The notes under the pieces are model-generated. The model made no database searches, was not told the DNA's origin, and was given only the letters and a program-made list of their open reading frames with translations. Below, piece after piece: positions 1 through 64,000 of a stretch of 64,000 nt of DNA. Where the stretch lies: contig NZ_CP045997.1 in NCBI RefSeq assembly GCF_010233585.1, positions 8,456,149 to 8,520,148 of the forward strand. The letters are read 5' to 3'. Source of the DNA: Spirosoma endbachense. Lineage in GTDB: Bacteria; Bacteroidota; Bacteroidia; Cytophagales; Spirosomataceae. A program made the position numbers and the translations under genes. Position 1 is the stretch's first letter. Each line of letters begins with the position of its first letter.

Positions 1-1571
1 CGATAGGGATTGCTTTTCTGCTGATCACATCCATTGGGCGTGATGTGTTGCCGAAAGTAAGTGGCGGACAGTTTCAGGTTCGGTTGCGTAATCCAGATGG
101 AACACGGCTCGAAAAAACCGAAGGGACCATGCTCAAAACCATTGATGTGCTGAATAAACTGGTCGGTAAAGAAAACATCGAGATTACCTCGGCCATGGTT
201 GGGATGCACGGGGCTCAGTTTTCGACGAGCCCGATCTATCTCTTTATGGCCGGACCACAGGAAGGAGTTTTACAGGTAAGCCTGAAAGAAGATTACGATG
301 TTGATCTGGATGAATTGAAGGATAAATTCAGGGCCAGCATGAAAAAGGACCTACCTGAAGTAAAGCTGTCGTTTGAGCCGATAGAATTAACCGACAAGAT
401 TCTTAGCCAGGGGTCGCCAACACCTATTGAGGTAAAGCTTTCGGGTAAAAACAAACAGCAAAACGAAGAGTACGCCAATAAAGTAATTGCCAAGCTGAAC
501 AAGATTCCATACCTGCGCGATGTTCAGATTGGTCAGGCCACTAAATACCCCGCCATTAACGTAACCATTGACCGGACACGGGCGGCTCAGTTAGGAACCG
601 ATATATCCGCTATTTCACGGTCATTGATTGCCGCTACCTCGTCGTCGCGCTATACCGAGAAAAGCGTATGGATTGACCCAAAATCGAGCCAGACCTATAC
701 GGTGCAGGTCCAGGTACCTGAAAACCAGATGACCAGCGTCAATGATTTGGGCGAAATACCCGTTTCACCGAATGCCAACCGCCCAATTCTGAGTGATGTG
801 GCTACCCTGCAAAAAGGAACGACCTACGGCGAAAACGACAATGTTGGTGCCATTCCGGTTTTGTCGGTAACGGCCAATCTCAACGACATCGATTTAGGAA
901 CAGCGGCCCGTGATGTCCAGAAAGCCATTGACTCGCTGGGTGAATTGCCCCGGGGATTAACGGTAAAGATGCAGGGCCTGACGCAGGTGTTAATTGACAC
1001 ACTCGATAGCCTGCAAACGGGGTTGTTTACGGCCATCGTCGTCATTTTTCTGATGCTGGCGGCTAACTTCCAGTCATTCAAGGTTTCGCTGGTTGTGTTG
1101 TGCACGGTTCCCGCCGTTTTGGTCGGTTCGTTGGTCTTATTGATGCTGACCGGCTCAACGCTCAATCTACAATCTTACATGGGTATGATCATGTCGGTCG
1201 GCGTATCCATTTCCAATGCCGTATTGATGGTAACCAACGCCGAAGAACTTCGAATGCGAAATGGGAACGCCTTGCTTTCGGCCCGAGAAGCGGCCTCTGT
1301 GCGTATGCGACCTATTGTGATGACCAGCGTAGCCATGGTTGTCGGAATGATTCCGATGGCCTCGGGCATAGGCGAAGGTGGTTCGCAGGCCGCTCCGCTG
1401 GGCCGGGCCGTTATTGGTGGCCTGATCGCATCGACATTTGCAGCCCTGTTTATTCTTCCGCTGGTATTTGCGTGGGTACAGGGTAAAACCTCAACCGATT
1501 CAGTATCGCTCGATCCTGAAGACAAAGAAAGTAAGTATTATATTCCATCCTCGTATGAACCGGTTAATTAA
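1..1571 (+). CDS. RND efflux pump, C-terminal part (gene cut by window start)
   Basis: The reading frame is open from the first bases (codons in phase from base 3), so only the C-terminal half of an inner-membrane proton-driven RND exporter is present. It starts inside a membrane segment (IGIAFLLITSIG), followed by the second large periplasmic porter region (about 350 residues) and then a hydrophobic block with several membrane helices, including FLMLAANFQSFKVSLVVL and the region RMRPIVMTSVAMVVGMIP that is typical of AcrB-type pumps. A GTG at 45 could be misread as a start but lies inside the conserved domain. The adaptor gene overlaps its end by 17 bases, so the two are surely co-transcribed. 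The substrate cannot be told from this part. The family assignment is firm. Confidence 0.93.
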   Translation, partial: IGIAFLLITSIGRDVLPKVSGGQFQVRLRNPDGTRLEKTEGTMLKTIDVLNKLVGKENIEITSAMVGMHGAQFSTSPIYLFMAGPQEGVLQVSLKEDYDVDLDELKDKFRASMKKDLPEVKLSFEPIELTDKILSQGSPTPIEVKLSGKNKQQNEEYANKVIAKLNKIPYLRDVQIGQATKYPAINVTIDRTRAAQLGTDISAISRSLIAATSSSRYTEKSVWIDPKSSQTYTVQVQVPENQMTSVNDLGEIPVSPNANRPILSDVATLQKGTTYGENDNVGAIPVLSVTANLNDIDLGTAARDVQKAIDSLGELPRGLTVKMQGLTQVLIDTLDSLQTGLFTAIVVIFLMLAANFQSFKVSLVVLCTVPAVLVGSLVLLMLTGSTLNLQSYMGMIMSVGVSISNAVLMVTNAEELRMRNGNALLSAREAASVRMRPIVMTSVAMVVGMIPMASGIGEGGSQAAPLGRAVIGGLIASTFAALFILPLVFAWVQGKTSTDSVSLDPEDKESKYYIPSSYEPVN

Positions 1572-2676
1572 CAAACCATATTTTAATCTGCTTGCCCTTG
1601 TTGGGAGTTTATTCCTGCTCAGTTCTGTAACCAGTTGTCATTCGTCCGAAGGCAAAGAAGAAGCTGCGGAAGCTCCTGATGCACCGGCAGCGACGGAAGT
1701 ATTCTCGCTAAAAAAAGGAAAACTATCGTCGTCCTTACAAGTGCCGGGCGAACTGGTAGCTTTTCGTGATGTTGATATTTATGCCAAAGTGAGTGGCTTC
1801 ATCAAAGCCCTGCATGTTGATGTTGGGTCTGAAGTGAGGCAGGGCCAACTGCTTGCCCTCGCCGAAGCGCCCGAATTGAGCGCCCAACTGTCGTCGGCTG
1901 AATCGAAACTCAAAGGACAGGAAGCGATATCGATTGGAAGTAAGGCCAATTATGAGCGTATACTGGAAGCCAGTAAATTCTCGGGAGCAGTCTCGAAAAA
2001 CGATGTCGATCAGGCGCTTGCGAAACGAAATGCCGACCTGGCTCAACTGGAAGCGGCTAAATCGGCCTACCGGGAAGTATCTGACCTGAAGAAATACCTT
2101 GAGATCCGCGCCCCTTTTGACGGGATTATCAGCGCACGTAATGCCAGCACGGGTGCCTACATCGGTCCCGCCGGGAAAGGCTCCGAATTCCCGTTGTTCG
2201 TATTAACCGAGCAGAAGAAATTACGCCTGGTTATTTCAGTTCCGGAAGCGTATACGGGTTATGTGGATCAGAACGATGCGGTGAGCTTTACCGTGAAGGC
2301 CTTCCCCGACAAGAAATTCACAGGCCAGGTAAAACGTCAGGCTGGCGCGCTCGACAAACGCTTACGTTCTGAGCGTGTAGAGGTCGATGTCATCAATAAT
2401 GACAAGAAGCTGCTGCCCGGCATGGTGGCTGAAGTCAACGTGCCACTGCCGACAAAAAACAATACGTTTATTGTGCCGAAATCGGCCATTGTTAACTCAA
2501 CAACGGGGGTCTTTATTGTCAAAGTTAAGGATGGTAAAGCCGAATGGGTTCCGGTGAAAACAGGGCTTGAAGCGGATGAAAAAATCGAGGTATTCGGCCA
2601 GTTGACCGAAGGCGATCAATTCATTACAGCTGCCACCGAAGAAATTCGGGATGGTTCGCCGGTTAAAGTGAAATGA
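1555..2676 (+). CDS. RND periplasmic adaptor (membrane fusion) lipoprotein
   Basis: Adaptor subunit that links the RND pump to an outer-membrane channel. The ATG at 1555 overlaps the pump gene by 17 bases and gives a 373-residue protein with a lipoprotein signal (hydrophobic LLALVGSLFLLSS, then Cys in VTSC). An earlier in-frame start at 1438 would bury the signal peptide and is rejected. Domains in order: biotinyl-lipoyl-like half (FRDVDIYAKVSGFIKAL, GSEVRQGQLLA), alpha-hairpin with the AEAPELSAQL and LEAAKSAYREV region, second lipoyl half (LEIRAPFDGIISARNASTGAYI), then beta-barrel and membrane-proximal domains. No TolC-like channel gene follows; it may lie upstream of the window. Pump-before-adaptor order is less common than the reverse. 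Confidence 0.92.
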   Translation: MNRLINKPYFNLLALVGSLFLLSSVTSCHSSEGKEEAAEAPDAPAATEVFSLKKGKLSSSLQVPGELVAFRDVDIYAKVSGFIKALHVDVGSEVRQGQLLALAEAPELSAQLSSAESKLKGQEAISIGSKANYERILEASKFSGAVSKNDVDQALAKRNADLAQLEAAKSAYREVSDLKKYLEIRAPFDGIISARNASTGAYIGPAGKGSEFPLFVLTEQKKLRLVISVPEAYTGYVDQNDAVSFTVKAFPDKKFTGQVKRQAGALDKRLRSERVEVDVINNDKKLLPGMVAEVNVPLPTKNNTFIVPKSAIVNSTTGVFIVKVKDGKAEWVPVKTGLEADEKIEVFGQLTEGDQFITAATEEIRDGSPVKVK

Positions 2677-2680
2677 GGTA

Positions 2681-2741
2681 GAAACCGGTTCGCTAACACA
2701 TCAATCTGGTCAGAGTTGCACTGTACTGACGAACCGGTCTC
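2681..2741. terminator. Possible terminator hairpin between convergent genes
   Basis: Arms 2681-2692 and 2730-2741 pair over 11 of 12 positions around a 37-base loop, and a T-rich stretch (TAGTTTATTTT) follows. It lies between the ends of the adaptor gene (+) and the M24 peptidase gene (-). The loop is long for an intrinsic terminator, so the call is tentative. Confidence 0.35.
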
Positions 2742-2745
2742 TAGT

Positions 2746-4107
2746 TTATTTTACATAGCCCAATTTTCGGGGGATCGTATAAATTTCCGTTTGCCGACCG
2801 TCGATATAGCGAAATGTCTGACCGTCGAAAAAACCGTCTTCTTCGAGCATGATGCGTACGACTTTCTTCCATTCCGGAATCTCAACGGCAGCGTTGAGTT
2901 CAATAGAATAGGCGGTATTGGCCAATAGTGGATAATCGCCAGGGCCTGGAACGCCTTTTTGTTGATCCCACAGCCCGATTGTTGGTCCAGCGGCATGACC
3001 GTGAACGCCAATGGGATGGGAATAAATCGTGCCTTTGATGCCTTCTTTCTGCGATTGATCCAGAGCCGCCAGCAGCATCTGATTCCCTGTTTTCCCGGAC
3101 TTGAATTGCTCGATCAGAATATCCTGCAACCGATTTCCCTGCTTAAAGGCAGCTTTGATCGATTCTGGAACGTCGGTTTCGCCGGGTCGCAGTACGTAAG
3201 CGTGCTGTTGCTGATCGGTGTTCAGGCGCAGATACGTAATTCCGAAATCAACGTGAAGCAGATCGCCCGGCATGATAACCTGTTTGTCGGGGCGTTTCGA
3301 GAACGTGCGAAGGTGATTAAAATCCTGTTCGTCGGCCCGTTGCACGTCAACTGTTGGGTGAAACCACGTATCCAGACCCAGACTGGTAATGCGCTGGCGG
3401 AACCACCAGACAACGTCGTCGGTGGTGGTAACACCCGGCTGAATGACCTGTTCCGAAAAACCTTCCTGAATAATCTGGTGCGATAAGCGGCAGATAAGCG
3501 GATAAATCGCCATTTCCTTTTCGGTTCGGGTTTCGAGCCAGCCAACCGCTACTTTCTCAGCCGAAACAAGGCGTTTCTGATAGTCGGCAGGCAGCTTTTT
3601 AAGGAACTCTTCGTGTTCAGAAAAGGATAATCCATCTGCATGCCCATAGTTGGTGGACATATTCAGGCCAATTTTTTTGGGCTTACGGTCTTCAATGATC
3701 TTCGCCAGTGCTTCCCATTGGTTCGGGCGAACGTCAATATCCCACGCACCTTTCAGCAGATTGCCCACATCATAGCGAGCGATGGCCAGCTTCTCAACCT
3801 CTTTTCCATTATCGAAAAAAACGATGATTGTCCGTCGACGCGCCGATAGCCAGGTACTGGGCAGCATGGTTCTCAATACCGGATCTTCATTGTATTCGCG
3901 GGAAATAATGATCCACATATCGAGACCTTCCCGGCGCATCAGTTTTGGGAGGAAGTTCGTGAATCGATCATCCACAATATCATCGATTACGCGCGCCCGT
4001 TCGCGTTCCGGCAAAACGGTCGATGGTTGTGTGGGTTGGGCAATTGCGGTGGAGAGAACAAGCGAAAATAGAAATATCCAGAGGAAAAGGTGTACTGATT
4101 TATACAT
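2746..4107 (-). CDS. Exported M24 family Xaa-Pro aminopeptidase
   Basis: Metallopeptidase of the M24 (pita-bread) fold that removes N-terminal residues preceding proline. The start chosen is the ATG at 4107, which gives a clean signal peptide (MYKSVHLFLWIFLFSLVLST, then AIAQ); a longer frame to 4152 only adds an unlikely leader. The 453-residue product has an N-terminal creatinase-like domain and a C-terminal catalytic domain with all five metal ligands visible: Asp in HVDFG (about 287), Asp in LNTDQQQ (about 298), His in YSHPIGVHGH (about 364), Glu in YSIELNAAVE (about 403) and Glu in IMLEEDG (about 423). It is therefore probably active and periplasmic. It stands alone, convergent with the efflux genes. 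Confidence 0.9.
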   Translation of the reverse strand: MYKSVHLFLWIFLFSLVLSTAIAQPTQPSTVLPERERARVIDDIVDDRFTNFLPKLMRREGLDMWIIISREYNEDPVLRTMLPSTWLSARRRTIIVFFDNGKEVEKLAIARYDVGNLLKGAWDIDVRPNQWEALAKIIEDRKPKKIGLNMSTNYGHADGLSFSEHEEFLKKLPADYQKRLVSAEKVAVGWLETRTEKEMAIYPLICRLSHQIIQEGFSEQVIQPGVTTTDDVVWWFRQRITSLGLDTWFHPTVDVQRADEQDFNHLRTFSKRPDKQVIMPGDLLHVDFGITYLRLNTDQQQHAYVLRPGETDVPESIKAAFKQGNRLQDILIEQFKSGKTGNQMLLAALDQSQKEGIKGTIYSHPIGVHGHAAGPTIGLWDQQKGVPGPGDYPLLANTAYSIELNAAVEIPEWKKVVRIMLEEDGFFDGQTFRYIDGRQTEIYTIPRKLGYVK

Positions 4108-4321
4108 AGGATGCAGGTTGTGAGCAGTTTGAAGCAAGATACACAAAGACATTATAGATTTTTAACAATACGCTCAGACAACGTTTTGATTCGTATCTGC
4201 ATCTGCCCTACAGAGTGCCTTCACTGACTGATTCCCCAAAATCTGATGTTTGGGCATAAAATGCTAAATTACGTTCGTTAGCTTGCTGGCGTCTGACACT
4301 GACTATACAACCTATTCTTGC

Positions 4322-7039
4322 ATGAAGATCACCCTACTTAGTCTGTTCGCTTTCTTTTATTCAACAATAGGCATCGCGCAAACGGGCGGCACGGGCCTAC
4401 GGGGAATGGTTAAGAATGCTCAGGGCGAAGCGTTGCCTTATGCTGCGGTCATTGTTAAGGGTACACCCAACGGTACGATTACCAACGCCGAGGGGCGCTA
4501 TGAAATCGCGCTGGCACCCGGCAAGTACACCATTGTTTTTCAATTTCTGGGATTTCAGACAATCCAGAAGCCAGTAGAGATTGGAACCGGATTTACCACC
4601 TTAGACGCTACCCTGGAGGAGCAGGCCCTTCGCCTGGCGGAGGTAGAAGCGAAAGCGGGCAACGAAGATCCGGCCTATACGATCATGCGTCGGGCCATTG
4701 CCAAAAGCCGGTTTCATCAATTGCAGGTACAGCGGTTTAAGGCGAGAGTCTACACCAAATCATCAGTTACAGTGCTTGACCTTCCCAACCTGGCCGAGAT
4801 GGCGTTTCGGAAGCAGCTAAAAGAAGCGGAAAAGGAGGCCAACTTCAAAGTTGGTGTGCCATTGCTGAACGAAACCGTGGCCGAAGTTTCGTTTAGTCAG
4901 CCAAATACCTACCGGCAGCGAATCATTGCGAATCGTAATTCGCAGGGCGATTTTCTGAGCCCCAACCAGTTTTATAACGCCAGTTTTTACAATCCAACCA
5001 TCGCTAATTCGGTATCACCCCTATCGCCCAAAGCGTTTGCGTACTATAAATTTGAATACAAGGGCACCTTTCGGGAGCCGGGGCCGGATGGGAAAGCGAT
5101 AGAAATCAGCAAAATCCAGGTTATTCCAAGGCAGTATGGCGAGGGCGTTTTCCGAGGCACGATCTACATCATCGAAAACACCTGGGCTATTCACAGTTTG
5201 CAGCTGGAGACGGTCAACAACATCGGAATTTCTTTCACCGTTCGCCATGTCTGTACGCCTATCCAGGGCGTTTGGATGCCGACAAACCAACGCTACAATG
5301 GCAGTGGGTCTTACCTGGGCGTGAAAGCAACGGGCTACTATATCCGTAACCTTACGTTTAGCGAATTCGTGGTCAATCCAGCCTTTGTGGAGGAAATTGA
5401 GGTTGCCGATGAGAAAAAAGGGCCACCCGCCACAACACTATCCAAAGGGGATATCAAGGGCAAACAACTGGATGAATTGGTGAAAAAGCAGAAGGAATTT
5501 TCAACCAAAAATTTAAGGCAGCTCGTCAAGGAATACGAAAAGCAGGAAAAACAGGCCCGCAAAAATCGGAAAGAAGACGTAACCGTTGTGCGCGACGATT
5601 CACTGGTAGTCGATTCACTGGCCCGCAAACGATCCAATGTTTTCTGGGACTCGCTGCGGTCGGTGCCGCTGACAACCGCCGAAATCAAAAGCTACCGCAA
5701 AGCCGATAGCCTGGGACTAACCCGTGAGATAAAGGCCCCCGGAACTACCGATACCACCCGACGGGACTCAACGAAGAAGAAATCACCGAATAAGTTTTCC
5801 ATTGGCCAATTACTGAGCGGCAACACATGGCGCCTGAGTAAACGCAGCTCCCTGATTTATACCAGCCCAATCACCCGGATCGAGTACAATACGGTTGAAG
5901 GCTACTCACTGGAAGGGGCGTGGAATTTCCGCTATCGGGCTAGAGTAGATTCGGTAAATCGGTTCAGGCAAATTCCATTGGGCGAATGGAATATCGGTGG
6001 AACGGGCCGCTATCAGTTTGGCCGCAAGCAGTTTGTTGGTTACGGGCAGGCCAGCTACCAGTACAAAAACACCCGAATTGGTCTCTCTGGCGGACGGTAT
6101 TTATATCAGTTCAATTCCGATAATCCAATCAGCCCATTTTTGAATTCGCTGACAACGCTCCTGTTCGAGCAGAATTTTGCGAAACTCTATCAGAAAGATT
6201 TCCTGAACCTATCTGTCAGCGCGTCGCCGTTTAAACAACGACTAAACCTAGCCGGTAGCCTGGAATATGCCCAGCGAACAGAACTGACCAACTACAAAGA
6301 AGACCTTAAACCGTGGATAAACTGGCGCAATCGTGTCTATACGCCCAACCGACCCGAAAATGCGGAACTGACCAACACGGGTTTCCCGGTCCACAATGCG
6401 CTGGTACTGAACCTAACGGCTTCGGCGCGGCTGGGTTCTACACAATACATCATCCGGAATGGACGGCGGACGGCCCAGCGCGATAATGATAGCCCGTTAC
6501 TGACCGTAAATTACCGAAAAGGTATTCATGGCGTTGCTGATTCCGACGTTGATTATGATTTTCTCCAGGCCAGCATCAGCCATTCATTTGAAACCGGCAT
6601 CCGGAGCCGTCTGAATTATCAGATCAGTGCCGGGGCTTTTCTGAATGACAAACAAGTGTATTTCCCCGATTTCAAGCACTTTGCGGGAAACCAGTTTTTC
6701 TTCCAGCAGGGCGATGTTGTCTCCAGTTTTCGTCTACTGCCGTATTATCAATACAGCACCGGAAAGCGGTTTGTTGAGGGGCATGTTCTGGCCGAATTCC
6801 GCAAGTTTCTCGTAACTCAACTGACAATTGTTCGGCTCATTGGCCTGAAAGAGAACCTATTTGTGCATTACCTCTACACGCCGAATTCGCAGCACTACAC
6901 CGAAGTTGGCTATGGTTTAGATGGCCTGATTCCACAGGTGCTGCCATTTTTCCGGGTGGAAGTTATTTCGCAGTGGCAGGACGCCAAATACCAGGGAGTA
7001 GGGTTCCGAATTGGCACAACGCTGAAATTTGGCCGGTAA
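4322..7039 (+). CDS. DUF5686 outer-membrane protein with carboxypeptidase regulatory-like domain
   Basis: A 905-residue exported protein typical of Bacteroidota. The start at 4322 gives a signal peptide ending in GIAQ. Residues about 20-110 form a CarboxypepD_reg-like beta-sandwich (GMVKNAQGEALPYAAVIVKG and TNAEGRYEI are characteristic), as found at the N terminus of TonB-dependent receptors. The rest matches DUF5686: a conserved N-terminal part (AYTIMRRAIAKSRFHQLQVQ-like region), a charged lysine/arginine-rich linker near residues 380-490, and a C-terminal half rich in alternating aromatic and polar residues that ends in a membrane-barrel-like strand (GVGFRIGTTLKFGR). Its molecular function is unknown; outer-membrane location is inferred. 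It is followed after 9 bases by a Crp/Fnr regulator. Confidence 0.85.
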   Translation: MKITLLSLFAFFYSTIGIAQTGGTGLRGMVKNAQGEALPYAAVIVKGTPNGTITNAEGRYEIALAPGKYTIVFQFLGFQTIQKPVEIGTGFTTLDATLEEQALRLAEVEAKAGNEDPAYTIMRRAIAKSRFHQLQVQRFKARVYTKSSVTVLDLPNLAEMAFRKQLKEAEKEANFKVGVPLLNETVAEVSFSQPNTYRQRIIANRNSQGDFLSPNQFYNASFYNPTIANSVSPLSPKAFAYYKFEYKGTFREPGPDGKAIEISKIQVIPRQYGEGVFRGTIYIIENTWAIHSLQLETVNNIGISFTVRHVCTPIQGVWMPTNQRYNGSGSYLGVKATGYYIRNLTFSEFVVNPAFVEEIEVADEKKGPPATTLSKGDIKGKQLDELVKKQKEFSTKNLRQLVKEYEKQEKQARKNRKEDVTVVRDDSLVVDSLARKRSNVFWDSLRSVPLTTAEIKSYRKADSLGLTREIKAPGTTDTTRRDSTKKKSPNKFSIGQLLSGNTWRLSKRSSLIYTSPITRIEYNTVEGYSLEGAWNFRYRARVDSVNRFRQIPLGEWNIGGTGRYQFGRKQFVGYGQASYQYKNTRIGLSGGRYLYQFNSDNPISPFLNSLTTLLFEQNFAKLYQKDFLNLSVSASPFKQRLNLAGSLEYAQRTELTNYKEDLKPWINWRNRVYTPNRPENAELTNTGFPVHNALVLNLTASARLGSTQYIIRNGRRTAQRDNDSPLLTVNYRKGIHGVADSDVDYDFLQASISHSFETGIRSRLNYQISAGAFLNDKQVYFPDFKHFAGNQFFFQQGDVVSSFRLLPYYQYSTGKRFVEGHVLAEFRKFLVTQLTIVRLIGLKENLFVHYLYTPNSQHYTEVGYGLDGLIPQVLPFFRVEVISQWQDAKYQGVGFRIGTTLKFGR

Positions 7040-7048
7040 AGTTGATGT

Positions 7049-7639
7049 ATGACTATGTACGATCCGATCCTCGCTCATGTAGGTCAGTATATCCGGCTCG
7101 AACCGGCCGAAACGGACTATTTCACCTCGTTACTGAAGTATAAACTGCTGCGCAAACGCCAATACCTGGTGCAGGCCGGTGATGTATGCAAGTTCGATTC
7201 ATTTGTGCTTAAAGGTTGTCTGCGAACCTATTTTGTGGACGATCGTGGCGACGAGCATGTGGTACAGTTCGCCGTTGAAAACTGGTGGACGGGCGATCTG
7301 TATAGTTTTCTGACACAATCGCCAGCGGCCTACAATACCGACGCCCTCGAAGACTCGGAGCTTTTACAGATCGATCAGGCATCGATGGATGAGCTGTATG
7401 AGCGTGTCCCCAAATTTGAACGATTTTTTCGTATTCTCAGTCAGCGGGCGTTTGTGGCAGCGGAACAACGGGTGATTGCGACCATCAGCCAAACCGCCGA
7501 GGAACGTTATCGTCACTTCATCGAGCGTTACCCTGGCATCGACCAGCGTGTTCCTCAACACCTCATAGCCTCCTATTTAGGTTTTACACCCGAGTTTCTT
7601 AGCCGCATCCGAAAGCAACTGGCTACCCGGAAAGCTTAA
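7049..7639 (+). CDS. Crp/Fnr family transcriptional regulator (copy 1)
   Basis: A 196-residue regulator with an N-terminal cyclic-nucleotide-binding-like jelly roll (YLVQAGDVCKFDSFVLKGCL, then VQFAVENWWTGDLYSF) and a short C-terminal helix-turn-helix (RVPQHLIASYLGFTPEFLSRIRKQL region). This is the usual layout of the short Crp/Fnr proteins of Bacteroidota; the ligand is unknown. Two ATGs (7049, 7055) are possible. It is a paralog of the protein at 28199-28786, with near-identical recognition helices (TPEFLSRIR and TREFLSKIR). Both genes are followed directly by the same promoter architecture (see 7641-7703), which suggests that each activates the next gene. No cysteines suggestive of an iron-sulfur Fnr sensor are seen. 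Confidence 0.9.
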   Translation: MTMYDPILAHVGQYIRLEPAETDYFTSLLKYKLLRKRQYLVQAGDVCKFDSFVLKGCLRTYFVDDRGDEHVVQFAVENWWTGDLYSFLTQSPAAYNTDALEDSELLQIDQASMDELYERVPKFERFFRILSQRAFVAAEQRVIATISQTAEERYRHFIERYPGIDQRVPQHLIASYLGFTPEFLSRIRKQLATRKA

Positions 7640-7640
7640 A

Positions 7641-7703
7641 CTAGATCAATACTATTTCCTAAACTACATCAAGGAACCCGCCTAAGGGCTTGCCGTAGCT
7701 TTG
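7641..7703 (+). promoter_or_regulatory. Activator-type promoter of the SnoaL-like gene
   Basis: Two direct boxes, CTAGATCA (7641-7648) and CTACATCA (7664-7671), start 23 bp apart; 24 bases after the second lies a perfect Bacteroidota -7 box, TAGCTTTG (7696-7703). No TTG -33 element is present at the expected place, as expected for an activator-dependent promoter. Exactly the same spacings occur after the paralogous Crp/Fnr gene at 28788-28850. The start codon of the next gene is 40 bases downstream. Confidence 0.7.
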
Positions 7704-7743
7704 TCCTGTCAAAACAAGACGACAATTAAAAAAAGACAAAGCA

Positions 7744-8106
7744 ATGGACAAGCTCCTCAACAACATTCAACAACTGAACCAGCTCGTGCTCGACGGCCGG
7801 GCAATAGATGCCTTCGAGCACTACTACGACGAACAGGTCGTCATGCAGGAAAATGCATTGCCGCCTACAATCGGTAAAGCCGCAAATCGTCAGCGCGAAC
7901 AGCTGTTTTATAGCAACCTCACGGCCGTACATACGGCTCGGGTACTCGACACAGCCGCGGGTGATGGCGTAACGATGGTCGTTTGGCAGTATGACTATAC
8001 GCACAAAGAGTGGGGTCGCAAAAACTACACGCAGGTATCGGTGCAGCACTGGCGCAACGACAAAATCGTTCGTGAGCAATTCTTCTATGATTCGGTACCC
8101 GCCTGA
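7744..8106 (+). CDS. SnoaL-like / NTF2-like fold protein
   Basis: A 120-residue single-domain protein without signal peptide. The pattern of an N-terminal helix pair (LNQLVLDGRAIDAFEHYYDE) followed by VVMQEN and a run of beta-strands (GVTMVVWQYDYTH, KNYTQVSVQHWRNDKIVREQFFY) is typical of the SnoaL/NTF2-like superfamily, whose members are ketosteroid-isomerase-like cyclases, hydrolases or ligand-binding proteins. The specific substrate is not recognisable. It is preceded by the Crp-type promoter at 7641-7703 and followed after 53 bases by a DoxX gene, which may share the transcript. Confidence 0.7.
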   Translation: MDKLLNNIQQLNQLVLDGRAIDAFEHYYDEQVVMQENALPPTIGKAANRQREQLFYSNLTAVHTARVLDTAAGDGVTMVVWQYDYTHKEWGRKNYTQVSVQHWRNDKIVREQFFYDSVPA

Positions 8107-8159
8107 ACTCTTTTTATCATCGAAGCCCAACGGTTAATCGCCGTATAACTTACAACATC

Positions 8160-8663
8160 ATGTTTCAAAAAATCATTGCCACCCGCAGCGATTGGGCGGG
8201 ATTGGTACTTCGTTTGCCGCTCGGCACAGTAATGCTATACCATGGATTGCAGAAAGCTGTCGGTTGGTTTGGCGGCTTTGGCTTCAGCAATACTATGCAA
8301 TTCTTCACCGATACGGTTCATATCCCCTGGCTTATTGGTCTTTTGACCATTGGCATCGAGACGATTGGCGCTATCGGACTGCTGCTGGGTTTGCTGGGGC
8401 GGGTCAATGCACTGGCGACCTTTACTGTTATGCTGGGAGCGATGCTGACCACACATTTGCCAGTTGGCTTCTCCATGAACTGGTTCGGCAACCAGAAAGG
8501 AGAAGGTTACGAAATGGACCTGCTCATTTTCGGCATGAGCCTGGCCTTGCTAATTATTGGCAGTGGTCGCTATTCGATCGACCGTCTTCTTGTGCAACGT
8601 GCTGGTTCGTCGGAGAAAAACCCGGCCAGTCAGCCCCAGTCGCAAACGGCAACCCTCAGGTAG
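8160..8663 (+). CDS. DoxX family membrane protein
   Basis: A 167-residue integral membrane protein with four hydrophobic segments, the first being LVLRLPLGTVMLYHGLQKA, a hallmark of the DoxX family (conserved RLPLG..ML.HG.QK). DoxX-like proteins are associated with small redox-active membrane complexes or sulfur metabolism, but the role of most members is unknown. The tail after about residue 145 (SSEKNPASQPQSQTATLR) is hydrophilic and low in complexity. Probably co-expressed with the preceding SnoaL-like gene. A second, shorter DoxX-like gene occurs at 61240. Confidence 0.88.
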   Translation: MFQKIIATRSDWAGLVLRLPLGTVMLYHGLQKAVGWFGGFGFSNTMQFFTDTVHIPWLIGLLTIGIETIGAIGLLLGLLGRVNALATFTVMLGAMLTTHLPVGFSMNWFGNQKGEGYEMDLLIFGMSLALLIIGSGRYSIDRLLVQRAGSSEKNPASQPQSQTATLR

Positions 8664-8818
8664 ATTCGTTCATGTTTCCCTATTGCCCGGAAGCCCGCCA
8701 GAACAAGGAAAAGCATAATCTCGCCTGATTTTGGGCATTGTATGGTTCGTTGAATAATGTGCCGCAATAGCCCCCCTTTTTGTCGTTTTCGCCCTCCATT
8801 AACGGCAACGATCAAGCG

Positions 8819-8826
8819 TATATTTG
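8819..8826 (+). promoter_or_regulatory. -7 box of the PhnB-like gene
   Basis: TATATTTG matches the Bacteroidota -7 consensus TAnnTTTG exactly, 32 bases before the start codon at 8859. No convincing -33 TTG lies at the normal distance, so promoter strength is uncertain. Confidence 0.45.
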
Positions 8827-8858
8827 CCTTAGTATTAACTGGCAATAAGGTAAACAAC

Positions 8859-9320
8859 ATGCAAAAGATCACGACATTCCTGACGTTCAACGACCAGGCC
8901 GAAGAGGCCGCGAATCTGTATACGTCGATTTTTAAAAACGCAGAAATTGACCACATTTCCCGGTATGGTGAGGCAGGTCCGGCACCGGCAGGAACGGTAA
9001 TGACTGTTATGTTTCACCTCGATGGGCAGGAATTTATAGCCTTGAATGGTGGACCTCATTTTACGTTTGCCGAAGGTATTTCACTCTTCGTTAACTGCGA
9101 AACTCAGGAGGAAGTAGACAATTTTTGGGAGAAGCTTTCTGAAGGTGGTGAAAAGGGCCCCTGTGGCTGGCTCAAAGACAAATTCGGGGTATCGTGGCAA
9201 ATTGTGCCGTCGGTATTGAATAGCCTGTTGCAGAGCAAAGACGCGGAGAAATCAAAACGGGTTATGGAAGCCATGATGAAAATGTCTAAGCTTGACATCA
9301 AAACATTAGAAGAAGCGTAA
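8859..9320 (+). CDS. PhnB-like VOC family protein
   Basis: A 153-residue vicinal-oxygen-chelate fold protein of the PhnB/3-demethylubiquinone-methyltransferase-like type: MQKITTFLTFNDQAEEAANL, then YTSIFKNAEI, GQEFIALNGGPHFTF, LFVNCETQEEVDNFW and GWLKDKFGVSWQIVPSVL are all signature stretches. The start at 8859 is chosen because homology begins there; an in-frame start at 8757 would read through the promoter. Members are often annotated as glyoxalase-like, but no defined reaction is known. A strong terminator follows at 9334-9385, so this is probably a single-gene unit. Confidence 0.88.
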   Translation: MQKITTFLTFNDQAEEAANLYTSIFKNAEIDHISRYGEAGPAPAGTVMTVMFHLDGQEFIALNGGPHFTFAEGISLFVNCETQEEVDNFWEKLSEGGEKGPCGWLKDKFGVSWQIVPSVLNSLLQSKDAEKSKRVMEAMMKMSKLDIKTLEEA

Positions 9321-9333
9321 GCCATATCGTCAT

Positions 9334-9385
9334 AAACAGAGCGGGCAGGAGACCTCATCGAGGGTATTCCTGCCCGCTCTGTTTT
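9334..9385 (+). terminator. Strong intrinsic terminator after the PhnB-like gene
   Basis: Perfect 17-bp inverted repeat (9334-9350 and 9368-9384), GC-rich at its core (GAGCGGGCAGGA / TCCTGCCCGCTC), with a 17-base loop and TTTT directly at the 3' end. It lies 14 bases after the stop codon. Confidence 0.87.
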
Positions 9386-9405
9386 AAAGACCTGTCTGAG
9401 TAAAG

Positions 9406-9473
9406 TGAGCGTTTCAACAAACCAACTTTGAGCGTTTCAACAAAGTTGCCCCTCCAAATAGAGCCGACCTTTG
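9406..9473 (+). promoter_or_regulatory. Direct-repeat operator and promoter of an SDR gene
   Basis: The 16-mer TGAGCGTTTCAACAAA occurs twice without change at 9406-9421 and 9429-9444 (23 bp start to start). Next come TTG at 9446-9448 and a near-consensus -7 box GACCTTTG at 9466-9473, 17 bases apart. Repeats immediately upstream of the -33 element suggest activator binding. The SDR start codon is at 9495. The AraC-family protein at 11606 is a candidate regulator by proximity only. Confidence 0.5.
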
Positions 9474-9494
9474 TCAAAATAAAAATCACAGACA

Positions 9495-10385
9495 ATGACA
9501 AAAGTTTGGTTTATTACAGGAAGTTCACGGGGGCTTGGACGGAGTCTTACCGAAGCCGTACTCGCCAATGGTGACCACGTAGTGGCAACAGCCCGCAAGC
9601 CGGAACAATTAGCAGAACTTACCCAGAAGTATCCGGATCAGATCTACCCGGTCCGGTTGGATGTTACCGATAAAGCACAGATCATCTCCGCTGTTGAACA
9701 GGCAATAACCCGTTTTGGTCGTATAGACGTATTGGTAAATAACGCTGGATTTGGCATCATTGGTGCCGCAGAAGCCTTTACCGACGAGCAGGTACGCAGC
9801 CAGTTGGAAACGAACCTCTATGCGCCGATCGAAGTAACCCGCGTTGTGTTGCCTTACATGCGTAAGCAGCGCTCTGGTCGCATTCTGCAAATCAGTTCAG
9901 TAGGCGGCCGAGTCGGGAATGCCGGATTAACGATGTATCAGGCCGCTAAATTTGGACTGGGTGGTTTTAGTGAAGCGTTGAATAAAGAAGTGGCTCCCCT
10001 TGGCATACGGGTAACGAGCGTAGAACCCGGCGGATTTCGTACCGATTGGGCTGGTGAGTCCATGACCTATGCTCCGTCAATTGACGACTATGCATCAACT
10101 GTAAACCAAAGGGCCGATTACTTTAAGAGTGGCTCCTTTGTTCCAATGGGTGATCCCGATAAGGCCGCAAAAGCAATGATTGATCTGGTCGAGCATCCGG
10201 AGCCGCCTGTGCATTTGGTACTGGGCAGTGAAGCCGCCAGTCTTTTGACACACGCCGACGCCGAACGAAAGGCTGAGTTCGAAAAATGGATGCCGGTAAG
10301 CATCTCCACCGATCATGATGAAGCCGCCAATTTTCTGGAAACAGCGTTAGGGAAAGCGTTTGTGAACCGGAAGGGTAATGATTAA
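9495..10385 (+). CDS. Short-chain dehydrogenase/reductase (SDR)
   Basis: A 296-residue classical-type SDR. Visible motifs: the NAD(P)-binding GSSRGLGR near the N terminus, NNAGFG, the catalytic Ser in ISSVGGRVG, Tyr and Lys in MYQAAKFGLGGFSEAL, and PGGFRTDW after it. It is longer than the usual 250 residues and ends in a C-terminal extension typical of the oxidoreductase group that starts KVWFITGSSRGLG. The substrate is unknown. Its upstream region carries a 23-bp-spaced direct repeat. It is one of five SDR genes in this window. Confidence 0.92.
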   Translation: MTKVWFITGSSRGLGRSLTEAVLANGDHVVATARKPEQLAELTQKYPDQIYPVRLDVTDKAQIISAVEQAITRFGRIDVLVNNAGFGIIGAAEAFTDEQVRSQLETNLYAPIEVTRVVLPYMRKQRSGRILQISSVGGRVGNAGLTMYQAAKFGLGGFSEALNKEVAPLGIRVTSVEPGGFRTDWAGESMTYAPSIDDYASTVNQRADYFKSGSFVPMGDPDKAAKAMIDLVEHPEPPVHLVLGSEAASLLTHADAERKAEFEKWMPVSISTDHDEAANFLETALGKAFVNRKGND

Positions 10386-10430
10386 ACGATAGGCATCAGC
10401 CCCGAGAGCTGTTGTCTTACTCGTTGCCAG

Positions 10431-10448
10431 AGATCACTTCATTGATCT
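10431..10448. promoter_or_regulatory. Short palindrome upstream of second SDR
   Basis: AGATCA (10431-10436) and TGATCT (10443-10448) form a perfect inverted repeat with a 6-base spacer in the 176-base gap before the SDR at 10562. It has the size of a dimeric repressor site, but no regulator can be assigned. Confidence 0.3.
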
Positions 10449-10561
10449 ATAGCAATAAAACTATATACCTGTATGTCAGTCGGATACACGGCCTTTATGA
10501 CTAACATCGGGTACCGTTGCAGGAAGTCAGAAAATAATAAAAAGTAAAAAAGGAGGTTATT

Positions 10562-11362
10562 TTGGACCTGAAATTAGTAGGTAAACGTGCTTTGGTGACC
10601 GGATCAAGTTCCGGTTTGGGCGAAGCGATTATCAGGATGCTGGCCGCCGAAGGGGCAGCCGTTGTAGTGCATGGTCGTGACGAAAATCGGGCTAATGCCG
10701 TTGCGGAGGCCATTCGTACAGAAGGTGGTCAGGCCGATGTTGCCATCGGCGATCTGGCCACCGATTCCGGTGCCGATACCGTAGCCAATACGGCATTGAA
10801 CGGCGGAGCAATCGACATTCTGGTCAACAACGCCGGAGCCTATCACCACATGAACTGGATGGAAGCTACTCCCCAAAACTGGATCGAGACGTACGAATCG
10901 AATGTGTTGTCCGGCGTACGAATGATACACCGGCTGGTGCCGCAGATGCGTGAGCGAGGCTGGGGTCGTGTCATCCAGATTGGTGGAGGTCTTGCCCAGC
11001 AGCCGATCCCGATGCAGCCCGATTATAATGCTTCGTTGGCGGCTCGCCATAATCTGGCCGTTTCGCTGGCCCGCGAGTTGAAAGACTCAGGAGTGACGTC
11101 AAACGTTGTAGCGCCGGGAGCCATTCTTGTCCCAAGTGTTAAAGCGTTGCTGATGAATCTTGCACCAGCTAAAGGTTGGGGCACTACCTGGGACGAGATT
11201 GAACGAAATGCGGCCCGTGATTTTGTGCCAAATGATATAGGACGTTTTGGCCGTCCGGAAGAAATAGCCGGAGCCGTTTCGTATCTGGCGAGTTCTTATG
11301 CCGATTATATAAGTGGTGCCGTTCTGCGTGTCGATGGGGGCACCATCCGCTCGGCATTTTAA
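10562..11362 (+). CDS. SDR family oxidoreductase with TTG start
   Basis: A 266-residue SDR with GSSSGLGE cofactor loop, NNAGAYHH, PDYNASLAARHNLAVSLARE around the active site and a C-terminal YISGAVLRVDGGTIRSAF typical of the FabG-like group. At the position where Tyr is expected the order is PDYNASLAARHN: Tyr is followed by a non-canonical Ala-Arg where YxxxK is usual (Y..SLAA), so the catalytic Lys seems to be absent and activity may be altered. The TTG at 10562 is the likely start: an unusually good AGGAGG sits 5 bases upstream (10551-10556) and MDLKLVGKRALVTG fits family N termini. No ATG fits. Confidence 0.87.
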   Translation: MDLKLVGKRALVTGSSSGLGEAIIRMLAAEGAAVVVHGRDENRANAVAEAIRTEGGQADVAIGDLATDSGADTVANTALNGGAIDILVNNAGAYHHMNWMEATPQNWIETYESNVLSGVRMIHRLVPQMRERGWGRVIQIGGGLAQQPIPMQPDYNASLAARHNLAVSLARELKDSGVTSNVVAPGAILVPSVKALLMNLAPAKGWGTTWDEIERNAARDFVPNDIGRFGRPEEIAGAVSYLASSYADYISGAVLRVDGGTIRSAF

Positions 11363-11422
11363 CAGGATCAATGATCTATTGGCAAGGATCATTAGAACTC
11401 ATTTAATAGTCCAGCGGGATTC

Positions 11423-11436
11423 AATTCGTACGAATT
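11423..11436. promoter_or_regulatory. Perfect 14-bp palindrome upstream of AraC gene
   Basis: AATTCGTACGAATT is a perfect palindrome in the 243-base gap between the SDR and the AraC-family gene. A second inverted repeat, CTGCTTAAC (11520-11528) and GTTAAGCAG (11566-11574), lies nearer the start codon and could form a leader hairpin. Their roles are unknown. Confidence 0.3.
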
Positions 11437-11605
11437 ATTGTTCGTCTTTAAGCACATTGAACTCGCACGAATGACCCGTTTGGGTTCTTTGGGTTCACCA
11501 AAGACTCTGGTAACAGTAACTGCTTAACGCCTAAAGTAAGCGCTGAAAAGGGGCTGCCGTAAGCTGTTAAGCAGCTTCTGTTTATTTGAATAAACATGTA
11601 TCCGT

Positions 11606-12412
11606 ATGACGCTGCTCGAGGGCGAAAAGAGATCGGCACAAATACTCTATTCCTGCTACCATACCCGAAGCCGGGAGGGCGAACAGTTCATTCCTGAGCA
11701 TATTTTCAGCTACCAGATTGCGGGGACGCTGGCCATGAATGACGGGAATAAAGAGTATATTTTTAATGAAGGTGATTTCAGATTCTGCAAACGAAATCAC
11801 CTGGTTAAATTTAACAAGCAGCCACCCGAAGGCGGTGAATTTAAATCTATATCCGTCTATCTTGATCAGGAAACCCTTCGAAATGTTAGTCTGGAATATG
11901 GCTTTAATGGCGAAAAACATCAGGAAGGCGATTCCATACTTCAGCTAAAGCCTGCCAGACTTTACGAAAGTTACATGAATTCGCTGATGCCTTATGATCA
12001 GCTACGGCAGCCGGCCAATGAAAACCTGCAGTCCATAAAATTGAAGGAAGCGATTTTGATTTTGCTGCAAACAAATCCGGAATTAAAGACCGTTTTGTTC
12101 GACTTTTCGGAACCGGGCAAAATTGATCTGGAAGGATTTATGAACAAAAACTTTCACTTCAATGTGGAGTTGAAACGGTTTGCCTATTTAACGGGTAGAA
12201 GCCTTGCTACGTTTAAGCGTGATTTTGAGAAGATATTTCATAGTTCGCCCAGTCGCTGGTTACTGCAAAAAAGGCTACAGGAAGCGCATTACCTAATTAA
12301 AGAAAAAGGTAAAGCCCCCTCGGATGTATACCTCGACCTGGGCTTTGAGGACCTGTCACATTTTTCGTTTGCCTTTAAAAAAATGTACGGTTCATCGCCG
12401 TCAAGAATCTGA
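11606..12412 (+). CDS. AraC family transcriptional regulator
   Basis: A 268-residue regulator. The N-terminal half (FSYQIAGTLAMNDGNKEYIF, NEGDFRFCKRNHLVKFNKQP) is a cupin-like sensing domain, and the C-terminal hundred residues are the double helix-turn-helix domain: RFAYLTGRSLATFKRDFEKI for the first HTH and VYLDLGFEDLSHFSFAFKKM followed by YGSSPSR for the second. The ligand is unknown. It may control the SDR genes upstream, where direct repeats precede the promoter, but that is inference from neighbourhood. A large inverted repeat follows the gene. Confidence 0.92.
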   Translation: MTLLEGEKRSAQILYSCYHTRSREGEQFIPEHIFSYQIAGTLAMNDGNKEYIFNEGDFRFCKRNHLVKFNKQPPEGGEFKSISVYLDQETLRNVSLEYGFNGEKHQEGDSILQLKPARLYESYMNSLMPYDQLRQPANENLQSIKLKEAILILLQTNPELKTVLFDFSEPGKIDLEGFMNKNFHFNVELKRFAYLTGRSLATFKRDFEKIFHSSPSRWLLQKRLQEAHYLIKEKGKAPSDVYLDLGFEDLSHFSFAFKKMYGSSPSRI

Positions 12413-12469
12413 CTTTTTCTTTAAATGGGTGGTGTCTCAGTTTGAATTTTAATGCTTGATTGCCTCGTG

Positions 12470-12544
12470 CTCTTGTGATTACAAACCTATAAGCCGGGCC
12501 GCCGTAGCGGTATCAAAAACCTTATAGGTTTGTAATCACAAGAG
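12470..12544. repeat. 24-bp inverted repeat between convergent genes
   Basis: Perfect 24-bp arms at 12470-12493 and 12521-12544 enclose a 27-base loop. It lies between the AraC gene (+) and the M20 amidohydrolase gene (-), whose stop is 3 bases away, so it could end transcription from both sides. There is no T-run, and the inner CTTATAGGTTT is itself nearly palindromic, so it may instead be a dispersed hairpin repeat. Confidence 0.6.
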
Positions 12545-12546
12545 TA

Positions 12547-13839
12547 CTAGTTTCGGTCGATGGCCAGCATCGTTTGTAATAACACATTGGCCCCATGTCC
12601 AATGTCAACTCCTTTTGAGAATTCTTTGGGCGAATGACTGATACCGCCCACGCTGGGTATGAAAATCATGCCAACGGGTGCGATTTGTGCCATTTCCTGC
12701 GAGTCATGCCCGGCCCCACTCTGCATATACCGGTACGATAGGCCCAACGATTTGGCTGCACCGATGATTTTGTCCTGAATCGGTTTGGCCGTGAGAGCGG
12801 GAGTTACCGGCACACCAGACTTTTCAAATGTGATCGTCGTTTCGGAGGTTTTGGCAATTTCCTGGGCTTTGCCTTCTACTTCGTGAAATAGTTTCCAGAT
12901 TTTATCGTACGATAAATCCCTGATTTCTATGCCTAACACTACTTTACCCGGAATGACATTATACGCACCGGGTTCGATCGCTATTTTGCCGACCGTACCG
13001 ACTTGCCTGCCTTCGTGACTGGTAACTACTTCGTTCAGAGCAACAATCAGTTTAGCCGCTGCCAGCAGCGCATCGCGTCGACTATTCATGGGCGTTGTGC
13101 CAGCATGGTTGGCCGCGCCCTCAATCGTTACGTCCCAGTGTTCAATCCCAACAATCCCCTCTACCACACCAATCTGTAAATTTTCTGTCATTAAGATACC
13201 GCCCTGCTCGATGTGCAGTTCGATAAAAGCGGTCAAATCGCCTTTTTTTCTGACCACTTTGCTCAGACTATCCGGGTTACCGCCAATTGCCCGGATGCCA
13301 TCGGCTATCGTCAGCCCGCTTTGAGTTACCGACTTTAACGCGAGTGGGGTAATTTTTCCGATTATGGCACCGCTACCGATTGTACCCCCTTCTTCATTGG
13401 CAAAAATGATCAGTTCCAGCGGGTGTTCCGTGATGATGTTATTTTCGTTGAGAGTTTCAATGAGTTCCAGCCCACTGATGGACCCGACAGGCCCATCGTA
13501 ATTACCGCCATTGGGTACACTATCGATGTGCGAACCAAAGGCGATGGGTTTCAGGGCTGGATTCTTCCCTTTTCGTCGGCCAATGATATTGCCCGCGTAG
13601 TCGACCGTTACGACGAGTCCGGCTTTTTTCATCAAGCCCATAAAATAGGCCCGGCCTTCCTGATCGGCTTTGCTATACCCGACCCGACCAACTCCACCGT
13701 TGGGCAATGCGCCAATTTTCGATAACTCCAGCAGCCGATCCTGTATCCGCTGCTGATTGATTTTCAGGTTGGTTGTCTGTACCTGGGCACTTGCCACAGA
13801 TGAAACCAGAAACAGGCAAACGAGTAGTGTGTTTTTCAT
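12547..13839 (-). CDS. Exported M20 family amidohydrolase (N-carbamoyl amino acid / allantoate type)
   Basis: A 430-residue zinc-dependent hydrolase of the M20 peptidase superfamily, closest in pattern to N-carbamoyl-L-amino-acid hydrolases and allantoate amidohydrolases. A signal peptide (LLVCLFLVSSVASAQ) puts it in the periplasm. Metal and catalytic residues are visible: His and Asp in GSHIDSVPNGGNYDG, Glu-Glu in FANEEGG, His in IELHIEQG, and His in QSGAGHDSQEMA near the C terminus. The lid domain contains NHAGTTPMNSRRDAL, also characteristic. It is the last gene of a minus-strand series with a P1 peptidase and a prolyl-aminopeptidase-like lipoprotein, which suggests amide or peptide scavenging. 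The exact substrate is open. Confidence 0.88.
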   Translation of the reverse strand: MKNTLLVCLFLVSSVASAQVQTTNLKINQQRIQDRLLELSKIGALPNGGVGRVGYSKADQEGRAYFMGLMKKAGLVVTVDYAGNIIGRRKGKNPALKPIAFGSHIDSVPNGGNYDGPVGSISGLELIETLNENNIITEHPLELIIFANEEGGTIGSGAIIGKITPLALKSVTQSGLTIADGIRAIGGNPDSLSKVVRKKGDLTAFIELHIEQGGILMTENLQIGVVEGIVGIEHWDVTIEGAANHAGTTPMNSRRDALLAAAKLIVALNEVVTSHEGRQVGTVGKIAIEPGAYNVIPGKVVLGIEIRDLSYDKIWKLFHEVEGKAQEIAKTSETTITFEKSGVPVTPALTAKPIQDKIIGAAKSLGLSYRYMQSGAGHDSQEMAQIAPVGMIFIPSVGGISHSPKEFSKGVDIGHGANVLLQTMLAIDRN

Positions 13840-13937
13840 GGACTCTGTCAGAAAGTTTTGGCGCGTGTTTTTAGCTTATTGAACTCAGAAACAGGCTTTT
13901 AGACCGATCTAGTGTTTTCTATCGAAACCTGCTGAGT

Positions 13938-15101
13938 TTACTTAATTCGCCTGTACTTTTTCAGTAAATCAACGACCCGCTTATGCGGAAGGCCATACGC
14001 TTTATTTCCATTAATGCCCTCCATCGTTTCGGCGGCAACCATGGCGTTGATAATGGATTCCTCTACGGCCTGAACGGTGGCCTCAAAAAGCGGATTCATC
14101 TGATCATTGGGCAGTTGATCGAGTTTGGCGATATTTTCCCGTTGAAAAGCCGTTGGGTTTGCGGTTGAAAAGGCAATGAAAATGTCTCCCGAACCATTGT
14201 TTCCTTTACCGCCAACAATGCCCACGCCCAGCGAAACTCGGGTGGCTATCCGTTTCAACTGATGGGGTAATAAAGGGGCGTCGGTGGCAACAACCACAAT
14301 GATAGACCCATCCCCTTCCTGTTTGTAGGATGGCGGGCCTTTGATCTCATAATTCAGCGTATCTTTCAGTTCTTCGCCAATGGGTACGCCTGCAATGGTT
14401 AAATGTCGTTTGGTACCAAAATTAGATTGCACCAGTACACCTACGGTATAGGCGGAGTCTTTAATTTTTACGACTCTCGACGATGTTCCTGTCCCCCCTT
14501 TGAAGCCCAGACACATCATACCTGTTCCTCCGCCCACATTGCCCTCTTCCAAAATGCCCGATTTAGCCTTGTCTAATGCCTCAAAAGCATGGCTTTCTTT
14601 GACATGAAACCCGTAAATATCATTCAGTCCGCCGTCGTATGTTTCGGCCACAATTGGGTACGTGTACCAATAATCTTCTTTATACCAGCCCGTTTTGACG
14701 AACCATTTCAGGACGGCATCTCTAACAACCCCCACGCTGTTTGTATTGGTGATCATGATGGGTGTTTCGAGAAATCCGGATTCAGTAATCCAGGTTGTTC
14801 CTGTCATTTCTCCATTGCCATTCAATGAATACCAATTTGAAAAAACAGGGTTATTCGTTCTGCCTCTTGGTAAAATAGCGGTGACGCCTGTTCTGACGGG
14901 ACCTTTTCCCCGTATATTTTTCCCCTGGCCCGATATGATGGTGCTATACCCGACTTCTACGCCTTTTACATCGGTTATGGCATTGAATTTTCCGGGCGTT
15001 CCCGAAAAAGGAATGCCAATTTCTCTTGCTCTTGGCTTCTGGGCAAAAACCGAAAATTGGCTTGCCACTACGAAAAGGAGTACGGTAAACTGGTTGGTCA
15101 T
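13938..15101 (-). CDS. Exported P1 family (DmpA-like, S58) peptidase
   Basis: A 387-residue member of the P1/S58 family (DmpA, BapA), N-terminal nucleophile hydrolases that cleave themselves into two chains and act on D- or beta-amino-acid peptides. The signal peptide ends in SVFAQ. Signature stretches: GKFNAITDVKGVEVGYSTI, VRTGVTAILPRG, ETPIMITNTNSVGVVRD, EEGNVGGGTGMMC and FKGGTGTSSRVV. The expected autocleavage Gly-Ser lies in DGSIIVVVATDAPLLPHQL, with Ser as nucleophile. Only 14 bases separate it from the upstream lipoprotein gene 15116-16135, so they are probably one operon. Confidence 0.9.
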   Translation of the reverse strand: MTNQFTVLLFVVASQFSVFAQKPRAREIGIPFSGTPGKFNAITDVKGVEVGYSTIISGQGKNIRGKGPVRTGVTAILPRGRTNNPVFSNWYSLNGNGEMTGTTWITESGFLETPIMITNTNSVGVVRDAVLKWFVKTGWYKEDYWYTYPIVAETYDGGLNDIYGFHVKESHAFEALDKAKSGILEEGNVGGGTGMMCLGFKGGTGTSSRVVKIKDSAYTVGVLVQSNFGTKRHLTIAGVPIGEELKDTLNYEIKGPPSYKQEGDGSIIVVVATDAPLLPHQLKRIATRVSLGVGIVGGKGNNGSGDIFIAFSTANPTAFQRENIAKLDQLPNDQMNPLFEATVQAVEESIINAMVAAETMEGINGNKAYGLPHKRVVDLLKKYRRIK

Positions 15102-15115
15102 GTGAATAGTCGGTT

Positions 15116-16135
15116 TTATAAGTTTCCAGAATCTACATCGTGAATAAACTTGATGACTCCGTTCATAAACACCTGTTGGTCATCCCACATTGCCAGATGG
15201 CTTCCGTTGGGGCAATAGAGATAGCGACCTTTTTTGACCAGTTTGCTTTGCTCCTCCATTGCCTTGGGGTCCATCGTATCGTGTTTGGCACCAATCATCA
15301 AGGTAGGGACTGTCAGTTCGTTCAGGCGATTTTTAATATCCCACCTGGCAAGTCGACCGCTAATCCCAAACTCACTCGGCCCCTGCATCAACACATAAAT
15401 GTCATTGTTGGCATGTTTCATAGACCGGTTAAAGCCATCAGGCCATTCGGCCAGACGGCATAAATGTTCATGATAGAAATTGGGAATGAGCAATTCCATA
15501 TAACGCGGATTCGTGAAATCCTTTTTCGCTTCAATCGCCCGAACTTCCGCAAGCACTTCGGGCTTCATTTGTTTGGCAAGCACGTCATCCGCATATTTTC
15601 CATATTCAGGGGCGCTGGCCATCATATTGGCAACCAGTAATCCTTTCAAATGCCTTTGGTACTTCAGGGCATACTCCATTGCCAGAATACCACCCCATGA
15701 ATTGCCAAGCACATAGAAATTTGAACTGTCGGCTCCAATAGCCTGGCGAACCTGTTCGACTTCCTCAACAAATCGTTCGGTTGTCCAGAGGCCGGTGTCT
15801 TTGGGCTGATCGCTGTAGTAAGAACCTAATTGATCGTATTCATAAAATTCAAAGCCCTGTCGCTGAAAAAACGTCTCAAAACATTCCATGTACTCATGCG
15901 TCATGGCGGGGCCACCGTGCAATAGCAGGATCTTTATTTTTGGATTGTTGCCAAACCGTTTTGTCCAGACCTTGAACTCACCCGCTGGCGTTTTAATCGG
16001 GATTAGTTTTACCCCTGCCGATTCCAGTGAATCACCATAACTAAAATAATCTGCGACGGAGACAGCCGTTGACGTATCGTTCTGTTTGCAGGAAACAAGA
16101 AGGCAAATCGCTACAAGGAAGGAGAGTAAACGCAT
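15116..16135 (-). CDS. Proline-iminopeptidase-like alpha/beta hydrolase lipoprotein
   Basis: A 339-residue alpha/beta hydrolase with a lipoprotein signal (LLSFLVAICLLVSC, lipid-acceptor Cys at about residue 16). It matches the proline iminopeptidase (S33) group: oxyanion stretch LLLHGGPAMTHEY, YEYDQLGSYYSD, nucleophile Ser in VLGNSWGGILAMEYAL, Asp in MIGAKHDTMDP and His in NGSHLAMWDD. It would release N-terminal proline or act on related amides, anchored to the outer or inner membrane. It lies directly upstream of the P1 peptidase on the same strand; together with the M20 enzyme this suggests stepwise peptide breakdown in the periplasm. Confidence 0.87.
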   Translation of the reverse strand: MRLLSFLVAICLLVSCKQNDTSTAVSVADYFSYGDSLESAGVKLIPIKTPAGEFKVWTKRFGNNPKIKILLLHGGPAMTHEYMECFETFFQRQGFEFYEYDQLGSYYSDQPKDTGLWTTERFVEEVEQVRQAIGADSSNFYVLGNSWGGILAMEYALKYQRHLKGLLVANMMASAPEYGKYADDVLAKQMKPEVLAEVRAIEAKKDFTNPRYMELLIPNFYHEHLCRLAEWPDGFNRSMKHANNDIYVLMQGPSEFGISGRLARWDIKNRLNELTVPTLMIGAKHDTMDPKAMEEQSKLVKKGRYLYCPNGSHLAMWDDQQVFMNGVIKFIHDVDSGNL

Positions 16136-16172
16136 GGGTTAAGTAGTGAGAAAGTTGATGTATTCAGATCAG

Positions 16173-16252
16173 GACTTTCGTGCCGTGTCACTGCACGGCG
16201 GACCGTGGTTATTTTTAAGTGTCATGACTAACCGTGGCACAGCACGAAAGTC
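16173..16252. repeat. Small intergenic inverted-repeat element (type 2, copy E)
   Basis: An approximately 80-bp element bounded by a perfect 11-bp inverted repeat (16173-16183 GACTTTCGTGC, 16242-16252 GCACGAAAGTC), with an internal hairpin GCCGTG/CACGGC (16182-16199) and a copy of ACCGTGGCAC. It fills most of the 155-base gap between two hydrolase genes. It shares the ACCGTGGCAC core with the element at 18634-18707. Confidence 0.55.
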
Positions 16253-16290
16253 ATACAGGAGCAAAGTTCAGGCAGTAATTATTCGTACAC

Positions 16291-17157
16291 CTAGTCGAGC
16301 TGGCCCATGCCTTTTATTTTTCGGTAAGGTGTTTTGAAAAAATCGCCGACGACCTGATTGAACATATCCTTGTAACCGATGAGTGTCGAATGGCCGGAAT
16401 TGGGTAAAATCCATAGATACGATTGTGGAATTGCCTGAGCAATGGCCATCGTGTGCTTTGGCAGAATCACGTCATTATCGCCACCGATAACCAGCGTCGG
16501 ACATTTCACCTGTTTCAGATCCGCCGTTGAGATATGCGGATGGAATATCATCAAGCTGAGCAATTTCTTCTGCGCTTTGACCGTCGGTATTTGCGGAACC
16601 TTCGCCAGGCTATCATTAGTCGATACGATCCATTGAAAAAGATCAGGCTCAACGGCCGTTGTATCGGGCCATAAATTTGCCCCGGTAATGGCCAGTTTCT
16701 TTACCTTTTCAGGATGCCGCATCGCTAACAGCAATCCATCGATGCCTCCGTCGCTCCAGCCAACAACGTAGCATGAATCCACATGCAGCTGATTCAGCAG
16801 GGCATTAAAGTCGTCGGCCATCATTTCGTAGGTAAGCGAATCGGCAGGATCTGTCGATTTTCCCTGCGCCCGGCTATCGGCCAGAATCACTTTGTAATTT
16901 TTGGTAAAATACGGAATCTGGTTTTTGAAGTTATTGATCGAACCACCGTTACCGTGAATGAAGAGCAGAGGTTTACCCGTACCATAGACTTCGTAATACA
17001 TGTTGAAACCCCGGATTTTGGCGTATTTTCCAACTTTGGCATTGTTGCCATACTCCGTGTTACCAGTCGAAGCAACGGGTAATGTCGATTGGGCAAAAGC
17101 AGATAACGTCAACAAAGCGGTGACCACGGAGAGGAGTAGTTTTTTTGATACGCTCAT
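16291..17157 (-). CDS. Exported alpha/beta hydrolase
   Basis: A 288-residue alpha/beta hydrolase with a signal peptide (KLLLSVVTALLTLSAFAQ). Catalytic triad positions are clear: oxyanion LLFIHGNGGSINNF, nucleophile Ser in VVGWSDGGIDGLLL, Asp in VIGGDNDVILP and His in LPNSGHSTL. It resembles the group of small periplasmic hydrolases often annotated as 3-oxoadipate enol-lactonase-like or carboxylesterase; the substrate is not evident. It is on the same strand as the peptidase series but separated by an intergenic repeat, and lies 43 bases upstream of the RidA-like gene end. Confidence 0.88.
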   Translation of the reverse strand: MSVSKKLLLSVVTALLTLSAFAQSTLPVASTGNTEYGNNAKVGKYAKIRGFNMYYEVYGTGKPLLFIHGNGGSINNFKNQIPYFTKNYKVILADSRAQGKSTDPADSLTYEMMADDFNALLNQLHVDSCYVVGWSDGGIDGLLLAMRHPEKVKKLAITGANLWPDTTAVEPDLFQWIVSTNDSLAKVPQIPTVKAQKKLLSLMIFHPHISTADLKQVKCPTLVIGGDNDVILPKHTMAIAQAIPQSYLWILPNSGHSTLIGYKDMFNQVVGDFFKTPYRKIKGMGQLD

Positions 17158-17200
17158 GGTTTGGGCTGTTCCAATGTTTTATGAAGACAATATACCCAAC

Positions 17201-17704
17201 TTATTGGGTCTTATGGGCTTCCAGGTTAATTTCAATCAATTGACCCGGTAACGCCAGCCCTTTGACTTCGAGCCACGTACCTGTGGGGAAATTCTTTTGG
17301 TAAATCGAATTTCTATATCCCGATTGATTGATAAACTCAGGCATGTTGGTCGTATACACATTCTCAACCACAACGTCGTCGAAAGTGTAGCCGTAGTGTT
17401 TCAGTACTTTGCCAAGGTCAGCATAGCAGTTTTTCATTTGTTCTCTCAGGTTGCCAGGGGCTATTAAGTTCCCGGCATCGTCCATGCTGGCGACCCCCGA
17501 TATTTTCAGATCGTTGCCAATCCGGACGGCGTTTGAATAGCCGTAACTTTTTTCGACCTCAGGCCGTAGCAGGAAATAGTCCAGCGTGTCGGTTTGAGCT
17601 ATTGTTTTCTCATCGGCTTCATCTGGTGTTGAGGTGCAGCTAACGGCAACCATAAGTAGGGCAATTGAGGTAGTCAAAACTCGTGTGAATTGATCAATTT
17701 GCAT
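17201..17704 (-). CDS. RidA (YjgF/UK114) family lipoprotein
   Basis: A 167-residue protein. The ATG at 17704 gives a lipoprotein signal (TTSIALLMVAVSC), followed by a RidA-type domain: SNAVRIGNDLKISGVASMDD, LREQMKNCYADLGKVLKHYG, DVVVENVYTTNMPEF and the C-terminal WLEVKGLALPGQLIEINLEA. Cytosolic RidA proteins deaminate reactive imines with a conserved Arg in the PxRxxVEV segment. Here the matching stretch is FPTGTWLEVKGL, without that Arg, so classical imine deaminase activity is unlikely. Export of a RidA-like domain as a lipoprotein is also uncommon. A perfect palindrome lies in its leader (17731-17775). Confidence 0.85.
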   Translation of the reverse strand: MQIDQFTRVLTTSIALLMVAVSCTSTPDEADEKTIAQTDTLDYFLLRPEVEKSYGYSNAVRIGNDLKISGVASMDDAGNLIAPGNLREQMKNCYADLGKVLKHYGYTFDDVVVENVYTTNMPEFINQSGYRNSIYQKNFPTGTWLEVKGLALPGQLIEINLEAHKTQ

Positions 17705-17730
17705 AAGTTGAGGAGGGGTTAAACGTAAAA

Positions 17731-17775
17731 AAACTTGTAGCGGCAAAATCAAGTTGATTTTGCCGCTACAAGTTT
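17731..17775. promoter_or_regulatory. Perfect long palindrome in leader of RidA-like gene
   Basis: Arms 17731-17752 and 17754-17775 are perfectly complementary over 22 bp with a single central base. It ends 27 bases before the start codon at 17704, so it would form a very stable hairpin in the 5' leader of the mRNA, or a cruciform. Reading on the minus strand it is followed by TTTTTTACG, so it could also act as an attenuator-like terminator. Confidence 0.6.
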
Positions 17776-17952
17776 CCGACGATACTCGCGAAAAAGCTTC
17801 TGATATAGTACCAAATATTTCGCTTATTGTTGCAGAAATGGGTGTTTTTCGGGATTTTGATACCCGGTAAGCGACAACGAGTCAATCGGGACGTTCCTCG
17901 ACTTACTATTTTCTGACTTACTTTAAACAAAATACATCGTCGGCACCGACGC

Positions 17953-18531
17953 CTAAATTAGTATATCGCCATCAGCCACCATTACTTGCAGAATGGCCGC
18001 AGCACCACATTGTTTTGATACAGCTTTTGGGTCAAATTTACCATCCTGCGTAAATTTTCCTTTTTGATAATGATTGGTGAAACTCCATAAGTAAGGAGTC
18101 AATACTTCCGGGTGCCTAATTCTGTAGCCAAACCCATTAAAACCTTCCAGTTTAAACAGAATGACGGGCAAAGGCCAATTTTGCACACCTGATAAACCAT
18201 CAAAAATTAACGCATCGATAGCACTTTCCTGCCAGGTAAATGGGGCTTTTCCGGGAGGGCGGTTCTTCGGGACATGAACCGTTTTGGCACTTAACGGATC
18301 GCCATTGTGCAAATGAGTTTTAAAATTTAGCCCACCCTCTAAGCTGTGGATAACGGCTACAACAAACCAGGGTACACTGGTAGCGTTCTCCACCAGTTCA
18401 TAGACTGCTTTATTGGCCACTATTTTGTTTTTGATTTTTACGGCTTCATTCTGTTTCGCGGGATTAATCAGACAAGAGCCAAACAGACTTTCGTATTCGG
18501 CTGTGAGTTGAGGATTTAGGCTAATAGACAT
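17953..18531 (-). CDS. Lysozyme-like (peptidoglycan hydrolase fold) protein
   Basis: A 192-residue protein without an obvious signal peptide. The stretch VPWFVVAVIHSLEGGLNFKT followed by HLHNGDPLSAKTVHVPKNRP, FTWQESAIDALIFDGLSG, LFKLEGFNGFGYR and SPYLWSF-like TPYLWSFTNHYQKGKF and KQCGAAAILQ is the pattern of a lysozyme-like family that is often fused to peptidoglycan-binding domains. The Glu in HSLEGG is the likely catalytic acid. Here the domain stands alone, so it may need a partner for export, or act on phage or self-lysis. The gene is single, with 200-base gaps at both sides. Family recognition is from memory of the motif pattern. Confidence 0.65.
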   Translation of the reverse strand: MSISLNPQLTAEYESLFGSCLINPAKQNEAVKIKNKIVANKAVYELVENATSVPWFVVAVIHSLEGGLNFKTHLHNGDPLSAKTVHVPKNRPPGKAPFTWQESAIDALIFDGLSGVQNWPLPVILFKLEGFNGFGYRIRHPEVLTPYLWSFTNHYQKGKFTQDGKFDPKAVSKQCGAAAILQVMVADGDILI

Positions 18532-18633
18532 TGGAGTAGGAATTTAGAAACTGTTTGTAAGTTGATTTTAACTACCAGAACCCCGTAATTTTTAGTCAAA
18601 CCTGCGAGGACTATTTGCTGCTTTTATAGGTAA

Positions 18634-18707
18634 GCCTTTGGCTTGGAACCGTGCCAAGGTTACTAGAAACACGATTAGAAACCGTGGCACGGCTCCAAGC
18701 CAAAGGC
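18634..18707. repeat. Small intergenic inverted-repeat element (type 2, copy F)
   Basis: Arms 18634-18661 and 18680-18707 pair with two mismatches over 28 bp round an 18-base loop. The core contains ACCGTGGCAC, shared with the element at 16173-16252. A half-arm, CTTTGGCTTGGA followed by CACGGC, recurs at 29632-29650 after an SDR gene. It sits between the lysozyme-like gene and the end of the phospholipase-like gene. Confidence 0.6.
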
Positions 18708-18742
18708 CTGACAGGTAACACGGTCAGGCTGTAAAGGCGCTC

Positions 18743-20002
18743 TTATTGACTTTTAGCCTGTTGAGATTGCTTAGCCTGTTTCGCGGGAACAAACCAGCCA
18801 TCCATAAACGGTTCCCGCTGATCATTGTGAACCTTAAAGCCCATGACAAGTCCTAGCTGGACAAACGGGTAACTGTCTTCGAGATAGATATTATAAATAT
18901 CCTGGCTGCGATAACCGACGGCAATAAAAGCCGATGTCGTTGAACTACGCAGTGCCTGATAAAAGCCAGCATGGTATCGAAACTCAACATTGGGCCAGAG
19001 TCGCCACGGACCCGAACCCGCACCTATGTATTTACTGGAACCGATCGATACATCGACAATAAAACGCTGTTTTTCATACTGCGAATCGGGTATGATGCCT
19101 AAGGTCTGAGGGTCATTATAGTGGGCTACATCAATCCACTGTCCCCGCAAATGCAGTTTAGCGAGGCTATAGCAATTGCATTTCAGCGAAGGCTCACCTG
19201 GTATCAGCACATGTTCAACGCCAATAAACCAACTCCGAATTTTGTCCCAATTATGAACGTTTGTCTTCGTTGCAGCTAACTCATTCAGTGAGGTTTGCCC
19301 CCCTTTTTTCCAATAGCCCCAGGTAACGCCTAACTCAGTGACTAAATTGACGGAGAAATTGCCATTATAGATGTTGAAATTCCGATTGGGCGGACGAGCA
19401 GGATCATCGTTTCTCCCATCCTGCCCATTTGAGTGATGGAAAAGTGAGAAACTGTAATAACGATACGGCAGATAACGATCGCTTTCCGACTCAAAAACGC
19501 TGAAGGCTTCCAGTTTTTCACGATTCAGATTGGGCATCGCAAAGTAAACGGTCCCTCCAGGCAAATAGCTGGGCGTCCGTACGGGAAACGACCGGTCCCA
19601 TGTTGCATTTTGATGATCGCGGGGCGAGTAACTACTGTCTCTTAGAATTCGTACGATATACCGGGGAGTCAGATCGATCGCTACGCTTCCTTTCATGTCG
19701 TTAAATAGAAAGAAATGTGGGTTGATATCAGCAGAGAGGTAATAATTACGATGTGTTGTCTGGTTTCCCAGGTGCCATTCCGAAAAAGGAGGGCTCACAT
19801 AATTCTGTAACCCATTCCAACGATATAGCTTTTTATAGAGGTAGTTCCGGAATTTTTTAACCGCCAGCCTCGACGAATCCTTATTGAGAACGGCCTCTAT
19901 TTTCCCCTGCTTTAGCGGAAACAAAGGCGTAGGTTGTCCAGCAACTTTATAGCTACCGGACAAGACCCAGATGAAAAAGAGGCCGTATAAATATCGATGC
20001 AT
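18743..20002 (-). CDS. Possible outer-membrane phospholipase A (OMPLA-like barrel)
   Basis: A 419-residue exported protein; the ATG at 20002 gives a signal peptide (LYGLFFIWVLSGS, then VAGQ). The sequence is rich in alternating aromatic/polar beta-strands. In one loop it has SLFHHSNGQ followed by PARPPNRNFN: this resembles the active site of E. coli OMPLA, where His142 and Ser144 lie in HQSNG and Asn156 in a following SWNR. Here the equivalents would be about His189, Ser191 and Asn206, with a three-residue insertion. If right, the enzyme hydrolyses phospholipids in the outer membrane when dimerised with calcium. Overall length exceeds typical OMPLA (about 290), so the assignment is tentative. 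The C terminus is Gln/Lys rich. Confidence 0.55.
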   Translation of the reverse strand: MHRYLYGLFFIWVLSGSYKVAGQPTPLFPLKQGKIEAVLNKDSSRLAVKKFRNYLYKKLYRWNGLQNYVSPPFSEWHLGNQTTHRNYYLSADINPHFFLFNDMKGSVAIDLTPRYIVRILRDSSYSPRDHQNATWDRSFPVRTPSYLPGGTVYFAMPNLNREKLEAFSVFESESDRYLPYRYYSFSLFHHSNGQDGRNDDPARPPNRNFNIYNGNFSVNLVTELGVTWGYWKKGGQTSLNELAATKTNVHNWDKIRSWFIGVEHVLIPGEPSLKCNCYSLAKLHLRGQWIDVAHYNDPQTLGIIPDSQYEKQRFIVDVSIGSSKYIGAGSGPWRLWPNVEFRYHAGFYQALRSSTTSAFIAVGYRSQDIYNIYLEDSYPFVQLGLVMGFKVHNDQREPFMDGWFVPAKQAKQSQQAKSQ

Positions 20003-20031
20003 AGCTGTGTAGACCTGAAGGAAACCTAGCA

Positions 20032-20271
20032 CTAGGGTAACGCATTAATTGCATCCAGTCGGGCAATGACAAAATCACGTCCATTTTCAAAAAATATCCG
20101 ATCTGCGACCTTATCAATAGGTAACGAAGCAGGTAGACTCACGTTAAAATCTTCTGTATCGATTGTCCGCCAGGAGTTAACCGCAGGAAGCCCTGAAACA
20201 GGCACTTCAACGGGGTTAGCAAACTGCTTTTTCAGCGAGGGATGAATGTGTGAATCAAAGAAGAAAGCCAT
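20032..20271 (-). pseudogene. Truncated metal-dependent hydrolase fragment (DSHIHP N terminus)
   Basis: A 79-residue frame that begins MAFFFDSHIHPSLKKQF. A His-x-His at the end of the first strand is the start of an amidohydrolase/membrane-dipeptidase-like barrel, which normally needs 300 residues or more. The frame stops at 20032, and the signal peptide of the phospholipase-like gene begins only 30 bases later, so the rest of the enzyme is missing. It is read as a truncated remnant, though a small real gene cannot be excluded. Confidence 0.4.
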
Positions 20272-20824
20272 GGGTTCTTAAAGGTCTAAAAGGCATCTAA
20301 AGGTAAGCCTTCAGGAACACAGCCACACGGGTAAATTCCCGTATTTTACCGGGTGAAAAAACTGATCTTCAGTAAATTATAGGAGAGTTCTCAGGACTTT
20401 CGCGACGCCCCTGCCACCGCAGCCGATGATTAACCCTATCGCTTTTCCTGCCAACCGGCATTCATGCCGGAATGTCAATGCTGAATGACTTTCTCCTTCC
20501 GTTGACAGAGTCCTTTTCTGTTGCAGATCATGGGCAATGGATGCCGAATACGTTCATGCTGACAGAATTTGTATCCGTTAGTTATAAACCTCCTGGTAAG
20601 TACTTTTAGATTCAGATAATTTATACCTGGCCACTGAGTATATATTATCTGAAAGTGTGTATAGAATTGAACGCCCGTTCTCCTTGAGATCGGGCGTTTT
20701 TGTATTACTTCGGTATCCGCCCAGGCTTGACCTGATCGATGAGATTACTAGAAAGCCTGGGATCATTATCGGAAAACCAGGCCAACCTGTAGTCGAATTA
20801 AATGGGTTTAGAGTCGTATAACGA
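20272..20824. other. 553-base intergenic region without a convincing gene
   Basis: No frame here looks coding; an 84-residue minus-strand frame (20578-20832) has no recognisable features and overlaps the hairpins. The region holds an inverted repeat (arms 20611-20625 and 20639-20653, one mismatch in 15) and, 16 bases on, an intrinsic terminator at 20670-20701 oriented for plus-strand transcription, although no plus-strand gene precedes it. A small RNA ending at about 20701 is possible. Confidence 0.5.
20670..20701 (+). terminator. Intrinsic terminator with no gene upstream
   Basis: AACGCCCG (20670-20677) and CGGGCGTT (20691-20698) form an 8-bp GC-rich stem with a 13-base loop and a TTTTT tail on the plus strand. 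Both flanking coding units are on the minus strand, so the transcript it would end is unaccounted for. Confidence 0.6.
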
Positions 20825-22309
20825 TCAGGCACTCCGGCTGATACCCAATTTTTTCATCTTCGACTCCAGCGTGGTAGGAATTACATCCAGGATGGCTGCC
20901 GCCCCGTTTTTACCGCTTACTTTCCAGCGAGTCATTTCCAGTACGGATAAAATATGAGCCTTTTCACACTCCTCCAACGTAATGGGGCCTAATTTTTTGT
21001 CAAGTGTACCTTTGCGTAATAACCATTCTCCCAGTTCAAGCCGGCGGCCCGATGAGATGATCAGCGAGCGCTCGACAATATTTTCGAGTTCGCGGATATT
21101 TCCCGGCCAGTTGTAGGCAATCAAGGCATCCATAACATCCTGCGTAATGACCTCTATTTTTCGACCGATACTGGGGCCGTGTTTCGCGCAGAAATGTTGT
21201 ACCAGTAAAGGAATGTCTTCTTTCCGCTCGCGCAAAGGCGGGCTTTGGAGCGGAAAAACGTTCAACCGATAATACAGATCCTCCCGAAACCGCCCTTCCC
21301 GAATTTCGTTCTCTAAATTGCGGTTGGTGGCGGCAATCACCCGAACATTGACTTTCAGGGTTTTACTGCTGCCCACTCGCTCAAACTCCCCTTCCTGCAA
21401 CACCCGAAGCAGTTTGGCCTGGAGTTCGATCGGCATCTCTCCGATTTCATCCAGAAAAATAGTACCACCATTCGCTAGTTCAAAGCGGCCGATTTTCTGG
21501 ATTGTAGCGCCGGTAAACGCACCTTTTTCATGCCCAAATAGCTCACTTTCGATCAAGGTAGCGGGTAGAACGGCACAGTTTAATTTGACTAATGGTCGGT
21601 TTCGGCGGGTACTGAGATTATGCACTGCCCGTGCAAGCAGTTCCTTTCCTGTGCCCGATTCCCCCAGAATCAGCACCGTTGTATTCGTTGAGGCTACCTG
21701 CTCTACCAGCGAGAGTACTTTTCGAAACGGCTTACTCTCCGTGACGATTTCTTCAAAATTACTTTTCGACTTAATCTCTTCGCGCAGATAAACATTCTCG
21801 GCCTGCAGCTGAGTCGTCAGATTTTCAACCTCTTTTAATGCCTTCGAGAGCGCTTCTGTCCGCTCTGCCACACGCTGTTCGAGCAGTTGGTTTGCCTGCT
21901 GGAGTTCCCAGCGTAGTTTGCGAAGCGTAAGGTGCGTGTTAATGCGCGACAGTACTTCCTGAAGCTGAAAAGGCTTGGTGATGTAGTCGACGGCCCCCAT
22001 GTTAAAGCCGTTGACCTTGTCAATCGTTTCCGACAAAGCTGTCATGAAAATCACCGGGATGTCGTGTGTGTCCGGATTGAGCTTGAGTCGTCGACACGTT
22101 TCAAAGCCATCCATACCGGGCATCATCACGTCGAGCAACACTAAATCAGGACGGGCATACCGAATTTGCTCAAGGGCGCTTTTCCCATCACGTTCAACCA
22201 GTACTTTGTAGCCATGGCTACTTAGGGTTTCGAATAGGATGCTGATATTATTGGGTGTATCGTCAACAATCAGAATGTTGGCAGATGGGTTGTCGGGCTG
22301 ATCAATCAT
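20825..22309 (-). CDS. Sigma54-dependent response regulator (REC-AAA+-Fis), copy 1
   Basis: A 494-residue NtrC-type regulator. Residues about 10-125 are a receiver domain ([10 protein letters not shown], phosphoacceptor Asp in [15 protein letters not shown], Lys in YITKPFQ). A coiled coil follows ([20 protein letters not shown]). The AAA+ domain has Walker A GESGTGKE, the sigma54-contacting GAFTGA, Walker [12 protein letters not shown] and the arginine-finger region. The C terminus is a short Fis-like HTH ([20 protein letters not shown]). It starts 8 bases inside the end of the upstream sensor gene, so translation is coupled. It is a close paralog of the regulator at 56454-57986, with long identical stretches. 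Target promoters were not recognised here. Confidence 0.95.
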
Positions 22310-25265
22310 GGGTTTCCAGGCAAGTTTTAAGGTACTGTCGGATATGCTTTGTATCGAATTCGTCGGCCATATCCCGAATCTCTTTCACAAAGGGCTGATA
22401 GTGCGAATCAAGCGTTTCAACAAGACGGAGCTGGGTCAAAATACCCTGAATGTCGCCCGTCATGGCTAGCTCATGCAAGGCTTCGAGGTACTGAACAGGG
22501 GGCAACTGGAGTGGTTCGGTATGTGTTTGTGTATCAATGCTTTTGAGTGTAATACTTTCCAAATTTCCGTTCCATACGCCATTTTCAAGACCTTCGACTC
22601 GGGTAATGGCAAGCAGTTTATTGATGAGCGTCAACAGATGCGCCCCGCTTTCCTCAATGATCCGAACGCCCTTCATCTGGTTATCCGTCAAGGCAGCATC
22701 CTGCCGCAACAGTTGTGCAAAACCCAGAATACCATTGAGGGGAGTCCGTAGTTCGTGGCTCATATTGGCCAGAAATTCACTTTTAGCCCGGTTCGCCGTT
22801 TCGGCCGCTTCCTTGGCCGCTTTTAGGTGAACAGCCTGCGCTTCGAGTTCTTCTTTTTGCTGGACAACCTGCGCGGTTCTGGCCTGCACCAGTCGTTCCA
22901 GTTTTGTTTTCTCGTTGGTCAGATGGCGGGTATAGAAGCGAATCAATCCAATCAGACCCAGTGAGATGGCAAAACTGTAGAGCAGATAGGCTATTTTCGT
23001 CTGATACCAGGGTGGAAGTACAGTAAACACGTAGGTACTTTCCTGACTAAGCTGATGGTATGGATTGCTGGCCCGAACGAAAAACGTATACATCCCGGCG
23101 GGCAGATTGGTGTACTCTTTTTTTGTTTCCTTCGTCCATTTCGACCAGTTCGTATCGTCCATCATCAGGCCATGACCCATCAGCCGGTATTGAAATTCAT
23201 TGCCGCTCTCGCCCACAAAACTGCCCGCAGCGAAGTGGAACGTGATGGCCCGATCGTGATAATTGAGTTTAAGGGCTGGCGATTTACTCTGGTTCCCGAT
23301 TGCCAGGAGCGAGTCTGACTCAGTCAGGCGTATTTTCCGAATAAGGGCTGAATAGGGGCGTTTGGGCAGTTTTTTGCTGTCGTTGTAGCGATACAATGCT
23401 TCATCATTGCCAATCCAGATGCTGGCATCGGTATCCGTATAAACCGCGAAACCGCCACGCTGGCAGGGCAACAGACTGGTGCTATCGTAGGCAAAGGCGC
23501 CATTACCCTGGTGACGCAAAACACCCAGTGGACTCGAAAACCAGAATGTGCGCTTCTGGTCCTGCGCGAAATAAGGCGACCCGGTCGTCGCCGGATTATG
23601 AAAAAGAGCGGTAAAGCGGGGATCTTCTATAAAACGATCGCTTCGGACCTGGTATCGGTAAATGCGATTTTTTGTCGTAAAAAACAGCCCTTCTGGGGTT
23701 GAAAAGACGTAATTCCAGGTTAATTGATTGAGCCCTTTCGTAAGCCCATAGTGACGAATCGGCGGATTCAGGCGGATACCTTTTGCTAGATTGACGTAGT
23801 AAAAACCCTGTAGGTGCGTACCGACCCAGAGATTTCCGGTTGAATCTTCCACAATCGACCAGCACTCGCCCGCAATACCTTGTAAAGATCCAAGCCATTG
23901 AAGGCGTCCGTTCGTAAATCGCAGTACGTTGACCCCATCAAACATGGCAGCAAACACTACAGTTGTATCTATTCTTGACCGAGTGAGTGCATAGGCCATT
24001 CCGCCACTCATGTGTACCGATTGCTGGACTTTCCCATCCCGAACCCGAAGAACCGCTCCCATCGACCCAACCAGCAAATCCTGATTGAAGGAGATCATAT
24101 CCCAGCAAGGCGACTCGGAACCAGGTACAGGCTGGAACGATTCAGTCTTTTCGTTTAAATAAACCAGTCCGGTATTGGTGCCTGCATAGAGTTGCTGCTG
24201 GTGTCGAAGTACATCCCAGACGGTAGCACGGATATTCTGAGTGGCTCCAAAACGGGTAATCGGGTTATTGATTTCAATTTTATTGATGCCGTTCGCCAAT
24301 CCCGCCCAAAGCGTTTGCTGTTGATCCAGAAACAAACTGTGCACCCGGTTCTTTGTTAAGCCGGTTTGCTCATTGATTCGCTGCCAAAGCCGACCGTCTT
24401 GCTCAAGAATACGAATGCCTCCACGAAGGCTCGCAATAGCGTAACGAATGCGCCCAGTCGTTGAATCCGGCAGGGCAATTGCCTGTGAAAGATCAGTGCG
24501 CCGGAGCCACTCGTCTTCGGTTGTGATAAATCGTGTAACAGACGCCTGACCGGGTCCGGAATGCAGGAATGGTGCATCATAGAGAAACAATCCATTGTGT
24601 TGCGTCACGATCAGTAATGTCTGATCGGTAAAAGGCAGGACAGACTGTATGGAGACATTGGCAAACTGATTTCCTGCCGGTACAGGTTTAATCGTTCCCC
24701 CTTTGTCGATCTGCATCAGCCCAACCCCATCCTCCTGAACGAACAACCTTTGCCGGGCATAACTCGCTAACTTAAATTGGCGCTTCGGATACCAGACTCG
24801 CACTGACTCGTTCGGCCGATAGCGAATGATCTTCTCGAATGTACAGAAATAGACCCCTTCCGGCGTACAGAATAATCGCCAGACAGGCGGCACGTTTCGG
24901 TCAGTAGCCGGTAGCTTATGCGACAGTGATACGAACTGCGTTTGCCCTGTCGGGGTGGCTTTTAGATAACCAAAATCCGTTTGAGTACCGACGAAAACCG
25001 TACCATTGCCGGCAACGCCCAGAGATCGAACGGTTAGTCCTGGTACATCGATGAGCCGCCAGGAGGAGCCATCGTATTCGAGCAGTCCGTTGTAATTACC
25101 CACATAGATGACCCCTCGTTGATCCTGAACAATGGCCCGATTTTCGGGATGTGCCTGATAATCTTTAGGGCTGAAATGCTGCATAAGTGGACTTCCCGTT
25201 TCTTGCGCCCTTCCTGCCCAACCGACTAGTAATCCAACAAGAATCAGTAAATTCCGAACGTTCAT
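22302..25265 (-). CDS. Propeller sensor with HisKA but no HATPase domain
   Basis: A 987-residue membrane sensor. After a signal peptide ([10 protein letters not shown]) it has two-component-regulator propeller repeats over about 600 residues ([46 protein letters not shown]), a Y_Y_Y domain, one membrane helix ([20 protein letters not shown]), a coiled coil, and a HisKA dimerisation domain with the phosphoacceptor His at about 837 ([19 protein letters not shown]). After HisKA comes a roughly 30-residue linker and then directly the C-terminal module with MTGDIQG (about 920-984). The N, G1 and G2 boxes of an HATPase are absent, and so is a receiver. It therefore probably cannot autophosphorylate and would need the kinase at 25297. 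Gap to that gene: 31 bases. Confidence 0.93.
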
Positions 25266-25296
25266 ATCCTGTTAACTATCAAGGAGGTGCGGCTTA

Positions 25297-27615
25297 TTAT
25301 CTTAAACAAGATTTTAGGTATTCACGCATCTGTTTCATGTCGAATTGGCGAGCCAGTTCTCGAATTGAGTTGACAAACGCGGTGCTATCCTGTTCGGCAG
25401 TACCTATCGAATCCAATCGTGTCAGCACGCCCTGAATATCGCCAGTAAGGGCTGTAGCGTAGAGATCTTCGAGTTGGTGTATCGGCGGAAAGCGAACGGG
25501 ACTGCCTCCGGGACCGAAATCGTTCGCTTTCATCGGTCCACTTGCCGACAGGGGAGCTAGATCGGAATAGATCCAGGTTAATTGTAGCTGTTTCTGAACA
25601 GCATTCAGCAATTGCTCGATGTGGATGGGTTTAGGCAGAAAATCGTCGCTACCCGCATCAATGCTTAATTGGTAACTGTTCAGGATACTGGCGGAGAGCG
25701 CAATAATCTTAACGGCAGAAAAAGCGTGCTGCCTGCGAAATTGCCGAACAGCCTCGAATCCATCCATGTAAGGCATTACCAGATCCATCAGCACCAGATC
25801 GGGTGTGAATTCCCGTGCACGCGTTAGAGCGACGGCTCCGTTTTCGGCCTCTATTGTTCGAAAACCAAGCGGCTCCAGCAAGTTTGTCAATACCGACCGG
25901 TTCTCCCAGTGGTCATCGACGATCAGAATCGTTCGCTGCGTTCCCTGATAGCCGCTAATCTGACGATTACGTTTGGCAATCACTTGCCACGACGAAGCAA
26001 TAGCGGGCAAATTGAGCGTTATCCGGAACGAACTACCCTTGCCCAGAGTGCTGGTAACCCGTAATTCGCCGTTCATTATGGTGACTAATTTTTCGGTAAT
26101 GGTCAGCCCTAATCCTGTTCCTTCCACAAAACGCCCCTCTTCGCGGAGTTGCTGAAAGGGTAGAAAAATCTGATCTAACTTATCATGCGGAATACCAACA
26201 CCGGTATCGTCAACCTGAAAACTGACCTGATTTTCGCCGGGCGCATAGTTCACTTTTAGGGAAACACCTCCTTTGTCGGTGAATTTGACGGCATTACCCA
26301 GCAGATTAATGAGAACCTGACGCAGTTTACGCTCGTCACCAAGTACCAGTTCAGGTATGGGATCTGGGGCTTTGTAGAAGAACGTCAGATTTTTCTGCTC
26401 TGCCTTCACCTGAATCAGGCTGGTGATATTGGTCAACAATTCATTCAGGCTGAACGGGTTCTGGTCGAGTTCCAGCTTCTGCGCTTCAATTTTCGACAGA
26501 TCCAATACGTCATTGATGAGCACCAGCAGGTTTTCGGCGCAGTTATGAATGATATTGATGCCATTCTGCTGATTACCAGTCAGGGATTGGTCTCGCCGGA
26601 ATAGCTGTGTATACCCCAGAATGCCGTTGAGGGGAGTCCGTAACTCGTGGCTCATATTGGCCAGAAATTCACTTTTGGCCTGATTCGCCATTTCAGCGGC
26701 CTCTTTGGCTTTCAGAAATTCCCGCGTTCGCTCAATAACCGTTGCTTCCAGTTGTTCCTGCGTCTGAAGTAGTTTTTCTTCCGCAACTTTCCGCTCGATT
26801 TCGGCCCCCGACCGCGATGCAAAAATGCGCAGTATGCTCAGGTATTTCTGTTGGTTCAGCAAGGGCCGATGGTCGCAGATAGCGATATGTCCGATTACCT
26901 GGCCACCCCGGTCGTTGATAGGTACGCCAACGTATGACTCAATGCCGACTTCTTTGGTAAAATTCAGTTCAACATCGTAGGGATAATAAAAATCCCGGCC
27001 CTGCATCACAATACTGCACGGTGTGTCGGAGAGGTCGTACTCGATGTTTTCAAGGAGCCGATCGTCTTCTACGTAAGCCAGTGTTCGCACCCGTGTTTTT
27101 TCTACGTTAGCGCATTCGGTGACCAACGCAAACCGTACCTGAAGCGTGGTGGTAATATGGCGAACGAGGGTCTGAAAAAAATCCATACCCGTCACGCCCG
27201 CCGTTCCTTCTGAAATCAATCGTAGCGTTTCGTCCAATTGACTCCGTTCGGTTATATCGCGCAGGAAACAACACAGGTATCGATCGCCTTCGAAGTTGAT
27301 TAAATTCATGCCTACCTCAGCCTGAAGCAGTAGACCGCTTTTCCGGCGCTGTCTGGTTTCAAAGGTTAGCGTCGGGAGGTTTTCCAATGATTTCCACAGA
27401 CGGGCAAAACGACTGGCATCGTACTCGATGCTGAAATCGAAAAATGTCAGTTGCTTTAGCTCACTAACCGTATAATCCAGCAAATACCCCGCTGCTTTAT
27501 TTGCCCGATATACCTGCCCATGTTGATCAATCAGCATGATGGCTTCGAGCGCATTTTCAACCGTAAAGTGCGACAGTCGCAGCGTTTTCTCGTCCGTTTT
27601 CGTGCTATCTGCCAT
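25297..27615 (-). CDS. Cytosolic hybrid histidine kinase PAS-GAF-HisKA-HATPase-REC, copy 1
   Basis: A 772-residue soluble hybrid kinase. Order of domains: PAS (about 15-130; [20 protein letters not shown]), GAF (about 150-290; [32 protein letters not shown]), coiled coil, HisKA with His in [16 protein letters not shown], HATPase ([29 protein letters not shown]), receiver ([13 protein letters not shown], Asp in [13 protein letters not shown]) and a C-terminal 65-residue module containing LTGDIQGVL that is shared with both other sensors in the window. It is the first gene of a three-gene operon ending in the sigma54 regulator. GAF plus PAS suggests an intracellular small-molecule or redox cue, unidentified. 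Confidence 0.95.
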
Positions 27616-27805
27616 TTTCTGATTGTCAAACCGGAATCACCTGACCAATGGAGGTAATCAAGGCGTTAGAGCCCTGTCCAATAGCCATCAAGTTTCATTC
27701 CTGTTTTCTGACCAGAATGGATAGCTGATCTAAATGGGCATAGATGAGTATAGGAGCTCATTTCTAAGAAAATGCAGTAAAAAGCAGTGGAAAAATTACT
27801 GGACG

Positions 27806-27844
27806 CATTCACGACATATCCGAACATTCACGATATATCATGAA
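27806..27844. promoter_or_regulatory. Operator-like direct repeats upstream of kinase operon 1
   Basis: CATTCACGACATATC (27806-27820) and CATTCACGATATATC (27825-27839) differ at one base and start 19 bp apart; the second extends into a near-palindrome, TTCACGATATATCATGAA (27827-27844). They lie about 190-230 bp before the kinase start at 27615. Related CGATATTTCG palindromes lie at 55556-55571 and 60526-60541 around the paralogous locus, the latter at the same distance from its kinase gene. Confidence 0.45.
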
Positions 27845-27920
27845 ATTAATGAATTATCCATTTGTGCCTGTTCCTGGTTAGCGCGGAGAAGCGTGGAGTC
27901 GGGATCTTCAACCTGACCCT

Positions 27921-28034
27921 TGTGGTTTAAGAAACTGCATCCGGAACGAACAACGAGGTTTTGAAAATCGCCACGGCGAACCGTCGCATCGGCGAACCGT
28001 CCTCCCTGTGTCAGTTTTAAGAAACTGACAACAC
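27921..28034. repeat. Dispersed hairpin repeat, type 1, copy A
   Basis: The copy starts with a degenerate GTGGTTTAAGAAACTG and ends in a hairpin TGTCAGTTTTAAGAAACTGACA (28009-28030). In between are CGAGGTTTT (27954-27962) and two tandem CGGCGAACCGTC-type modules (27967-27985, 27986-28001). The modules match copy B (35715-35749) nearly base for base and occur inverted in copy C (39612-39630). Confidence 0.7.
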
Positions 28035-28198
28035 ATCACAACACAACATCGGCTAATTCACAGATCAACAATAAGCTAATTTTCAGGGTATTCCGAAAAT
28101 CAATACGCCAGGTTTTATCAAGTCTGGATAATAAATCCAAAACCCGATTAATTCAAAAAGACAATTACTGTTTCATTTGTACTAAAAAGGTGTAAACC

Positions 28199-28786
28199 AT
28201 GGAAGACCTGGCCCCATTTCTTGAGAATGTAAGCAGAAAAGTAAGCCTGTCGCCTGATAATCTGGATCGACTGCTCAAAGCGTTCAAGGTGGTCAGGGTC
28301 AAGAAAAGACAATTTATTATCCAGCCAGACTTTGTAGCCAGGTATCGTTCGTATGTGCTGAAAGGATCTTTTCGTTCGTATGCGATTGACGAAAAAGGGA
28401 TTGAGCATACCATCCAGTTTGCGATCGATGACTGGTGGATTACCGACTACAACAGCTACATCTATCAGACACCGGCAACCCAGTTTGTTGTTGCTCTGGA
28501 AGATAGCATCATTTTGCAGGTTGATTTCCAGGATGAACAGGACCTGAAAGCCTATAGTCACGAGCTGGAAACCCTATTCCGGATGATGGCCGAAAAATCA
28601 GCGGCCTATTTAGCCCGCCGGATCGTTTCCAACCTGACGCAGAATGCCGAACAGCGGTACACCGAATTTATAGAAACCTTTCCTAAAGCCGTTCAGCGCC
28701 TGCCCCAGTATGTGATCGCTTCCTACCTGAACATGACCAGAGAGTTTCTATCGAAAATCAGAAACGATAAAGCGCATAAAAAGTGA
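28199..28786 (+). CDS. Crp/Fnr family transcriptional regulator (copy 2)
   Basis: A 195-residue protein with a cyclic-nucleotide-binding-like N-terminal domain (FIIQPDFVARYRSYVLKGSF, IQFAIDDWWITDYNSYIYQT) and a short C-terminal HTH (PQYVIASYLNMTREFLSKIR). It is a paralog of 7049-7639, and the recognition helix region is nearly the same. The gene ends one base before the first CTACTTCA box of the promoter of the next gene (28788-28850), so it most likely regulates that SDR. The ligand is unknown. Confidence 0.9.
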   Translation: MEDLAPFLENVSRKVSLSPDNLDRLLKAFKVVRVKKRQFIIQPDFVARYRSYVLKGSFRSYAIDEKGIEHTIQFAIDDWWITDYNSYIYQTPATQFVVALEDSIILQVDFQDEQDLKAYSHELETLFRMMAEKSAAYLARRIVSNLTQNAEQRYTEFIETFPKAVQRLPQYVIASYLNMTREFLSKIRNDKAHKK

Positions 28787-28787
28787 A

Positions 28788-28850
28788 CTACTTCACCCAT
28801 TTTTCTTAAGCTACTTCATCGTTTTCAGCCTTCCTTACCCGGCAATTTTG
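28788..28850 (+). promoter_or_regulatory. Activator-type promoter of the SDR at 28874
   Basis: CTACTTCA at 28788-28795 and 28811-28818 (23 bp start to start), then 24 bases, then a -7 box CAATTTTG (28843-28850; consensus TAnnTTTG). The inter-box sequence also shares a TTTCyTAAr stretch with the promoter at 7641-7703. All spacings are identical at the two loci. The SDR ATG is 23 bases downstream. Confidence 0.7.
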
Positions 28851-28873
28851 CAGTGTAATTAACACGCAGGAAA

Positions 28874-29626
28874 ATGTCAGGAAAATTAAAAAACAAAGTA
28901 GCCATTGTCACCGGAGGGAGCAGTGGAATCGGGTTGAGCATCGCAAAACGCTTTGCCCGGGAAGGGGCTAACGTAGCCATCACAGGACGCAATCAGGCCT
29001 CTATTGATAAAGCACTTCAGAAAATCGGACCGAATGGATTGGGCGTCCGGGGAGACGTTTCGAATCTGGATGATCTAAACCGCGTTTACCAGACCGTTGA
29101 CGAACGATTTGGCAAAGTCGATACGCTGGTGGTGAATGCGGGTGTTTATGTCCTTGCTCCACTGGCCGATTTTACCGAAGAACAGTTTGATACCGTCAGC
29201 GACATCAACTTCAAAGGGGCTTTCTTCTCGGTTCAGAAAGCGTTGCCGGTTTTAAAAGATGGCGCTTCGGTTATTCTGGTATCATCGACCGTAAATGGTA
29301 AAGGAATTCCCAATCACGCAGCCTACTCGGCAACCAAAGCTGCGGTACGTTCCTTGGCCCGCAGCTTTTCGGCAGAACTGCTCGATCGCAAAATCCGGGT
29401 CAATACGTTAACGCCGGGCCCGATAGACACCCCGGTTTTCCATAGCGTTACCAGCAATGCCGACGAGGCCAAAGCGATGATGGAGGCTATGGGCAACTTT
29501 ACGCCCGTTAAACGGATCGGCACTTCCGATGAGATTGCGGCCGGTGCGGTTTATCTGGCCTCCGACGAGTCTTCATTCATGCTCGGCGCGGAGCTTTTAC
29601 TGGATGGTGGATTAAGAGATCTTTAA
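28874..29626 (+). CDS. SDR family oxidoreductase
   Basis: A complete classical SDR of 250 residues: GGSSGIGLSIA cofactor loop, GRNQASIDKAL, VVNAGVY, catalytic Ser in LVSSTVNGKG, Tyr and Lys in AYSATKAAVRSLARSFSAEL, TPGPIDTPVF and the terminal AELLLDGGLRDL. Arg near the second strand (TGRNQ) suggests NADPH preference. The substrate is unknown. It lies directly behind a Crp/Fnr regulator and its promoter; this regulator-SDR pairing is common in Bacteroidota. A bidirectional terminator follows at 29708-29758. Confidence 0.93.
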   Translation: MSGKLKNKVAIVTGGSSGIGLSIAKRFAREGANVAITGRNQASIDKALQKIGPNGLGVRGDVSNLDDLNRVYQTVDERFGKVDTLVVNAGVYVLAPLADFTEEQFDTVSDINFKGAFFSVQKALPVLKDGASVILVSSTVNGKGIPNHAAYSATKAAVRSLARSFSAELLDRKIRVNTLTPGPIDTPVFHSVTSNADEAKAMMEAMGNFTPVKRIGTSDEIAAGAVYLASDESSFMLGAELLLDGGLRDL

Positions 29627-29707
29627 TAGGACTTTGGCTTGGAGTCACGGCGAAAAAATTTGTCGAAGAAGGTGCCGACTTACCGCTGATGGCGCTATGA
29701 CGCAGGT

Positions 29708-29758
29708 AGAATAAAAAAGCAATGGCCGGGTCATTCCCGGCCATTGCTTTTTTATTCT
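29708..29758. terminator. Bidirectional intrinsic terminator
   Basis: Perfect 23-bp arms (29708-29730 and 29736-29758) with a 5-base loop; the GC-rich core GCAATGGCCGGG/CCCGGCCATTGC is flanked by A6 on the left and T6 on the right, so it can stop transcription from either side. It lies between the SDR (+) and the beta-lactamase-like gene (-). Confidence 0.85.
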
Positions 29759-29814
29759 GAATATGTTCAAAAGAAGGTTTTACGACCCAATTCATCATTG
29801 ACAAGATAGAACAA

Positions 29815-31557
29815 TTAGTTGTCTACTACGTCGTAATCGGTTACCAATCCATCCGCAGTCAAGTGGACGATTACATAATGAGGGTCTTTATCGGTCACCA
29901 CTTTATAACCCAGTATCTGACCTACCGGGCTATCATGTCGCTCGATACCATGCCCTTTGACATCCATTGTATTGATAAACGAAATAGATTTTAGTCCTGC
30001 TAGTTCACGGCTGCCTCCGGAAAAATCCCGCCGGGCTCCGGGCGTGATTCCAGGCGTTTCCTCAACTGCTTTACCCCCTTGCGACATAGCCTTTAGAGCT
30101 GTCTCGATTTGCCGGGTACGAGTTGGGTCTGGGTCTGGTATCGCCTTTGTTAACCGAAAAAGCGGACCAATACGAGGGATTTTACGTTCTTCTTTGCCAT
30201 TCTTCCAGATTAATTCGCTCACCTCACCTTTTGCATCAGGATTGAATGTTATAGAAACCTCCCGATCTGTCGACGCAAAGTGGGTGGGTGTTTCGGGCAC
30301 AAATTCTTCATCCGCAAAACCATCGACCAGCGTAAATAACCGACCATTTTCTGCCAGGAAGGTAATCATTCGATTGTTAGCCAATTCATAGCGCCCTTCA
30401 AAAGCGGTTAGTTCTTTAGGATTGACGGGTACGACTGTGCGTGTGGCTGGTGTCTTGGCCGCATAACCCGGCCACTTATATTCTTTGGCGATCGCGTCCA
30501 CGATTCTGCCGAGCATCTGAGAGTTGTCATTGGCATTGATCATAATGGCCACTCCTTGCCCCGTTTCAACAGTGGCTGTCATCAGGGCGTCGAAGCCTTC
30601 GTCCCGACCGTTATGTCCAAAACGCATTGTATGCCCTTCACCTTGCAGGAAAACACCCAGCCCGTCATTATCCTTTTGATCGGTAAGCATTTGCTTTGTC
30701 ATTTGTTGTGTCAACAATGCACCAGCCTTACCGGCAAAAGCATTCTGAATACTGATTGCAAAACGCGCCAGATCGGAAGGAGTTGTCCACAATCCCGCAG
30801 CGGCCATCTCGGGATAAATATGCCAGTGGCCTTTAACCAGACTACGATCGCCATAGTGCCCTCTAGCCGTGGCTCTCGCTTTATCAGCCGGTAGCGGCTG
30901 TTGGTATGTACTTGCCTGCATATTCAGCGGTTCCAGTACGGCCTCCTGCATGTAAGTAGGAAACGATTTGCCCGTCACATCCAGCATGAGTTGTTGCATG
31001 ACCGTATACCCTCCACCGGAGTAACGCCAGCGAGTACCGGGAACAAAATTCACCCGAACGGGAGCCGTATTGGCGGGGGGCGAACCATCCAGAATCTGTA
31101 CGATTGATGGCACAGGACTGCCTACCTCGTAGCCAGGGAATCCATGAACGGTTAAGCCTGTGGTGTGGCTGAGCAAACCCCTCAGCGTTACTTTCTTGTC
31201 CTTCGTGAATTCATTCTCGGGTACTTTCCAGGTACTCAATTTAGTGTTAACATCCTCATCGAGCGCTAGCTTGCCTTGTTCAACGAGCCGGAGTGCTCCG
31301 ACGGCAGCAACCGATTTGCTGATAGAACCTGCCTGAAATAACGTAGTGGTGGCGAGTGGAGTAGAACCGGTTTTGTCGATGTATCCATAGCATTTGGCCT
31401 TCACGATTTTACCATCCTGAATAATGGCCAGTGATAACCCAGGCACGTGCCGTTTTTGTAGTTGATTCCGAATGAAATCGTCCAGGTCATCAGCCTGAGC
31501 ATATGTAATAAGGAGCAGAAACGAAAGAAGGAGGGCGGGCTGAAAACGTCGACACAT
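29815..31557 (-). CDS. Exported serine beta-lactamase/DD-peptidase-like protein
   Basis: A 580-residue protein with signal peptide (ALLLSFLLLITYAQA). Residues about 25-350 are a class C beta-lactamase/esterase-type (S12) domain: SxxK in GSISKSVAAVGALRL, YxG in RYSGGGYTVMQQL, and HNG in RFGHNGRDEGFD instead of KTG, as in many S12 esterases and D-aminopeptidases. A beta-rich C-terminal part (FEGRYELANNRMITFLAENG) follows, and a final domain of about 80 residues (SFINTMDVKGHGIERHDSPV) that tracks a secreted-protein fold. Peptidase or esterase is more likely than antibiotic resistance. Single gene. Confidence 0.88.
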   Translation of the reverse strand: MCRRFQPALLLSFLLLITYAQADDLDDFIRNQLQKRHVPGLSLAIIQDGKIVKAKCYGYIDKTGSTPLATTTLFQAGSISKSVAAVGALRLVEQGKLALDEDVNTKLSTWKVPENEFTKDKKVTLRGLLSHTTGLTVHGFPGYEVGSPVPSIVQILDGSPPANTAPVRVNFVPGTRWRYSGGGYTVMQQLMLDVTGKSFPTYMQEAVLEPLNMQASTYQQPLPADKARATARGHYGDRSLVKGHWHIYPEMAAAGLWTTPSDLARFAISIQNAFAGKAGALLTQQMTKQMLTDQKDNDGLGVFLQGEGHTMRFGHNGRDEGFDALMTATVETGQGVAIMINANDNSQMLGRIVDAIAKEYKWPGYAAKTPATRTVVPVNPKELTAFEGRYELANNRMITFLAENGRLFTLVDGFADEEFVPETPTHFASTDREVSITFNPDAKGEVSELIWKNGKEERKIPRIGPLFRLTKAIPDPDPTRTRQIETALKAMSQGGKAVEETPGITPGARRDFSGGSRELAGLKSISFINTMDVKGHGIERHDSPVGQILGYKVVTDKDPHYVIVHLTADGLVTDYDVVDN

Positions 31558-31948
31558 AGTGGTTATAGGGTTCGTTCAGGTGATTCTAAAAAGACGGGTA
31601 ATAAAGTTAGCAGCTTATGCAGTTGCAGGATCGTTTAAAAGACAGTATCAACGTCCGGAAGTTGCATACGTTTTACGGCAACAACACCCTCTTAATCAGG
31701 ATATTCTTAAAAAAGAAACTATTCAGATGCTGTATTCTATCCTGACATGTCAATATACTCCCGATATATCAGGATTTACCTTCAGGTCAGTATGCTGTGT
31801 ATAAATAGAAAAACGGCCTTTCTGAGCAACTGGGGCTATTTTTTTGCCTTCTTCGCTAAATGGTATGGTAGTTGGCACTATAAAGTAGACTGGCTGCTGA
31901 AGAACAGTAGACTGGGTCGATTACAGAAAGAACCTCCCAATTCTAACC
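31558..31948. promoter_or_regulatory. 391-base divergent region with an ATCAGGAT site cluster
   Basis: No gene is convincing here (an 81-residue frame at 31559 is featureless). ATCAGGAT occurs at 31695-31702 and 31768-31775, and inverted as ATCCTGAC at 31739-31746. The last two belong to an imperfect 12-bp inverted repeat, 31740-31751 with 31763-31774. The cluster could be an operator controlling the GMC operon (+) or the beta-lactamase-like gene (-). Confidence 0.4.
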
Positions 31949-33505
31949 ATGACTACACTTACCTACGATATCATTATCATCGGCACCGGTTCTGGTGGTG
32001 GTACAATTGCCCAGCGTTTAGCACCGTCGGGAAAGCGAATCCTGATTCTCGAACGGGGCGATTTCATTCCGAAAGAAAAAGAAAACTGGGACGTTACGGA
32101 GGTTGTCGTCAATGGCCGCTACCGCACCGATGAGGTTTGGTACGACAAAGATAACCAACCCTTTAAACCGTTCACCCATTATGTAGTAGGCGGTAATAGC
32201 AAGATGTACGGTGCTGCCAGTTTCCGGCTTCGGGAGTCTGATTTTCGGCAGACCCAACACCAGGCGGGTATCTCGCCAGCCTGGCCGCTGACCTACGCTG
32301 ACTTTTCGCCTTACTACGACCAGGCCGAACAACTGTTTAGTGTTCACGGTCTGCGGGGCAGTGACCCCACCGAGCCCCCTGCCGCCGAACCGTTTCCGTT
32401 TGGGCCGATTAGGCCTGAGCCGTTTGCTGAAGAATTGTACGAAAACGTTCGGCAGACTGGCCTGAAGCCTTTCCCAATTCCGATGGCGGTACGGCTCGCC
32501 CAGGACAAGCCCGAACGACCCGATGCGCCGACGGTGCTGGGTAATTTTGATGGTTTTCCCGACCCTTCTGAAGCAAAAGCTGACTCGCATGTGACCGGCG
32601 TTCGGGCCGCTCTGCAACACCCTAACGTAATGCTGCTGACAAATACGGTTGCTACCCGACTCATTACCGATGAGGATGGCCAGCGCATTACGGCAGTACA
32701 GGTGCAACGCAACGGCCAGACCGAAACCTATCAGGCTAATGTAGTGGTATTGGCGGCCGGGGCCATCAATTCGGCGACTTTACTCCTGCGATCGGCTAAT
32801 GATCAGCACCCCAATGGGTTAGCAAATAAAAATGGCTTGGTGGGACGGAATTATATGGCCCATATCAACGGCTGTTTGATTGCCTACACGCCCGACAAAT
32901 TAAACACCTCGTTTTTTCAGAAGTATTTCTGCATCGGTGATTATTACGAATCGACTCCCGAACATCAGCATCCGCTGGGTGAAATTCAATTAATGGGGAA
33001 AAACGATCCACCGACGGTGGTTGGTTTAGCTACCGATTTCCTACCCGACAAAGAGGCCAATTGGCTATCGACCCACAGTATTGATTTCTGGCTCACTGCC
33101 GAAGATCTGCCTGATCATGAGAATCGAGTAACGCTCACGCACGATGGAGCCATTCAACTCATCTACCACCGCGAACGCAACAACGTAGGGGCTTTTGAGG
33201 CCTTAAAGCTAAAACTCAAAGAGTTATTCGAGAAACTAGGCGATATTGACCCGGCTCTGAAAACGGTGTACTGGTCGGGCTATGACCTCGGAATCAGCGG
33301 TGTTTCTCACCAATGTGGCACGCTCCGCTTCGGTATCGATCCGGCGACTTCGGTGCTCGATGTGAACTGCAAAGCCCATGAACTCGACAATCTGTTTGTG
33401 GCTGATGCCAGCTTTTTCCCTTCGTCGGGTGCCTATAATCCGTCGCTGACAACGGCAGCCAATGCCTTACGGGTAGGCGACTATTTATTGAAAAACGTGC
33501 TGTAA
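31949..33505 (+). CDS. GMC family FAD oxidoreductase
   Basis: A 518-residue flavoprotein of the glucose-methanol-choline family: N-terminal FAD-binding IIIGTGSGGGTIAQRLA, ILILERGDF, the GMC signature region YVVGGNSKMYGAASFRLRES, AAGAINSATLLLRSA, and C-terminal active-site stretch GVSHQCGTLRFG with DASFFPSSGAYNPSLTTAAN. It would oxidise an alcohol or sugar hydroxyl. No signal or Tat peptide is seen, unlike several neighbours. It starts a six-gene plus-strand run with VOC, YHS, GlcG-like and SMP-30 lactonase genes; a GMC enzyme making a lactone and SMP-30 opening it is a plausible pathway. Confidence 0.92.
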   Translation: MTTLTYDIIIIGTGSGGGTIAQRLAPSGKRILILERGDFIPKEKENWDVTEVVVNGRYRTDEVWYDKDNQPFKPFTHYVVGGNSKMYGAASFRLRESDFRQTQHQAGISPAWPLTYADFSPYYDQAEQLFSVHGLRGSDPTEPPAAEPFPFGPIRPEPFAEELYENVRQTGLKPFPIPMAVRLAQDKPERPDAPTVLGNFDGFPDPSEAKADSHVTGVRAALQHPNVMLLTNTVATRLITDEDGQRITAVQVQRNGQTETYQANVVVLAAGAINSATLLLRSANDQHPNGLANKNGLVGRNYMAHINGCLIAYTPDKLNTSFFQKYFCIGDYYESTPEHQHPLGEIQLMGKNDPPTVVGLATDFLPDKEANWLSTHSIDFWLTAEDLPDHENRVTLTHDGAIQLIYHRERNNVGAFEALKLKLKELFEKLGDIDPALKTVYWSGYDLGISGVSHQCGTLRFGIDPATSVLDVNCKAHELDNLFVADASFFPSSGAYNPSLTTAANALRVGDYLLKNVL

Positions 33506-33566
33506 TCGAACGGTGATGCACCTCAACGCGCCATGAATTACAGTACAGGTTTACGCGGGGGAGTCT

Positions 33567-33956
33567 ATGCTACCCGATTTGCTGGCACTCTACTATACGC
33601 TACTGGACAATGGCTATTTCGAGCATAAAATTCATCTTGATTTTTACTGTGATGGCTCTCATGCCGAATGGTTCTGGGGGCGCGAACTGGAACGCGCTGT
33701 TCGCTGGCTTTTCAGCGACGAAATCGCACCCATCCAGGAGTCACCATTGGCTAGTGTCGATGAAAACGCCCGCGAAATTCGCTTACAACTACCCTTCCTG
33801 AAAGCCGAATTGCTGAACGGTTACGGCCAAGTGATTTATAGCCTCAATGGCAATTCAGGCCAGATCATTCCACTTCGACCGCATTGGCGGGGTTTGTTTG
33901 CCCTCCCGTGTACGCTGCCTAATCAACGGATTGAACTCAAAAAGATCATGCTATGA
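33567..33956 (+). CDS. Conserved-looking hypothetical protein, coupled to VOC gene
   Basis: A 129-residue protein I do not recognise. It is soluble, with no signal peptide, and rich in Leu and aromatic residues (LLALYYTLLDNGYFEHKIHL, AEWFWGRELERAVRWLF) with a beta-rich C-terminal half (LNGYGQVIYSLNGNSGQIIP). It shares an ATGA overlap with the next gene (stop 33954-33956, start 33953), a sign of translational coupling, and follows the GMC gene by 61 bases. It may be an accessory subunit of the oxidoreductase, but the sequence does not show this. Confidence 0.6.
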   Translation: MLPDLLALYYTLLDNGYFEHKIHLDFYCDGSHAEWFWGRELERAVRWLFSDEIAPIQESPLASVDENAREIRLQLPFLKAELLNGYGQVIYSLNGNSGQIIPLRPHWRGLFALPCTLPNQRIELKKIML

Positions 33957-34990
33957 AACGTACCCTTACACCTATTGTGCTCTTGTTCTTTCAGTCTTTC
34001 ATTCTTTCACTGCTAATGCTGCCTGGCAGTGCCCAGACTGTAAAGGAAGTGTTACGGCCTACCGTTACAGTATCTGATTTAGACCGGGTATTGCCTTTTT
34101 ATACCCAAACCCTGCCATTTGAACTGGTTGGTATTCAGGACATACCGATTGCGGTAATACGTGAATTATTTGGCGTGAAGAATGCCGGAGCGACGGCCCG
34201 TATTGCTACACTTCGCCTGGGCAATGAAACCCTTGATCTGCTCGATTTTGGCAAACCAGAAACCGGTGCCGTAATCCCTGCCGATTCGCGTAGCAACGAC
34301 CGTTGGTTTCAGCACGTAGCCATAGTAGTAAGCGATATCGATAAAGCGTATAGCCTGCTACGTCAGCATAAAGTGGCCCATGTATCATCGTCTCCACAAA
34401 CGCTCCCGGCCTACATTTCGGCTGCTGCCGGAGTAAAGGCTTTTTACTTCCGCGATCCCGATGGACACGTACTTGAACTCATTTCGTTTCCGGCTGGTAA
34501 AGGAAAACCCAACTGGCAGCCTACCGGTAGCCAGGAAGCTGATCGATTATTTCTAGGCATCGATCACACGGCTATTGGCAGTGCCGATACCGATTCATCA
34601 CTGGCGTTTTACAGGGATGTTCTTGGACTGAAAATCAGCGGTTCCAGCGAAAACTACGGCCCGGAGCAGGAGCACCTGAATCAGGTATTTGGCGCGCACT
34701 TGCTGATTACGGGCCTTACGGCCGGAGCCGGGCCGGGTGTCGAACTGCTCGATTACCTAACCCCACCGGGCGGGCGACCATACCCCGCTTCATCGCACGT
34801 AAATGACCTCTGGCATTGGCATACAACCTTGTTGATCAGTCAGTTAGATACCGTATTTCGGATTATTCAGCAGAAAAAATATTCTATGATTTCGCCGGGC
34901 ATTGTTCCGATTTCTTATCCGGGCATTCCGGCTCGACGTGGGCTATTGGTTCGCGACCCCGATGGTCATGTACTGCTGCTTTGCGAATAA
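33953..34990 (+). CDS. Exported double VOC (glyoxalase-like) protein
   Basis: A 345-residue protein with signal peptide (FFQSFILSLLMLPGSAQ) and two vicinal-oxygen-chelate modules. First: VLRPTVTVSDLDRVLPFYTQ to RDPDGHVLELISFP (about 25-185). Second: GIDHTAIGSADTDSSLAFYR to RDPDGHVLLLCE (about 200-345). Both end in RDPDGH(V)L, the usual metal-binding strand with Glu after Leu retained in each. It could be a dioxygenase, lyase or binding protein acting in the periplasm. Its place in the GMC/SMP-30 run suggests work on the same substrate. Confidence 0.87.
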   Translation: MKRTLTPIVLLFFQSFILSLLMLPGSAQTVKEVLRPTVTVSDLDRVLPFYTQTLPFELVGIQDIPIAVIRELFGVKNAGATARIATLRLGNETLDLLDFGKPETGAVIPADSRSNDRWFQHVAIVVSDIDKAYSLLRQHKVAHVSSSPQTLPAYISAAAGVKAFYFRDPDGHVLELISFPAGKGKPNWQPTGSQEADRLFLGIDHTAIGSADTDSSLAFYRDVLGLKISGSSENYGPEQEHLNQVFGAHLLITGLTAGAGPGVELLDYLTPPGGRPYPASSHVNDLWHWHTTLLISQLDTVFRIIQQKKYSMISPGIVPISYPGIPARRGLLVRDPDGHVLLLCE

Positions 34991-35047
34991 ACCGGTTCCA
35001 CTTTACTCAATGCTCAATTTCTGTACAATCAATAAAAACCATTCACG

Positions 35048-35596
35048 ATGAAAACGAAATCATTTCTTGTTCTCGCCCTGGGCCTATTGGTATCTGCCCC
35101 TTTATTTGCTCAGTTTCCGGCTAAAGTAGACGGAAAGTACCTCCAGAACCTCGACGCCAACGGCTGTGCCCTGCAAGGTTATGACTGTGTAGCGATGTTT
35201 ACGATGCCTGATTCGACCATCAAAGGCAAATCAGAATTTGCATCCAGCTTTGAAGGAGCCAACTACTGGTTCGCTACGGCGGCAAACAAAGCCACATTCG
35301 ATGCTGCCCCCGCCAAATATGCTCCCCTATATGGTGGCTTCTGCGCCATAGCCGTATCGGAGGGGAATCTCCGCCCGATTCAGGTCTGGACGCATGGCAT
35401 TACCGACGGCCATTTGGTCGTGAACCACAATGCTAAAGCCCGCAAGCTCTGGCTTGCCAAGCCTTCGAAACACCTGAAACAAGCTCAGGAAAAATGGCCG
35501 ACTGTCAGCCAGAAGGATGCCAAATACGATATTCTTCATGGTGATGAAACGCAGGAGTCACTCTCAAAAACATCGTTTGAGGGGCCCGTCAAATAA
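35048..35596 (+). CDS. Exported YHS domain protein (copy 1)
   Basis: A 182-residue exported protein (signal peptide FLVLALGLLVSAPLFAQ). The central part follows the YHS-like pattern seen in the other two YHS genes of the window: CALQGYDCVAMFTMPDSTIK, GANYWFATAANKATFDAAPA, KYAPLYGGFCAIAVSEG. YHS domains are thought to bind metal, often copper, but here the canonical Tyr-His-Ser order is degenerate. It lies 57 bases after the VOC gene, on the same strand. Confidence 0.85.
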   Translation: MKTKSFLVLALGLLVSAPLFAQFPAKVDGKYLQNLDANGCALQGYDCVAMFTMPDSTIKGKSEFASSFEGANYWFATAANKATFDAAPAKYAPLYGGFCAIAVSEGNLRPIQVWTHGITDGHLVVNHNAKARKLWLAKPSKHLKQAQEKWPTVSQKDAKYDILHGDETQESLSKTSFEGPVK

Positions 35597-35647
35597 GCAA
35601 ATTCCGGATACTGTCAGCACCATAGATTGCTGACAGCTACCTAAATC

Positions 35648-35784
35648 GAGTGGTGTCAGTTTCTTAAAACTGACACCGTAAGCATACCGCGCGAAAGCAC
35701 TACATGGTCCTCAAATCGCCACGGCGAACTGTCGCATCGGCGAACCGTCCTCTCCGTGTCAGTTTTGAGAAACTGACACCACTC
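35648..35784. repeat. Dispersed hairpin repeat, type 1, copy B
   Basis: A 137-bp element. Its terminal arms 35648-35676 and 35756-35784 are inverted copies (28 of 29 match), and each arm is itself a hairpin (GTGTCAGTTT, 4-base loop, AAACTGACAC). Inside are the modules ATCGCC..GGCGAACTGTC (35715-35733) and GCATCGGCGAACCGTC (35734-35749), shared with copy A. It separates the YHS gene from the GlcG-like gene. Confidence 0.8.
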
Positions 35785-35834
35785 AACACATCACTCAAGC
35801 TGACTAATAACCATCATTCATAAAACTCCCTGTC

Positions 35835-36311
35835 ATGAATTTATTTCGACTAGTCCTGTTCACGTTTTTCGGTTTGCTGGTCCAGCATAGGACACAAGCT
35901 CAAGTCAAAACTACCTACGTTCTGACCCAGGAAAGCTGCAAGAAAATTGCGGCTGCATCGATCAAATATGCCGTCGATAACGCAGCGCCAGGAGGCAGTA
36001 TCGCCATTGTAGATGCGGGCGGGCATCTGCTCTACCTCGAACGAATGGACAACACGTTTGCGCAGGCCGCCGAAGTCTCGTATGAGAAGGCACGTACGGC
36101 GGCTTTGTTTAAGAAAGACACCAAAGCTTTTGAAGACAACATCAACAGCGGACGGGTAGCTCTCACGACCGTTGGCCCGGTGATGTTGCAGGGTGGCTTG
36201 CTTATCGTTTACAAAGGGGAGGTTATTGGAGCAATTGGGGTTAGCGGCACCAAAAGTGCCGATCAGGACACCGACGTAGCGAAAGTTGGTATAGCGGTTA
36301 AACTCGACTAA
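35835..36311 (+). CDS. Exported GlcG/HbpS family protein
   Basis: A 158-residue protein with signal peptide (LVLFTFFGLLVQHRTQAQ). The rest is a GlcG/HbpS (DUF336) domain: LTQESCKKIAAASIKYAVDN, GGSIAIVDAGGHLLYLERMD, SYEKARTAALFKKDTKAFED, VMLQGGLLIVYKGEVIGAIG and VSGTKSADQDTDVAKVGI. Some members bind haem or sense redox stress extracellularly; others accompany glycolate or alcohol oxidation genes. The stop codon is 2 bases before the SMP-30 gene start, so the two are co-transcribed. Confidence 0.9.
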   Translation: MNLFRLVLFTFFGLLVQHRTQAQVKTTYVLTQESCKKIAAASIKYAVDNAAPGGSIAIVDAGGHLLYLERMDNTFAQAAEVSYEKARTAALFKKDTKAFEDNINSGRVALTTVGPVMLQGGLLIVYKGEVIGAIGVSGTKSADQDTDVAKVGIAVKLD

Positions 36312-36313
36312 CT

Positions 36314-37960
36314 ATGAAGCCTTTTCTTTCGTTTGCCGTATTGATCCTGACACTGGTTTCGGTGCGGGCGCAGGAAATTCGGGAATTAGCCTGGGGCAAT
36401 CCCATAACGGTAGTCGATTTGCGAACAGAAGCAGGAAGTCAACTGGTAAACGCGAACTGGCAAAGTCTGGACGCTCAAATTAAACCAGCCTCTTTCAATG
36501 CACCCGGCCCGTCGACGACCGATAAACTCCTCCTCTATCCAACGGGTAAACCAGTCAGTACATATACACTTGAGCCACGCTGTGGAACTCCGGCCTTTCA
36601 ACAGGCGCAATGGTCAGCCGTAGCCGCAACTGATCTGGAAACCCGGCGTGGGAATGGGTTACTGAGCCACGTCTGGTATCGAACAACTATAACGATTCCC
36701 GCAACAGTTGGAACAGTTCCCGTAACGGGTTCGCGGGTTCTGTTTGAACTTGTAGCCGACGATTACAGCGAGGTCTGGGTAAATGGCACGCTCCGAAAAT
36801 CGTTTGGGGCCAGGGCCAATGGTGTTATCAATGGCTATAACGCCCGACAGCGCGTATGGCTCACGGATAGTGCCAAACCCGGCGAAACGATCGAATTGGC
36901 CGTGCTGGTAACGAACGGCCCTATCGCCGATTTGCCCAACAACTACGTCTGGATTCGGAGTGCAACCCTCGATTTTTATGCTGAAAAGCCGATACCAGCA
37001 GAGTGGAAGAACCTCGGCCTGTTAACAATGGTACAGGATGAATTGAAACAGGTGATGGACCCCAGCACCCGGATTCAGAAAGTAGCTGATGGGTTTCAAT
37101 TTACCGAAGGGCCGGTATGGCACCCTGACGGCTATCTGCTCTTCAGCGATCCAAACGCCAACGTCATCTACAAGCACGACCCGGCAATGGGTAACATAAC
37201 GGTGTACATGACTAAAACGGGCTATACTGGTTTCGACATCGGCGAGTACCACCAGCCAGGTTCCAACGGACTGGCCATTGACCCCGCTGGCCATTTGATT
37301 GTGTGTCAGCACGGGAATCGGCGGATAATCCGCGACGAAATCAAAGGGCCAATGACCATTTTATCGGATGGTTACGACAGTAAAAAACTGAATAGCCCCA
37401 ACGATCTGACCGTAAAAAGTAATGGTGATGTGTATTTCACCGACCCGCCCTATGGTCTGCCAAATGCCTTTGCCGATTCACGTAAAGAGCAACCTCATTC
37501 GGGTGTATACCGCATCCGAAACGGCAAAACCGATTTATTGACGACCAATTTAGGTGGTCCAAACGGGATTGCATTTTCGCCCGACGAAAAATACCTCTAC
37601 GTCTCCAACTGGGACATTCGGGACATTCACAATACCAAAACGCTCTGGCGCTTTGAGGTAAAACCCGATGGCACACTAACAAATGGCAAGGTTTTCTTCG
37701 ACATGAACAACACCGACGATGACGAGGCTTTAGACGGCATCAAAGTCGATACGAAGGGGTACATTTTTGCTTCAGCACCGGGTGGTGTCTGGATCATTTC
37801 GCCCGAAGGGAAGTATCTCGGCAAAATCATCGGCCCCGAACGCCCGGCCAACATGGCCTGGGGAGACGACGGCAAAACGCTCTACCTCACGGCCCATACT
37901 GGCTTATACAAAATCAGAACGCTCAACGGAGGAAAACTAGCGAAGCCAATGGATTATTAA
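36314..37960 (+). CDS. Exported SMP-30/gluconolactonase with N-terminal sandwich domain
   Basis: A 548-residue protein with signal peptide (FAVLILTLVSVRAQ). Residues about 30-225 look like a galactose-binding-type beta-sandwich (SHVWYRTTITIPATVG, LFELVADDYSEVWVNGTLRK). Residues about 255-545 are a six-bladed SMP-30/gluconolactonase propeller with metal ligands in FTEGPVWHPDGYLLFSD, the GSNGLAID turn, NSPNDLTVKSNGDVYFTDPP and EALDGIKVDTKG. It should hydrolyse a sugar lactone in the periplasm. Domain fusion and location next to a GMC oxidoreductase support carbohydrate oxidation. Confidence 0.9.
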   Translation: MKPFLSFAVLILTLVSVRAQEIRELAWGNPITVVDLRTEAGSQLVNANWQSLDAQIKPASFNAPGPSTTDKLLLYPTGKPVSTYTLEPRCGTPAFQQAQWSAVAATDLETRRGNGLLSHVWYRTTITIPATVGTVPVTGSRVLFELVADDYSEVWVNGTLRKSFGARANGVINGYNARQRVWLTDSAKPGETIELAVLVTNGPIADLPNNYVWIRSATLDFYAEKPIPAEWKNLGLLTMVQDELKQVMDPSTRIQKVADGFQFTEGPVWHPDGYLLFSDPNANVIYKHDPAMGNITVYMTKTGYTGFDIGEYHQPGSNGLAIDPAGHLIVCQHGNRRIIRDEIKGPMTILSDGYDSKKLNSPNDLTVKSNGDVYFTDPPYGLPNAFADSRKEQPHSGVYRIRNGKTDLLTTNLGGPNGIAFSPDEKYLYVSNWDIRDIHNTKTLWRFEVKPDGTLTNGKVFFDMNNTDDDEALDGIKVDTKGYIFASAPGGVWIISPEGKYLGKIIGPERPANMAWGDDGKTLYLTAHTGLYKIRTLNGGKLAKPMDY

Positions 37961-38049
37961 GGATATCGTCCGGCCTGTGTCAGCAATTGGCGTAAAATCA
38001 CAAGATCAGCCTGGTTGAAGCGAAGTATTTTAATTGTAGCCTGTCCGAT

Positions 38050-38367
38050 TCAAGTTAGGGAAATAATCTCTCCGTCAACAGTCTGAAAATGAGAAGCCCA
38101 CTCATGGATCCTCGGATTAAACAGGCGAACAATGTCGTTGTAATCGTCAAGAATCGTCGTCAGGTCAGACCCTTTATGATTGTTACAGTGCGGACAGGAG
38201 AACGCTAGATTTTCAGGTTCATTACCGCCCCCGTGTTTGATACTAACAATATGGTCAACCTCGAACGAGAAAAACAAATCGTCCTCATGAAACCGACAGT
38301 ATTCACATCGATGCTCTGCACGATTAGCCACCAATTCCCGAACCTTAGCGGGTATTGCCTGTCTCAT
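38050..38367 (-). CDS. HNH endonuclease
   Basis: A 105-residue protein that is essentially one HNH domain: zinc CEYC near residue 20, then VDHIVSIKHGGGNEPENLAF with the catalytic His-His/Asn set, and the second zinc pair CPHCNNHKG. Free-standing HNH proteins of this type occur in many bacteria with unknown targets. Its start overlaps the preceding small gene by 4 bases (38364-38367), so they form a tight pair. Confidence 0.9.
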   Translation of the reverse strand: MRQAIPAKVRELVANRAEHRCEYCRFHEDDLFFSFEVDHIVSIKHGGGNEPENLAFSCPHCNNHKGSDLTTILDDYNDIVRLFNPRIHEWASHFQTVDGEIISLT

Positions 38368-38600
38368 TTCGTTAACAAGAGCCGGGCGCGGGCTTTAGTT
38401 AAACTGATAAATAAATCCAGCGTCAAAAACTGCTCCAGTTCAACGCTCTCTTCGCTTGTGATAATTCCATCTTTTTTTCGATCAACCAGGGTTTCGAGCC
38501 GGGCAGATAGATGGGGCGATGCTTTTAGCGTAACGATTTTGTCGGGAGCCATCTGGGCCATTTGGATAGCCACGTCGCCGAAGGCTTCAGTAACACTCAT
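38364..38600 (-). CDS. Small partner protein of the HNH nuclease
   Basis: A 78-residue acidic, helical protein from the ATG at 38600 (a longer frame to 38645 is less likely). The pattern MAPDKIVTLKASPHLSARLE, then EESVELEQFLTLDLFISLTK and ARARLLL, is one I associate with short proteins encoded just before HNH nucleases in cyanobacteria and other bacteria. The 4-base overlap implies coupled translation. An inhibitor or antitoxin role is conceivable but not shown. Confidence 0.7.
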   Translation of the reverse strand: MSVTEAFGDVAIQMAQMAPDKIVTLKASPHLSARLETLVDRKKDGIITSEESVELEQFLTLDLFISLTKARARLLLTK

Positions 38601-38665
38601 AACCAGGTCGGTTGGGGTTGTATCAAAACTACAAAAAACAGTCACTTTTCAAGGTAATATCTCTC

Positions 38666-39481
38666 ATGTTTCAGAAACCAAATCAACGATTAGTTGGCCA
38701 GACAGCCATTGTCACCGGTGCCAGCTCGGGCATTGGTAAAGCGACTGCCATTGCGTTAGCCAGTGAAGGAGCCAGCGTTGTGATCAACTACATTGGCAAC
38801 CCAGCCGGGGCAGAAGAAGCTGCCAGCCTGATTCAGGAAAACGGTGGTCAGGCACTGCTCGCACAGGCTGACGTGAGTAAAGAAGATCAGGTACAGCGGA
38901 TGTTTGCCGATGCGGTTGATGCCTTCGGTACGGTCGATATTCTGGTGGCGAATGCAGGCTTGCAGAAGGATGCAAAATTTATCGACATGACGCTCAAAGA
39001 CTGGCAGTTTGTGCTGGATGTGAACCTGACTGGTCAATTTTTATGCGCCCGCGAAGCCGCCCGTGAGTTCCTGCGTCGTGGTACACGCCCGGACGTTTCG
39101 CAGTCTATCGGCAAAATTATCTGTATGAGTTCAGTCCACGAAATTATTCCCTGGGCAGGCCATTCGAACTATGCAGCCTCCAAAGGTGGGGTGATGCTGC
39201 TTATGAAATCCATTGCGCAGGAGTTGGGTGGCTACAAAATTCGGGTCAACAGTGTAGCTCCTGGCGCTATTCGAACACCCATCAACCGGGGAGCCTGGGA
39301 AACACCACAAGCCCTGTCGAGTCTCATGCGGCTCATTCCCTACAAACGAATCGGCGAAACTTCCGACATTGGCTCGACCGTTGCCTGGCTTTGCTCCGAC
39401 GAAGCCGATTACATTCACGGCCATACCCTCGTTGTCGATGGTGGCATGACGCTGTATCCTGGTTTTGAAGATAATGGGTAA
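38666..39481 (+). CDS. SDR family oxidoreductase (glucose 1-dehydrogenase-like)
   Basis: A 271-residue SDR from the ATG at 38666 (the in-frame start at 38612 is not supported by family N termini). Motifs: GASSGIGKATAIALA, VANAGLQKDA, catalytic Ser in CMSSVHEIIPWAGH, Tyr and Lys in NYAASKGGVMLLMKSIAQEL, PGAIRTPIN and HGHTLVVDGGMTLYPGF. The MTLYPGF end and the VHEIIPW stretch are typical of glucose 1-dehydrogenase-like SDRs. It lies upstream of the glycoside-hydrolase group, separated by repeat copy C, and diverges from the HNH pair. Confidence 0.9.
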   Translation: MFQKPNQRLVGQTAIVTGASSGIGKATAIALASEGASVVINYIGNPAGAEEAASLIQENGGQALLAQADVSKEDQVQRMFADAVDAFGTVDILVANAGLQKDAKFIDMTLKDWQFVLDVNLTGQFLCAREAAREFLRRGTRPDVSQSIGKIICMSSVHEIIPWAGHSNYAASKGGVMLLMKSIAQELGGYKIRVNSVAPGAIRTPINRGAWETPQALSSLMRLIPYKRIGETSDIGSTVAWLCSDEADYIHGHTLVVDGGMTLYPGFEDNG

Positions 39482-39570
39482 TAAAATAATTTCTGTTTAC
39501 ACCCGTCCGCTGCAGGGGTTGGCTGACGCAAAATATAGCCAATGCCCCCGCCTAACAGAAAGCCGTTTCA

Positions 39571-39714
39571 CTGATTCAGTGGTGTCGGGTTCTCAAACCC
39601 GACACAGAGAAGACGGTTCGCCATGGCGATTCTTAAAACCTCGTAAGCATGATATGAACAAGGTTTTAAGAAACCTCTCTCGTCGGGTTTGAGAACCCGA
39701 CACCACTGAATCAG
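39571..39714. repeat. Dispersed hairpin repeat, type 1, copy C
   Basis: A 144-bp element with perfect 33-bp terminal inverted repeats (39571-39603 and 39682-39714); each arm holds its own hairpin (GTCGGGTTT, TGAG or CTCA loop, AACCCGAC). The interior carries GACGGTTCGCCATGGCGAT (39612-39630), the reverse complement of the module in copies A and B (18 of 19), so the interior is inverted relative to them. It lies 75 bases before the GH63-like gene. Confidence 0.85.
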
Positions 39715-39789
39715 CTGACTGTACCAAAGTATAAACCATCTGGTCATGAGACGCAGGCAGGCATCTCTACAAACACCAAACCTTTTCTA

Positions 39790-42438
39790 ATGAAACCGCA
39801 AAAAAAGCAAACACGTCAATCAGCCGAACAGCTTCGGTTGCAGGAGCAATATACTGGTCAATACGACTGGCTGCATTGGGGTCCTTATCTGTCGGAACGG
39901 CAGTGGGGAACCGTCCGCGAAGATTACAGCACCCATGGAAACGCCTGGGAGTATTTTACACACGATCATTCCCGTTCGCGGGCTTATCGCTGGGGTGAAG
40001 ATGGGATTGCCGGTATTTCGGACGACAAACAACGGCTATGTTTTGCACTGGCGTTCTGGAATGGTCATGACCCGATCCTGAAAGAGCGGCTCTTCGGGCT
40101 AACGGGCAATGAAGGCAATCATGGCGAAGACGTGAAGGAACTGTACTATTACCTGGACAGTACGCCGACACATTCCTATATGAAACACCTCTACAAGTAT
40201 CCGCAACGGGCTTTCCCCTATGCTGATCTTGTTGAGACGAATCGTTACCGCGACCGCAATCAACCTGAATATGAGCTGTTGGACACCGGCATTTTTGACG
40301 AAAGTCGGTATTTCGACATATTCACGGAGTATGCTAAAGCCGCTGACCATGATATCCTGATTCGGATTACTGCCTATAATCGAGGTTCTGAAGCAGCTCC
40401 ATTGCATCTGTTGCCAACGCTCTGGTTTCGGAATGGCTGGTCATTTGGGCAGCTCGACAGAAAGCCACGCATCCGGCGAGGTCCAGACGGAGAAGGCTCT
40501 GGTAGTGTGACCACTGAGCATCCTGAACAGGGCGACTATACGCTGTATTTTGAGCAGACCGACAAAGTGCTGTTTACTGAAAATGAGACCAATACAGACC
40601 GTTTGTTTGGCGTTCCAAATGCACATCCGTTTACCAAAGATGCTTTTCACCAGGCCATCATTGGTGGCGCTATCGACGGAGTAACGCAACGAGTTGAAGG
40701 ATCAAAAGTGGCCCCCCTTTATCAGGTTATCATACCTGCCGGCGAATCCATTACGATAAAACTACGGCTGACACAAGCCACGAACAGTCAACCTCTGGGG
40801 GCTGAATTTGACGAACTTTTCGCCAGACGTATTGCAGAAGCCGACCAGTTTTATGCCGCCATTCAGGCACAGAAAGCCGATGCCGAAACGAAACAGATTC
40901 AGCGACAGGCCTTTGCAGGAATGCTCTGGTCAAAGCAGTTTTATCATATTGATATACCACAGTGGCTCAACGGCGACCCCGGCCAGCCTGCTCCGGCTAC
41001 CGAACGCAAAAACGGTCGTAATCATCAATGGCGGACGCTCAATAATGAGGACATCATTTCAATGCCCGACAAATGGGAGTATCCTTGGTATGCGGCCTGG
41101 GATCTGGCTTTTCATTGCGTACCATTGGCCCGAATAGATCCTCAATTTGCTAAAAATCAACTGATTCTGTTTTTGCGCGAGTGGTACATGCATCCAAACG
41201 GGCAGCTGCCCGCTTACGAATGGGCTTTTGGTGATGTAAACCCACCCGTTCATGCCTGGTCGTGCCTGGCGGTTTACAAGCTAGATGCCGAACGGACGGG
41301 CGTGGGCGACGTAGATTTTCTGAAACGGGTATTTCAGAAACTGCTGCTCAATTTTACGTGGTGGGTGAACCGCAAAGACGCAAAAGGCAACAACGTATTC
41401 GAAGGTGGATTTCTGGGTTTAGACAACATTGGTGTATTTGACCGCAGCAATCAGATTCCCGGTGGGGGTCGGCTCGAACAGGCCGATGGTACAAGCTGGA
41501 TGGCGATGTATTGCCTGAATATGCTGGAAATGGCACTCGAAATCGCCAAAACCGATGTCACATACGAGGACGTCGCAACCAAGTTTTTTGAGCATTTCGT
41601 TTACATTGCCGAATCGCTCAACCGCATGGGCGAAGACTGGGATGGCTCCTGGGATGAGAATGAGGGGTTCTTTTACGATATTCTGGAACTGCCCGGCGAT
41701 CACTATATTCCACTGAAGATCAGATCATTAGTGGGCCTTTCTACCATGTTTGCCGTCCTGAAAATTCCGAAAAGTATCTTTACCAAACTGCCTGATTTCA
41801 CCAAACGGATGCGCTGGTTTCAGCAGTATCAGAAGCAGGGCAAGATGCATGTGGTTGTCGATGACATTGCCGAAAACGAAGATCTGCTGTTGACATTGAT
41901 TCCGCCGGAGCGGTTAGAGCGATTGCTTCATGCCATGCTCGACGAACGAGAGTTTCTGGCACCGGGTGGTATTCGGTCTATCTCAAAAATCCACGAAAAT
42001 GGCTACTCAGTGCATATCGACGGACAGGAATTTGGTCTGCGCTACGAACCCGGCGAATCGTCGAGCGGGCTTTTTGGCGGCAACTCCAACTGGAGAGGAC
42101 CGATCTGGATGCCGATGAATTACCTGCTCATTTGCGCCCTCCGAACGTATCATAGCTACTACGGCGATCAGGTACGGGTTGAGTTTCCGACAGGCTCTGG
42201 CCACCGGGTAGCACTTGGCGAAGCGGCTTCTATGCTGGCTCAGCGGCTAACGGGCATTTTTCAACCCGATACCAACGGCCATCGGCCGGTCAACGGCAAG
42301 GAAAACCGGTATGCCACTGACCCGCACTTCAAAGATCTCGTCTTGTTCTACGAATATTTTCACGGCGACAATTCCCAAGGCGTGGGTGCCAGCCACCAAA
42401 CGGGCTGGACCGGCGTAGTCGCCGATCTGATTGGCTAA
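39790..42438 (+). CDS. GH63-like (MGH1-type) glycoside hydrolase
   Basis: An 882-residue cytosolic protein without signal peptide, of the GH63/MGH1-like (alpha/alpha)6-barrel type. Recognisable stretches: WGPYLSERQWGTVREDYS near the N terminus, YYYLDSTPTHSYMKHLYKYP, then in the catalytic half WEYPWYAAWDLAFHCVPLA, NGQLPAYEWAFGDVNPPVHA and GPIWMPMNYLLICAL. Acidic residues in AAWDLAFH and YEWAFGD are likely catalytic or binding. Relatives act as alpha-glucosidase or mannosylglycerate-type hydrolases. It is followed by an amylo-1,6-glucosidase-like gene, so a role in storage or compatible-solute sugar turnover is likely. Confidence 0.85.
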   Translation: MKPQKKQTRQSAEQLRLQEQYTGQYDWLHWGPYLSERQWGTVREDYSTHGNAWEYFTHDHSRSRAYRWGEDGIAGISDDKQRLCFALAFWNGHDPILKERLFGLTGNEGNHGEDVKELYYYLDSTPTHSYMKHLYKYPQRAFPYADLVETNRYRDRNQPEYELLDTGIFDESRYFDIFTEYAKAADHDILIRITAYNRGSEAAPLHLLPTLWFRNGWSFGQLDRKPRIRRGPDGEGSGSVTTEHPEQGDYTLYFEQTDKVLFTENETNTDRLFGVPNAHPFTKDAFHQAIIGGAIDGVTQRVEGSKVAPLYQVIIPAGESITIKLRLTQATNSQPLGAEFDELFARRIAEADQFYAAIQAQKADAETKQIQRQAFAGMLWSKQFYHIDIPQWLNGDPGQPAPATERKNGRNHQWRTLNNEDIISMPDKWEYPWYAAWDLAFHCVPLARIDPQFAKNQLILFLREWYMHPNGQLPAYEWAFGDVNPPVHAWSCLAVYKLDAERTGVGDVDFLKRVFQKLLLNFTWWVNRKDAKGNNVFEGGFLGLDNIGVFDRSNQIPGGGRLEQADGTSWMAMYCLNMLEMALEIAKTDVTYEDVATKFFEHFVYIAESLNRMGEDWDGSWDENEGFFYDILELPGDHYIPLKIRSLVGLSTMFAVLKIPKSIFTKLPDFTKRMRWFQQYQKQGKMHVVVDDIAENEDLLLTLIPPERLERLLHAMLDEREFLAPGGIRSISKIHENGYSVHIDGQEFGLRYEPGESSSGLFGGNSNWRGPIWMPMNYLLICALRTYHSYYGDQVRVEFPTGSGHRVALGEAASMLAQRLTGIFQPDTNGHRPVNGKENRYATDPHFKDLVLFYEYFHGDNSQGVGASHQTGWTGVVADLIG

Positions 42439-42458
42439 GAACGCCAGTTTTCTGGTTC

Positions 42459-42513
42459 GGTGGTTCGTGATGTCAGTTTTGAGAAACTGACATCACAAAA
42501 AACCGACACCACG
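42459..42513. repeat. Dispersed hairpin repeat, type 1, short copy D
   Basis: A short form of the type 1 repeat: a perfect 13-bp stem with TGAG loop at 42467-42496 (GTGATGTCAGTTT / AAACTGACATCAC), flanked by GGTGGTTCG and CCGACACCAC. It lies between the GH63-like gene and the amylo-glucosidase gene, so copies C and D bracket the GH63-like gene. Confidence 0.75.
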
Positions 42514-42590
42514 CTATCATGCTAAACAGGCACCACAAGAAGTCGGCGGGCCAGCCAGCCAACCAACTACAAATACCAAACCCAAACCTT

Positions 42591-44621
42591 ATGCATTACG
42601 TTCTAACCAGCAATTTTGATGACATCGCCCAGCGCGAATGGCTCATCACCAATGGGTTGGGGGGCTATGCCAGCAGTACACTGGCAGGGGCCAATTCCCG
42701 ACGGTATCATGGATTACTTGTTGCCGCGCAGCACCCACCCACCGACCGGCAGGTGCTGGTCTCGAAAGTTGACGAAACGCTGTTGACGGAGCAGGGTGCA
42801 GTTGCTTTGTCGAGCAATCGTTATGGCGACTTTGTTCATCCGCAGGGCTGGCAACACCTGGTCTCTTTCGAACGATTGCCATTACCCAAATGGGTTTATC
42901 AGGCAGGAGAACATCGCATTTCTAAAACCGTGTTTATGGTACAAATGGCCAACACAACAATGGTTGTTTACCAAAACCTCGGCAAAAAGGCGGTTACGCT
43001 TCAGCTAATGCCGTTGTTCGTTCAGCGTGATTACCATAGCCTGTTTCACCAGAGCGACTATGCGAACTACTACATTGCTCAGACCTATCCCTACCTGAAA
43101 CTCTATGCTCATTATGGAGCAGCACCTGTGTATTGGGCGTTTTCATCAGGAGCGTTTACCGAAAATCGCGCCTGGTATAATCAGTTTACGTACCGGGAAG
43201 AACAACAGCGCGGCCTGGATTTCACGGAAGATGCTTATTCAATTGGCCATGTAGAGACCCGATTGGAGCCGGGCGAAGAGTGTTTTCTTACCTTTTCGAC
43301 CGACGAGAAACTCCTGATTCCGGCCCCCGCCGACCTAAGGGCTTCGGAAGTCAGGCGAGTCGAAGAGCTTCGCCAAAGCCAGACTGAACCGTTTTTACAG
43401 GATCTGGTCGCTTCGGCCAACCAGTTCATCGTACAGCGACAATCAACCGGATCGCCGGCCGCCGGATCGCCGGCCGCTCAAAGCGAGACGATTATTGCGG
43501 GCTATCACTGGTTTACCGATTGGGGGCGCGACACAATGATTGCGCTACGTGGTCTGTGCATTTCGTTAGGTCATCAGCAGACAGCCCGACGGATTCTGGC
43601 CACTTTTTTTCGCTATCTGGACGATGGCATGTTGCCCAACCGCTTCCCCGACAATAGCCAGGACCCGATTGAGTACAATACCATAGACGCTACACTCTGG
43701 TTGTTTGTGGTTCTTTATGAATACCACCAGCGATTCAACGATCTGGCATTTATCGAACAGCATTTCGAGCAGTTGCTGGCTATTCTGAATGCGCACAAAA
43801 GCGGTACTCGCTATGGCATTCATGTTACCGACGATGGATTGTTATACGGCGGAAAAGGTACAGCTCAGCTGACCTGGATGGATGCCCGCGTAGGCGATTA
43901 TGTCGTAACTCCTCGCCACGGCTGCCCGGTTGAGATTAATGCACTTTGGTATAATGCGCTGAAGATCACGATTTATTTCGCAAAGCAATTGCATCGAAAA
44001 CCCGATTTATATGCGCTCATGCTCCGACGGTTTGAGGAGAGTTTTCGGCCTGCTTTCTGGAACGAGAAAGGGTATCTGAACGACGTAGTGATTCCTGGTG
44101 GATCGCCCGATAGCAGCATTCGTCCCAATCAGATCTATGCGCTCAGTTTGCCGTTTCCCCTGCTGAACAAGGCCGACCAGCAACAAATTCTGGCAACGGT
44201 CGATAAGCATTTATATACTCCTTATGGACTGCGGACGCTCGCACCCACTGATCCGGCTTTTGTGGCTGTGTATGGGGGCGACTCGTGGCTGCGCGACACT
44301 GCCTACCATCAGGGAACTGTCTGGCCGTTTTTGCTGGGCGAATACTGGCCCGCTTATTTCCGGGTTCATGGTGATTCGGTCACAATGCGTAAGCGGATGT
44401 ATACCGAACTGGCTACGTTAAAACAGCATTTTTATGAGCACGACTGTTTGTTCGGAATCTCCGAAATTTTCGACGGCTTACACCCGCAGCAAGGTCGTGG
44501 AACCGCCAATCAGGCATGGTCGGTAGGGGCCATTGTCAAACTGTTAGCAGACTATCCGGCACAATTACCCCGTATTAAAGATGCAAACTCTTCAGAAAAA
44601 CTGGTCTCTGTACCTGATTGA
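42591..44621 (+). CDS. Amylo-alpha-1,6-glucosidase (GH133, debranching type)
   Basis: A 676-residue protein from the ATG at 42591; the in-frame ATG at 42519 would add 24 low-complexity residues next to repeat D. N-terminal bis-domain of glycogen debranching enzymes: AQREWLITNGLGGYASSTLA, SRRYHGLLVAAQHPP. C-terminal GDE domain: GYHWFTDWGRDTMIALRGL, FRYLDDGMLPNRFPD, YNTIDATLWLF, TAQLTWMDARVGDYVVTPRH, GCPVEINALWYNAL and GTVWPFLLGEYW. Asp and Glu residues in DWGRD and VEINALW are the expected catalytic region. It removes alpha-1,6 branches of glycogen-like polymers. A tandem 15-bp repeat lies in the linker (43448-43477). Confidence 0.9.
   Translation: MHYVLTSNFDDIAQREWLITNGLGGYASSTLAGANSRRYHGLLVAAQHPPTDRQVLVSKVDETLLTEQGAVALSSNRYGDFVHPQGWQHLVSFERLPLPKWVYQAGEHRISKTVFMVQMANTTMVVYQNLGKKAVTLQLMPLFVQRDYHSLFHQSDYANYYIAQTYPYLKLYAHYGAAPVYWAFSSGAFTENRAWYNQFTYREEQQRGLDFTEDAYSIGHVETRLEPGEECFLTFSTDEKLLIPAPADLRASEVRRVEELRQSQTEPFLQDLVASANQFIVQRQSTGSPAAGSPAAQSETIIAGYHWFTDWGRDTMIALRGLCISLGHQQTARRILATFFRYLDDGMLPNRFPDNSQDPIEYNTIDATLWLFVVLYEYHQRFNDLAFIEQHFEQLLAILNAHKSGTRYGIHVTDDGLLYGGKGTAQLTWMDARVGDYVVTPRHGCPVEINALWYNALKITIYFAKQLHRKPDLYALMLRRFEESFRPAFWNEKGYLNDVVIPGGSPDSSIRPNQIYALSLPFPLLNKADQQQILATVDKHLYTPYGLRTLAPTDPAFVAVYGGDSWLRDTAYHQGTVWPFLLGEYWPAYFRVHGDSVTMRKRMYTELATLKQHFYEHDCLFGISEIFDGLHPQQGRGTANQAWSVGAIVKLLADYPAQLPRIKDANSSEKLVSVPD
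43448..43477 (+). repeat. Tandem 15-bp repeat inside the debranching gene
   Basis: CGGATCGCCGGCCGC occurs twice head to tail, coding for GSPAAGSPAA in the linker between the two domains of the debranching enzyme. The unit length is a multiple of three, so copy number can vary without breaking the frame. Confidence 0.85.
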
Positions 44622-45384
44622 AGCCTGGGCATTGGGGATGTTCATGATCTCAGCCTCATTGGTCGTAATTGTTGTGGAGCATCCTGCCTTTCCGATTCGG
44701 GAGGTTATCCCATCGTCCATGATTCGTCGGGCGCTGATCGGTATCGCGATGGGGCTTACGGCCATTGGCCTGATTTATTCAGGCTGGGGCAAACGGTCGG
44801 GGGCACACCTGAATCCGGCCGTTACCATTGCCCAATGGCGACTTAACCGGATCTCTACCATTGATGCGCTGGCTTACATTCTGGCGCAATTTGTTGGTGG
44901 TTCACTGGCAATTGCGTTGCTGTACTGGCTTATTCCCAATTATTTGGCCCACCCAACGGTGAACTTCGTGGCCACGCAGCCTGGCCCAACCGGTATCTGG
45001 ACAGCCTTAGGGTTCGAGTTTGCAATGGCCTTTGGGATGTTAATGATGGTGCTTACACTCAGTAACTCTTTCCGGCTGGCTCCCTTCACGGGATACTTTG
45101 TAGGCCTAGTTGTGGCGCTATACATCACCTTTGAGGCCCCTATTTCGGGGATGAGCATCAATCCGGCTCGTACGGTTAGCTCCGCTTTTTCTGCACAACT
45201 ATGGACGGGCTGGTGGCTTTATTTCGTCGGGCCTATTACGGGAATGTGGTTAGCGGGCTGGCTTTACCGGCGCAACTACCGCCGACGTTTTGGCCAGTGC
45301 CGAACCATGGCGATGCACTTGTCCGGAGAGAGAAATGGCTGCCAGAGCTATCAGGTATTGTGGTGGAGCAAAGACGAAGGATAG
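44581..45384 (+). CDS. Aquaporin / MIP family channel
   Basis: A 267-residue membrane protein with six hydrophobic helices and both pore NPA motifs: SGAHLNPAVTIAQWRL and ISGMSINPARTVSSAF. It belongs to the major intrinsic protein family (water or small polyol channel). The Asn-Pro-Ala-Arg context with a hydrophobic first half fits a water-selective channel, but selectivity is not certain. The C-terminal 45 residues are unusual: basic, with Cys (QCRTMAMHLSGERNGCQSYQ). The start overlaps the debranching gene by 41 bases, suggesting joint expression, which fits osmotic adjustment linked to sugar stores. Confidence 0.88.
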   Translation: MQTLQKNWSLYLIEAWALGMFMISASLVVIVVEHPAFPIREVIPSSMIRRALIGIAMGLTAIGLIYSGWGKRSGAHLNPAVTIAQWRLNRISTIDALAYILAQFVGGSLAIALLYWLIPNYLAHPTVNFVATQPGPTGIWTALGFEFAMAFGMLMMVLTLSNSFRLAPFTGYFVGLVVALYITFEAPISGMSINPARTVSSAFSAQLWTGWWLYFVGPITGMWLAGWLYRRNYRRRFGQCRTMAMHLSGERNGCQSYQVLWWSKDEG

Positions 45385-45524
45385 GTTAAACGATACATGA
45401 TGTAGCTATTTCGGGCGATCCTGAATTCAGATGTGCTGTTGGATAATGACAGCACGACAGCTGACGCCATACCATCTAACAACCTGATAATGAATAAAAT
45501 TTACCAAAAATCACTAATCCCATC

Positions 45525-46208
45525 ATGAAAACAATTCTAATTACAGGAGCAGCAGGCAATCTGGGCAAAGCCGTTGTTGAGCATCTCCATCAACAAGGAT
45601 ATCAGGTTCTGGCAACCTTTAGCACCGACCGCGATATAAAACTCTATGACCATCTGCCAAACGTTCGTTCGTATGTGGTGAATGTGCTGGATGAGGCCAG
45701 CGTTGATGCGTTCATGACCTCAACTGCCGATTTCGATCTGCGGGCGGTCGTATTGCTGGTGGGAGGTTTTGCCATGGGAACAATACAGGAAACCGATAGT
45801 CGCCTGTTGGAAAAAATGATTGACCTCAACTTCATGTCAGCATTTAACATCATCAAACCCCTGATGAGTCGCTTCGAACAACAGGGTGGAGGTCAGTTTA
45901 TATTGATTGGCGCACGGCCCACGCTAAATCCTGCCGAAGGCAAAGGCATGGTTGCCTATGCCCTCAGCAAGGCATTGGTTTTTGAACTGGCCAAACTCAT
46001 CAATGCAGCGGGTAAACTGCATCACACCACGGCTACGGTAGTTGTACCCAGTACGGTAGATACTCCAGCGAACCGGGCCGCCATGCCCGATGCAGATTCG
46101 GCTTACTGGGTTCCGGCCGAAAAAATAGCGGATTTAATTGCCTTTCTGGTGAGCGATACGGGGCGTATGACGCGCGAAACAGTCGTAAAAATCTATAACC
46201 GGGCTTAA
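45525..46208 (+). CDS. Short SDR / NAD(P)-binding protein
   Basis: A 227-residue Rossmann-fold SDR. ILITGAAGNLGKAVVEHLHQ is the cofactor loop; MIDLNFMSAFNIIKPL and FILIGARPTLNPAEGKGMVA with YALSKALVFELAKLIN (Tyr and Lys of YxxxK) follow; VVVPSTVDTPANRAAMPDAD and the end TGRMTRETVVKIYNRA are less usual. The catalytic Ser position is occupied by IGARPTL, so Ser seems replaced. The substrate is unknown. It starts 11 bases before the membrane redox operon at 46220, so it may be its first gene. Confidence 0.87.
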   Translation: MKTILITGAAGNLGKAVVEHLHQQGYQVLATFSTDRDIKLYDHLPNVRSYVVNVLDEASVDAFMTSTADFDLRAVVLLVGGFAMGTIQETDSRLLEKMIDLNFMSAFNIIKPLMSRFEQQGGGQFILIGARPTLNPAEGKGMVAYALSKALVFELAKLINAAGKLHHTTATVVVPSTVDTPANRAAMPDADSAYWVPAEKIADLIAFLVSDTGRMTRETVVKIYNRA

Positions 46209-46219
46209 CTGACAATACA

Positions 46220-46453
46220 ATGATCGAAATATTTATCATGCTGTTTTATGGCTATTTGTTCGTTGGAGCCGTATTTGGACTGTATTTCATTGGCTGGGGT
46301 GCTTCTCGCCTTGACGAAGAAGCGAAAACACTAAGTCTGGCCGTTCGGCTGTTGCTCCTGCCCGGCTCTTTCGCACTCTGGCCGTTACTCTTACGGAAGT
46401 TACTACAGCATCAACCTCCCTCGCCTACCGATTCTAAACCCTCATTGCCATGA
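46220..46453 (+). CDS. Small two-helix membrane protein of redox operon
   Basis: A 77-residue protein with two hydrophobic segments (MLFYGYLFVGAVFGLYFIGW and SLAVRLLLLPGSFALWPLLL) and a short proline-rich tail. No family is recognised with certainty. It overlaps the next gene by 4 bases (start 46450, stop to 46453), and the following genes encode a membrane-anchored protein, a cytochrome b/Rieske fusion and a Cys-motif protein. A structural or assembly role in that complex is inferred. Confidence 0.75.
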   Translation: MIEIFIMLFYGYLFVGAVFGLYFIGWGASRLDEEAKTLSLAVRLLLLPGSFALWPLLLRKLLQHQPPSPTDSKPSLP

Positions 46454-46872
46454 ACGTAAAACTTCGGCGGACACACCGCATCATGTGGTTTCTACTGGCC
46501 ATCGGTCTGCCGATTGGTTTCGTGGCCGCTTTGCAATTGAACAGAATACCACCCATACAGGAGCAACTGATCAGCCAGCCACTAGCCCCGGCCCTACCGA
46601 TACTGATAAAGGCCGTCGACAAGCCGGGTATATCAGTTAATCTGCGCCGGGAAGCTCAATCATCGATGCGACAGCTTGAACTAGTTGTCCGGCAACCGCT
46701 GGAAGTTCCCTCGATCGTTGTTCGGGTTGGAACCGGGGCAAATCCGCTTGCCGTCGGAACGCTGGAGGTATCGGGCGTCTATCGGTTTCCCCTGCCTGAT
46801 TCGAGTAGTCATCCTGCCATTACGCTCGTGGATGAGATCCATCACACGACGCTACAAACCATTCATTTTTAA
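46450..46872 (+). CDS. Membrane-anchored periplasmic protein of redox operon
   Basis: A 140-residue protein with one N-terminal membrane helix (IMWFLLAIGLPIGFVAAL) and a soluble, beta-rich periplasmic part (AQSSMRQLELVVRQPLEVPS, GTLEVSGVYRFPLPDSSSHP). No cofactor motif is visible. It is tightly packed between the small membrane protein and the cytochrome b/Rieske gene (6 bases downstream). The function is unknown; it is probably a subunit or assembly factor. Confidence 0.75.
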   Translation: MNVKLRRTHRIMWFLLAIGLPIGFVAALQLNRIPPIQEQLISQPLAPALPILIKAVDKPGISVNLRREAQSSMRQLELVVRQPLEVPSIVVRVGTGANPLAVGTLEVSGVYRFPLPDSSSHPAITLVDEIHHTTLQTIHF

Positions 46873-46878
46873 GCCATC

Positions 46879-47910
46879 ATGGGACTACACTACCAAGCTG
46901 TTTCCTGGAACCGTCAGAAAACACGATACGATTGGGCCATTACGAGTTTTGTGGGATTGTATCTGGTCATTTTCTGCGGTCTCCAGATGGTATTATTTCC
47001 CGATGTAACGGCCGAAACGGTTATCATTCGGGCGACCAGTACGCTTGCCTTTCTGATGCTGCACATCATCCTGGCGATTGGGCCACTCTGTCGACTCAAC
47101 CCTCGCTTTTTACCGTTGCTCTACAACCGACGGCATCTGGGGGTAACTATGTTTCTGATCGCGTCGGTACATGGCCTATTCGGCCTGATTCAGTTCCATT
47201 CGCATGGAAACGTCGATCCGCTGATTTCACTATTTACCTCAGAACCGGACTATCGGCATTTTTCCCAGTTTCCGTTTCAGACACTGGGATTTTTTGCGCT
47301 GCTGATTCTATTCCTGATGGCTGCTACGAGCCACGATTTCTGGCTCAAAAACCTGACTCCCCGCATCTGGAAAACGCTGCATATGGGTGTTTACGTAGCT
47401 TATGGCCTGATCGTGATGCATGTATTGCTGGGCGTATTGCAGCAGGAAACCTCAGTCGTTTATGCGATGTTGCTTGGCCTGGGGATGCTCAAACTTATTG
47501 GCCTTCATCTGGCCGCAGCCATCGTGAGCCAACGGCGTGATATACATCCATCAGGTCAGGAAACGAACGGTTTTGTTCAGGTATGCGACGTACGTGACAT
47601 TGCCGAAAATCGGGCAAAAACGCTGATGATTAATGGACAGAACATTGCCCTTTTCCGGTATGACGGTAAACTATCGGCAGTCAATAATCAATGTCGGCAC
47701 CAGAATGGGCCACTAGGCGAGGGTAAAATCATTGATGGTTGCATCACCTGCCCCTGGCATGGTTATCAGTATCTGCCACATAACGGGCAGTCGCCCCCTC
47801 CGTTCACCGAAAAAGTGGAAACCTATGCCGTAAAATGCATGGGTACAACAGTTTGGGTCAACCCAACGCCTAACCCGCCCGGAACACCCCAACCACCAGC
47901 GTTCATTTAA
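46879..47910 (+). CDS. Ferric-reductase-like cytochrome b fused to a Rieske domain
   Basis: A 343-residue membrane redox protein. Residues about 15-225 hold six hydrophobic helices with spaced His residues (LMLHIILAIGP, IASVHGLFGLIQFH, TLHMGVYVAYGLIVMHVLLG) that fit the ferric-reductase/MsrQ-like haem b fold. Residues about 235-335 are a Rieske [2Fe-2S] domain with complete ligands Cys272, His274, Cys291 and His294 (QCRHQNGPLGE, CITCPWHGYQY). Fusion of these two parts in one chain is uncommon; electrons could pass between quinone, haem and the cluster. Central gene of the 46220-48830 operon. The partner and acceptor are not known. Confidence 0.9.
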   Translation: MGLHYQAVSWNRQKTRYDWAITSFVGLYLVIFCGLQMVLFPDVTAETVIIRATSTLAFLMLHIILAIGPLCRLNPRFLPLLYNRRHLGVTMFLIASVHGLFGLIQFHSHGNVDPLISLFTSEPDYRHFSQFPFQTLGFFALLILFLMAATSHDFWLKNLTPRIWKTLHMGVYVAYGLIVMHVLLGVLQQETSVVYAMLLGLGMLKLIGLHLAAAIVSQRRDIHPSGQETNGFVQVCDVRDIAENRAKTLMINGQNIALFRYDGKLSAVNNQCRHQNGPLGEGKIIDGCITCPWHGYQYLPHNGQSPPPFTEKVETYAVKCMGTTVWVNPTPNPPGTPQPPAFI

Positions 47911-47969
47911 TGGAAATTGAGGCCCTATGCCCCATTTCGCTCATTTACTCTTTTTACTCTTCAGTCTAG

Positions 47970-48830
47970 ATGAAACCAGACAATGATTTTTATATCGGCT
48001 GGCAGGCCGATGTGCCAACCCCATTTCGAAAAGCGGTTCGTTGGGCTATACTAGTACTTGCGGTAGTTTTGCCCCTGCTTGCGGGGCTTCTTGTGTGGCA
48101 GCAGCAAGGTTTTTCGGGAGCCGTATTTGAGTATGGCAAACTAACCACTTTAGAAGGTGAGTTAATTCGGACACCCGTACCCTTTTTGCGAATTCCGGTA
48201 AAACAGGCTGTCGGAAATGCGCTTCTTTTTGAGCGTGTGTTGCTCATCGGCTATAACAAACGGGGCGCCGATTCGACCCTCAATCAGTGGGAAGCGAAGC
48301 AGGGATCGTTAACCAATAAAACGTTAACAGTAAGAGGGACACTCATTTACCACGATGGCAAAGCAGCTCTTGAATTGACCGAAGAAGCCGACGCATTAGT
48401 CCGTGTTTCAGTTCCAGCACAGCCTCTCCGGCCTGAATCAGGCAGAACTCAGGCTCAACCTATGACAGAAACGGGCAATCTGGGTATGATAACAGTAACA
48501 GGCGAAATCACCGATCCGAAATGCATGCTTGGTGTGATGAAGCCGGGTGAAGGACGGCCGCATCGTTCGTGTGCAGTACGGTGCATTTCAGGCGGTATTC
48601 CGCCTTTATTATCGGTACGTAACAGCCAAGGGCAGGCTAATTACTACCTGATTGTCGGGCCAACGGGGCAATCGCTTAACGCCAGTATCCTGACCGACAT
48701 TGGCCGACCTGTTCAGCTGCGTGGCCGTCTGGAGCAGGCCGACAACTGGCTGATTCTCTACACGGATTCTATACAGCCCATAGCTCAGGCCCCACTTGAT
48801 GAAGCGTTTCAAATCGCAATGTGCCACTAG
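47970..48830 (+). CDS. Membrane-anchored protein with CX15CX3C motif
   Basis: A 286-residue protein with one membrane helix (WAILVLAVVLPLLAGLLVW) and a large periplasmic part. Its striking feature is the segment ITDPKCMLGVMKPGEGRPHR, then SCAVRCISGGIPP: three Cys in CX15CX3C order with His, Lys and Gly nearby, which looks like a metal, haem-edge or cluster site. I have the impression that this segment recurs in hypothetical proteins next to Rieske or cytochrome genes in other bacteria, but cannot confirm it here. It follows the cytochrome b/Rieske gene by 59 bases and is likely an electron-transfer partner. Confidence 0.8.
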   Translation: MKPDNDFYIGWQADVPTPFRKAVRWAILVLAVVLPLLAGLLVWQQQGFSGAVFEYGKLTTLEGELIRTPVPFLRIPVKQAVGNALLFERVLLIGYNKRGADSTLNQWEAKQGSLTNKTLTVRGTLIYHDGKAALELTEEADALVRVSVPAQPLRPESGRTQAQPMTETGNLGMITVTGEITDPKCMLGVMKPGEGRPHRSCAVRCISGGIPPLLSVRNSQGQANYYLIVGPTGQSLNASILTDIGRPVQLRGRLEQADNWLILYTDSIQPIAQAPLDEAFQIAMCH

Positions 48831-48834
48831 AAAA

Positions 48835-50061
48835 TCAGAAATACTCGCCGAAGTTGAAGAAGAGCCCTTGGGAGTCGTTTAACCCAAAACCATAATCAAT
48901 CGCCACGTTCAGACGGGAGAATTTATTGGTAGTCAACCGAAGGCCAACGCCTGCGCCCGGTGCAAATGGACCAAGCCGGTTCGTAAGCGCTTCAGAGGCA
49001 ATCTGATTATTGACAAAAACGACTCCGCCAAGTAGTCGATTTCGGGTAATAGGGAAACGATATTCAGCCTCCTGATACAACAGGTTTCGCCCTCTGAAAC
49101 GCCCCTGCAAATAACCCCGGCCTGAATTTTCGTACATATCCCCCCCTGTGCTCGGTAAGTCAAGATAGGGAGCATTTCCGCCAAATGTAAATGCATTGTA
49201 GGACCATAAAGCCAGCAATGCATCCGAAGCCGACGGTAAGGTGACGTATTTCCGGCCTTCCAGGGTCAGGCTCTGGTAATTGGCATCGCTGCCCAACGCT
49301 CTAAAGTTAGGGCGAAATACCAGATTAAGATAGGCAGATGGCTCAGGGTTCTGTGAGTTCATCCGGCTATCGTAGAGCAGATTGAACGATACCCCGGACG
49401 ACACCGACCGGCCCTGTGTTCCTACCGTGTAATTGGGTATAGTAGCCTGGTCGTTTTGCGAGGTGAGCGTTCGAATGTTCCAGTGATAGTCCAGATGATA
49501 ACCGATACCTATATACGTATTCGGTCTGACTCGTTTGAGCAACGTCTGATAGAGTCGTAAATAAGTAAAATCAATGTTGAGTTCATCCGTTGGTTTAGTC
49601 GATGTGCCAATTCCAAACGTAGCTTGTGGGTATTTATAGAGTCGATAATCGCCTACCCAGTTGAAGTGGTTATCTGGTGTCCAGGTGTTAAGCCGGGTAG
49701 CAAAAAACAATTGATTATTCTGCGTGTAGGCCACCGCCGGAATGATGGTCGAGGCATTGGCACCAGGACGACGATACATAACATTACCCTGAATCTGGCC
49801 TAAAAAACCCGTTTGTAGCGTATACCCCACCACGGGCAGCAGCCACACGAATGTGCGTCCAAGCGGCATGGTAACGGTATCTTCGTTTTTCAGCGTCATA
49901 AATGGAAGTAACTTCCTGACTACGTCCAACAAATCACGTTGTTCGCTGAGCGGTACAATACGGCTTCGTGTCGAGTCGTCTAAACTTGCCGGTTGGGCAT
50001 GTGTGATTAGCATTGTCCCGCTCATAAACAGAGCAAGCACAACGCGCGTATACGTTGACAT
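48835..50061 (-). CDS. Omp85/BamA-type outer-membrane barrel
   Basis: A 408-residue exported protein (signal peptide VVLALFMSGTMLITHAQ) whose C-terminal part resembles the bacterial surface antigen (D15/Omp85) barrel: GRGYLQGRFRGRNLLYQEAE is the conserved loop with RGR-like motif, followed by YRFPITRNRLLGGVVFVN and a terminal strand ending in NFGEYF. No POTRA repeats are present, so it is a short Omp85-like barrel rather than BamA itself. It is convergent with the redox operon (4-base gap) and lies 23 bases after the next barrel gene on the same strand. Confidence 0.8.
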   Translation of the reverse strand: MSTYTRVVLALFMSGTMLITHAQPASLDDSTRSRIVPLSEQRDLLDVVRKLLPFMTLKNEDTVTMPLGRTFVWLLPVVGYTLQTGFLGQIQGNVMYRRPGANASTIIPAVAYTQNNQLFFATRLNTWTPDNHFNWVGDYRLYKYPQATFGIGTSTKPTDELNIDFTYLRLYQTLLKRVRPNTYIGIGYHLDYHWNIRTLTSQNDQATIPNYTVGTQGRSVSSGVSFNLLYDSRMNSQNPEPSAYLNLVFRPNFRALGSDANYQSLTLEGRKYVTLPSASDALLALWSYNAFTFGGNAPYLDLPSTGGDMYENSGRGYLQGRFRGRNLLYQEAEYRFPITRNRLLGGVVFVNNQIASEALTNRLGPFAPGAGVGLRLTTNKFSRLNVAIDYGFGLNDSQGLFFNFGEYF

Positions 50062-50084
50062 GTTCGTTAAAAGGAGAAAGATGG

Positions 50085-51005
50085 TTAAAAAAGCCAGCTG
50101 ATTTCGGGTGCAAAAACAATACTACGCGTAAGACCATCGGGCCGAACCTCACGGGTTGCCAGGGGTGTTCCAGCCGTAAAGCCGATGCGCATTTTGGGGT
50201 TTACAGACCACCAGCCGGCCAGCGTTGCATTTAGTGTGAGTCCCTGAGAGCCGCTGATCCTGACTGAATTGCCAGCTGCATTCGTGTACGTATCTTCTGT
50301 CAGGTGATAAATACCCAGCAATCCACCATTCAGGCTAAATCGAGTATTTATTGCCCATGTGTAAGCGGCACGAGCCAGTACATCAGCTTTGCGATTAAAC
50401 TGATTCGATGGCGGATAGGCTGGCGCTTCGGGTTTATTACTCAGATTGGGTAAGAATGAATTATCGTTAGTGCCGGTCAGCGGTTGCTGCCAGCCAGCCG
50501 AAAATTGCCATCGACTGTCACTTACCGAAATGCCGGTTATTAAATCGATAGTGCCAAGGCTGCTCTGGTATTGCATTGGCAGTGGACGGCCGTCGCTTTT
50601 CAGATTTCCTCCATTTAGCGGCAGTTTGGCACCCACCGTTACCGAGGTTGCCCACTTAGCTTTAGCCGGCAATGTGTATGTGCCCGATAGAATCACATCG
50701 CCCAGGCCAGTAGCGTTTCCTAAATTACCGCTGGCGTAATTGGCGGTAAGTTTTGCCTGAATAGCCCACTTTGCCGACAGTTGGTTATCATATTGAATGC
50801 CCGGTGCAAACACAAAAACTCCTTCATCCCCCAATCCTACCGGTAGCAGAAGGGTAATTTTTTGCCCTTTGCTGTCAGCCGTCCCGTGCTGTTTCAGGGC
50901 ACCGATGGTGCAGAAGCCAGCATCGCTACACCCTTGAGCGACAGCAGATAACTTACTCAATAAAAGCAGGGGTACGATCAGATATGCAGGTATGAGGTAG
51001 TTCAT
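50085..51005 (-). CDS. Exported beta-barrel protein with CSDAGFC motif
   Basis: A 306-residue protein; the ATG at 51005 gives a signal peptide (LIPAYLIVPLLLLSKLSAVA). The mature N terminus GCSDAGFCTIGALKQ carries two Cys. The body shows repeated amphipathic strands (LGDVILSGTYTLPAKAKWAT, SVTVGAKLPLNGGNLKSDGR, WQFSAGWQQPLTG) and a final strand ending in WLF, resembling phenol-degradation-type (MetA) outer-membrane channels. It is followed in the direction of transcription by the Omp85-like barrel and preceded by a DM13 lipoprotein; the trio is likely an operon. Confidence 0.8.
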   Translation of the reverse strand: MNYLIPAYLIVPLLLLSKLSAVAQGCSDAGFCTIGALKQHGTADSKGQKITLLLPVGLGDEGVFVFAPGIQYDNQLSAKWAIQAKLTANYASGNLGNATGLGDVILSGTYTLPAKAKWATSVTVGAKLPLNGGNLKSDGRPLPMQYQSSLGTIDLITGISVSDSRWQFSAGWQQPLTGTNDNSFLPNLSNKPEAPAYPPSNQFNRKADVLARAAYTWAINTRFSLNGGLLGIYHLTEDTYTNAAGNSVRISGSQGLTLNATLAGWWSVNPKMRIGFTAGTPLATREVRPDGLTRSIVFAPEISWLF

Positions 51006-51055
51006 GAATTGGGTTTTTAGGTACAATTGTGTCGTGCCTTTCGTACTGGTCGCGC

Positions 51056-51502
51056 TTATTTCAGCTCCGCATTTCCGAAATGCACAGAAAATCGTTTACA
51101 CCAGATTAGTACGTATCGTTGCTGGTTTCGTGAAATGCCTTCAGGTACATCTACGAAAAAGTAGCCGGTAGCGGTTAGCATACTAACCTCAGTGAAATTT
51201 CTGGCTTGCGTATCCGTGGCTAAATAGATCCGTAAGTCAGGCCCTACATCGCTTTGGAAATTTTTAAAAACCAGTGTTTGTCTGCCATTACGTTCATACA
51301 GCCGCACCGTTCCACTTACGGTATGAACCCCATTTTGGAACGTCCCGGACGCACGTAATTGCTGACCGGTTGTATCAAATGCCAGAGCCGGATCAATAGT
51401 GCTGACTGGTATCCCCCCGTTGCCTAAGGGCACCAGATCTTTGGGCTTGATACAGCCGCCAAACACCAGAATCAGCAGGATAAAGGGGATTGCCTGTTTC
51501 AT
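51056..51502 (-). CDS. DM13 domain lipoprotein
   Basis: A 148-residue protein with a lipoprotein signal (FILLILVFGGC, Cys at about 17). The C-terminal 100 residues are a DM13 domain: ASGTFQNGVHTVSGTVRLYE, GPDLRIYLATDT, and the diagnostic YVLIWCKRFSVHFGNAELK with its single conserved Cys. DM13 domains are proposed to take part in extracytoplasmic redox reactions using that Cys. It lies 50 bases upstream of the CSDAGFC barrel gene. Confidence 0.92.
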   Translation of the reverse strand: MKQAIPFILLILVFGGCIKPKDLVPLGNGGIPVSTIDPALAFDTTGQQLRASGTFQNGVHTVSGTVRLYERNGRQTLVFKNFQSDVGPDLRIYLATDTQARNFTEVSMLTATGYFFVDVPEGISRNQQRYVLIWCKRFSVHFGNAELK

Positions 51503-51657
51503 GTGTATCGTTAATGGATTTCTTTATCAAGCCAGCTATAACTTTCGTAAAAAAAGCTGGCAATGGATTTCGCGTTGTTACTGCCTGAGACAGGAAGCAT
51601 TGCTCCCTTCCAATCCGACGTATTCCGCCATTTGCCGACAGCTAGAGCAGGAAGGGC

Positions 51658-52302
51658 TTACCCCTCCTGTTTCAGTTTTCCCTTCATGGCGTGGCGCAGC
51701 TTTTCTACCTTGGGTAGTGATACGTGCTGTATATACGGCTGTTTGGGATGCAACTGGCAGTAATTCTGGTGGTATTGTTCGGCGGGATAGAACACGCTGA
51801 AGGGCACGACTTCCGTAACGACCGGGTTGGCATAGTGCTTTGACGCATTCACCCGTTGAATTGCAGTCAGGATTTCCTGCTTTTCGGTGGGTGTACGATA
51901 AAACGCCACCGAACGGTAATCGCGTCCGACGTCGGGGCCCTGCCGATTGAGTGTCGTTGGATCGTGACCGGCAAAGAACGCATCGAGTAAATCGCGGTAA
52001 CTAACTACAGTTGGGTCATAATAGACTTGTACTGACTCGGCATGACCAGTCTCATCAGTACCGACCTCCTGATAGGTTGGGTTCGCAACAGTACCCCCGG
52101 AATAGCCGGAAATAACCTCCCGAACTCCCTTAATCTGATCGAATCCTTCTTCCTGCGCCCAGAAACATCCACCAGCAAACGTAGCCACGGCTTCGCCGGG
52201 TTTCAGTTTGGGTAGTCGGGCAGGTGCGGTTTCCAGGTCCTGAGCCTGCGAGCAACTCGTAAGCAGCCAGAATCCGAGTGTCAAAATCTGAATGAATCGC
52301 AT
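51658..52302 (-). CDS. msrA: Peptide-methionine (S)-S-oxide reductase, lipoprotein
   Basis: A 214-residue MsrA that repairs S-form methionine sulfoxide. Catalytic GGCFWAQEEGFDQIKGV is intact, as are GYSGGTVANPTYQEVGTDET and HAESVQVYYDP. Here the enzyme carries a lipoprotein signal (LTLGFWLLTSC), so it works outside the cytoplasm and needs an extracytoplasmic electron donor. It is the last gene of a five-gene minus-strand unit, 16 bases after msrB. Confidence 0.95.
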   Translation of the reverse strand: MRFIQILTLGFWLLTSCSQAQDLETAPARLPKLKPGEAVATFAGGCFWAQEEGFDQIKGVREVISGYSGGTVANPTYQEVGTDETGHAESVQVYYDPTVVSYRDLLDAFFAGHDPTTLNRQGPDVGRDYRSVAFYRTPTEKQEILTAIQRVNASKHYANPVVTEVVPFSVFYPAEQYHQNYCQLHPKQPYIQHVSLPKVEKLRHAMKGKLKQEG

Positions 52303-52318
52303 GGTATTTATTCGTTTA

Positions 52319-52825
52319 CTATTTTTTGACGAACTCTAAAGCTACACCGTTCATGCAATAACGAAGACCCGTTGGGGCAGGACCATCATCGAAAACATGG
52401 CCCAAGTGTGCATCGCAAACTGCACATTGCACTTCGGTTCGAAGCATACCGTGACTGGCATCTGACAGATCTTTTATGACGCTTTTACGGAGTGGAGCGT
52501 AGAAACTTGGCCAGCCCGTTCCTGATTCAAACTTGGTATCCGAGCTAAACAGGGGTTCATGACAGCAAACACAGCGGTAGATTCCGTGTTCGTGGTTATT
52601 GGCCAGTGGACTGCTGTATGGACGCTCGGTGCCTTGTTTTCGCGTGACGGCAAACTGGGCGGGTGTCAGTATCTTTTTCCAGTCTGCTTCTGTTTTCTCT
52701 ACCCGACGGGGTGGCTTCTCCATATAAATGTGGTTTGAATCAGGCCCAAAAGCTACTACTGAAAGTACCGGAGATACAGCCAGTAGTACGCTCACTAAGC
52801 TCCCCAAAATTGATTGTCGATTCAT
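52319..52825 (-). CDS. msrB: Peptide-methionine (R)-S-oxide reductase, exported
   Basis: A 168-residue MsrB that repairs R-form methionine sulfoxide. It has a signal-like N terminus (LGSLVSVLLAVSPVLSVVAF), zinc CxxC pairs in YRCVCCHEPLF and QCAVCDAHLGHVF, the FESGTGWPSFYAP stretch and the catalytic Cys in LRYCMNGVALEF. In most MsrB proteins the last motif reads YCINSASL; Met-Asn-Gly-Val is a modest variation. It overlaps the upstream coaB-like gene by 4 bases. The source of reducing power outside the cytoplasm is unknown; the nearby Rieske and DM13 proteins are candidates. Confidence 0.94.
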   Translation of the reverse strand: MNRQSILGSLVSVLLAVSPVLSVVAFGPDSNHIYMEKPPRRVEKTEADWKKILTPAQFAVTRKQGTERPYSSPLANNHEHGIYRCVCCHEPLFSSDTKFESGTGWPSFYAPLRKSVIKDLSDASHGMLRTEVQCAVCDAHLGHVFDDGPAPTGLRYCMNGVALEFVKK

Positions 52826-53544
52826 GGTTTTTGTGTTTGTTGATGAGTTGATTGATAAATTGATACAGGTAGTATAATGCCAATCTGGTCGGCAATGTCG
52901 CAGGCTACTGCCCGCTTAGATTTCAGCCCGAAGCGGTGAATCGCTCCGTTACGATGGATGAGGGTAATCTGGTTCGTATCGTGCCCGAAAGCCGCACCTT
53001 CATCTCTAAGCGAGTTGAGCACAATAAGGTCCAGGTTTTTGCTAACCAATTTCGCCTGAGCATTCGCTAGTTCATTATCGGTTTCCAGCGCAAAACCAAT
53101 CATAAGCTGATCATTACGTTTTTGCTGCCCCAGACGGGCCGCAATGTCCACTGTTCTGACGAGTTCCAGACAAAACTCTGTTTCCTGCTTCTTGATTTTC
53201 CGGTCGGCAACAACCTTCGGTGTATAATCCGCAACGGCAGCAGTCAGCACCGTAATTGTCGCTTTCGGGAAGTGATGCTGACAAACTGCGTACATCTCAG
53301 CCGCCGAACGGACCGGTATAACGTTGATGGCAGCATGCCTGGCGGTCAAATTTGTAGGACCACTGACGAGTATGACCTTTGCTCCGCGCTCGGCCAGCAC
53401 TTCTGCGAGCGCATAGCCCATTTTACCGGTCGAGTGATTACTGATGTACCGTACCGGGTCAATGGCTTCCTGCGTAGGGCCAGCCGTTAAGAGTACGCTT
53501 AGCCCCTTTAGGTCCATATTTATAGAAGCAAACAACGAGCTCAT
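52822..53544 (-). CDS. Stand-alone CoaB-like phosphopantothenate-cysteine ligase
   Basis: A 240-residue protein equal to the CoaB half of the bifunctional CoaBC enzyme: LLTAGPTQEAIDPVRYISN, HSTGKMGYALAEVLAERGAK, VLTAAVADYTPKVVADRKIK with the conserved lysines, and MIGFALETDNELANAQAKL. CoaB joins phosphopantothenate to cysteine in CoA synthesis. Bacteroidota normally carry fused CoaBC, so a separate CoaB without a CoaC partner is unusual and may be a specialised paralog. It is co-transcribed with msrB (4-base overlap). A second start at 53517 (MDLKGLS) is possible. Confidence 0.88.
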   Translation of the reverse strand: MSSLFASINMDLKGLSVLLTAGPTQEAIDPVRYISNHSTGKMGYALAEVLAERGAKVILVSGPTNLTARHAAINVIPVRSAAEMYAVCQHHFPKATITVLTAAVADYTPKVVADRKIKKQETEFCLELVRTVDIAARLGQQKRNDQLMIGFALETDNELANAQAKLVSKNLDLIVLNSLRDEGAAFGHDTNQITLIHRNGAIHRFGLKSKRAVACDIADQIGIILPVSIYQSTHQQTQKP

Positions 53545-53588
53545 TCTGAAAAAGTTAATGATTGACTGGCAATGTAATTGGCAGTATA

Positions 53589-54713
53589 TTAGGCCGTTAG
53601 GCTCTTATTTTTCTTCGTACGTTTCCACATGTCAATCGCTTCCCGAAGAGTCATATAAGACACTCCCCGGCGGTGGTTCTCACGACTGATATCAAACAGA
53701 ACACGCCAGTGTTGAAACAGTACCCGGTAGGCTTCACGCAACGAAAAACCTGGCTGGTAAATGTGGGCAGGTTCAGCTCCTGCACCGTTTAGCTCCATAA
53801 TTCGAATGTGTTTCCCTGCGTATAAATCGGCCACACTCCGGCAACGCAGGTCATATCGCCCAAAGTAAAACCCATCAATGGATTGACTGATCTGGTCGAA
53901 TACCCGGTTTAATGCTGGCGAAATGAGGTGGTTGGCATCCAGGAATTTGGTGCCTCGGCAATGGTTTCCAATTGACACCAGGGTCAACGTTTCACCTGGG
54001 GCCGGAATTTTGTGAAAAATGTTGCCATACCTGGCCGTAAGCGCGGGCAGTTGAAGAATGGCCCGCTCGTTCTGCCTGATCAGATTTTCGACACAGTCGC
54101 GCCCATTGCCGCGTATGGTCAGAAATTCTTTCTGCACCACAGACGACACTACGCCCTGTTCCTGTCCCGGCATCCGATAATAAAAGACGCCTAGTTCGAG
54201 TGGTTCATCGACATATTCCTGAATCAGAAAATCGACCGGGCTACTTTCCAGATAGCTAACCAGCGCTTCTGTGTGCTCAATTTTTTCGACCCGCCAGCCG
54301 CGCTCGCCCACGTTGGGTTTGGCAATGATTGGGTACGTTAACCCTATCGTTTCCATTCGACTAACGATACCATCAATAGGCGTCGATACGGGAACGAACA
54401 AGGTAGCTGGTTTGAACTCATCGCTGATACGGTCCAGAATACGTGCTTTGGATTCACCAAACAGACCGCCTGTTTCGATGGATGGGTTCGACGCCGAAAA
54501 GAAAAACAAGGAACGCGCCCTGATCGACAGCCAGATATGGTAAAAAAACAGCGGAAAATAAACTACCTCGAATGGCCAGTATTCCCAGTGTCGTAGACGG
54601 ATAAGAAATGGACTATCAAAGCGAAATGAGGGTAAATACGCCAGTACTATTTCCCAGAAACGGGTTGGTGTACTGACATCGGAACTTCGCCGGGGTGCAC
54701 TAAGCGGTTGCAT
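53589..54713 (-). CDS. ATP-grasp family protein (D-Ala-D-Ala ligase-like)
   Basis: A 374-residue protein. The N-terminal 90 residues include a hydrophobic stretch (FEVVYFPLFFYHIWLSI). The ATP-grasp core shows GLTYPIIAKPNVGERGWRVE with the ATP-binding lysine, FLIQEYVDEPLELGVFYYR, and the C-terminal FYFGRYDLRCRSVADLYAG and IMELNGAGAEPAHIY with metal-binding acidic residues. It would ligate a carboxylate to an amine; substrates are unknown. It overlaps the NRDE gene by 14 bases and lies 44 bases from the coaB-like gene. Confidence 0.85.
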   Translation of the reverse strand: MQPLSAPRRSSDVSTPTRFWEIVLAYLPSFRFDSPFLIRLRHWEYWPFEVVYFPLFFYHIWLSIRARSLFFFSASNPSIETGGLFGESKARILDRISDEFKPATLFVPVSTPIDGIVSRMETIGLTYPIIAKPNVGERGWRVEKIEHTEALVSYLESSPVDFLIQEYVDEPLELGVFYYRMPGQEQGVVSSVVQKEFLTIRGNGRDCVENLIRQNERAILQLPALTARYGNIFHKIPAPGETLTLVSIGNHCRGTKFLDANHLISPALNRVFDQISQSIDGFYFGRYDLRCRSVADLYAGKHIRIMELNGAGAEPAHIYQPGFSLREAYRVLFQHWRVLFDISRENHRRGVSYMTLREAIDMWKRTKKNKSLTA

Positions 54714-55437
54714 AGTAAGGATTGATGGTTTGTTGGCTACCTATCGACTGGGTAAAATCTTCGTAAAGCATCGTTACGTCCTCCTGATGATGGACAACGC
54801 TCGTTAGACTGACTGTTAGCATGAAATTCTGGCGGTTCATTCGAAGGCCGTTCTCGGCATCGCCCTTTCCCGCAACCTGATGAAAACGCCGAATAGCATC
54901 GACAGATAGGGTAGGATTCTGACGATACCAATCCCAAAACCAGCCTTCCCGCTGCCGGATTATATCGGCCGAATAGAGTGTTGCTGACGACCAGATGTAT
55001 GGCTGTTCCGGATTTTTTTCGCGCATGAATAGTCGATTGCCAGTCCAGCGCAGTTCGATCAGTCGATTTGCTTCGGCGATCAGGAGCGTAAGTGGCTCAA
55101 TGTTGCTGAAATCATAGGTAGTAATAAACGATTCGATCGTTGGATAGGCAAAAACGTGTACAGGTACTAAACCCCGGCTGTGCCGATAGGGTGGTTTGGG
55201 CAGGTGGGGTGTAAAGGCTCCATTCAGTAAGCAAACGGTCGTTCGCCTAGTCCCAAAGCGTAGCCCGGATGCAATCCATGTCCCTTTCCCCTGCGGATCT
55301 TGTGGAAAAGTAACGTCTATTCCGTCGACACGAACTGTTCGGGGGGGCAGCGCGGCCGGGCGAATGGCTTTTTCGTCGCGGCTGTGCGTTAGGATAAAAT
55401 CGTTCGCCCCAAGAGGTAAATAGGTGGCAGTACACAT
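54700..55437 (-). CDS. NRDE family protein (DUF833/TANGO2-like)
   Basis: A 245-residue protein beginning MCTATYLPLG: Cys2 would become the N-terminal nucleophile after Met removal, as in Ntn hydrolase-like NRDE proteins. FILTHSRDEKAIRPA stands for the NRDE motif (here SRDE), DPQGKGTWIAS and CLLNGAFTPH are also typical. The biochemical role of the family is not settled. First gene of the NRDE-ATP-grasp-coaB-msrB-msrA unit; palindromes lie just upstream (55448-55518). Confidence 0.87.
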   Translation of the reverse strand: MCTATYLPLGANDFILTHSRDEKAIRPAALPPRTVRVDGIDVTFPQDPQGKGTWIASGLRFGTRRTTVCLLNGAFTPHLPKPPYRHSRGLVPVHVFAYPTIESFITTYDFSNIEPLTLLIAEANRLIELRWTGNRLFMREKNPEQPYIWSSATLYSADIIRQREGWFWDWYRQNPTLSVDAIRRFHQVAGKGDAENGLRMNRQNFMLTVSLTSVVHHQEDVTMLYEDFTQSIGSQQTINPYYATA

Positions 55438-55799
55438 GAGCAGTTATCTTGATTACTTCAACATAATCAAGACTTATACCACTCTCAATTTTTAAGACAA
55501 CTACCTGTCTATTAGACAATTGCCTGTTAAATTATTTTTGTGCTCAAAAAATAATTTACGATATTTCGTAATGCTCTTGGTAAATCGGGACAATCACGTG
55601 AAGGCATCGGCTCTGCTGGCAAACCCTTTCCGCCTTTAGCTTAAAAAATAGTAGCTTTGGAACGAAGCGGCAGATTAGTCTGTACTGCCGGAGGAGTCTT
55701 TCGCACGAACAGTTCTGGTTTGGTTACGAATGCCCCGACGTACAGGATAGTGGCTTCCAGCACTATCTAAACCCTAACCTTTTGACCACCAGGATTCTC
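55438..55799. promoter_or_regulatory. Divergent control region with several palindromes
   Basis: A gene-free 362-base region between the NRDE operon (-) and the MOSC gene (+). Seen: CTTGATTA-N8-TAATCAAG (55448-55471), TGTCTATTAGACA (55506-55518), TTACGATATTTCGTAA (55556-55571), and perfect -7 boxes TATTTTTG (55533-55540) and TAGCTTTG (55652-55659) on the plus strand. The latter is the better candidate promoter for the MOSC gene. The first two palindromes are of repressor-operator size. Confidence 0.45.
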
Positions 55800-56423
55800 A
55801 TGAACATCCTATCTGTCAATGTGGGTCTGCCTCGTTCGGTCGAATGGGGCGGGCGAACGATTACTACCGCTATTTTCAAATACCCCATTGAAGGGCCGGT
55901 ATCACTAGAACCGCTCAACTTCGTTGGGGATCGGCAGGCCGATCTGACCGTACACGGCGGGCCAGATAAGGCCGTATATGCCTATGATACCGCACATTAC
56001 ACCCATTGGCAGCACCAAATCGAACGCGACGACTGGGCTCCCGGATTATTTGGGGAAAACCTGACTACTGAGGGGTTGCTCGAATCTGAGGTACGCATCG
56101 GCGACCTGTTTCGTGCTGGTTCGGCCCTATTACGGGCAGTGCAACCCCGGTTTCCATGTTATAAGCTAAACGTTCGGTTCGATGATTCGGGCATGACTCG
56201 TCGCTTCGCTCGTGAGGGTCGATCCGGTATTTATTTCCGGGTAGTAGAACCAGGAACCGTACAGGCAGGCGACGAAATTACTCTGATCGAAGCAGCTGAC
56301 ACCACCATTACCATTCAAACTGTATCCGAAATCGTATTGACCCGCAAGGCAGATAAAGACGTATTTGCGAGCTTGCTCACCCTGCCACACCTGCCGGATT
56401 CGTTAAGGAGGATGTTTGGTTAG
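55800..56423 (+). CDS. MOSC domain protein (YiiM-like)
   Basis: A 207-residue MOSC-domain protein, from the ATG at 55800 (TTG at 55782 is an alternative). Typical YiiM features: MNILSVNVGLPRSVEWGGR, VGDRQADLTVHGGPDKAVYA, APGLFGENLTTEGLLESEVR, IGDLFRAGSALLRAVQPRFP with the conserved Cys directly after (PCYKL), and GIYFRVVEPGTVQAGDEITL. MOSC proteins bind molybdenum cofactor or carry sulfur and reduce N-hydroxylated compounds. It stands alone, convergent with the sigma54 regulator. Confidence 0.9.
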   Translation: MNILSVNVGLPRSVEWGGRTITTAIFKYPIEGPVSLEPLNFVGDRQADLTVHGGPDKAVYAYDTAHYTHWQHQIERDDWAPGLFGENLTTEGLLESEVRIGDLFRAGSALLRAVQPRFPCYKLNVRFDDSGMTRRFAREGRSGIYFRVVEPGTVQAGDEITLIEAADTTITIQTVSEIVLTRKADKDVFASLLTLPHLPDSLRRMFG

Positions 56424-56453
56424 TGCTGGGAATAAGGGTTTAGAATACTATTC

Positions 56454-57986
56454 TTAAGGTCGTTGAATGCCTAATTTTTTCATTCGGGAGTCGAGCGTAG
56501 TGGGAATCATGTCGAGGATTTTCGCGGCTCCGCTCTCACCACTCACTTTCCAGCGCGTGTATTCCAGTACTGAAATGATATGATTCCGTTCGCAGTCTTC
56601 CATTGTCAATAGCCCGAAGGCGTCCCGGCCGGTTTTGAGTGACAGCATACTCTTCTGGCCTGACCAATCGCCAAGATCCAGTTTACGGCCCGACGAAATA
56701 ATCAGCGAGCGTTCGATGATGTTCTCTAATTCCCGAACATTTCCTGGCCAATTGTAGGCCATCAGCGCATCGAGTACGTCTTTCGGAATATCGTCGATCT
56801 GGCGACCGATGCCGGGACCATGTTTGGTGCAAAAATGCCGAACCAGCAGCGGAATGTCGTCTTTACGGTCGCGCAGGGGTAGGCTCTGAATCGGAAATAC
56901 GTTGAGCCGATAGAACAGGTCTTCCCGGAAATGGCCTTCGTTTATTTCTTTTTCGAGGTTGCGGTTGGTGGCGGCAATCACTCGAACATTTACTTTCAGG
57001 GTTTTACTGCTTCCCACTCGCTCAAACTCCCCTTCCTGCAACACCCGAAGTAGTTTGGCCTGCAACTCAATTGGAATTTCACCGATTTCGTCCAGAAAAA
57101 TAGTCCCCCCATCAGCCAGCTCAAACCGACCGATTTTCTGAATCATTGCTCCGGTAAACGCCCCTTTCTCATGGCCAAATAATTCCGATTCGATCAGCGT
57201 AGCGGGCAACACGGCGCAGTTCACTTTTACCAGTGGTCGATTTTTTCGGCTGCTTCGGTTATGCACGGCCCTGGCCAATAGCTCTTTACCCGTGCCTGAT
57301 TCCCCCAATATCAACACCGTTGTATGGGTCGAAGCAACCTGCTCGACCTGTCGGAGAACTTTCCCGAATGCTTTACTCTGGGTGACAATTTCGTCAAAGT
57401 TGCTGGTCTGTTTAATCTCGTCGCGCAGGTAGGTATTCTCGGCCTGTAGCTGGTTCTTTAACTGTTCTACTTCAGCCAGCGCTTTCGACAGCGATTCAGT
57501 ACGTTCGGCCACTCGTTTTTCGAGCAGTGCGTTGGCTTTTTCAAGATCGCGTTGCAATTGGCGTAATGTCAGGTGCGTGTTGATGCGGGCAAGAACTTCC
57601 TGAAGCTGAAAGGGCTTGGTAATATAATCGACAGCGCCCATGTTGAATCCATTCACTTTGTCGATTGTCTCCGACAAGGCGGTCATAAAGATCACCGGAA
57701 TGGCCTGAGTTGCCTCTGCATGTTTCAACCGACGACACGTTTCAAAGCCGTCCATGCCCGGCATCATAACATCCAGCAGAATCAGATCTGGCTGAGCCAG
57801 CCCAGCCTGTTCGATCGCGCTTTTCCCATCACGGGCGACCAGCACTTTATAGTTAAAACGAGTTAAGGTTTCGAACAACACGCTTATGTTATTGGGCATA
57901 TCGTCTACAATCAGAATGGTATGAGCGGATCTGGACCGCCCCAACTCGGTGTCGTCGGCTAACTCATCATTCATAAACTCGTTCAT
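56454..57986 (-). CDS. Sigma54-dependent response regulator (REC-AAA+-Fis), copy 2
   Basis: A 510-residue NtrC-type protein, paralogous to 20825-22309 over its whole length. Receiver with Asp in [15 protein letters not shown] and Lys in YITKPFQ; coiled coil ([20 protein letters not shown]); AAA+ with [25 protein letters not shown]; Fis-type HTH ([20 protein letters not shown]). The ATG at 57986 shares an ATGA overlap with the end of the kinase gene, preferred over the TTG at 58001. Identical AAA+ and HTH stretches imply overlapping DNA targets with copy 1. Confidence 0.95.
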
Positions 57987-60334
57987 AACGTCTTTAAGCA
58001 AGCTTGAAGGTATTTTCGTATCTGACGGGTATCGAATTCGCCCGCGGCCCGGCGTATTTCGCTGATAAAGCGGTTATACGCCGAACTCTTCTGCTCAATA
58101 TCAGCGAGATATGCCAAAATACCCTGAATATCGCCCATGCTGGCGAGTTTGTACAATGCTTCGAGTTGCGAACGATCTGGAACTGAACTAGTATCTGTAG
58201 GAATAGTGTCAAAACGAGTTGTCATTTCTGCTGCTGCATCGTTAACAGGCCGGGTTTTCCAGGCAAGGTTCAGGAGATGGCCTATTGTGGTCAGCAGTGC
58301 ATCAAAATCAATCGGTTTGGCAATAAAATCATCAAAACCTGCCTGTTGGCTCTTTTGCTTGTCCTGTTCGAATACCCGCGCCGAGAACGCAACAACTCTG
58401 GCTGAATTCGTATCGGCATTGGTCCGAATCTGCTTCAGTGCCCCAAACCCATCTAAATAAGGCATTACTAAATCCAGCAAAATCAAATCCGGTCTGTGGG
58501 CTACAGCCTGCTCGACAGCCTCGCGCCCATTGCGGGCCTCAATCACGGTAAACCCCAGTGGTATCAACAGATTAGTCAGGATGGAACAATTTTCCCAGCC
58601 ATCGTCAGCCACCAGAATTGTTTTGCGCGGTCCTTCATAGCCAATAATAGGCTGGCTAAGTTTAGCAGTGGGGTTCGTTTCGGAGGGAATCGCGGCTTCG
58701 GGCAAGGCCAGTGAAAGCCGGAACTGTGTCCCCCTACCCGCCTGACTGGACACGTAAAGATCACCGTTCATCAGTCTTACCAACTGGTCAGTTATCGATA
58801 AACCCAATCCAGTACCTTCCACAAAATCAACCGATTCGCGGATTTGCTGAAATGGCAGAAAAATACTGGCCAGTTGCTCATTGGCAATGCCAACACCCGT
58901 ATCTTCAATCATGAATCGAATGGTAGGTGGTAATGTTGCTTCGTGGCCTTGCCCCGGCTTATAATCTGCCCGAAACGTAACCGTACCCGTTGGCGTAAAT
59001 TTGACGGCGTTGCCCAATAAATTGAGCAGAACCTGACGCAGTTTACGTTCGTCGCCCACGACCCATTGGGGTAGATTCGGAGACAGATCCGTCTCAAAGC
59101 ATAATCCTTTCTGCTCTGCCCGGATTTGGGTTTGTTGGGCAATGTTATGCAGCAATTCGGGCAGGTAAAATACCTCCGAAAATACTTCCATTTTCCGGGC
59201 TTCAATTTTCGATAAGTCCAGAACGTCGTTGATGAGCGATAGCAGACTTTCGGCGCAATCGTGCATGATTTTAATGCCATTCTGCTGACTTTTCGTCAAA
59301 TCGGGATCACGCTTAAACAGCTGAGTATAACCCAGAATACCGTTGAGTGGTGTACGTAATTCGTGGCTCATGGTGGCCAGAAACTCGCTTTTGGCCCGAT
59401 TAGCGGCTTCGGCATCTTCTTTGGCAGTAGCCAGCTCACGCGTTCTGGCTTCTACCGTGTTTTCCAGTTGTTGCTGGATTTGCAACAACCGTTCTTCGGC
59501 CACTTTACGTCCGATTTCGGCACCCGAACGGGCCGCCAACACCCGCAGAATACCGATGTATTTGTGATGGTTGGTCATCGGGCGGGAATCACTTACGGAT
59601 AGATGCCCGATAACTTCGCCGGATTTATCATGAATCGGTACGCCAATATAAGACTCTACACCAACTCCCTGCCAGAAATTTGCCGCTACGTCGGTAGGGA
59701 AGTAAAACTCGCGGTCTTTCATGACAATCGAGCAGGGCGTTCCGGCCAGATCGTACTCAATATTTTCGTGTAAATTGCTATTAACGCTGAAAGCCAGTGT
59801 TCTGACGCGGGTTTTCTCGATATTGGTACATTCGGTCACGATAGCGTATTGTACATTGAGTGTCGCCGTCAATTGCTTCACCAGCGACTGAAAAAAGTCA
59901 ATCCCGATATCGGAGGCTGTTCCTTCCGAAATTCGACGTAACGTATCGTCTAACTCAGATCGTTCTGTTACGTCGCGCACAAAACAGCAGAGATAATCCT
60001 GTTCGTCGAGCCGGACAAAATTCATCCCAACCTCGGCCTGTCGGGTTGTGCCATCCTCCCGAATTTGAGGTAGATCGAACGTTAGTGTATGGTGCTGCCG
60101 GAGGTTTTGCCATAACATAACGTATTGATCCTGACTGTAATCTGGATAAATAGCACTGATGTGAAGCTTACTGATCTGGTCGGGCAGATAACCAAGTTGC
60201 TGGCAGGCCGCTGTATTGGCCCGGTATACCTGACCATGCAGATCGAAGAGCAGGATTGGTTCCAGCGCATTTTCGACCGTAAAGTGCGACAGGCGAAGTA
60301 CATTGTAGGGAATGGCACCAGATGCGTTTACCAT
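57983..60334 (-). CDS. Cytosolic hybrid histidine kinase PAS-GAF-HisKA-HATPase-REC, copy 2
   Basis: A 783-residue paralog of 25297-27615 with the same order: PAS ([19 protein letters not shown]), GAF ([37 protein letters not shown]), HisKA with His in [16 protein letters not shown], HATPase ([28 protein letters not shown]), receiver ([26 protein letters not shown]) and the C-terminal module with [12 protein letters not shown]. No membrane helix. Unlike locus 1, no propeller sensor lies between kinase and regulator. Probably senses an internal cue. Confidence 0.95.
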
Positions 60335-60714
60335 AATGGGTTAAAAGTAATTGTCTGGCTGATTCAAAATCGGGCCAGTTATACGGATCGATTGCGCAAT
60401 TCCCGTTCCGAAATGATCAGATTAGATCAATTGCATCCTGGCGAGCCGGAATAGAGTTTTTTAGCGCTTCCCTGCTTCAAGCCCAGTTAATCTGCCTGCA
60501 GTTTTTCAATGGTATTTCGGGAAGCTTACGAAATATCGGAAATTCTTTTCAAAAGCAGTTCGATGCCGGGATGGATCTCAACCGTCATTTTCGCCTTTTT
60601 CTGGCTCTACAGGGTGTTTTTATCGTGTTTGGCACGACTGGAATGGTATTTGGCAATTGAGTGAACGAAAACATGTTGATCGTCACAACGCCAATCAATC
60701 AAACAACCTATACC
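60335..60714. other. 380-base divergent region with a CGAAATATCGG site
   Basis: No gene is seen. TATTTCG (60513-60519) and CGAAATA (60529-60535) form an inverted repeat, and TTACGAAATATCGGAA (60526-60541) is the reverse complement, with one mismatch, of the palindrome at 55556-55571. It is about 190 bases before the kinase start, as are the sites upstream of kinase copy 1. A TGGCACG resembling a sigma54 -24 box (60630 area) lacks a matching -12 element. Confidence 0.45.
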
Positions 60715-61209
60715 ATGAAAATGCTTTTGCTCCTGTTTGTCGCCTTAGAGCTAACCCAATGGACGCCGTCTTTGGCTCAATCCAAACCCATCGCCGATTC
60801 ACCCACGGTTCGTAAACAACAGTTTAATCTCGAAAATGGTATCGCGCTGCAAGGGTATGATGCCGTCGCTTATTTCACTCAGAATAAGGCCGTGAAAGGG
60901 TCGGCCTCAACTGCTTATACGTATAAGAATGTTACGTACCGTTTCGCGACTCCGGCCAACCTCAAAGCATTTCAGGAAAATCCGGAACGATATGAGCCCC
61001 AATATGGTGGCTGGTGTGCTTACGCCATGGGGGCTACCGGCGAAAAGGTAGAAGTTGACCCCGAAACCTTCAAGATCAAAGATGGCAAGTTATTCCTGTT
61101 CTACCACACATTCATCAACAATACATTGCCTAAATGGAACAAGGATGAAAACAACCTGCACAAAAAGGCAGATGCCAGCTGGGGCAAGTTCACGCAATCT
61201 CAATCCTGA
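60715..61209 (+). CDS. Exported YHS domain protein (copy 2)
   Basis: A 164-residue protein; the ATG at 60715 gives a signal peptide (MLLLLFVALELTQWTPSLAQ). YHS-like domain: IALQGYDAVAYFTQNKAVKG, VTYRFATPANLKAFQENPER, YEPQYGGWCAYAMGATGEKV, then DPETFKIKDGKLFLFYHTFI. The GYDAVAYF and YGGWCA parts are the conserved core; a metal-binding role is likely. It starts a plus-strand run (DoxX, DinB, LysE, hydrolase, YHS), 30 bases before the DoxX gene. Confidence 0.88.
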   Translation: MKMLLLLFVALELTQWTPSLAQSKPIADSPTVRKQQFNLENGIALQGYDAVAYFTQNKAVKGSASTAYTYKNVTYRFATPANLKAFQENPERYEPQYGGWCAYAMGATGEKVEVDPETFKIKDGKLFLFYHTFINNTLPKWNKDENNLHKKADASWGKFTQSQS

Positions 61210-61239
61210 TTTAATACGTGCGTAACCCTATCGTCGATC

Positions 61240-61662
61240 ATGAACAAAGTCGCATTCTATTTCCTGTGGGCAGCCCGCTTAGTAGCAGCTATTATCATGC
61301 TCCAAACGCTGTATTTTAAGTTTCTGGCGCAACCCGAGTCGGTCTATATTTTCTCGACGCTCGGTGTTGAACCCTGGGGGCGAATCGGCTCCGGCATTGT
61401 CGAACTGATTGCCTCAGTGCTTATTCTGATTCCCCGCACAAGCTGGATTGGGGCCGGTTTAGGGTTATCTGTAATGCTGGGTGCTATCCTGGCGCACCTG
61501 ACCATACTAGGCATTCCAATACAGGGAGACGGAGGTTATTTATTCTTTCTGGCATTGACCGTAGCGGGTAGCTGCATCACCATTCTGCTACTAACGCGTT
61601 CGCACTGGTTGCCTATACTCTTCTCTGTTTCAGGCAAACGGAACATTCGGGTAAATGCGTGA
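61240..61662 (+). CDS. DoxX-like membrane protein
   Basis: A 140-residue protein with four hydrophobic segments (FLWAARLVAAIIMLQTLYFK, GIVELIASVLILIPRTSWIG, GLSVMLGAILAHLTILGIPI, YLFFLALTVAGSCITILLLT). The R-x-VAAIIML.TL.FKF first helix and the ELIASVLLLIP second helix fit the DoxX family. Function unknown. It overlaps the possible GTG start of the DinB gene and lies in the YHS run. Confidence 0.85.
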   Translation: MNKVAFYFLWAARLVAAIIMLQTLYFKFLAQPESVYIFSTLGVEPWGRIGSGIVELIASVLILIPRTSWIGAGLGLSVMLGAILAHLTILGIPIQGDGGYLFFLALTVAGSCITILLLTRSHWLPILFSVSGKRNIRVNA

Positions 61663-61712
61663 TTCGCACACCATTATTCAGTACAAATTCTTCATCATTC
61701 ACTAGCTATGCC

Positions 61713-62213
61713 ATGTCGCTCAAATCTGCCAGTACCGATATTTTGATGCAACTCGCCGAGGTAATCGGCCAATTAACGGATCATGATTATGCCCGCCCGT
61801 TGGCTGTGCTGTCGGGCAACACCATTGGCAAGCACGTTCGGCATATTCTGGAATTTTACGAACTGTTAGTGACTAGTGTGCAAACGGGTCAGTTAAACTA
61901 CGACCGGCGGCATCGTGATCTGCTGCTTGAAGTCGATACAGACGAAGCGCTACGTCGTATCGGGACCATTGACCGGGCTATTCACCGGATTGATCTAAAT
62001 CAGTCAATCGGACTGGAAGCCGATTTGTCGGTCAAGGGTACTGAAAATCTCCAGATACCGTCGTCGTTTGCCCGTGAGCTTCTATACAATATCGAACATG
62101 CCATTCATCACATGGCATTGGTACAGATTGCCGTTCAGAATGCATTCCCGGCGGTTGAGTTACCTGAGCATTTTGGAGTTGCTTACTCAACGGTCAAGCA
62201 CCAATCACACTGA
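61713..62213 (+). CDS. DinB superfamily protein
   Basis: A 166-residue helical-bundle protein of the DinB/YfiT type from the ATG at 61713 (GTG at 61659 is possible but adds a non-homologous leader). Putative metal-binding His residues: GKHVRHILEFYELLV and ELLYNIEHAIHHMALVQIAV. Members are thiol-dependent enzymes or unknown. It is followed by LysE-type exporter after 40 bases. Confidence 0.8.
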   Translation: MSLKSASTDILMQLAEVIGQLTDHDYARPLAVLSGNTIGKHVRHILEFYELLVTSVQTGQLNYDRRHRDLLLEVDTDEALRRIGTIDRAIHRIDLNQSIGLEADLSVKGTENLQIPSSFARELLYNIEHAIHHMALVQIAVQNAFPAVELPEHFGVAYSTVKHQSH

Positions 62214-62253
62214 TACACTATCTGTCATTGATGGCTCATCTACTGCCAAACCC

Positions 62254-62886
62254 ATGCTTCTGTTATTTTTTATCGTCTGTATAATCAGCTTTGCAGGGTC
62301 TATTCACCCAGGCAGCGTTAATCTGGCCGTAGTACAAACGACTCTGAGTCAGAGCAAACGGGCGGCAGTTTGGCTGGCGTTGGGAGGAAGCCTGCCCGAA
62401 ATTGCCTACAGCAGTCTGGCAGCCGGTGGACTGATGCTCATTCCAACAGATTCGAACTGGATGATCGTTCTGGCGTATGTGCCCATACCGGTATTGTTGG
62501 GTGCAGGCATTGCTTCCTTTCGGCAGAAACCTGTTGTTATTAATCCATCAAGTGACGGTGGGCTATCGCTACCGTTCTGGAAAGGGGTTGTGTTAGGGAG
62601 TACGAACCCTCAGTTATTGCCGTTCTGGTCGGCGGTTTGGCTTTATCTGAGCCGGGCCACAATAGGCAGCCATATGCTGGTGCCAATGAGTCAGTCGGCC
62701 AGCCAATGGGTATTTGCCCTCGGTACGGCAACGGGCGCGTTTGGTCTGCTGATCGTTGTCGTTTGGTTGACCCATCGGCATCGGCAACGTATTGTACAGT
62801 ATTTGAATGGTCCATGGATCAACCGTCTGACGGGAGCCTTATTCATAGGTATGGCACTCTGGCAAACTATTCAGGTGTTGGTTTGA
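62254..62886 (+). CDS. LysE family transporter
   Basis: A 210-residue membrane protein from the ATG at 62254; a frame upstream to 62068 overlaps the DinB gene and is not credible. Six hydrophobic segments, with SFAGSIHPGSVNLAVVQTTL near the N terminus, equal to the conserved P-GP..L stretch of LysE/RhtB exporters, and GVVLGSTNPQLLPFWSAVW, the second conserved NP motif. Exports amino acids or related small molecules; the specificity is unknown. Confidence 0.85.
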   Translation: MLLLFFIVCIISFAGSIHPGSVNLAVVQTTLSQSKRAAVWLALGGSLPEIAYSSLAAGGLMLIPTDSNWMIVLAYVPIPVLLGAGIASFRQKPVVINPSSDGGLSLPFWKGVVLGSTNPQLLPFWSAVWLYLSRATIGSHMLVPMSQSASQWVFALGTATGAFGLLIVVVWLTHRHRQRIVQYLNGPWINRLTGALFIGMALWQTIQVLV

Positions 62887-62944
62887 GGTTTGAGCCTAGC
62901 CAACTGAAACGTCAACCAACACCTCGAATAACCATCCCAACCTT

Positions 62945-63847
62945 ATGAAACGGTCAACCTCGTGGTGGGCATACATTTTTCGCAGGCGCCAATTGCTACT
63001 CATGTTGGTACTGCTCATGGCGCTACTTCCCCAATGCGTTTCGATCCGTATGTCGGATCGGAAAATAGACGATTACTTCGCCAACCGTCCTGTAAAGCCT
63101 ACGTTCGAGACGATTAAAGTGAATGAGCGTTCGATTCATTACGCGCTTATTGGTGCCGATACATTGCCAACAGTGCTGTTTATTCATGGCTCGCCTGGGT
63201 CATGGGATGCGTTTATCAGTTTTTTTGCCGATTCGTCGCTCTATAATCGGGCGCAGCTGCTATCCGTAGACCGTCCGGGCTTTGGTAAGTCGGATCTGGG
63301 TGAACCAGAGCGCTCCCTGTCAGCCCAGGCCGCCGATATTGCTCCACTTCTTCGACGGAACCGGTCTAATCGGAAACCAATTCTGGTAGGGCATTCGCTG
63401 GGCGGACCAGTGGCGGTCAGGCTGGCGATGGATTATCCGGAACAGGTTGGCGGATTGATTCTAGTCGCGCCTTCAATTGATCCGGAACTGGAAAAAAAGG
63501 AGTGGTATCGGTCGATTGGCACTGTATTTCCATTTCGTCAATGGCTGCCAACCGAGCTTGATGTCAGCAATCAGGAGATCATTCCATTAAAGGCCGAACT
63601 TCAGAAGATGGTCCCGCTCTGGACCACAATCCGGATTCCGGTTATCGTTATCCAGGGCGACGATGATCCGCTCGTACCACCGGGCAATGCGGCTTTTGCC
63701 AAACGAATGCTGACGAATGCCCCGGTAACGATCCAGATGATTCCGAGCATGAATCATTTCATTCCCTGGCGTCGGCCTGACTTAATTCGCGAGGCCATTC
63801 TTCATCAACTCACTAACAATCAACAAACTAATGCCTCAATTAACTAA
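62945..63847 (+). CDS. Membrane-anchored alpha/beta hydrolase
   Basis: A 300-residue alpha/beta hydrolase with an N-terminal hydrophobic anchor (LLLMLVLLMALLPQC; the Cys could be lipid-modified but the box is not canonical). Catalytic set: FIHGSPGSWDAFISFF (oxyanion), VDRPGFGKSD, nucleophile Ser in LVGHSLGGPVAVRLAM, Asp in QGDDDPLVPPGNA and His in SMNHFIPWRRPD. The substrate is unknown. It is followed by a YHS gene after 16 bases. Confidence 0.87.
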   Translation: MKRSTSWWAYIFRRRQLLLMLVLLMALLPQCVSIRMSDRKIDDYFANRPVKPTFETIKVNERSIHYALIGADTLPTVLFIHGSPGSWDAFISFFADSSLYNRAQLLSVDRPGFGKSDLGEPERSLSAQAADIAPLLRRNRSNRKPILVGHSLGGPVAVRLAMDYPEQVGGLILVAPSIDPELEKKEWYRSIGTVFPFRQWLPTELDVSNQEIIPLKAELQKMVPLWTTIRIPVIVIQGDDDPLVPPGNAAFAKRMLTNAPVTIQMIPSMNHFIPWRRPDLIREAILHQLTNNQQTNASIN

Positions 63848-63863
63848 CAATCAATTTTAAACT

Positions 63864-64000
63864 ATGAAACTGACCATTCTGCGTCTGACTATTTTCGCCT
63901 TGTTCTCTGTAACAACTGCTTTTGCTCAACAATCAACTGTATTTGCCCCTTCTGGTAAAGCCATCCGTGGCTATGATCCCGTTGCCTATTTCACGGAAGG
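63864..64000 (+). CDS. Exported YHS domain protein (copy 3, cut by window end)
   Basis: The last 137 bases hold a start codon and 45 codons: a signal peptide (LTIFALFSVTTAFAQ) followed by APSGKAIRGYDPVAYFTEG. The GYDPVAYF stretch matches the start of the YHS-like domain in copies 1 and 2. The rest lies outside the window. Confidence 0.75.
   Translation, partial: MKLTILRLTIFALFSVTTAFAQQSTVFAPSGKAIRGYDPVAYFTE

What the first reader, a model, noticed from the sequence alone, without database searches (positions are those of the whole stretch)
7641..28850. Two paralogous Crp/Fnr genes are followed by the same promoter geometry
At 7641-7703 and 28788-28850 the sequence reads CTAnnTCA, 15 bases, CTACwTCA, 24 bases, then a -7 box (TAGCTTTG or CAATTTTG). 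Both spacings are identical to the base. The 15-base spacers share TTTCyTAAr. Each promoter starts within 2 bases of the stop codon of a Crp/Fnr gene and drives a different gene (SnoaL-like, SDR). The recognition helices of the two regulators are nearly alike. This suggests an uncharacterised activator site replacing the -33 element, perhaps with cross-talk between the two regulators.
Basis: partly seen in the sequence, partly recalled or inferred. Interest (0 to 1): 0.72.

Follow-up and report, generated by a model that had tools for sequence, protein, structure and literature searches.

The report
Regulator genes ending in own operators
Behind each of these two small Crp/Fnr regulator genes lies a pair of likely regulator binding sites, 23 bases apart, that starts in the gene's own stop codon and sits where an activator would touch RNA polymerase at the next gene's promoter; relatives in other Bacteroidota share the layout, and each regulator appears to have its own DNA word.

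The parts
7049..7639 (+). P0001, 196-aa Crp/Fnr-type regulator; predicted fold: beta-roll, dimerisation helix, HTH whose recognition helix ends the protein (helix FTPEFLSRIR)
7635..7650 (+). upstream operator (site 1) CTTAAACT|AGATCAAT, centre 7642/7643; stop codon TAA 7637-7639 lies in its left half
7655..7657 (+). polar T-tract 5' of the class II site
7658..7673 (+). downstream operator (site 2) CCTAAACT|ACATCAAG, centre 7665/7666, 23 bp after site 1, 34 nt before TTTG (about -42.5)
7696..7703 (+). -7 box TAGCTTTG; predicted start of transcription near 7708 (inferred)
   Evidence: box position -12 to -5 from PMC9723704 passages
7744..8106 (+). predicted target 1: SnoaL-like protein; a DoxX-family gene follows at 8160-8663
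   Evidence: a similar gene (by eye) behind the P0001 relative L130
28199..28786 (+). P0002, 195-aa Crp/Fnr-type regulator (helix MTREFLSKIR), no cysteine
28782..28797 (+). upstream operator (site 1) AGTGAACT|ACTTCACC, centre 28789/28790; stop codon TGA 28784-28786 lies in its left half
28802..28804 (+). polar T-tract 5' of the class II site
28805..28820 (+). downstream operator (site 2) CTTAAGCT|ACTTCATC, centre 28812/28813, 23 bp after site 1, 34 nt before TTTG
28843..28850 (+). -7 box CAATTTTG; predicted start of transcription near 28855 (inferred)
28874..29626 (+). predicted target 2: short-chain dehydrogenase/reductase; an SDR-like gene also follows most R-type P0002 relatives

Best explanation
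Each locus is a self-contained cassette: a short Crp/Fnr regulator, its own operator array directly behind (and inside) its stop codon, and the adjacent target gene. A dimer of the regulator binds the better palindrome at about -65.5. A second dimer is placed 23 bp downstream on a weaker copy at about -42.5, where it contacts sigma and alpha and replaces the -33 element (class II activation). The fixed 23-bp pitch suggests that neighbouring dimers touch and bind cooperatively. Specificity is set by recognition-helix residues encoded some 30-55 nt upstream of the operator, so regulator and site travel and change together. Shown by sequence: palindromes, pitch, distances, stop-codon overlap, conservation, helix/half-site covariation. 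Inferred: binding, dimer contact, activation rather than repression, the start site. The signal sensed is unknown.
Confidence: 0.8

Rival explanations
1. Same operators and regulators, but repression: the array blocks RNA polymerase until a ligand releases the regulator, as with many TetR/MarR-type neighbours of detoxification genes.
For: Right half of site 2 overlaps the -33 region; targets look like small oxidoreductase and detoxification-type genes (Pfam on some; by eye).
Against: The centre is held at 33/34 nt from TTTG, and arrays grow upstream in 23-bp steps; a steric repressor does not need this. 33 nt equals -41.5, the class II activator position.
Confidence: 0.15
2. The palindromes are transcription terminators or mRNA hairpins of the regulator genes.
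For: They lie at the stop codon.
Against: AT-rich, loop-free arms; both window segments fold no better than shuffles (z 0.39 and 0.12); a terminator does not explain the fixed distance to TTTG or the covariation with the recognition helix.
Confidence: 0.02
3. The two regulators share one site type and regulate each other's targets.
For: P0001 is the best other match of P0002 in the genome (38%), with similar helices and similar site centres (CTAC). P0001 itself, however, matches three other paralogs of the genome better than P0002.
Against: Half-sites differ at covarying positions and stay different in the orthologs read.
Confidence: 0.08
4. Chance: two similar-looking intergenic stretches picked after the fact.
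For: Bare pattern counts in the genus do not exceed the reversed control much (7 against 5).
Against: 6 of the 7 places lie behind Crp/Fnr genes, and the 23-bp/33-34-nt geometry recurs in dozens of dereplicated relatives.
Confidence: 0.01

Closest known systems
Class II CRP/FNR-activated promoters of E. coli
   Same: Palindromic site centred at about -41.5; protein of the CRP/FNR fold; helix motif E-x-x-S-R goes with TTGAT-like halves, as recalled for FNR, and R before E with GTGA, as recalled for CRP.
   Different: Tandem or triple sites at a fixed 23-bp pitch; operator inside and behind the regulator's own stop codon; seemingly one private operator per regulator; Bacteroidota -7 box instead of -10/-35; polar T-tract on the upstream flank.
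Class III (multi-site) CRP promoters
   Same: More than one regulator dimer at one promoter.
   Different: The passages that I saw place class III sites near -93.5 (PMC5957442), not in contiguous 23-bp steps; other class III spacings were not surveyed.
Regulator of PDB 3dn7 (Cytophaga hutchinsonii)
   Same: Closest solved structure; same short protein type (E 1.2e-50 to P0001; top fold match).
   Different: Helix PEYLSE, which in our set goes with a single palindrome of the TTAAACTGGTTTAA type; no operator known to us.
Bacteroidota sigma-A promoter (TTG near -33, recalled; TAnnTTTG at -7)
   Same: TTTG of the -7 box is the anchor of all distances.
   Different: The -33 region is covered by the operator's right half.

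Membership tests
Crp/Fnr superfamily | N-terminal cNMP-type beta-roll domain | tested here: met
   PF00027 in 17 of 17 members of A1 at E<=0.01; P0002 alone is below the curated cut-off (24.5 against 27.5); model of P0001 mean pLDDT 95.2
Crp/Fnr superfamily | C-terminal helix-turn-helix behind a long dimer helix | tested here: met
   Model helices 122-147, 170-177, 181-195; FNR and CRP structures among the fold matches. HTH_Crp_2 only weak: 6 of 17 members at E<=0.01, P0001 18 bits against cut-off 27, 49 of 70 positions
FNR subfamily (oxygen sensor) | 4Fe-4S cysteines | tested here: not met
   P0002 has no cysteine; P0001 has none before residue 47 (sequences); NCBIfam FNR model 35.8 (P0001) and 23.2 (P0002) bits against cut-off 228
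CRP subfamily (cAMP sensor) | Score above the NCBIfam CRP cut-off | tested here: not met
   NCBIfam CRP model 19 bits against cut-off 266 for P0001; not listed for P0002
CRP subfamily (cAMP sensor) | cAMP-binding arginine of the beta-roll | not tested
   judged absent only by eye against a recalled motif; no alignment to CRP was read for it
Class II CRP/FNR-type promoter | Dimer site centred at about -41.5 | tested here: met
   33/34 nt to TTTG with TTTG at -8 (another genus); the start site itself was not mapped
Class II CRP/FNR-type promoter | Activation through contacts with RNA polymerase | not testable with these tools
   needs in vitro transcription
Bacteroidota sigma-A promoter | TAnnTTTG -7 box | tested here: met
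   TAGCTTTG matches; CAATTTTG matches all but the first T

The most novel reading that the evidence does not exclude
A Bacteroidota-wide class of Crp/Fnr regulators binds as contiguous head-to-tail chains of two or three dimers with a 23-bp pitch that dock on RNA polymerase at about -41.5. Because the recognition helix is the C-terminus and the operator begins in the stop codon, specificity determinant and target site lie within about 60 bp and are inherited as one unit, which would let dozens of paralogs diverge to private DNA words. The collection would be a natural, readable recognition code for the family, including words (TTAA, TGAA, TTTCA halves) not recalled for CRP or FNR.
Probability: 0.5. 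Interest if true: 0.85.

Novelty: new variant of a known kind. Interest (0 to 1): 0.72.

Why it matters
Many genomes of this family hold ten or more such regulators, and no target was known to us. The architecture gives many of these genes a predicted operator, promoter and target from sequence alone, and a large set of naturally matched regulator/operator pairs with which the Crp/Fnr recognition code and the evolution of paralog insulation can be tested directly. The 23-bp arrays would be a new way for this family to build a cooperative switch.

Tried and rejected
Direct-repeat regulator (AraC or response-regulator type): rejected because the copies are palindromes and lie behind Crp/Fnr genes. 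Terminator or RNA hairpin: rejected. Autoregulation at the same geometry: no peak upstream of the Crp/Fnr genes, though one regulator (L005) seems to lie last in an operon behind an array. Further tandem sites of the two window regulators in the own genome: none above control with up to 2 mismatches; single sites were not searched. P against non-P before E as determinant of TTAA/TGAA: fits, but only one change on the tree, so not claimed as shown. A control with period 23 and other distances to TTTG is only graded (123 and 125 hits at 33 and 34, but 118 at 35, 101 at 32, 43 at 24), because the 14-base comparison window slides; the sharp distance evidence is. favours arrays over single sites by its scoring; one search gives the count with a period control. 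Paper searches for a description of this architecture found none in the listings: (term sets given there; slashes cannot be searched, so 'Crp/Fnr' could not be one term, and searches used a spaced form that scored 0 occurrences; subscription journals are mostly absent). Passages of three papers were seen: PMC10036542 (names one Spirosoma Crp/Fnr gene as a UV-response master regulator from homology-based motifs, no such architecture in the passages), PMC9723704, PMC5957442. PMC7366714 was not seen (one search failed).

Full report
What was checked. The two stretches read exactly as stated. The genome is one contig of 10.33 Mb, and the window is its bases 8456149-8520148. The genus is probably Spirosoma: the P0002 relatives in named S. 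arboris and S. panaciterrae records (L218, L222) carry the same operator region as genus genomes G003 and G014 (L037, L038); this is an inference. The exact pattern occurs twice, both in the window, with 0 reversed controls. In 36 genomes of the genus it occurs 7 times against 5 reversed controls. Of the 7 places 6 lie directly behind a short Crp/Fnr gene; one (G015) lies inside an ORF. One of the 6 is the P0001 ortholog in G004. Three (G002, G005, G035) belong to a third regulator, followed by an SDR-like gene (by eye), whose first site is the perfect palindrome GTGAACTAGTTCAC.

What the boxes are. That third regulator shows the symmetry. CTAnnTCA is the centre plus right half of a palindrome, TGAACTAGTTCA in its ideal form. 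In the window the upstream sites are TAAACTAGATCA and TGAACTACTTCA, and the copies 23 bp downstream are TAAACTACATCA and TAAGCTACTTCA. The first three letters of the upstream sites are the stop codons of the regulator genes. The spacer word TTTCyTAAr is a T-tract plus the left half of the second site.

A general layout. 28 loci of the own genome match P0002 at E<=0.001. Many are followed by a palindrome of their own wording, and its centre lies 33 or 34 nt before a TTTG. In the final census 18 of 28 have such a layout behind the gene, 4 as arrays and 14 as single palindromes; 10 have neither at the threshold used. I then fetched relatives: from the genus (97 non-redundant loci with the own genome); from the family (145 of 150 genomes have relatives at E<=1e-35; only a part was fetched, giving 63 genes outside the genus); from the class (128 of 295 genomes at E<=1e-45; 27 genes used); and 51 named P0002 relatives. 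These make the 238 loci used below. The four sets overlap in places (for instance L218 repeats L037, L226 repeats L190) and hold some broken or cut genes; the dereplicated counts allow for the overlap.

Distances. Counting every palindrome (at least 6 of 7 arm positions) against every TTTG, without choosing any distance, gives 11+10 at 33/34 and 9+12 at 56/57 in the genus set, at most 3 at any other offset. Outside the genus it gives 9+6 at 56/57 and 2+3 at 33/34, at most 2 elsewhere. Among all 256 tetramers TTTG has the highest single peak there, 9 at 56; TTAA and CTTA follow with 8 at 16 and 15, which are letters of the palindromes themselves. At the laxer threshold of 5 of 7 a lesser peak appears at 39 (11, 9), probably CTTAAG in the linker; not tested. 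In 160 genes pooled, 86 have a 6-of-7 palindrome within about 135 nt behind the stop; after dereplication 69 remain. TTTG follows at 33/34 in 13+8 and at 56/57 in 11+11, with none at 22-32, 49-55 or 58-60. The palindrome is repeated (at least 9 of 14 letters) at 23 bp in 22 of 69 and at any other offset from 14 to 39 in 0 or 1. Control: 282 stops of other ORFs of at least 150 codons on either strand of the same DNA (some surely not genes) give 49 dereplicated palindromes, with 1, 0, 0 and 1 at 33, 34, 56 and 57, and no repeat at 23. Over all 238 loci a repeat (at least 8 of 14) ending 33/34 nt before TTTG is found with period 23 in 127 (84 dereplicated); every other period from 14 to 32 gives 4-19 (4-16 dereplicated); with at least 9 of 14 it is 65 dereplicated against 1-5. 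Triple arrays by this scoring: 12 of 127. In the class-wide set of 27 genes the peak is weaker (56/57: 2+4, 55: 3, 33/34: 1+2, others up to 3).

Promoter position. In Flavobacterium psychrophilum TAnnTTTG spans -12 to -5 (PMC9723704, passages only). TTTG therefore starts at -8, and a centre 33 nt upstream lies at -41.5, 34 nt at -42.5. CRP class II sites are centred at -41.5 (PMC5957442, passages only). The window arrays are thus predicted at about -42.5 and -65.5. This is extrapolated from another genus; no start site is mapped here.

T-tract. Just upstream of the class II site, at 11 to 9 bases 5' of its centre, T is 95-97% in 76 dereplicated double arrays, 84-95% in 19 triples and 52-95% in 21 single sites, against a background of 32%. 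The mirror position on the other side has 11-14% A in doubles and 14-24% in singles; in triples A rises to 47% at one of the three places. The tract is thus mainly polar, so it may serve alpha-CTD or DNA bending rather than symmetric regulator contacts; this is a guess.

Stop codon. In 81 of 164 scored promoters the first centre lies exactly 3 nt behind the stop codon, against 8 for the next most common place (orthologs included; in the dereplicated set 15 of 69). The stop codon follows the operator word: TGA with a TCA right arm 40, TAA with TTA 27, TAA with TCA 7, TAA with other arms 7, TGA with TTA 0.

Conservation and targets. Of 51 named P0002 relatives, 49 were called as arrays (33 double, 16 triple; this scoring favours arrays), 2 not (L213, L247). 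Downstream ORFs were listed and 8 of them put to Pfam: 3 SDR, 2 carboxymuconolactone decarboxylase family, 1 PRISE-like, 1 MFS, 1 TauD; the rest was judged by their first residues. By that, R-type relatives (Pedobacter, Mucilaginibacter, Puia, Niastella, Chryseobacterium and others) are followed by an SDR-like gene except L213; of 18 T-E-type ones 10 are; of 13 Q-type ones 9 are followed by a carboxymuconolactone-decarboxylase-like gene; five S/T-type triples by an MFS-like gene. Targets in the own genome look, mostly by eye, like small redox, detoxification or membrane proteins. The signal is unknown: neither FNR cysteines nor passing CRP/FNR model scores are present.

Verdict. It is a new variant of class II Crp/Fnr promoters. 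Binding, cooperativity and the sign of regulation remain to be shown. Ten paper searches in the open PMC library listed no description (see Tried and rejected); that library lacks most subscription journals.

Noticed in passing
L125 (G000:C1:5430345-5430379) and L005: An array of the TTGATATTTGTCAA type stands in front of a pirin-like gene (by eye) that is followed by Crp/Fnr gene L005: here the regulator seems to be last in its own target operon.
   Followed up: partly
L216, L219, L224, L227, L234, L235 and others: Triple operator arrays at exact 23-bp steps, mainly with Q-type (TTQYLSK) or EYLSK regulators; Q-type arms read TTTCA instead of TTCA.
   Followed up: partly
L013, L014, L009, L020, L012, L015 (own genome): Single palindromes (6 or 7 of 7 arm positions), each of different wording, 33 nt before TTTG behind other Crp/Fnr paralogs.
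   Followed up: yes
L061, L088, L095, L096, L099, L105, L107, L109: Regulators with helix PEYLSE (as in PDB 3dn7) have a single TTAAACTGGTTTAA-type site at the stop codon.
   Followed up: partly
L067 (G003:C2:185098-185475): The P0001 relative in G003 matches at 88% only up to residue 128 and looks broken.
   Followed up: no
window 7655-7657 and 28802-28804: The polar T-tract is at least as conserved across relatives as any half-site base (the register is blurred by a base or so).
   Followed up: partly
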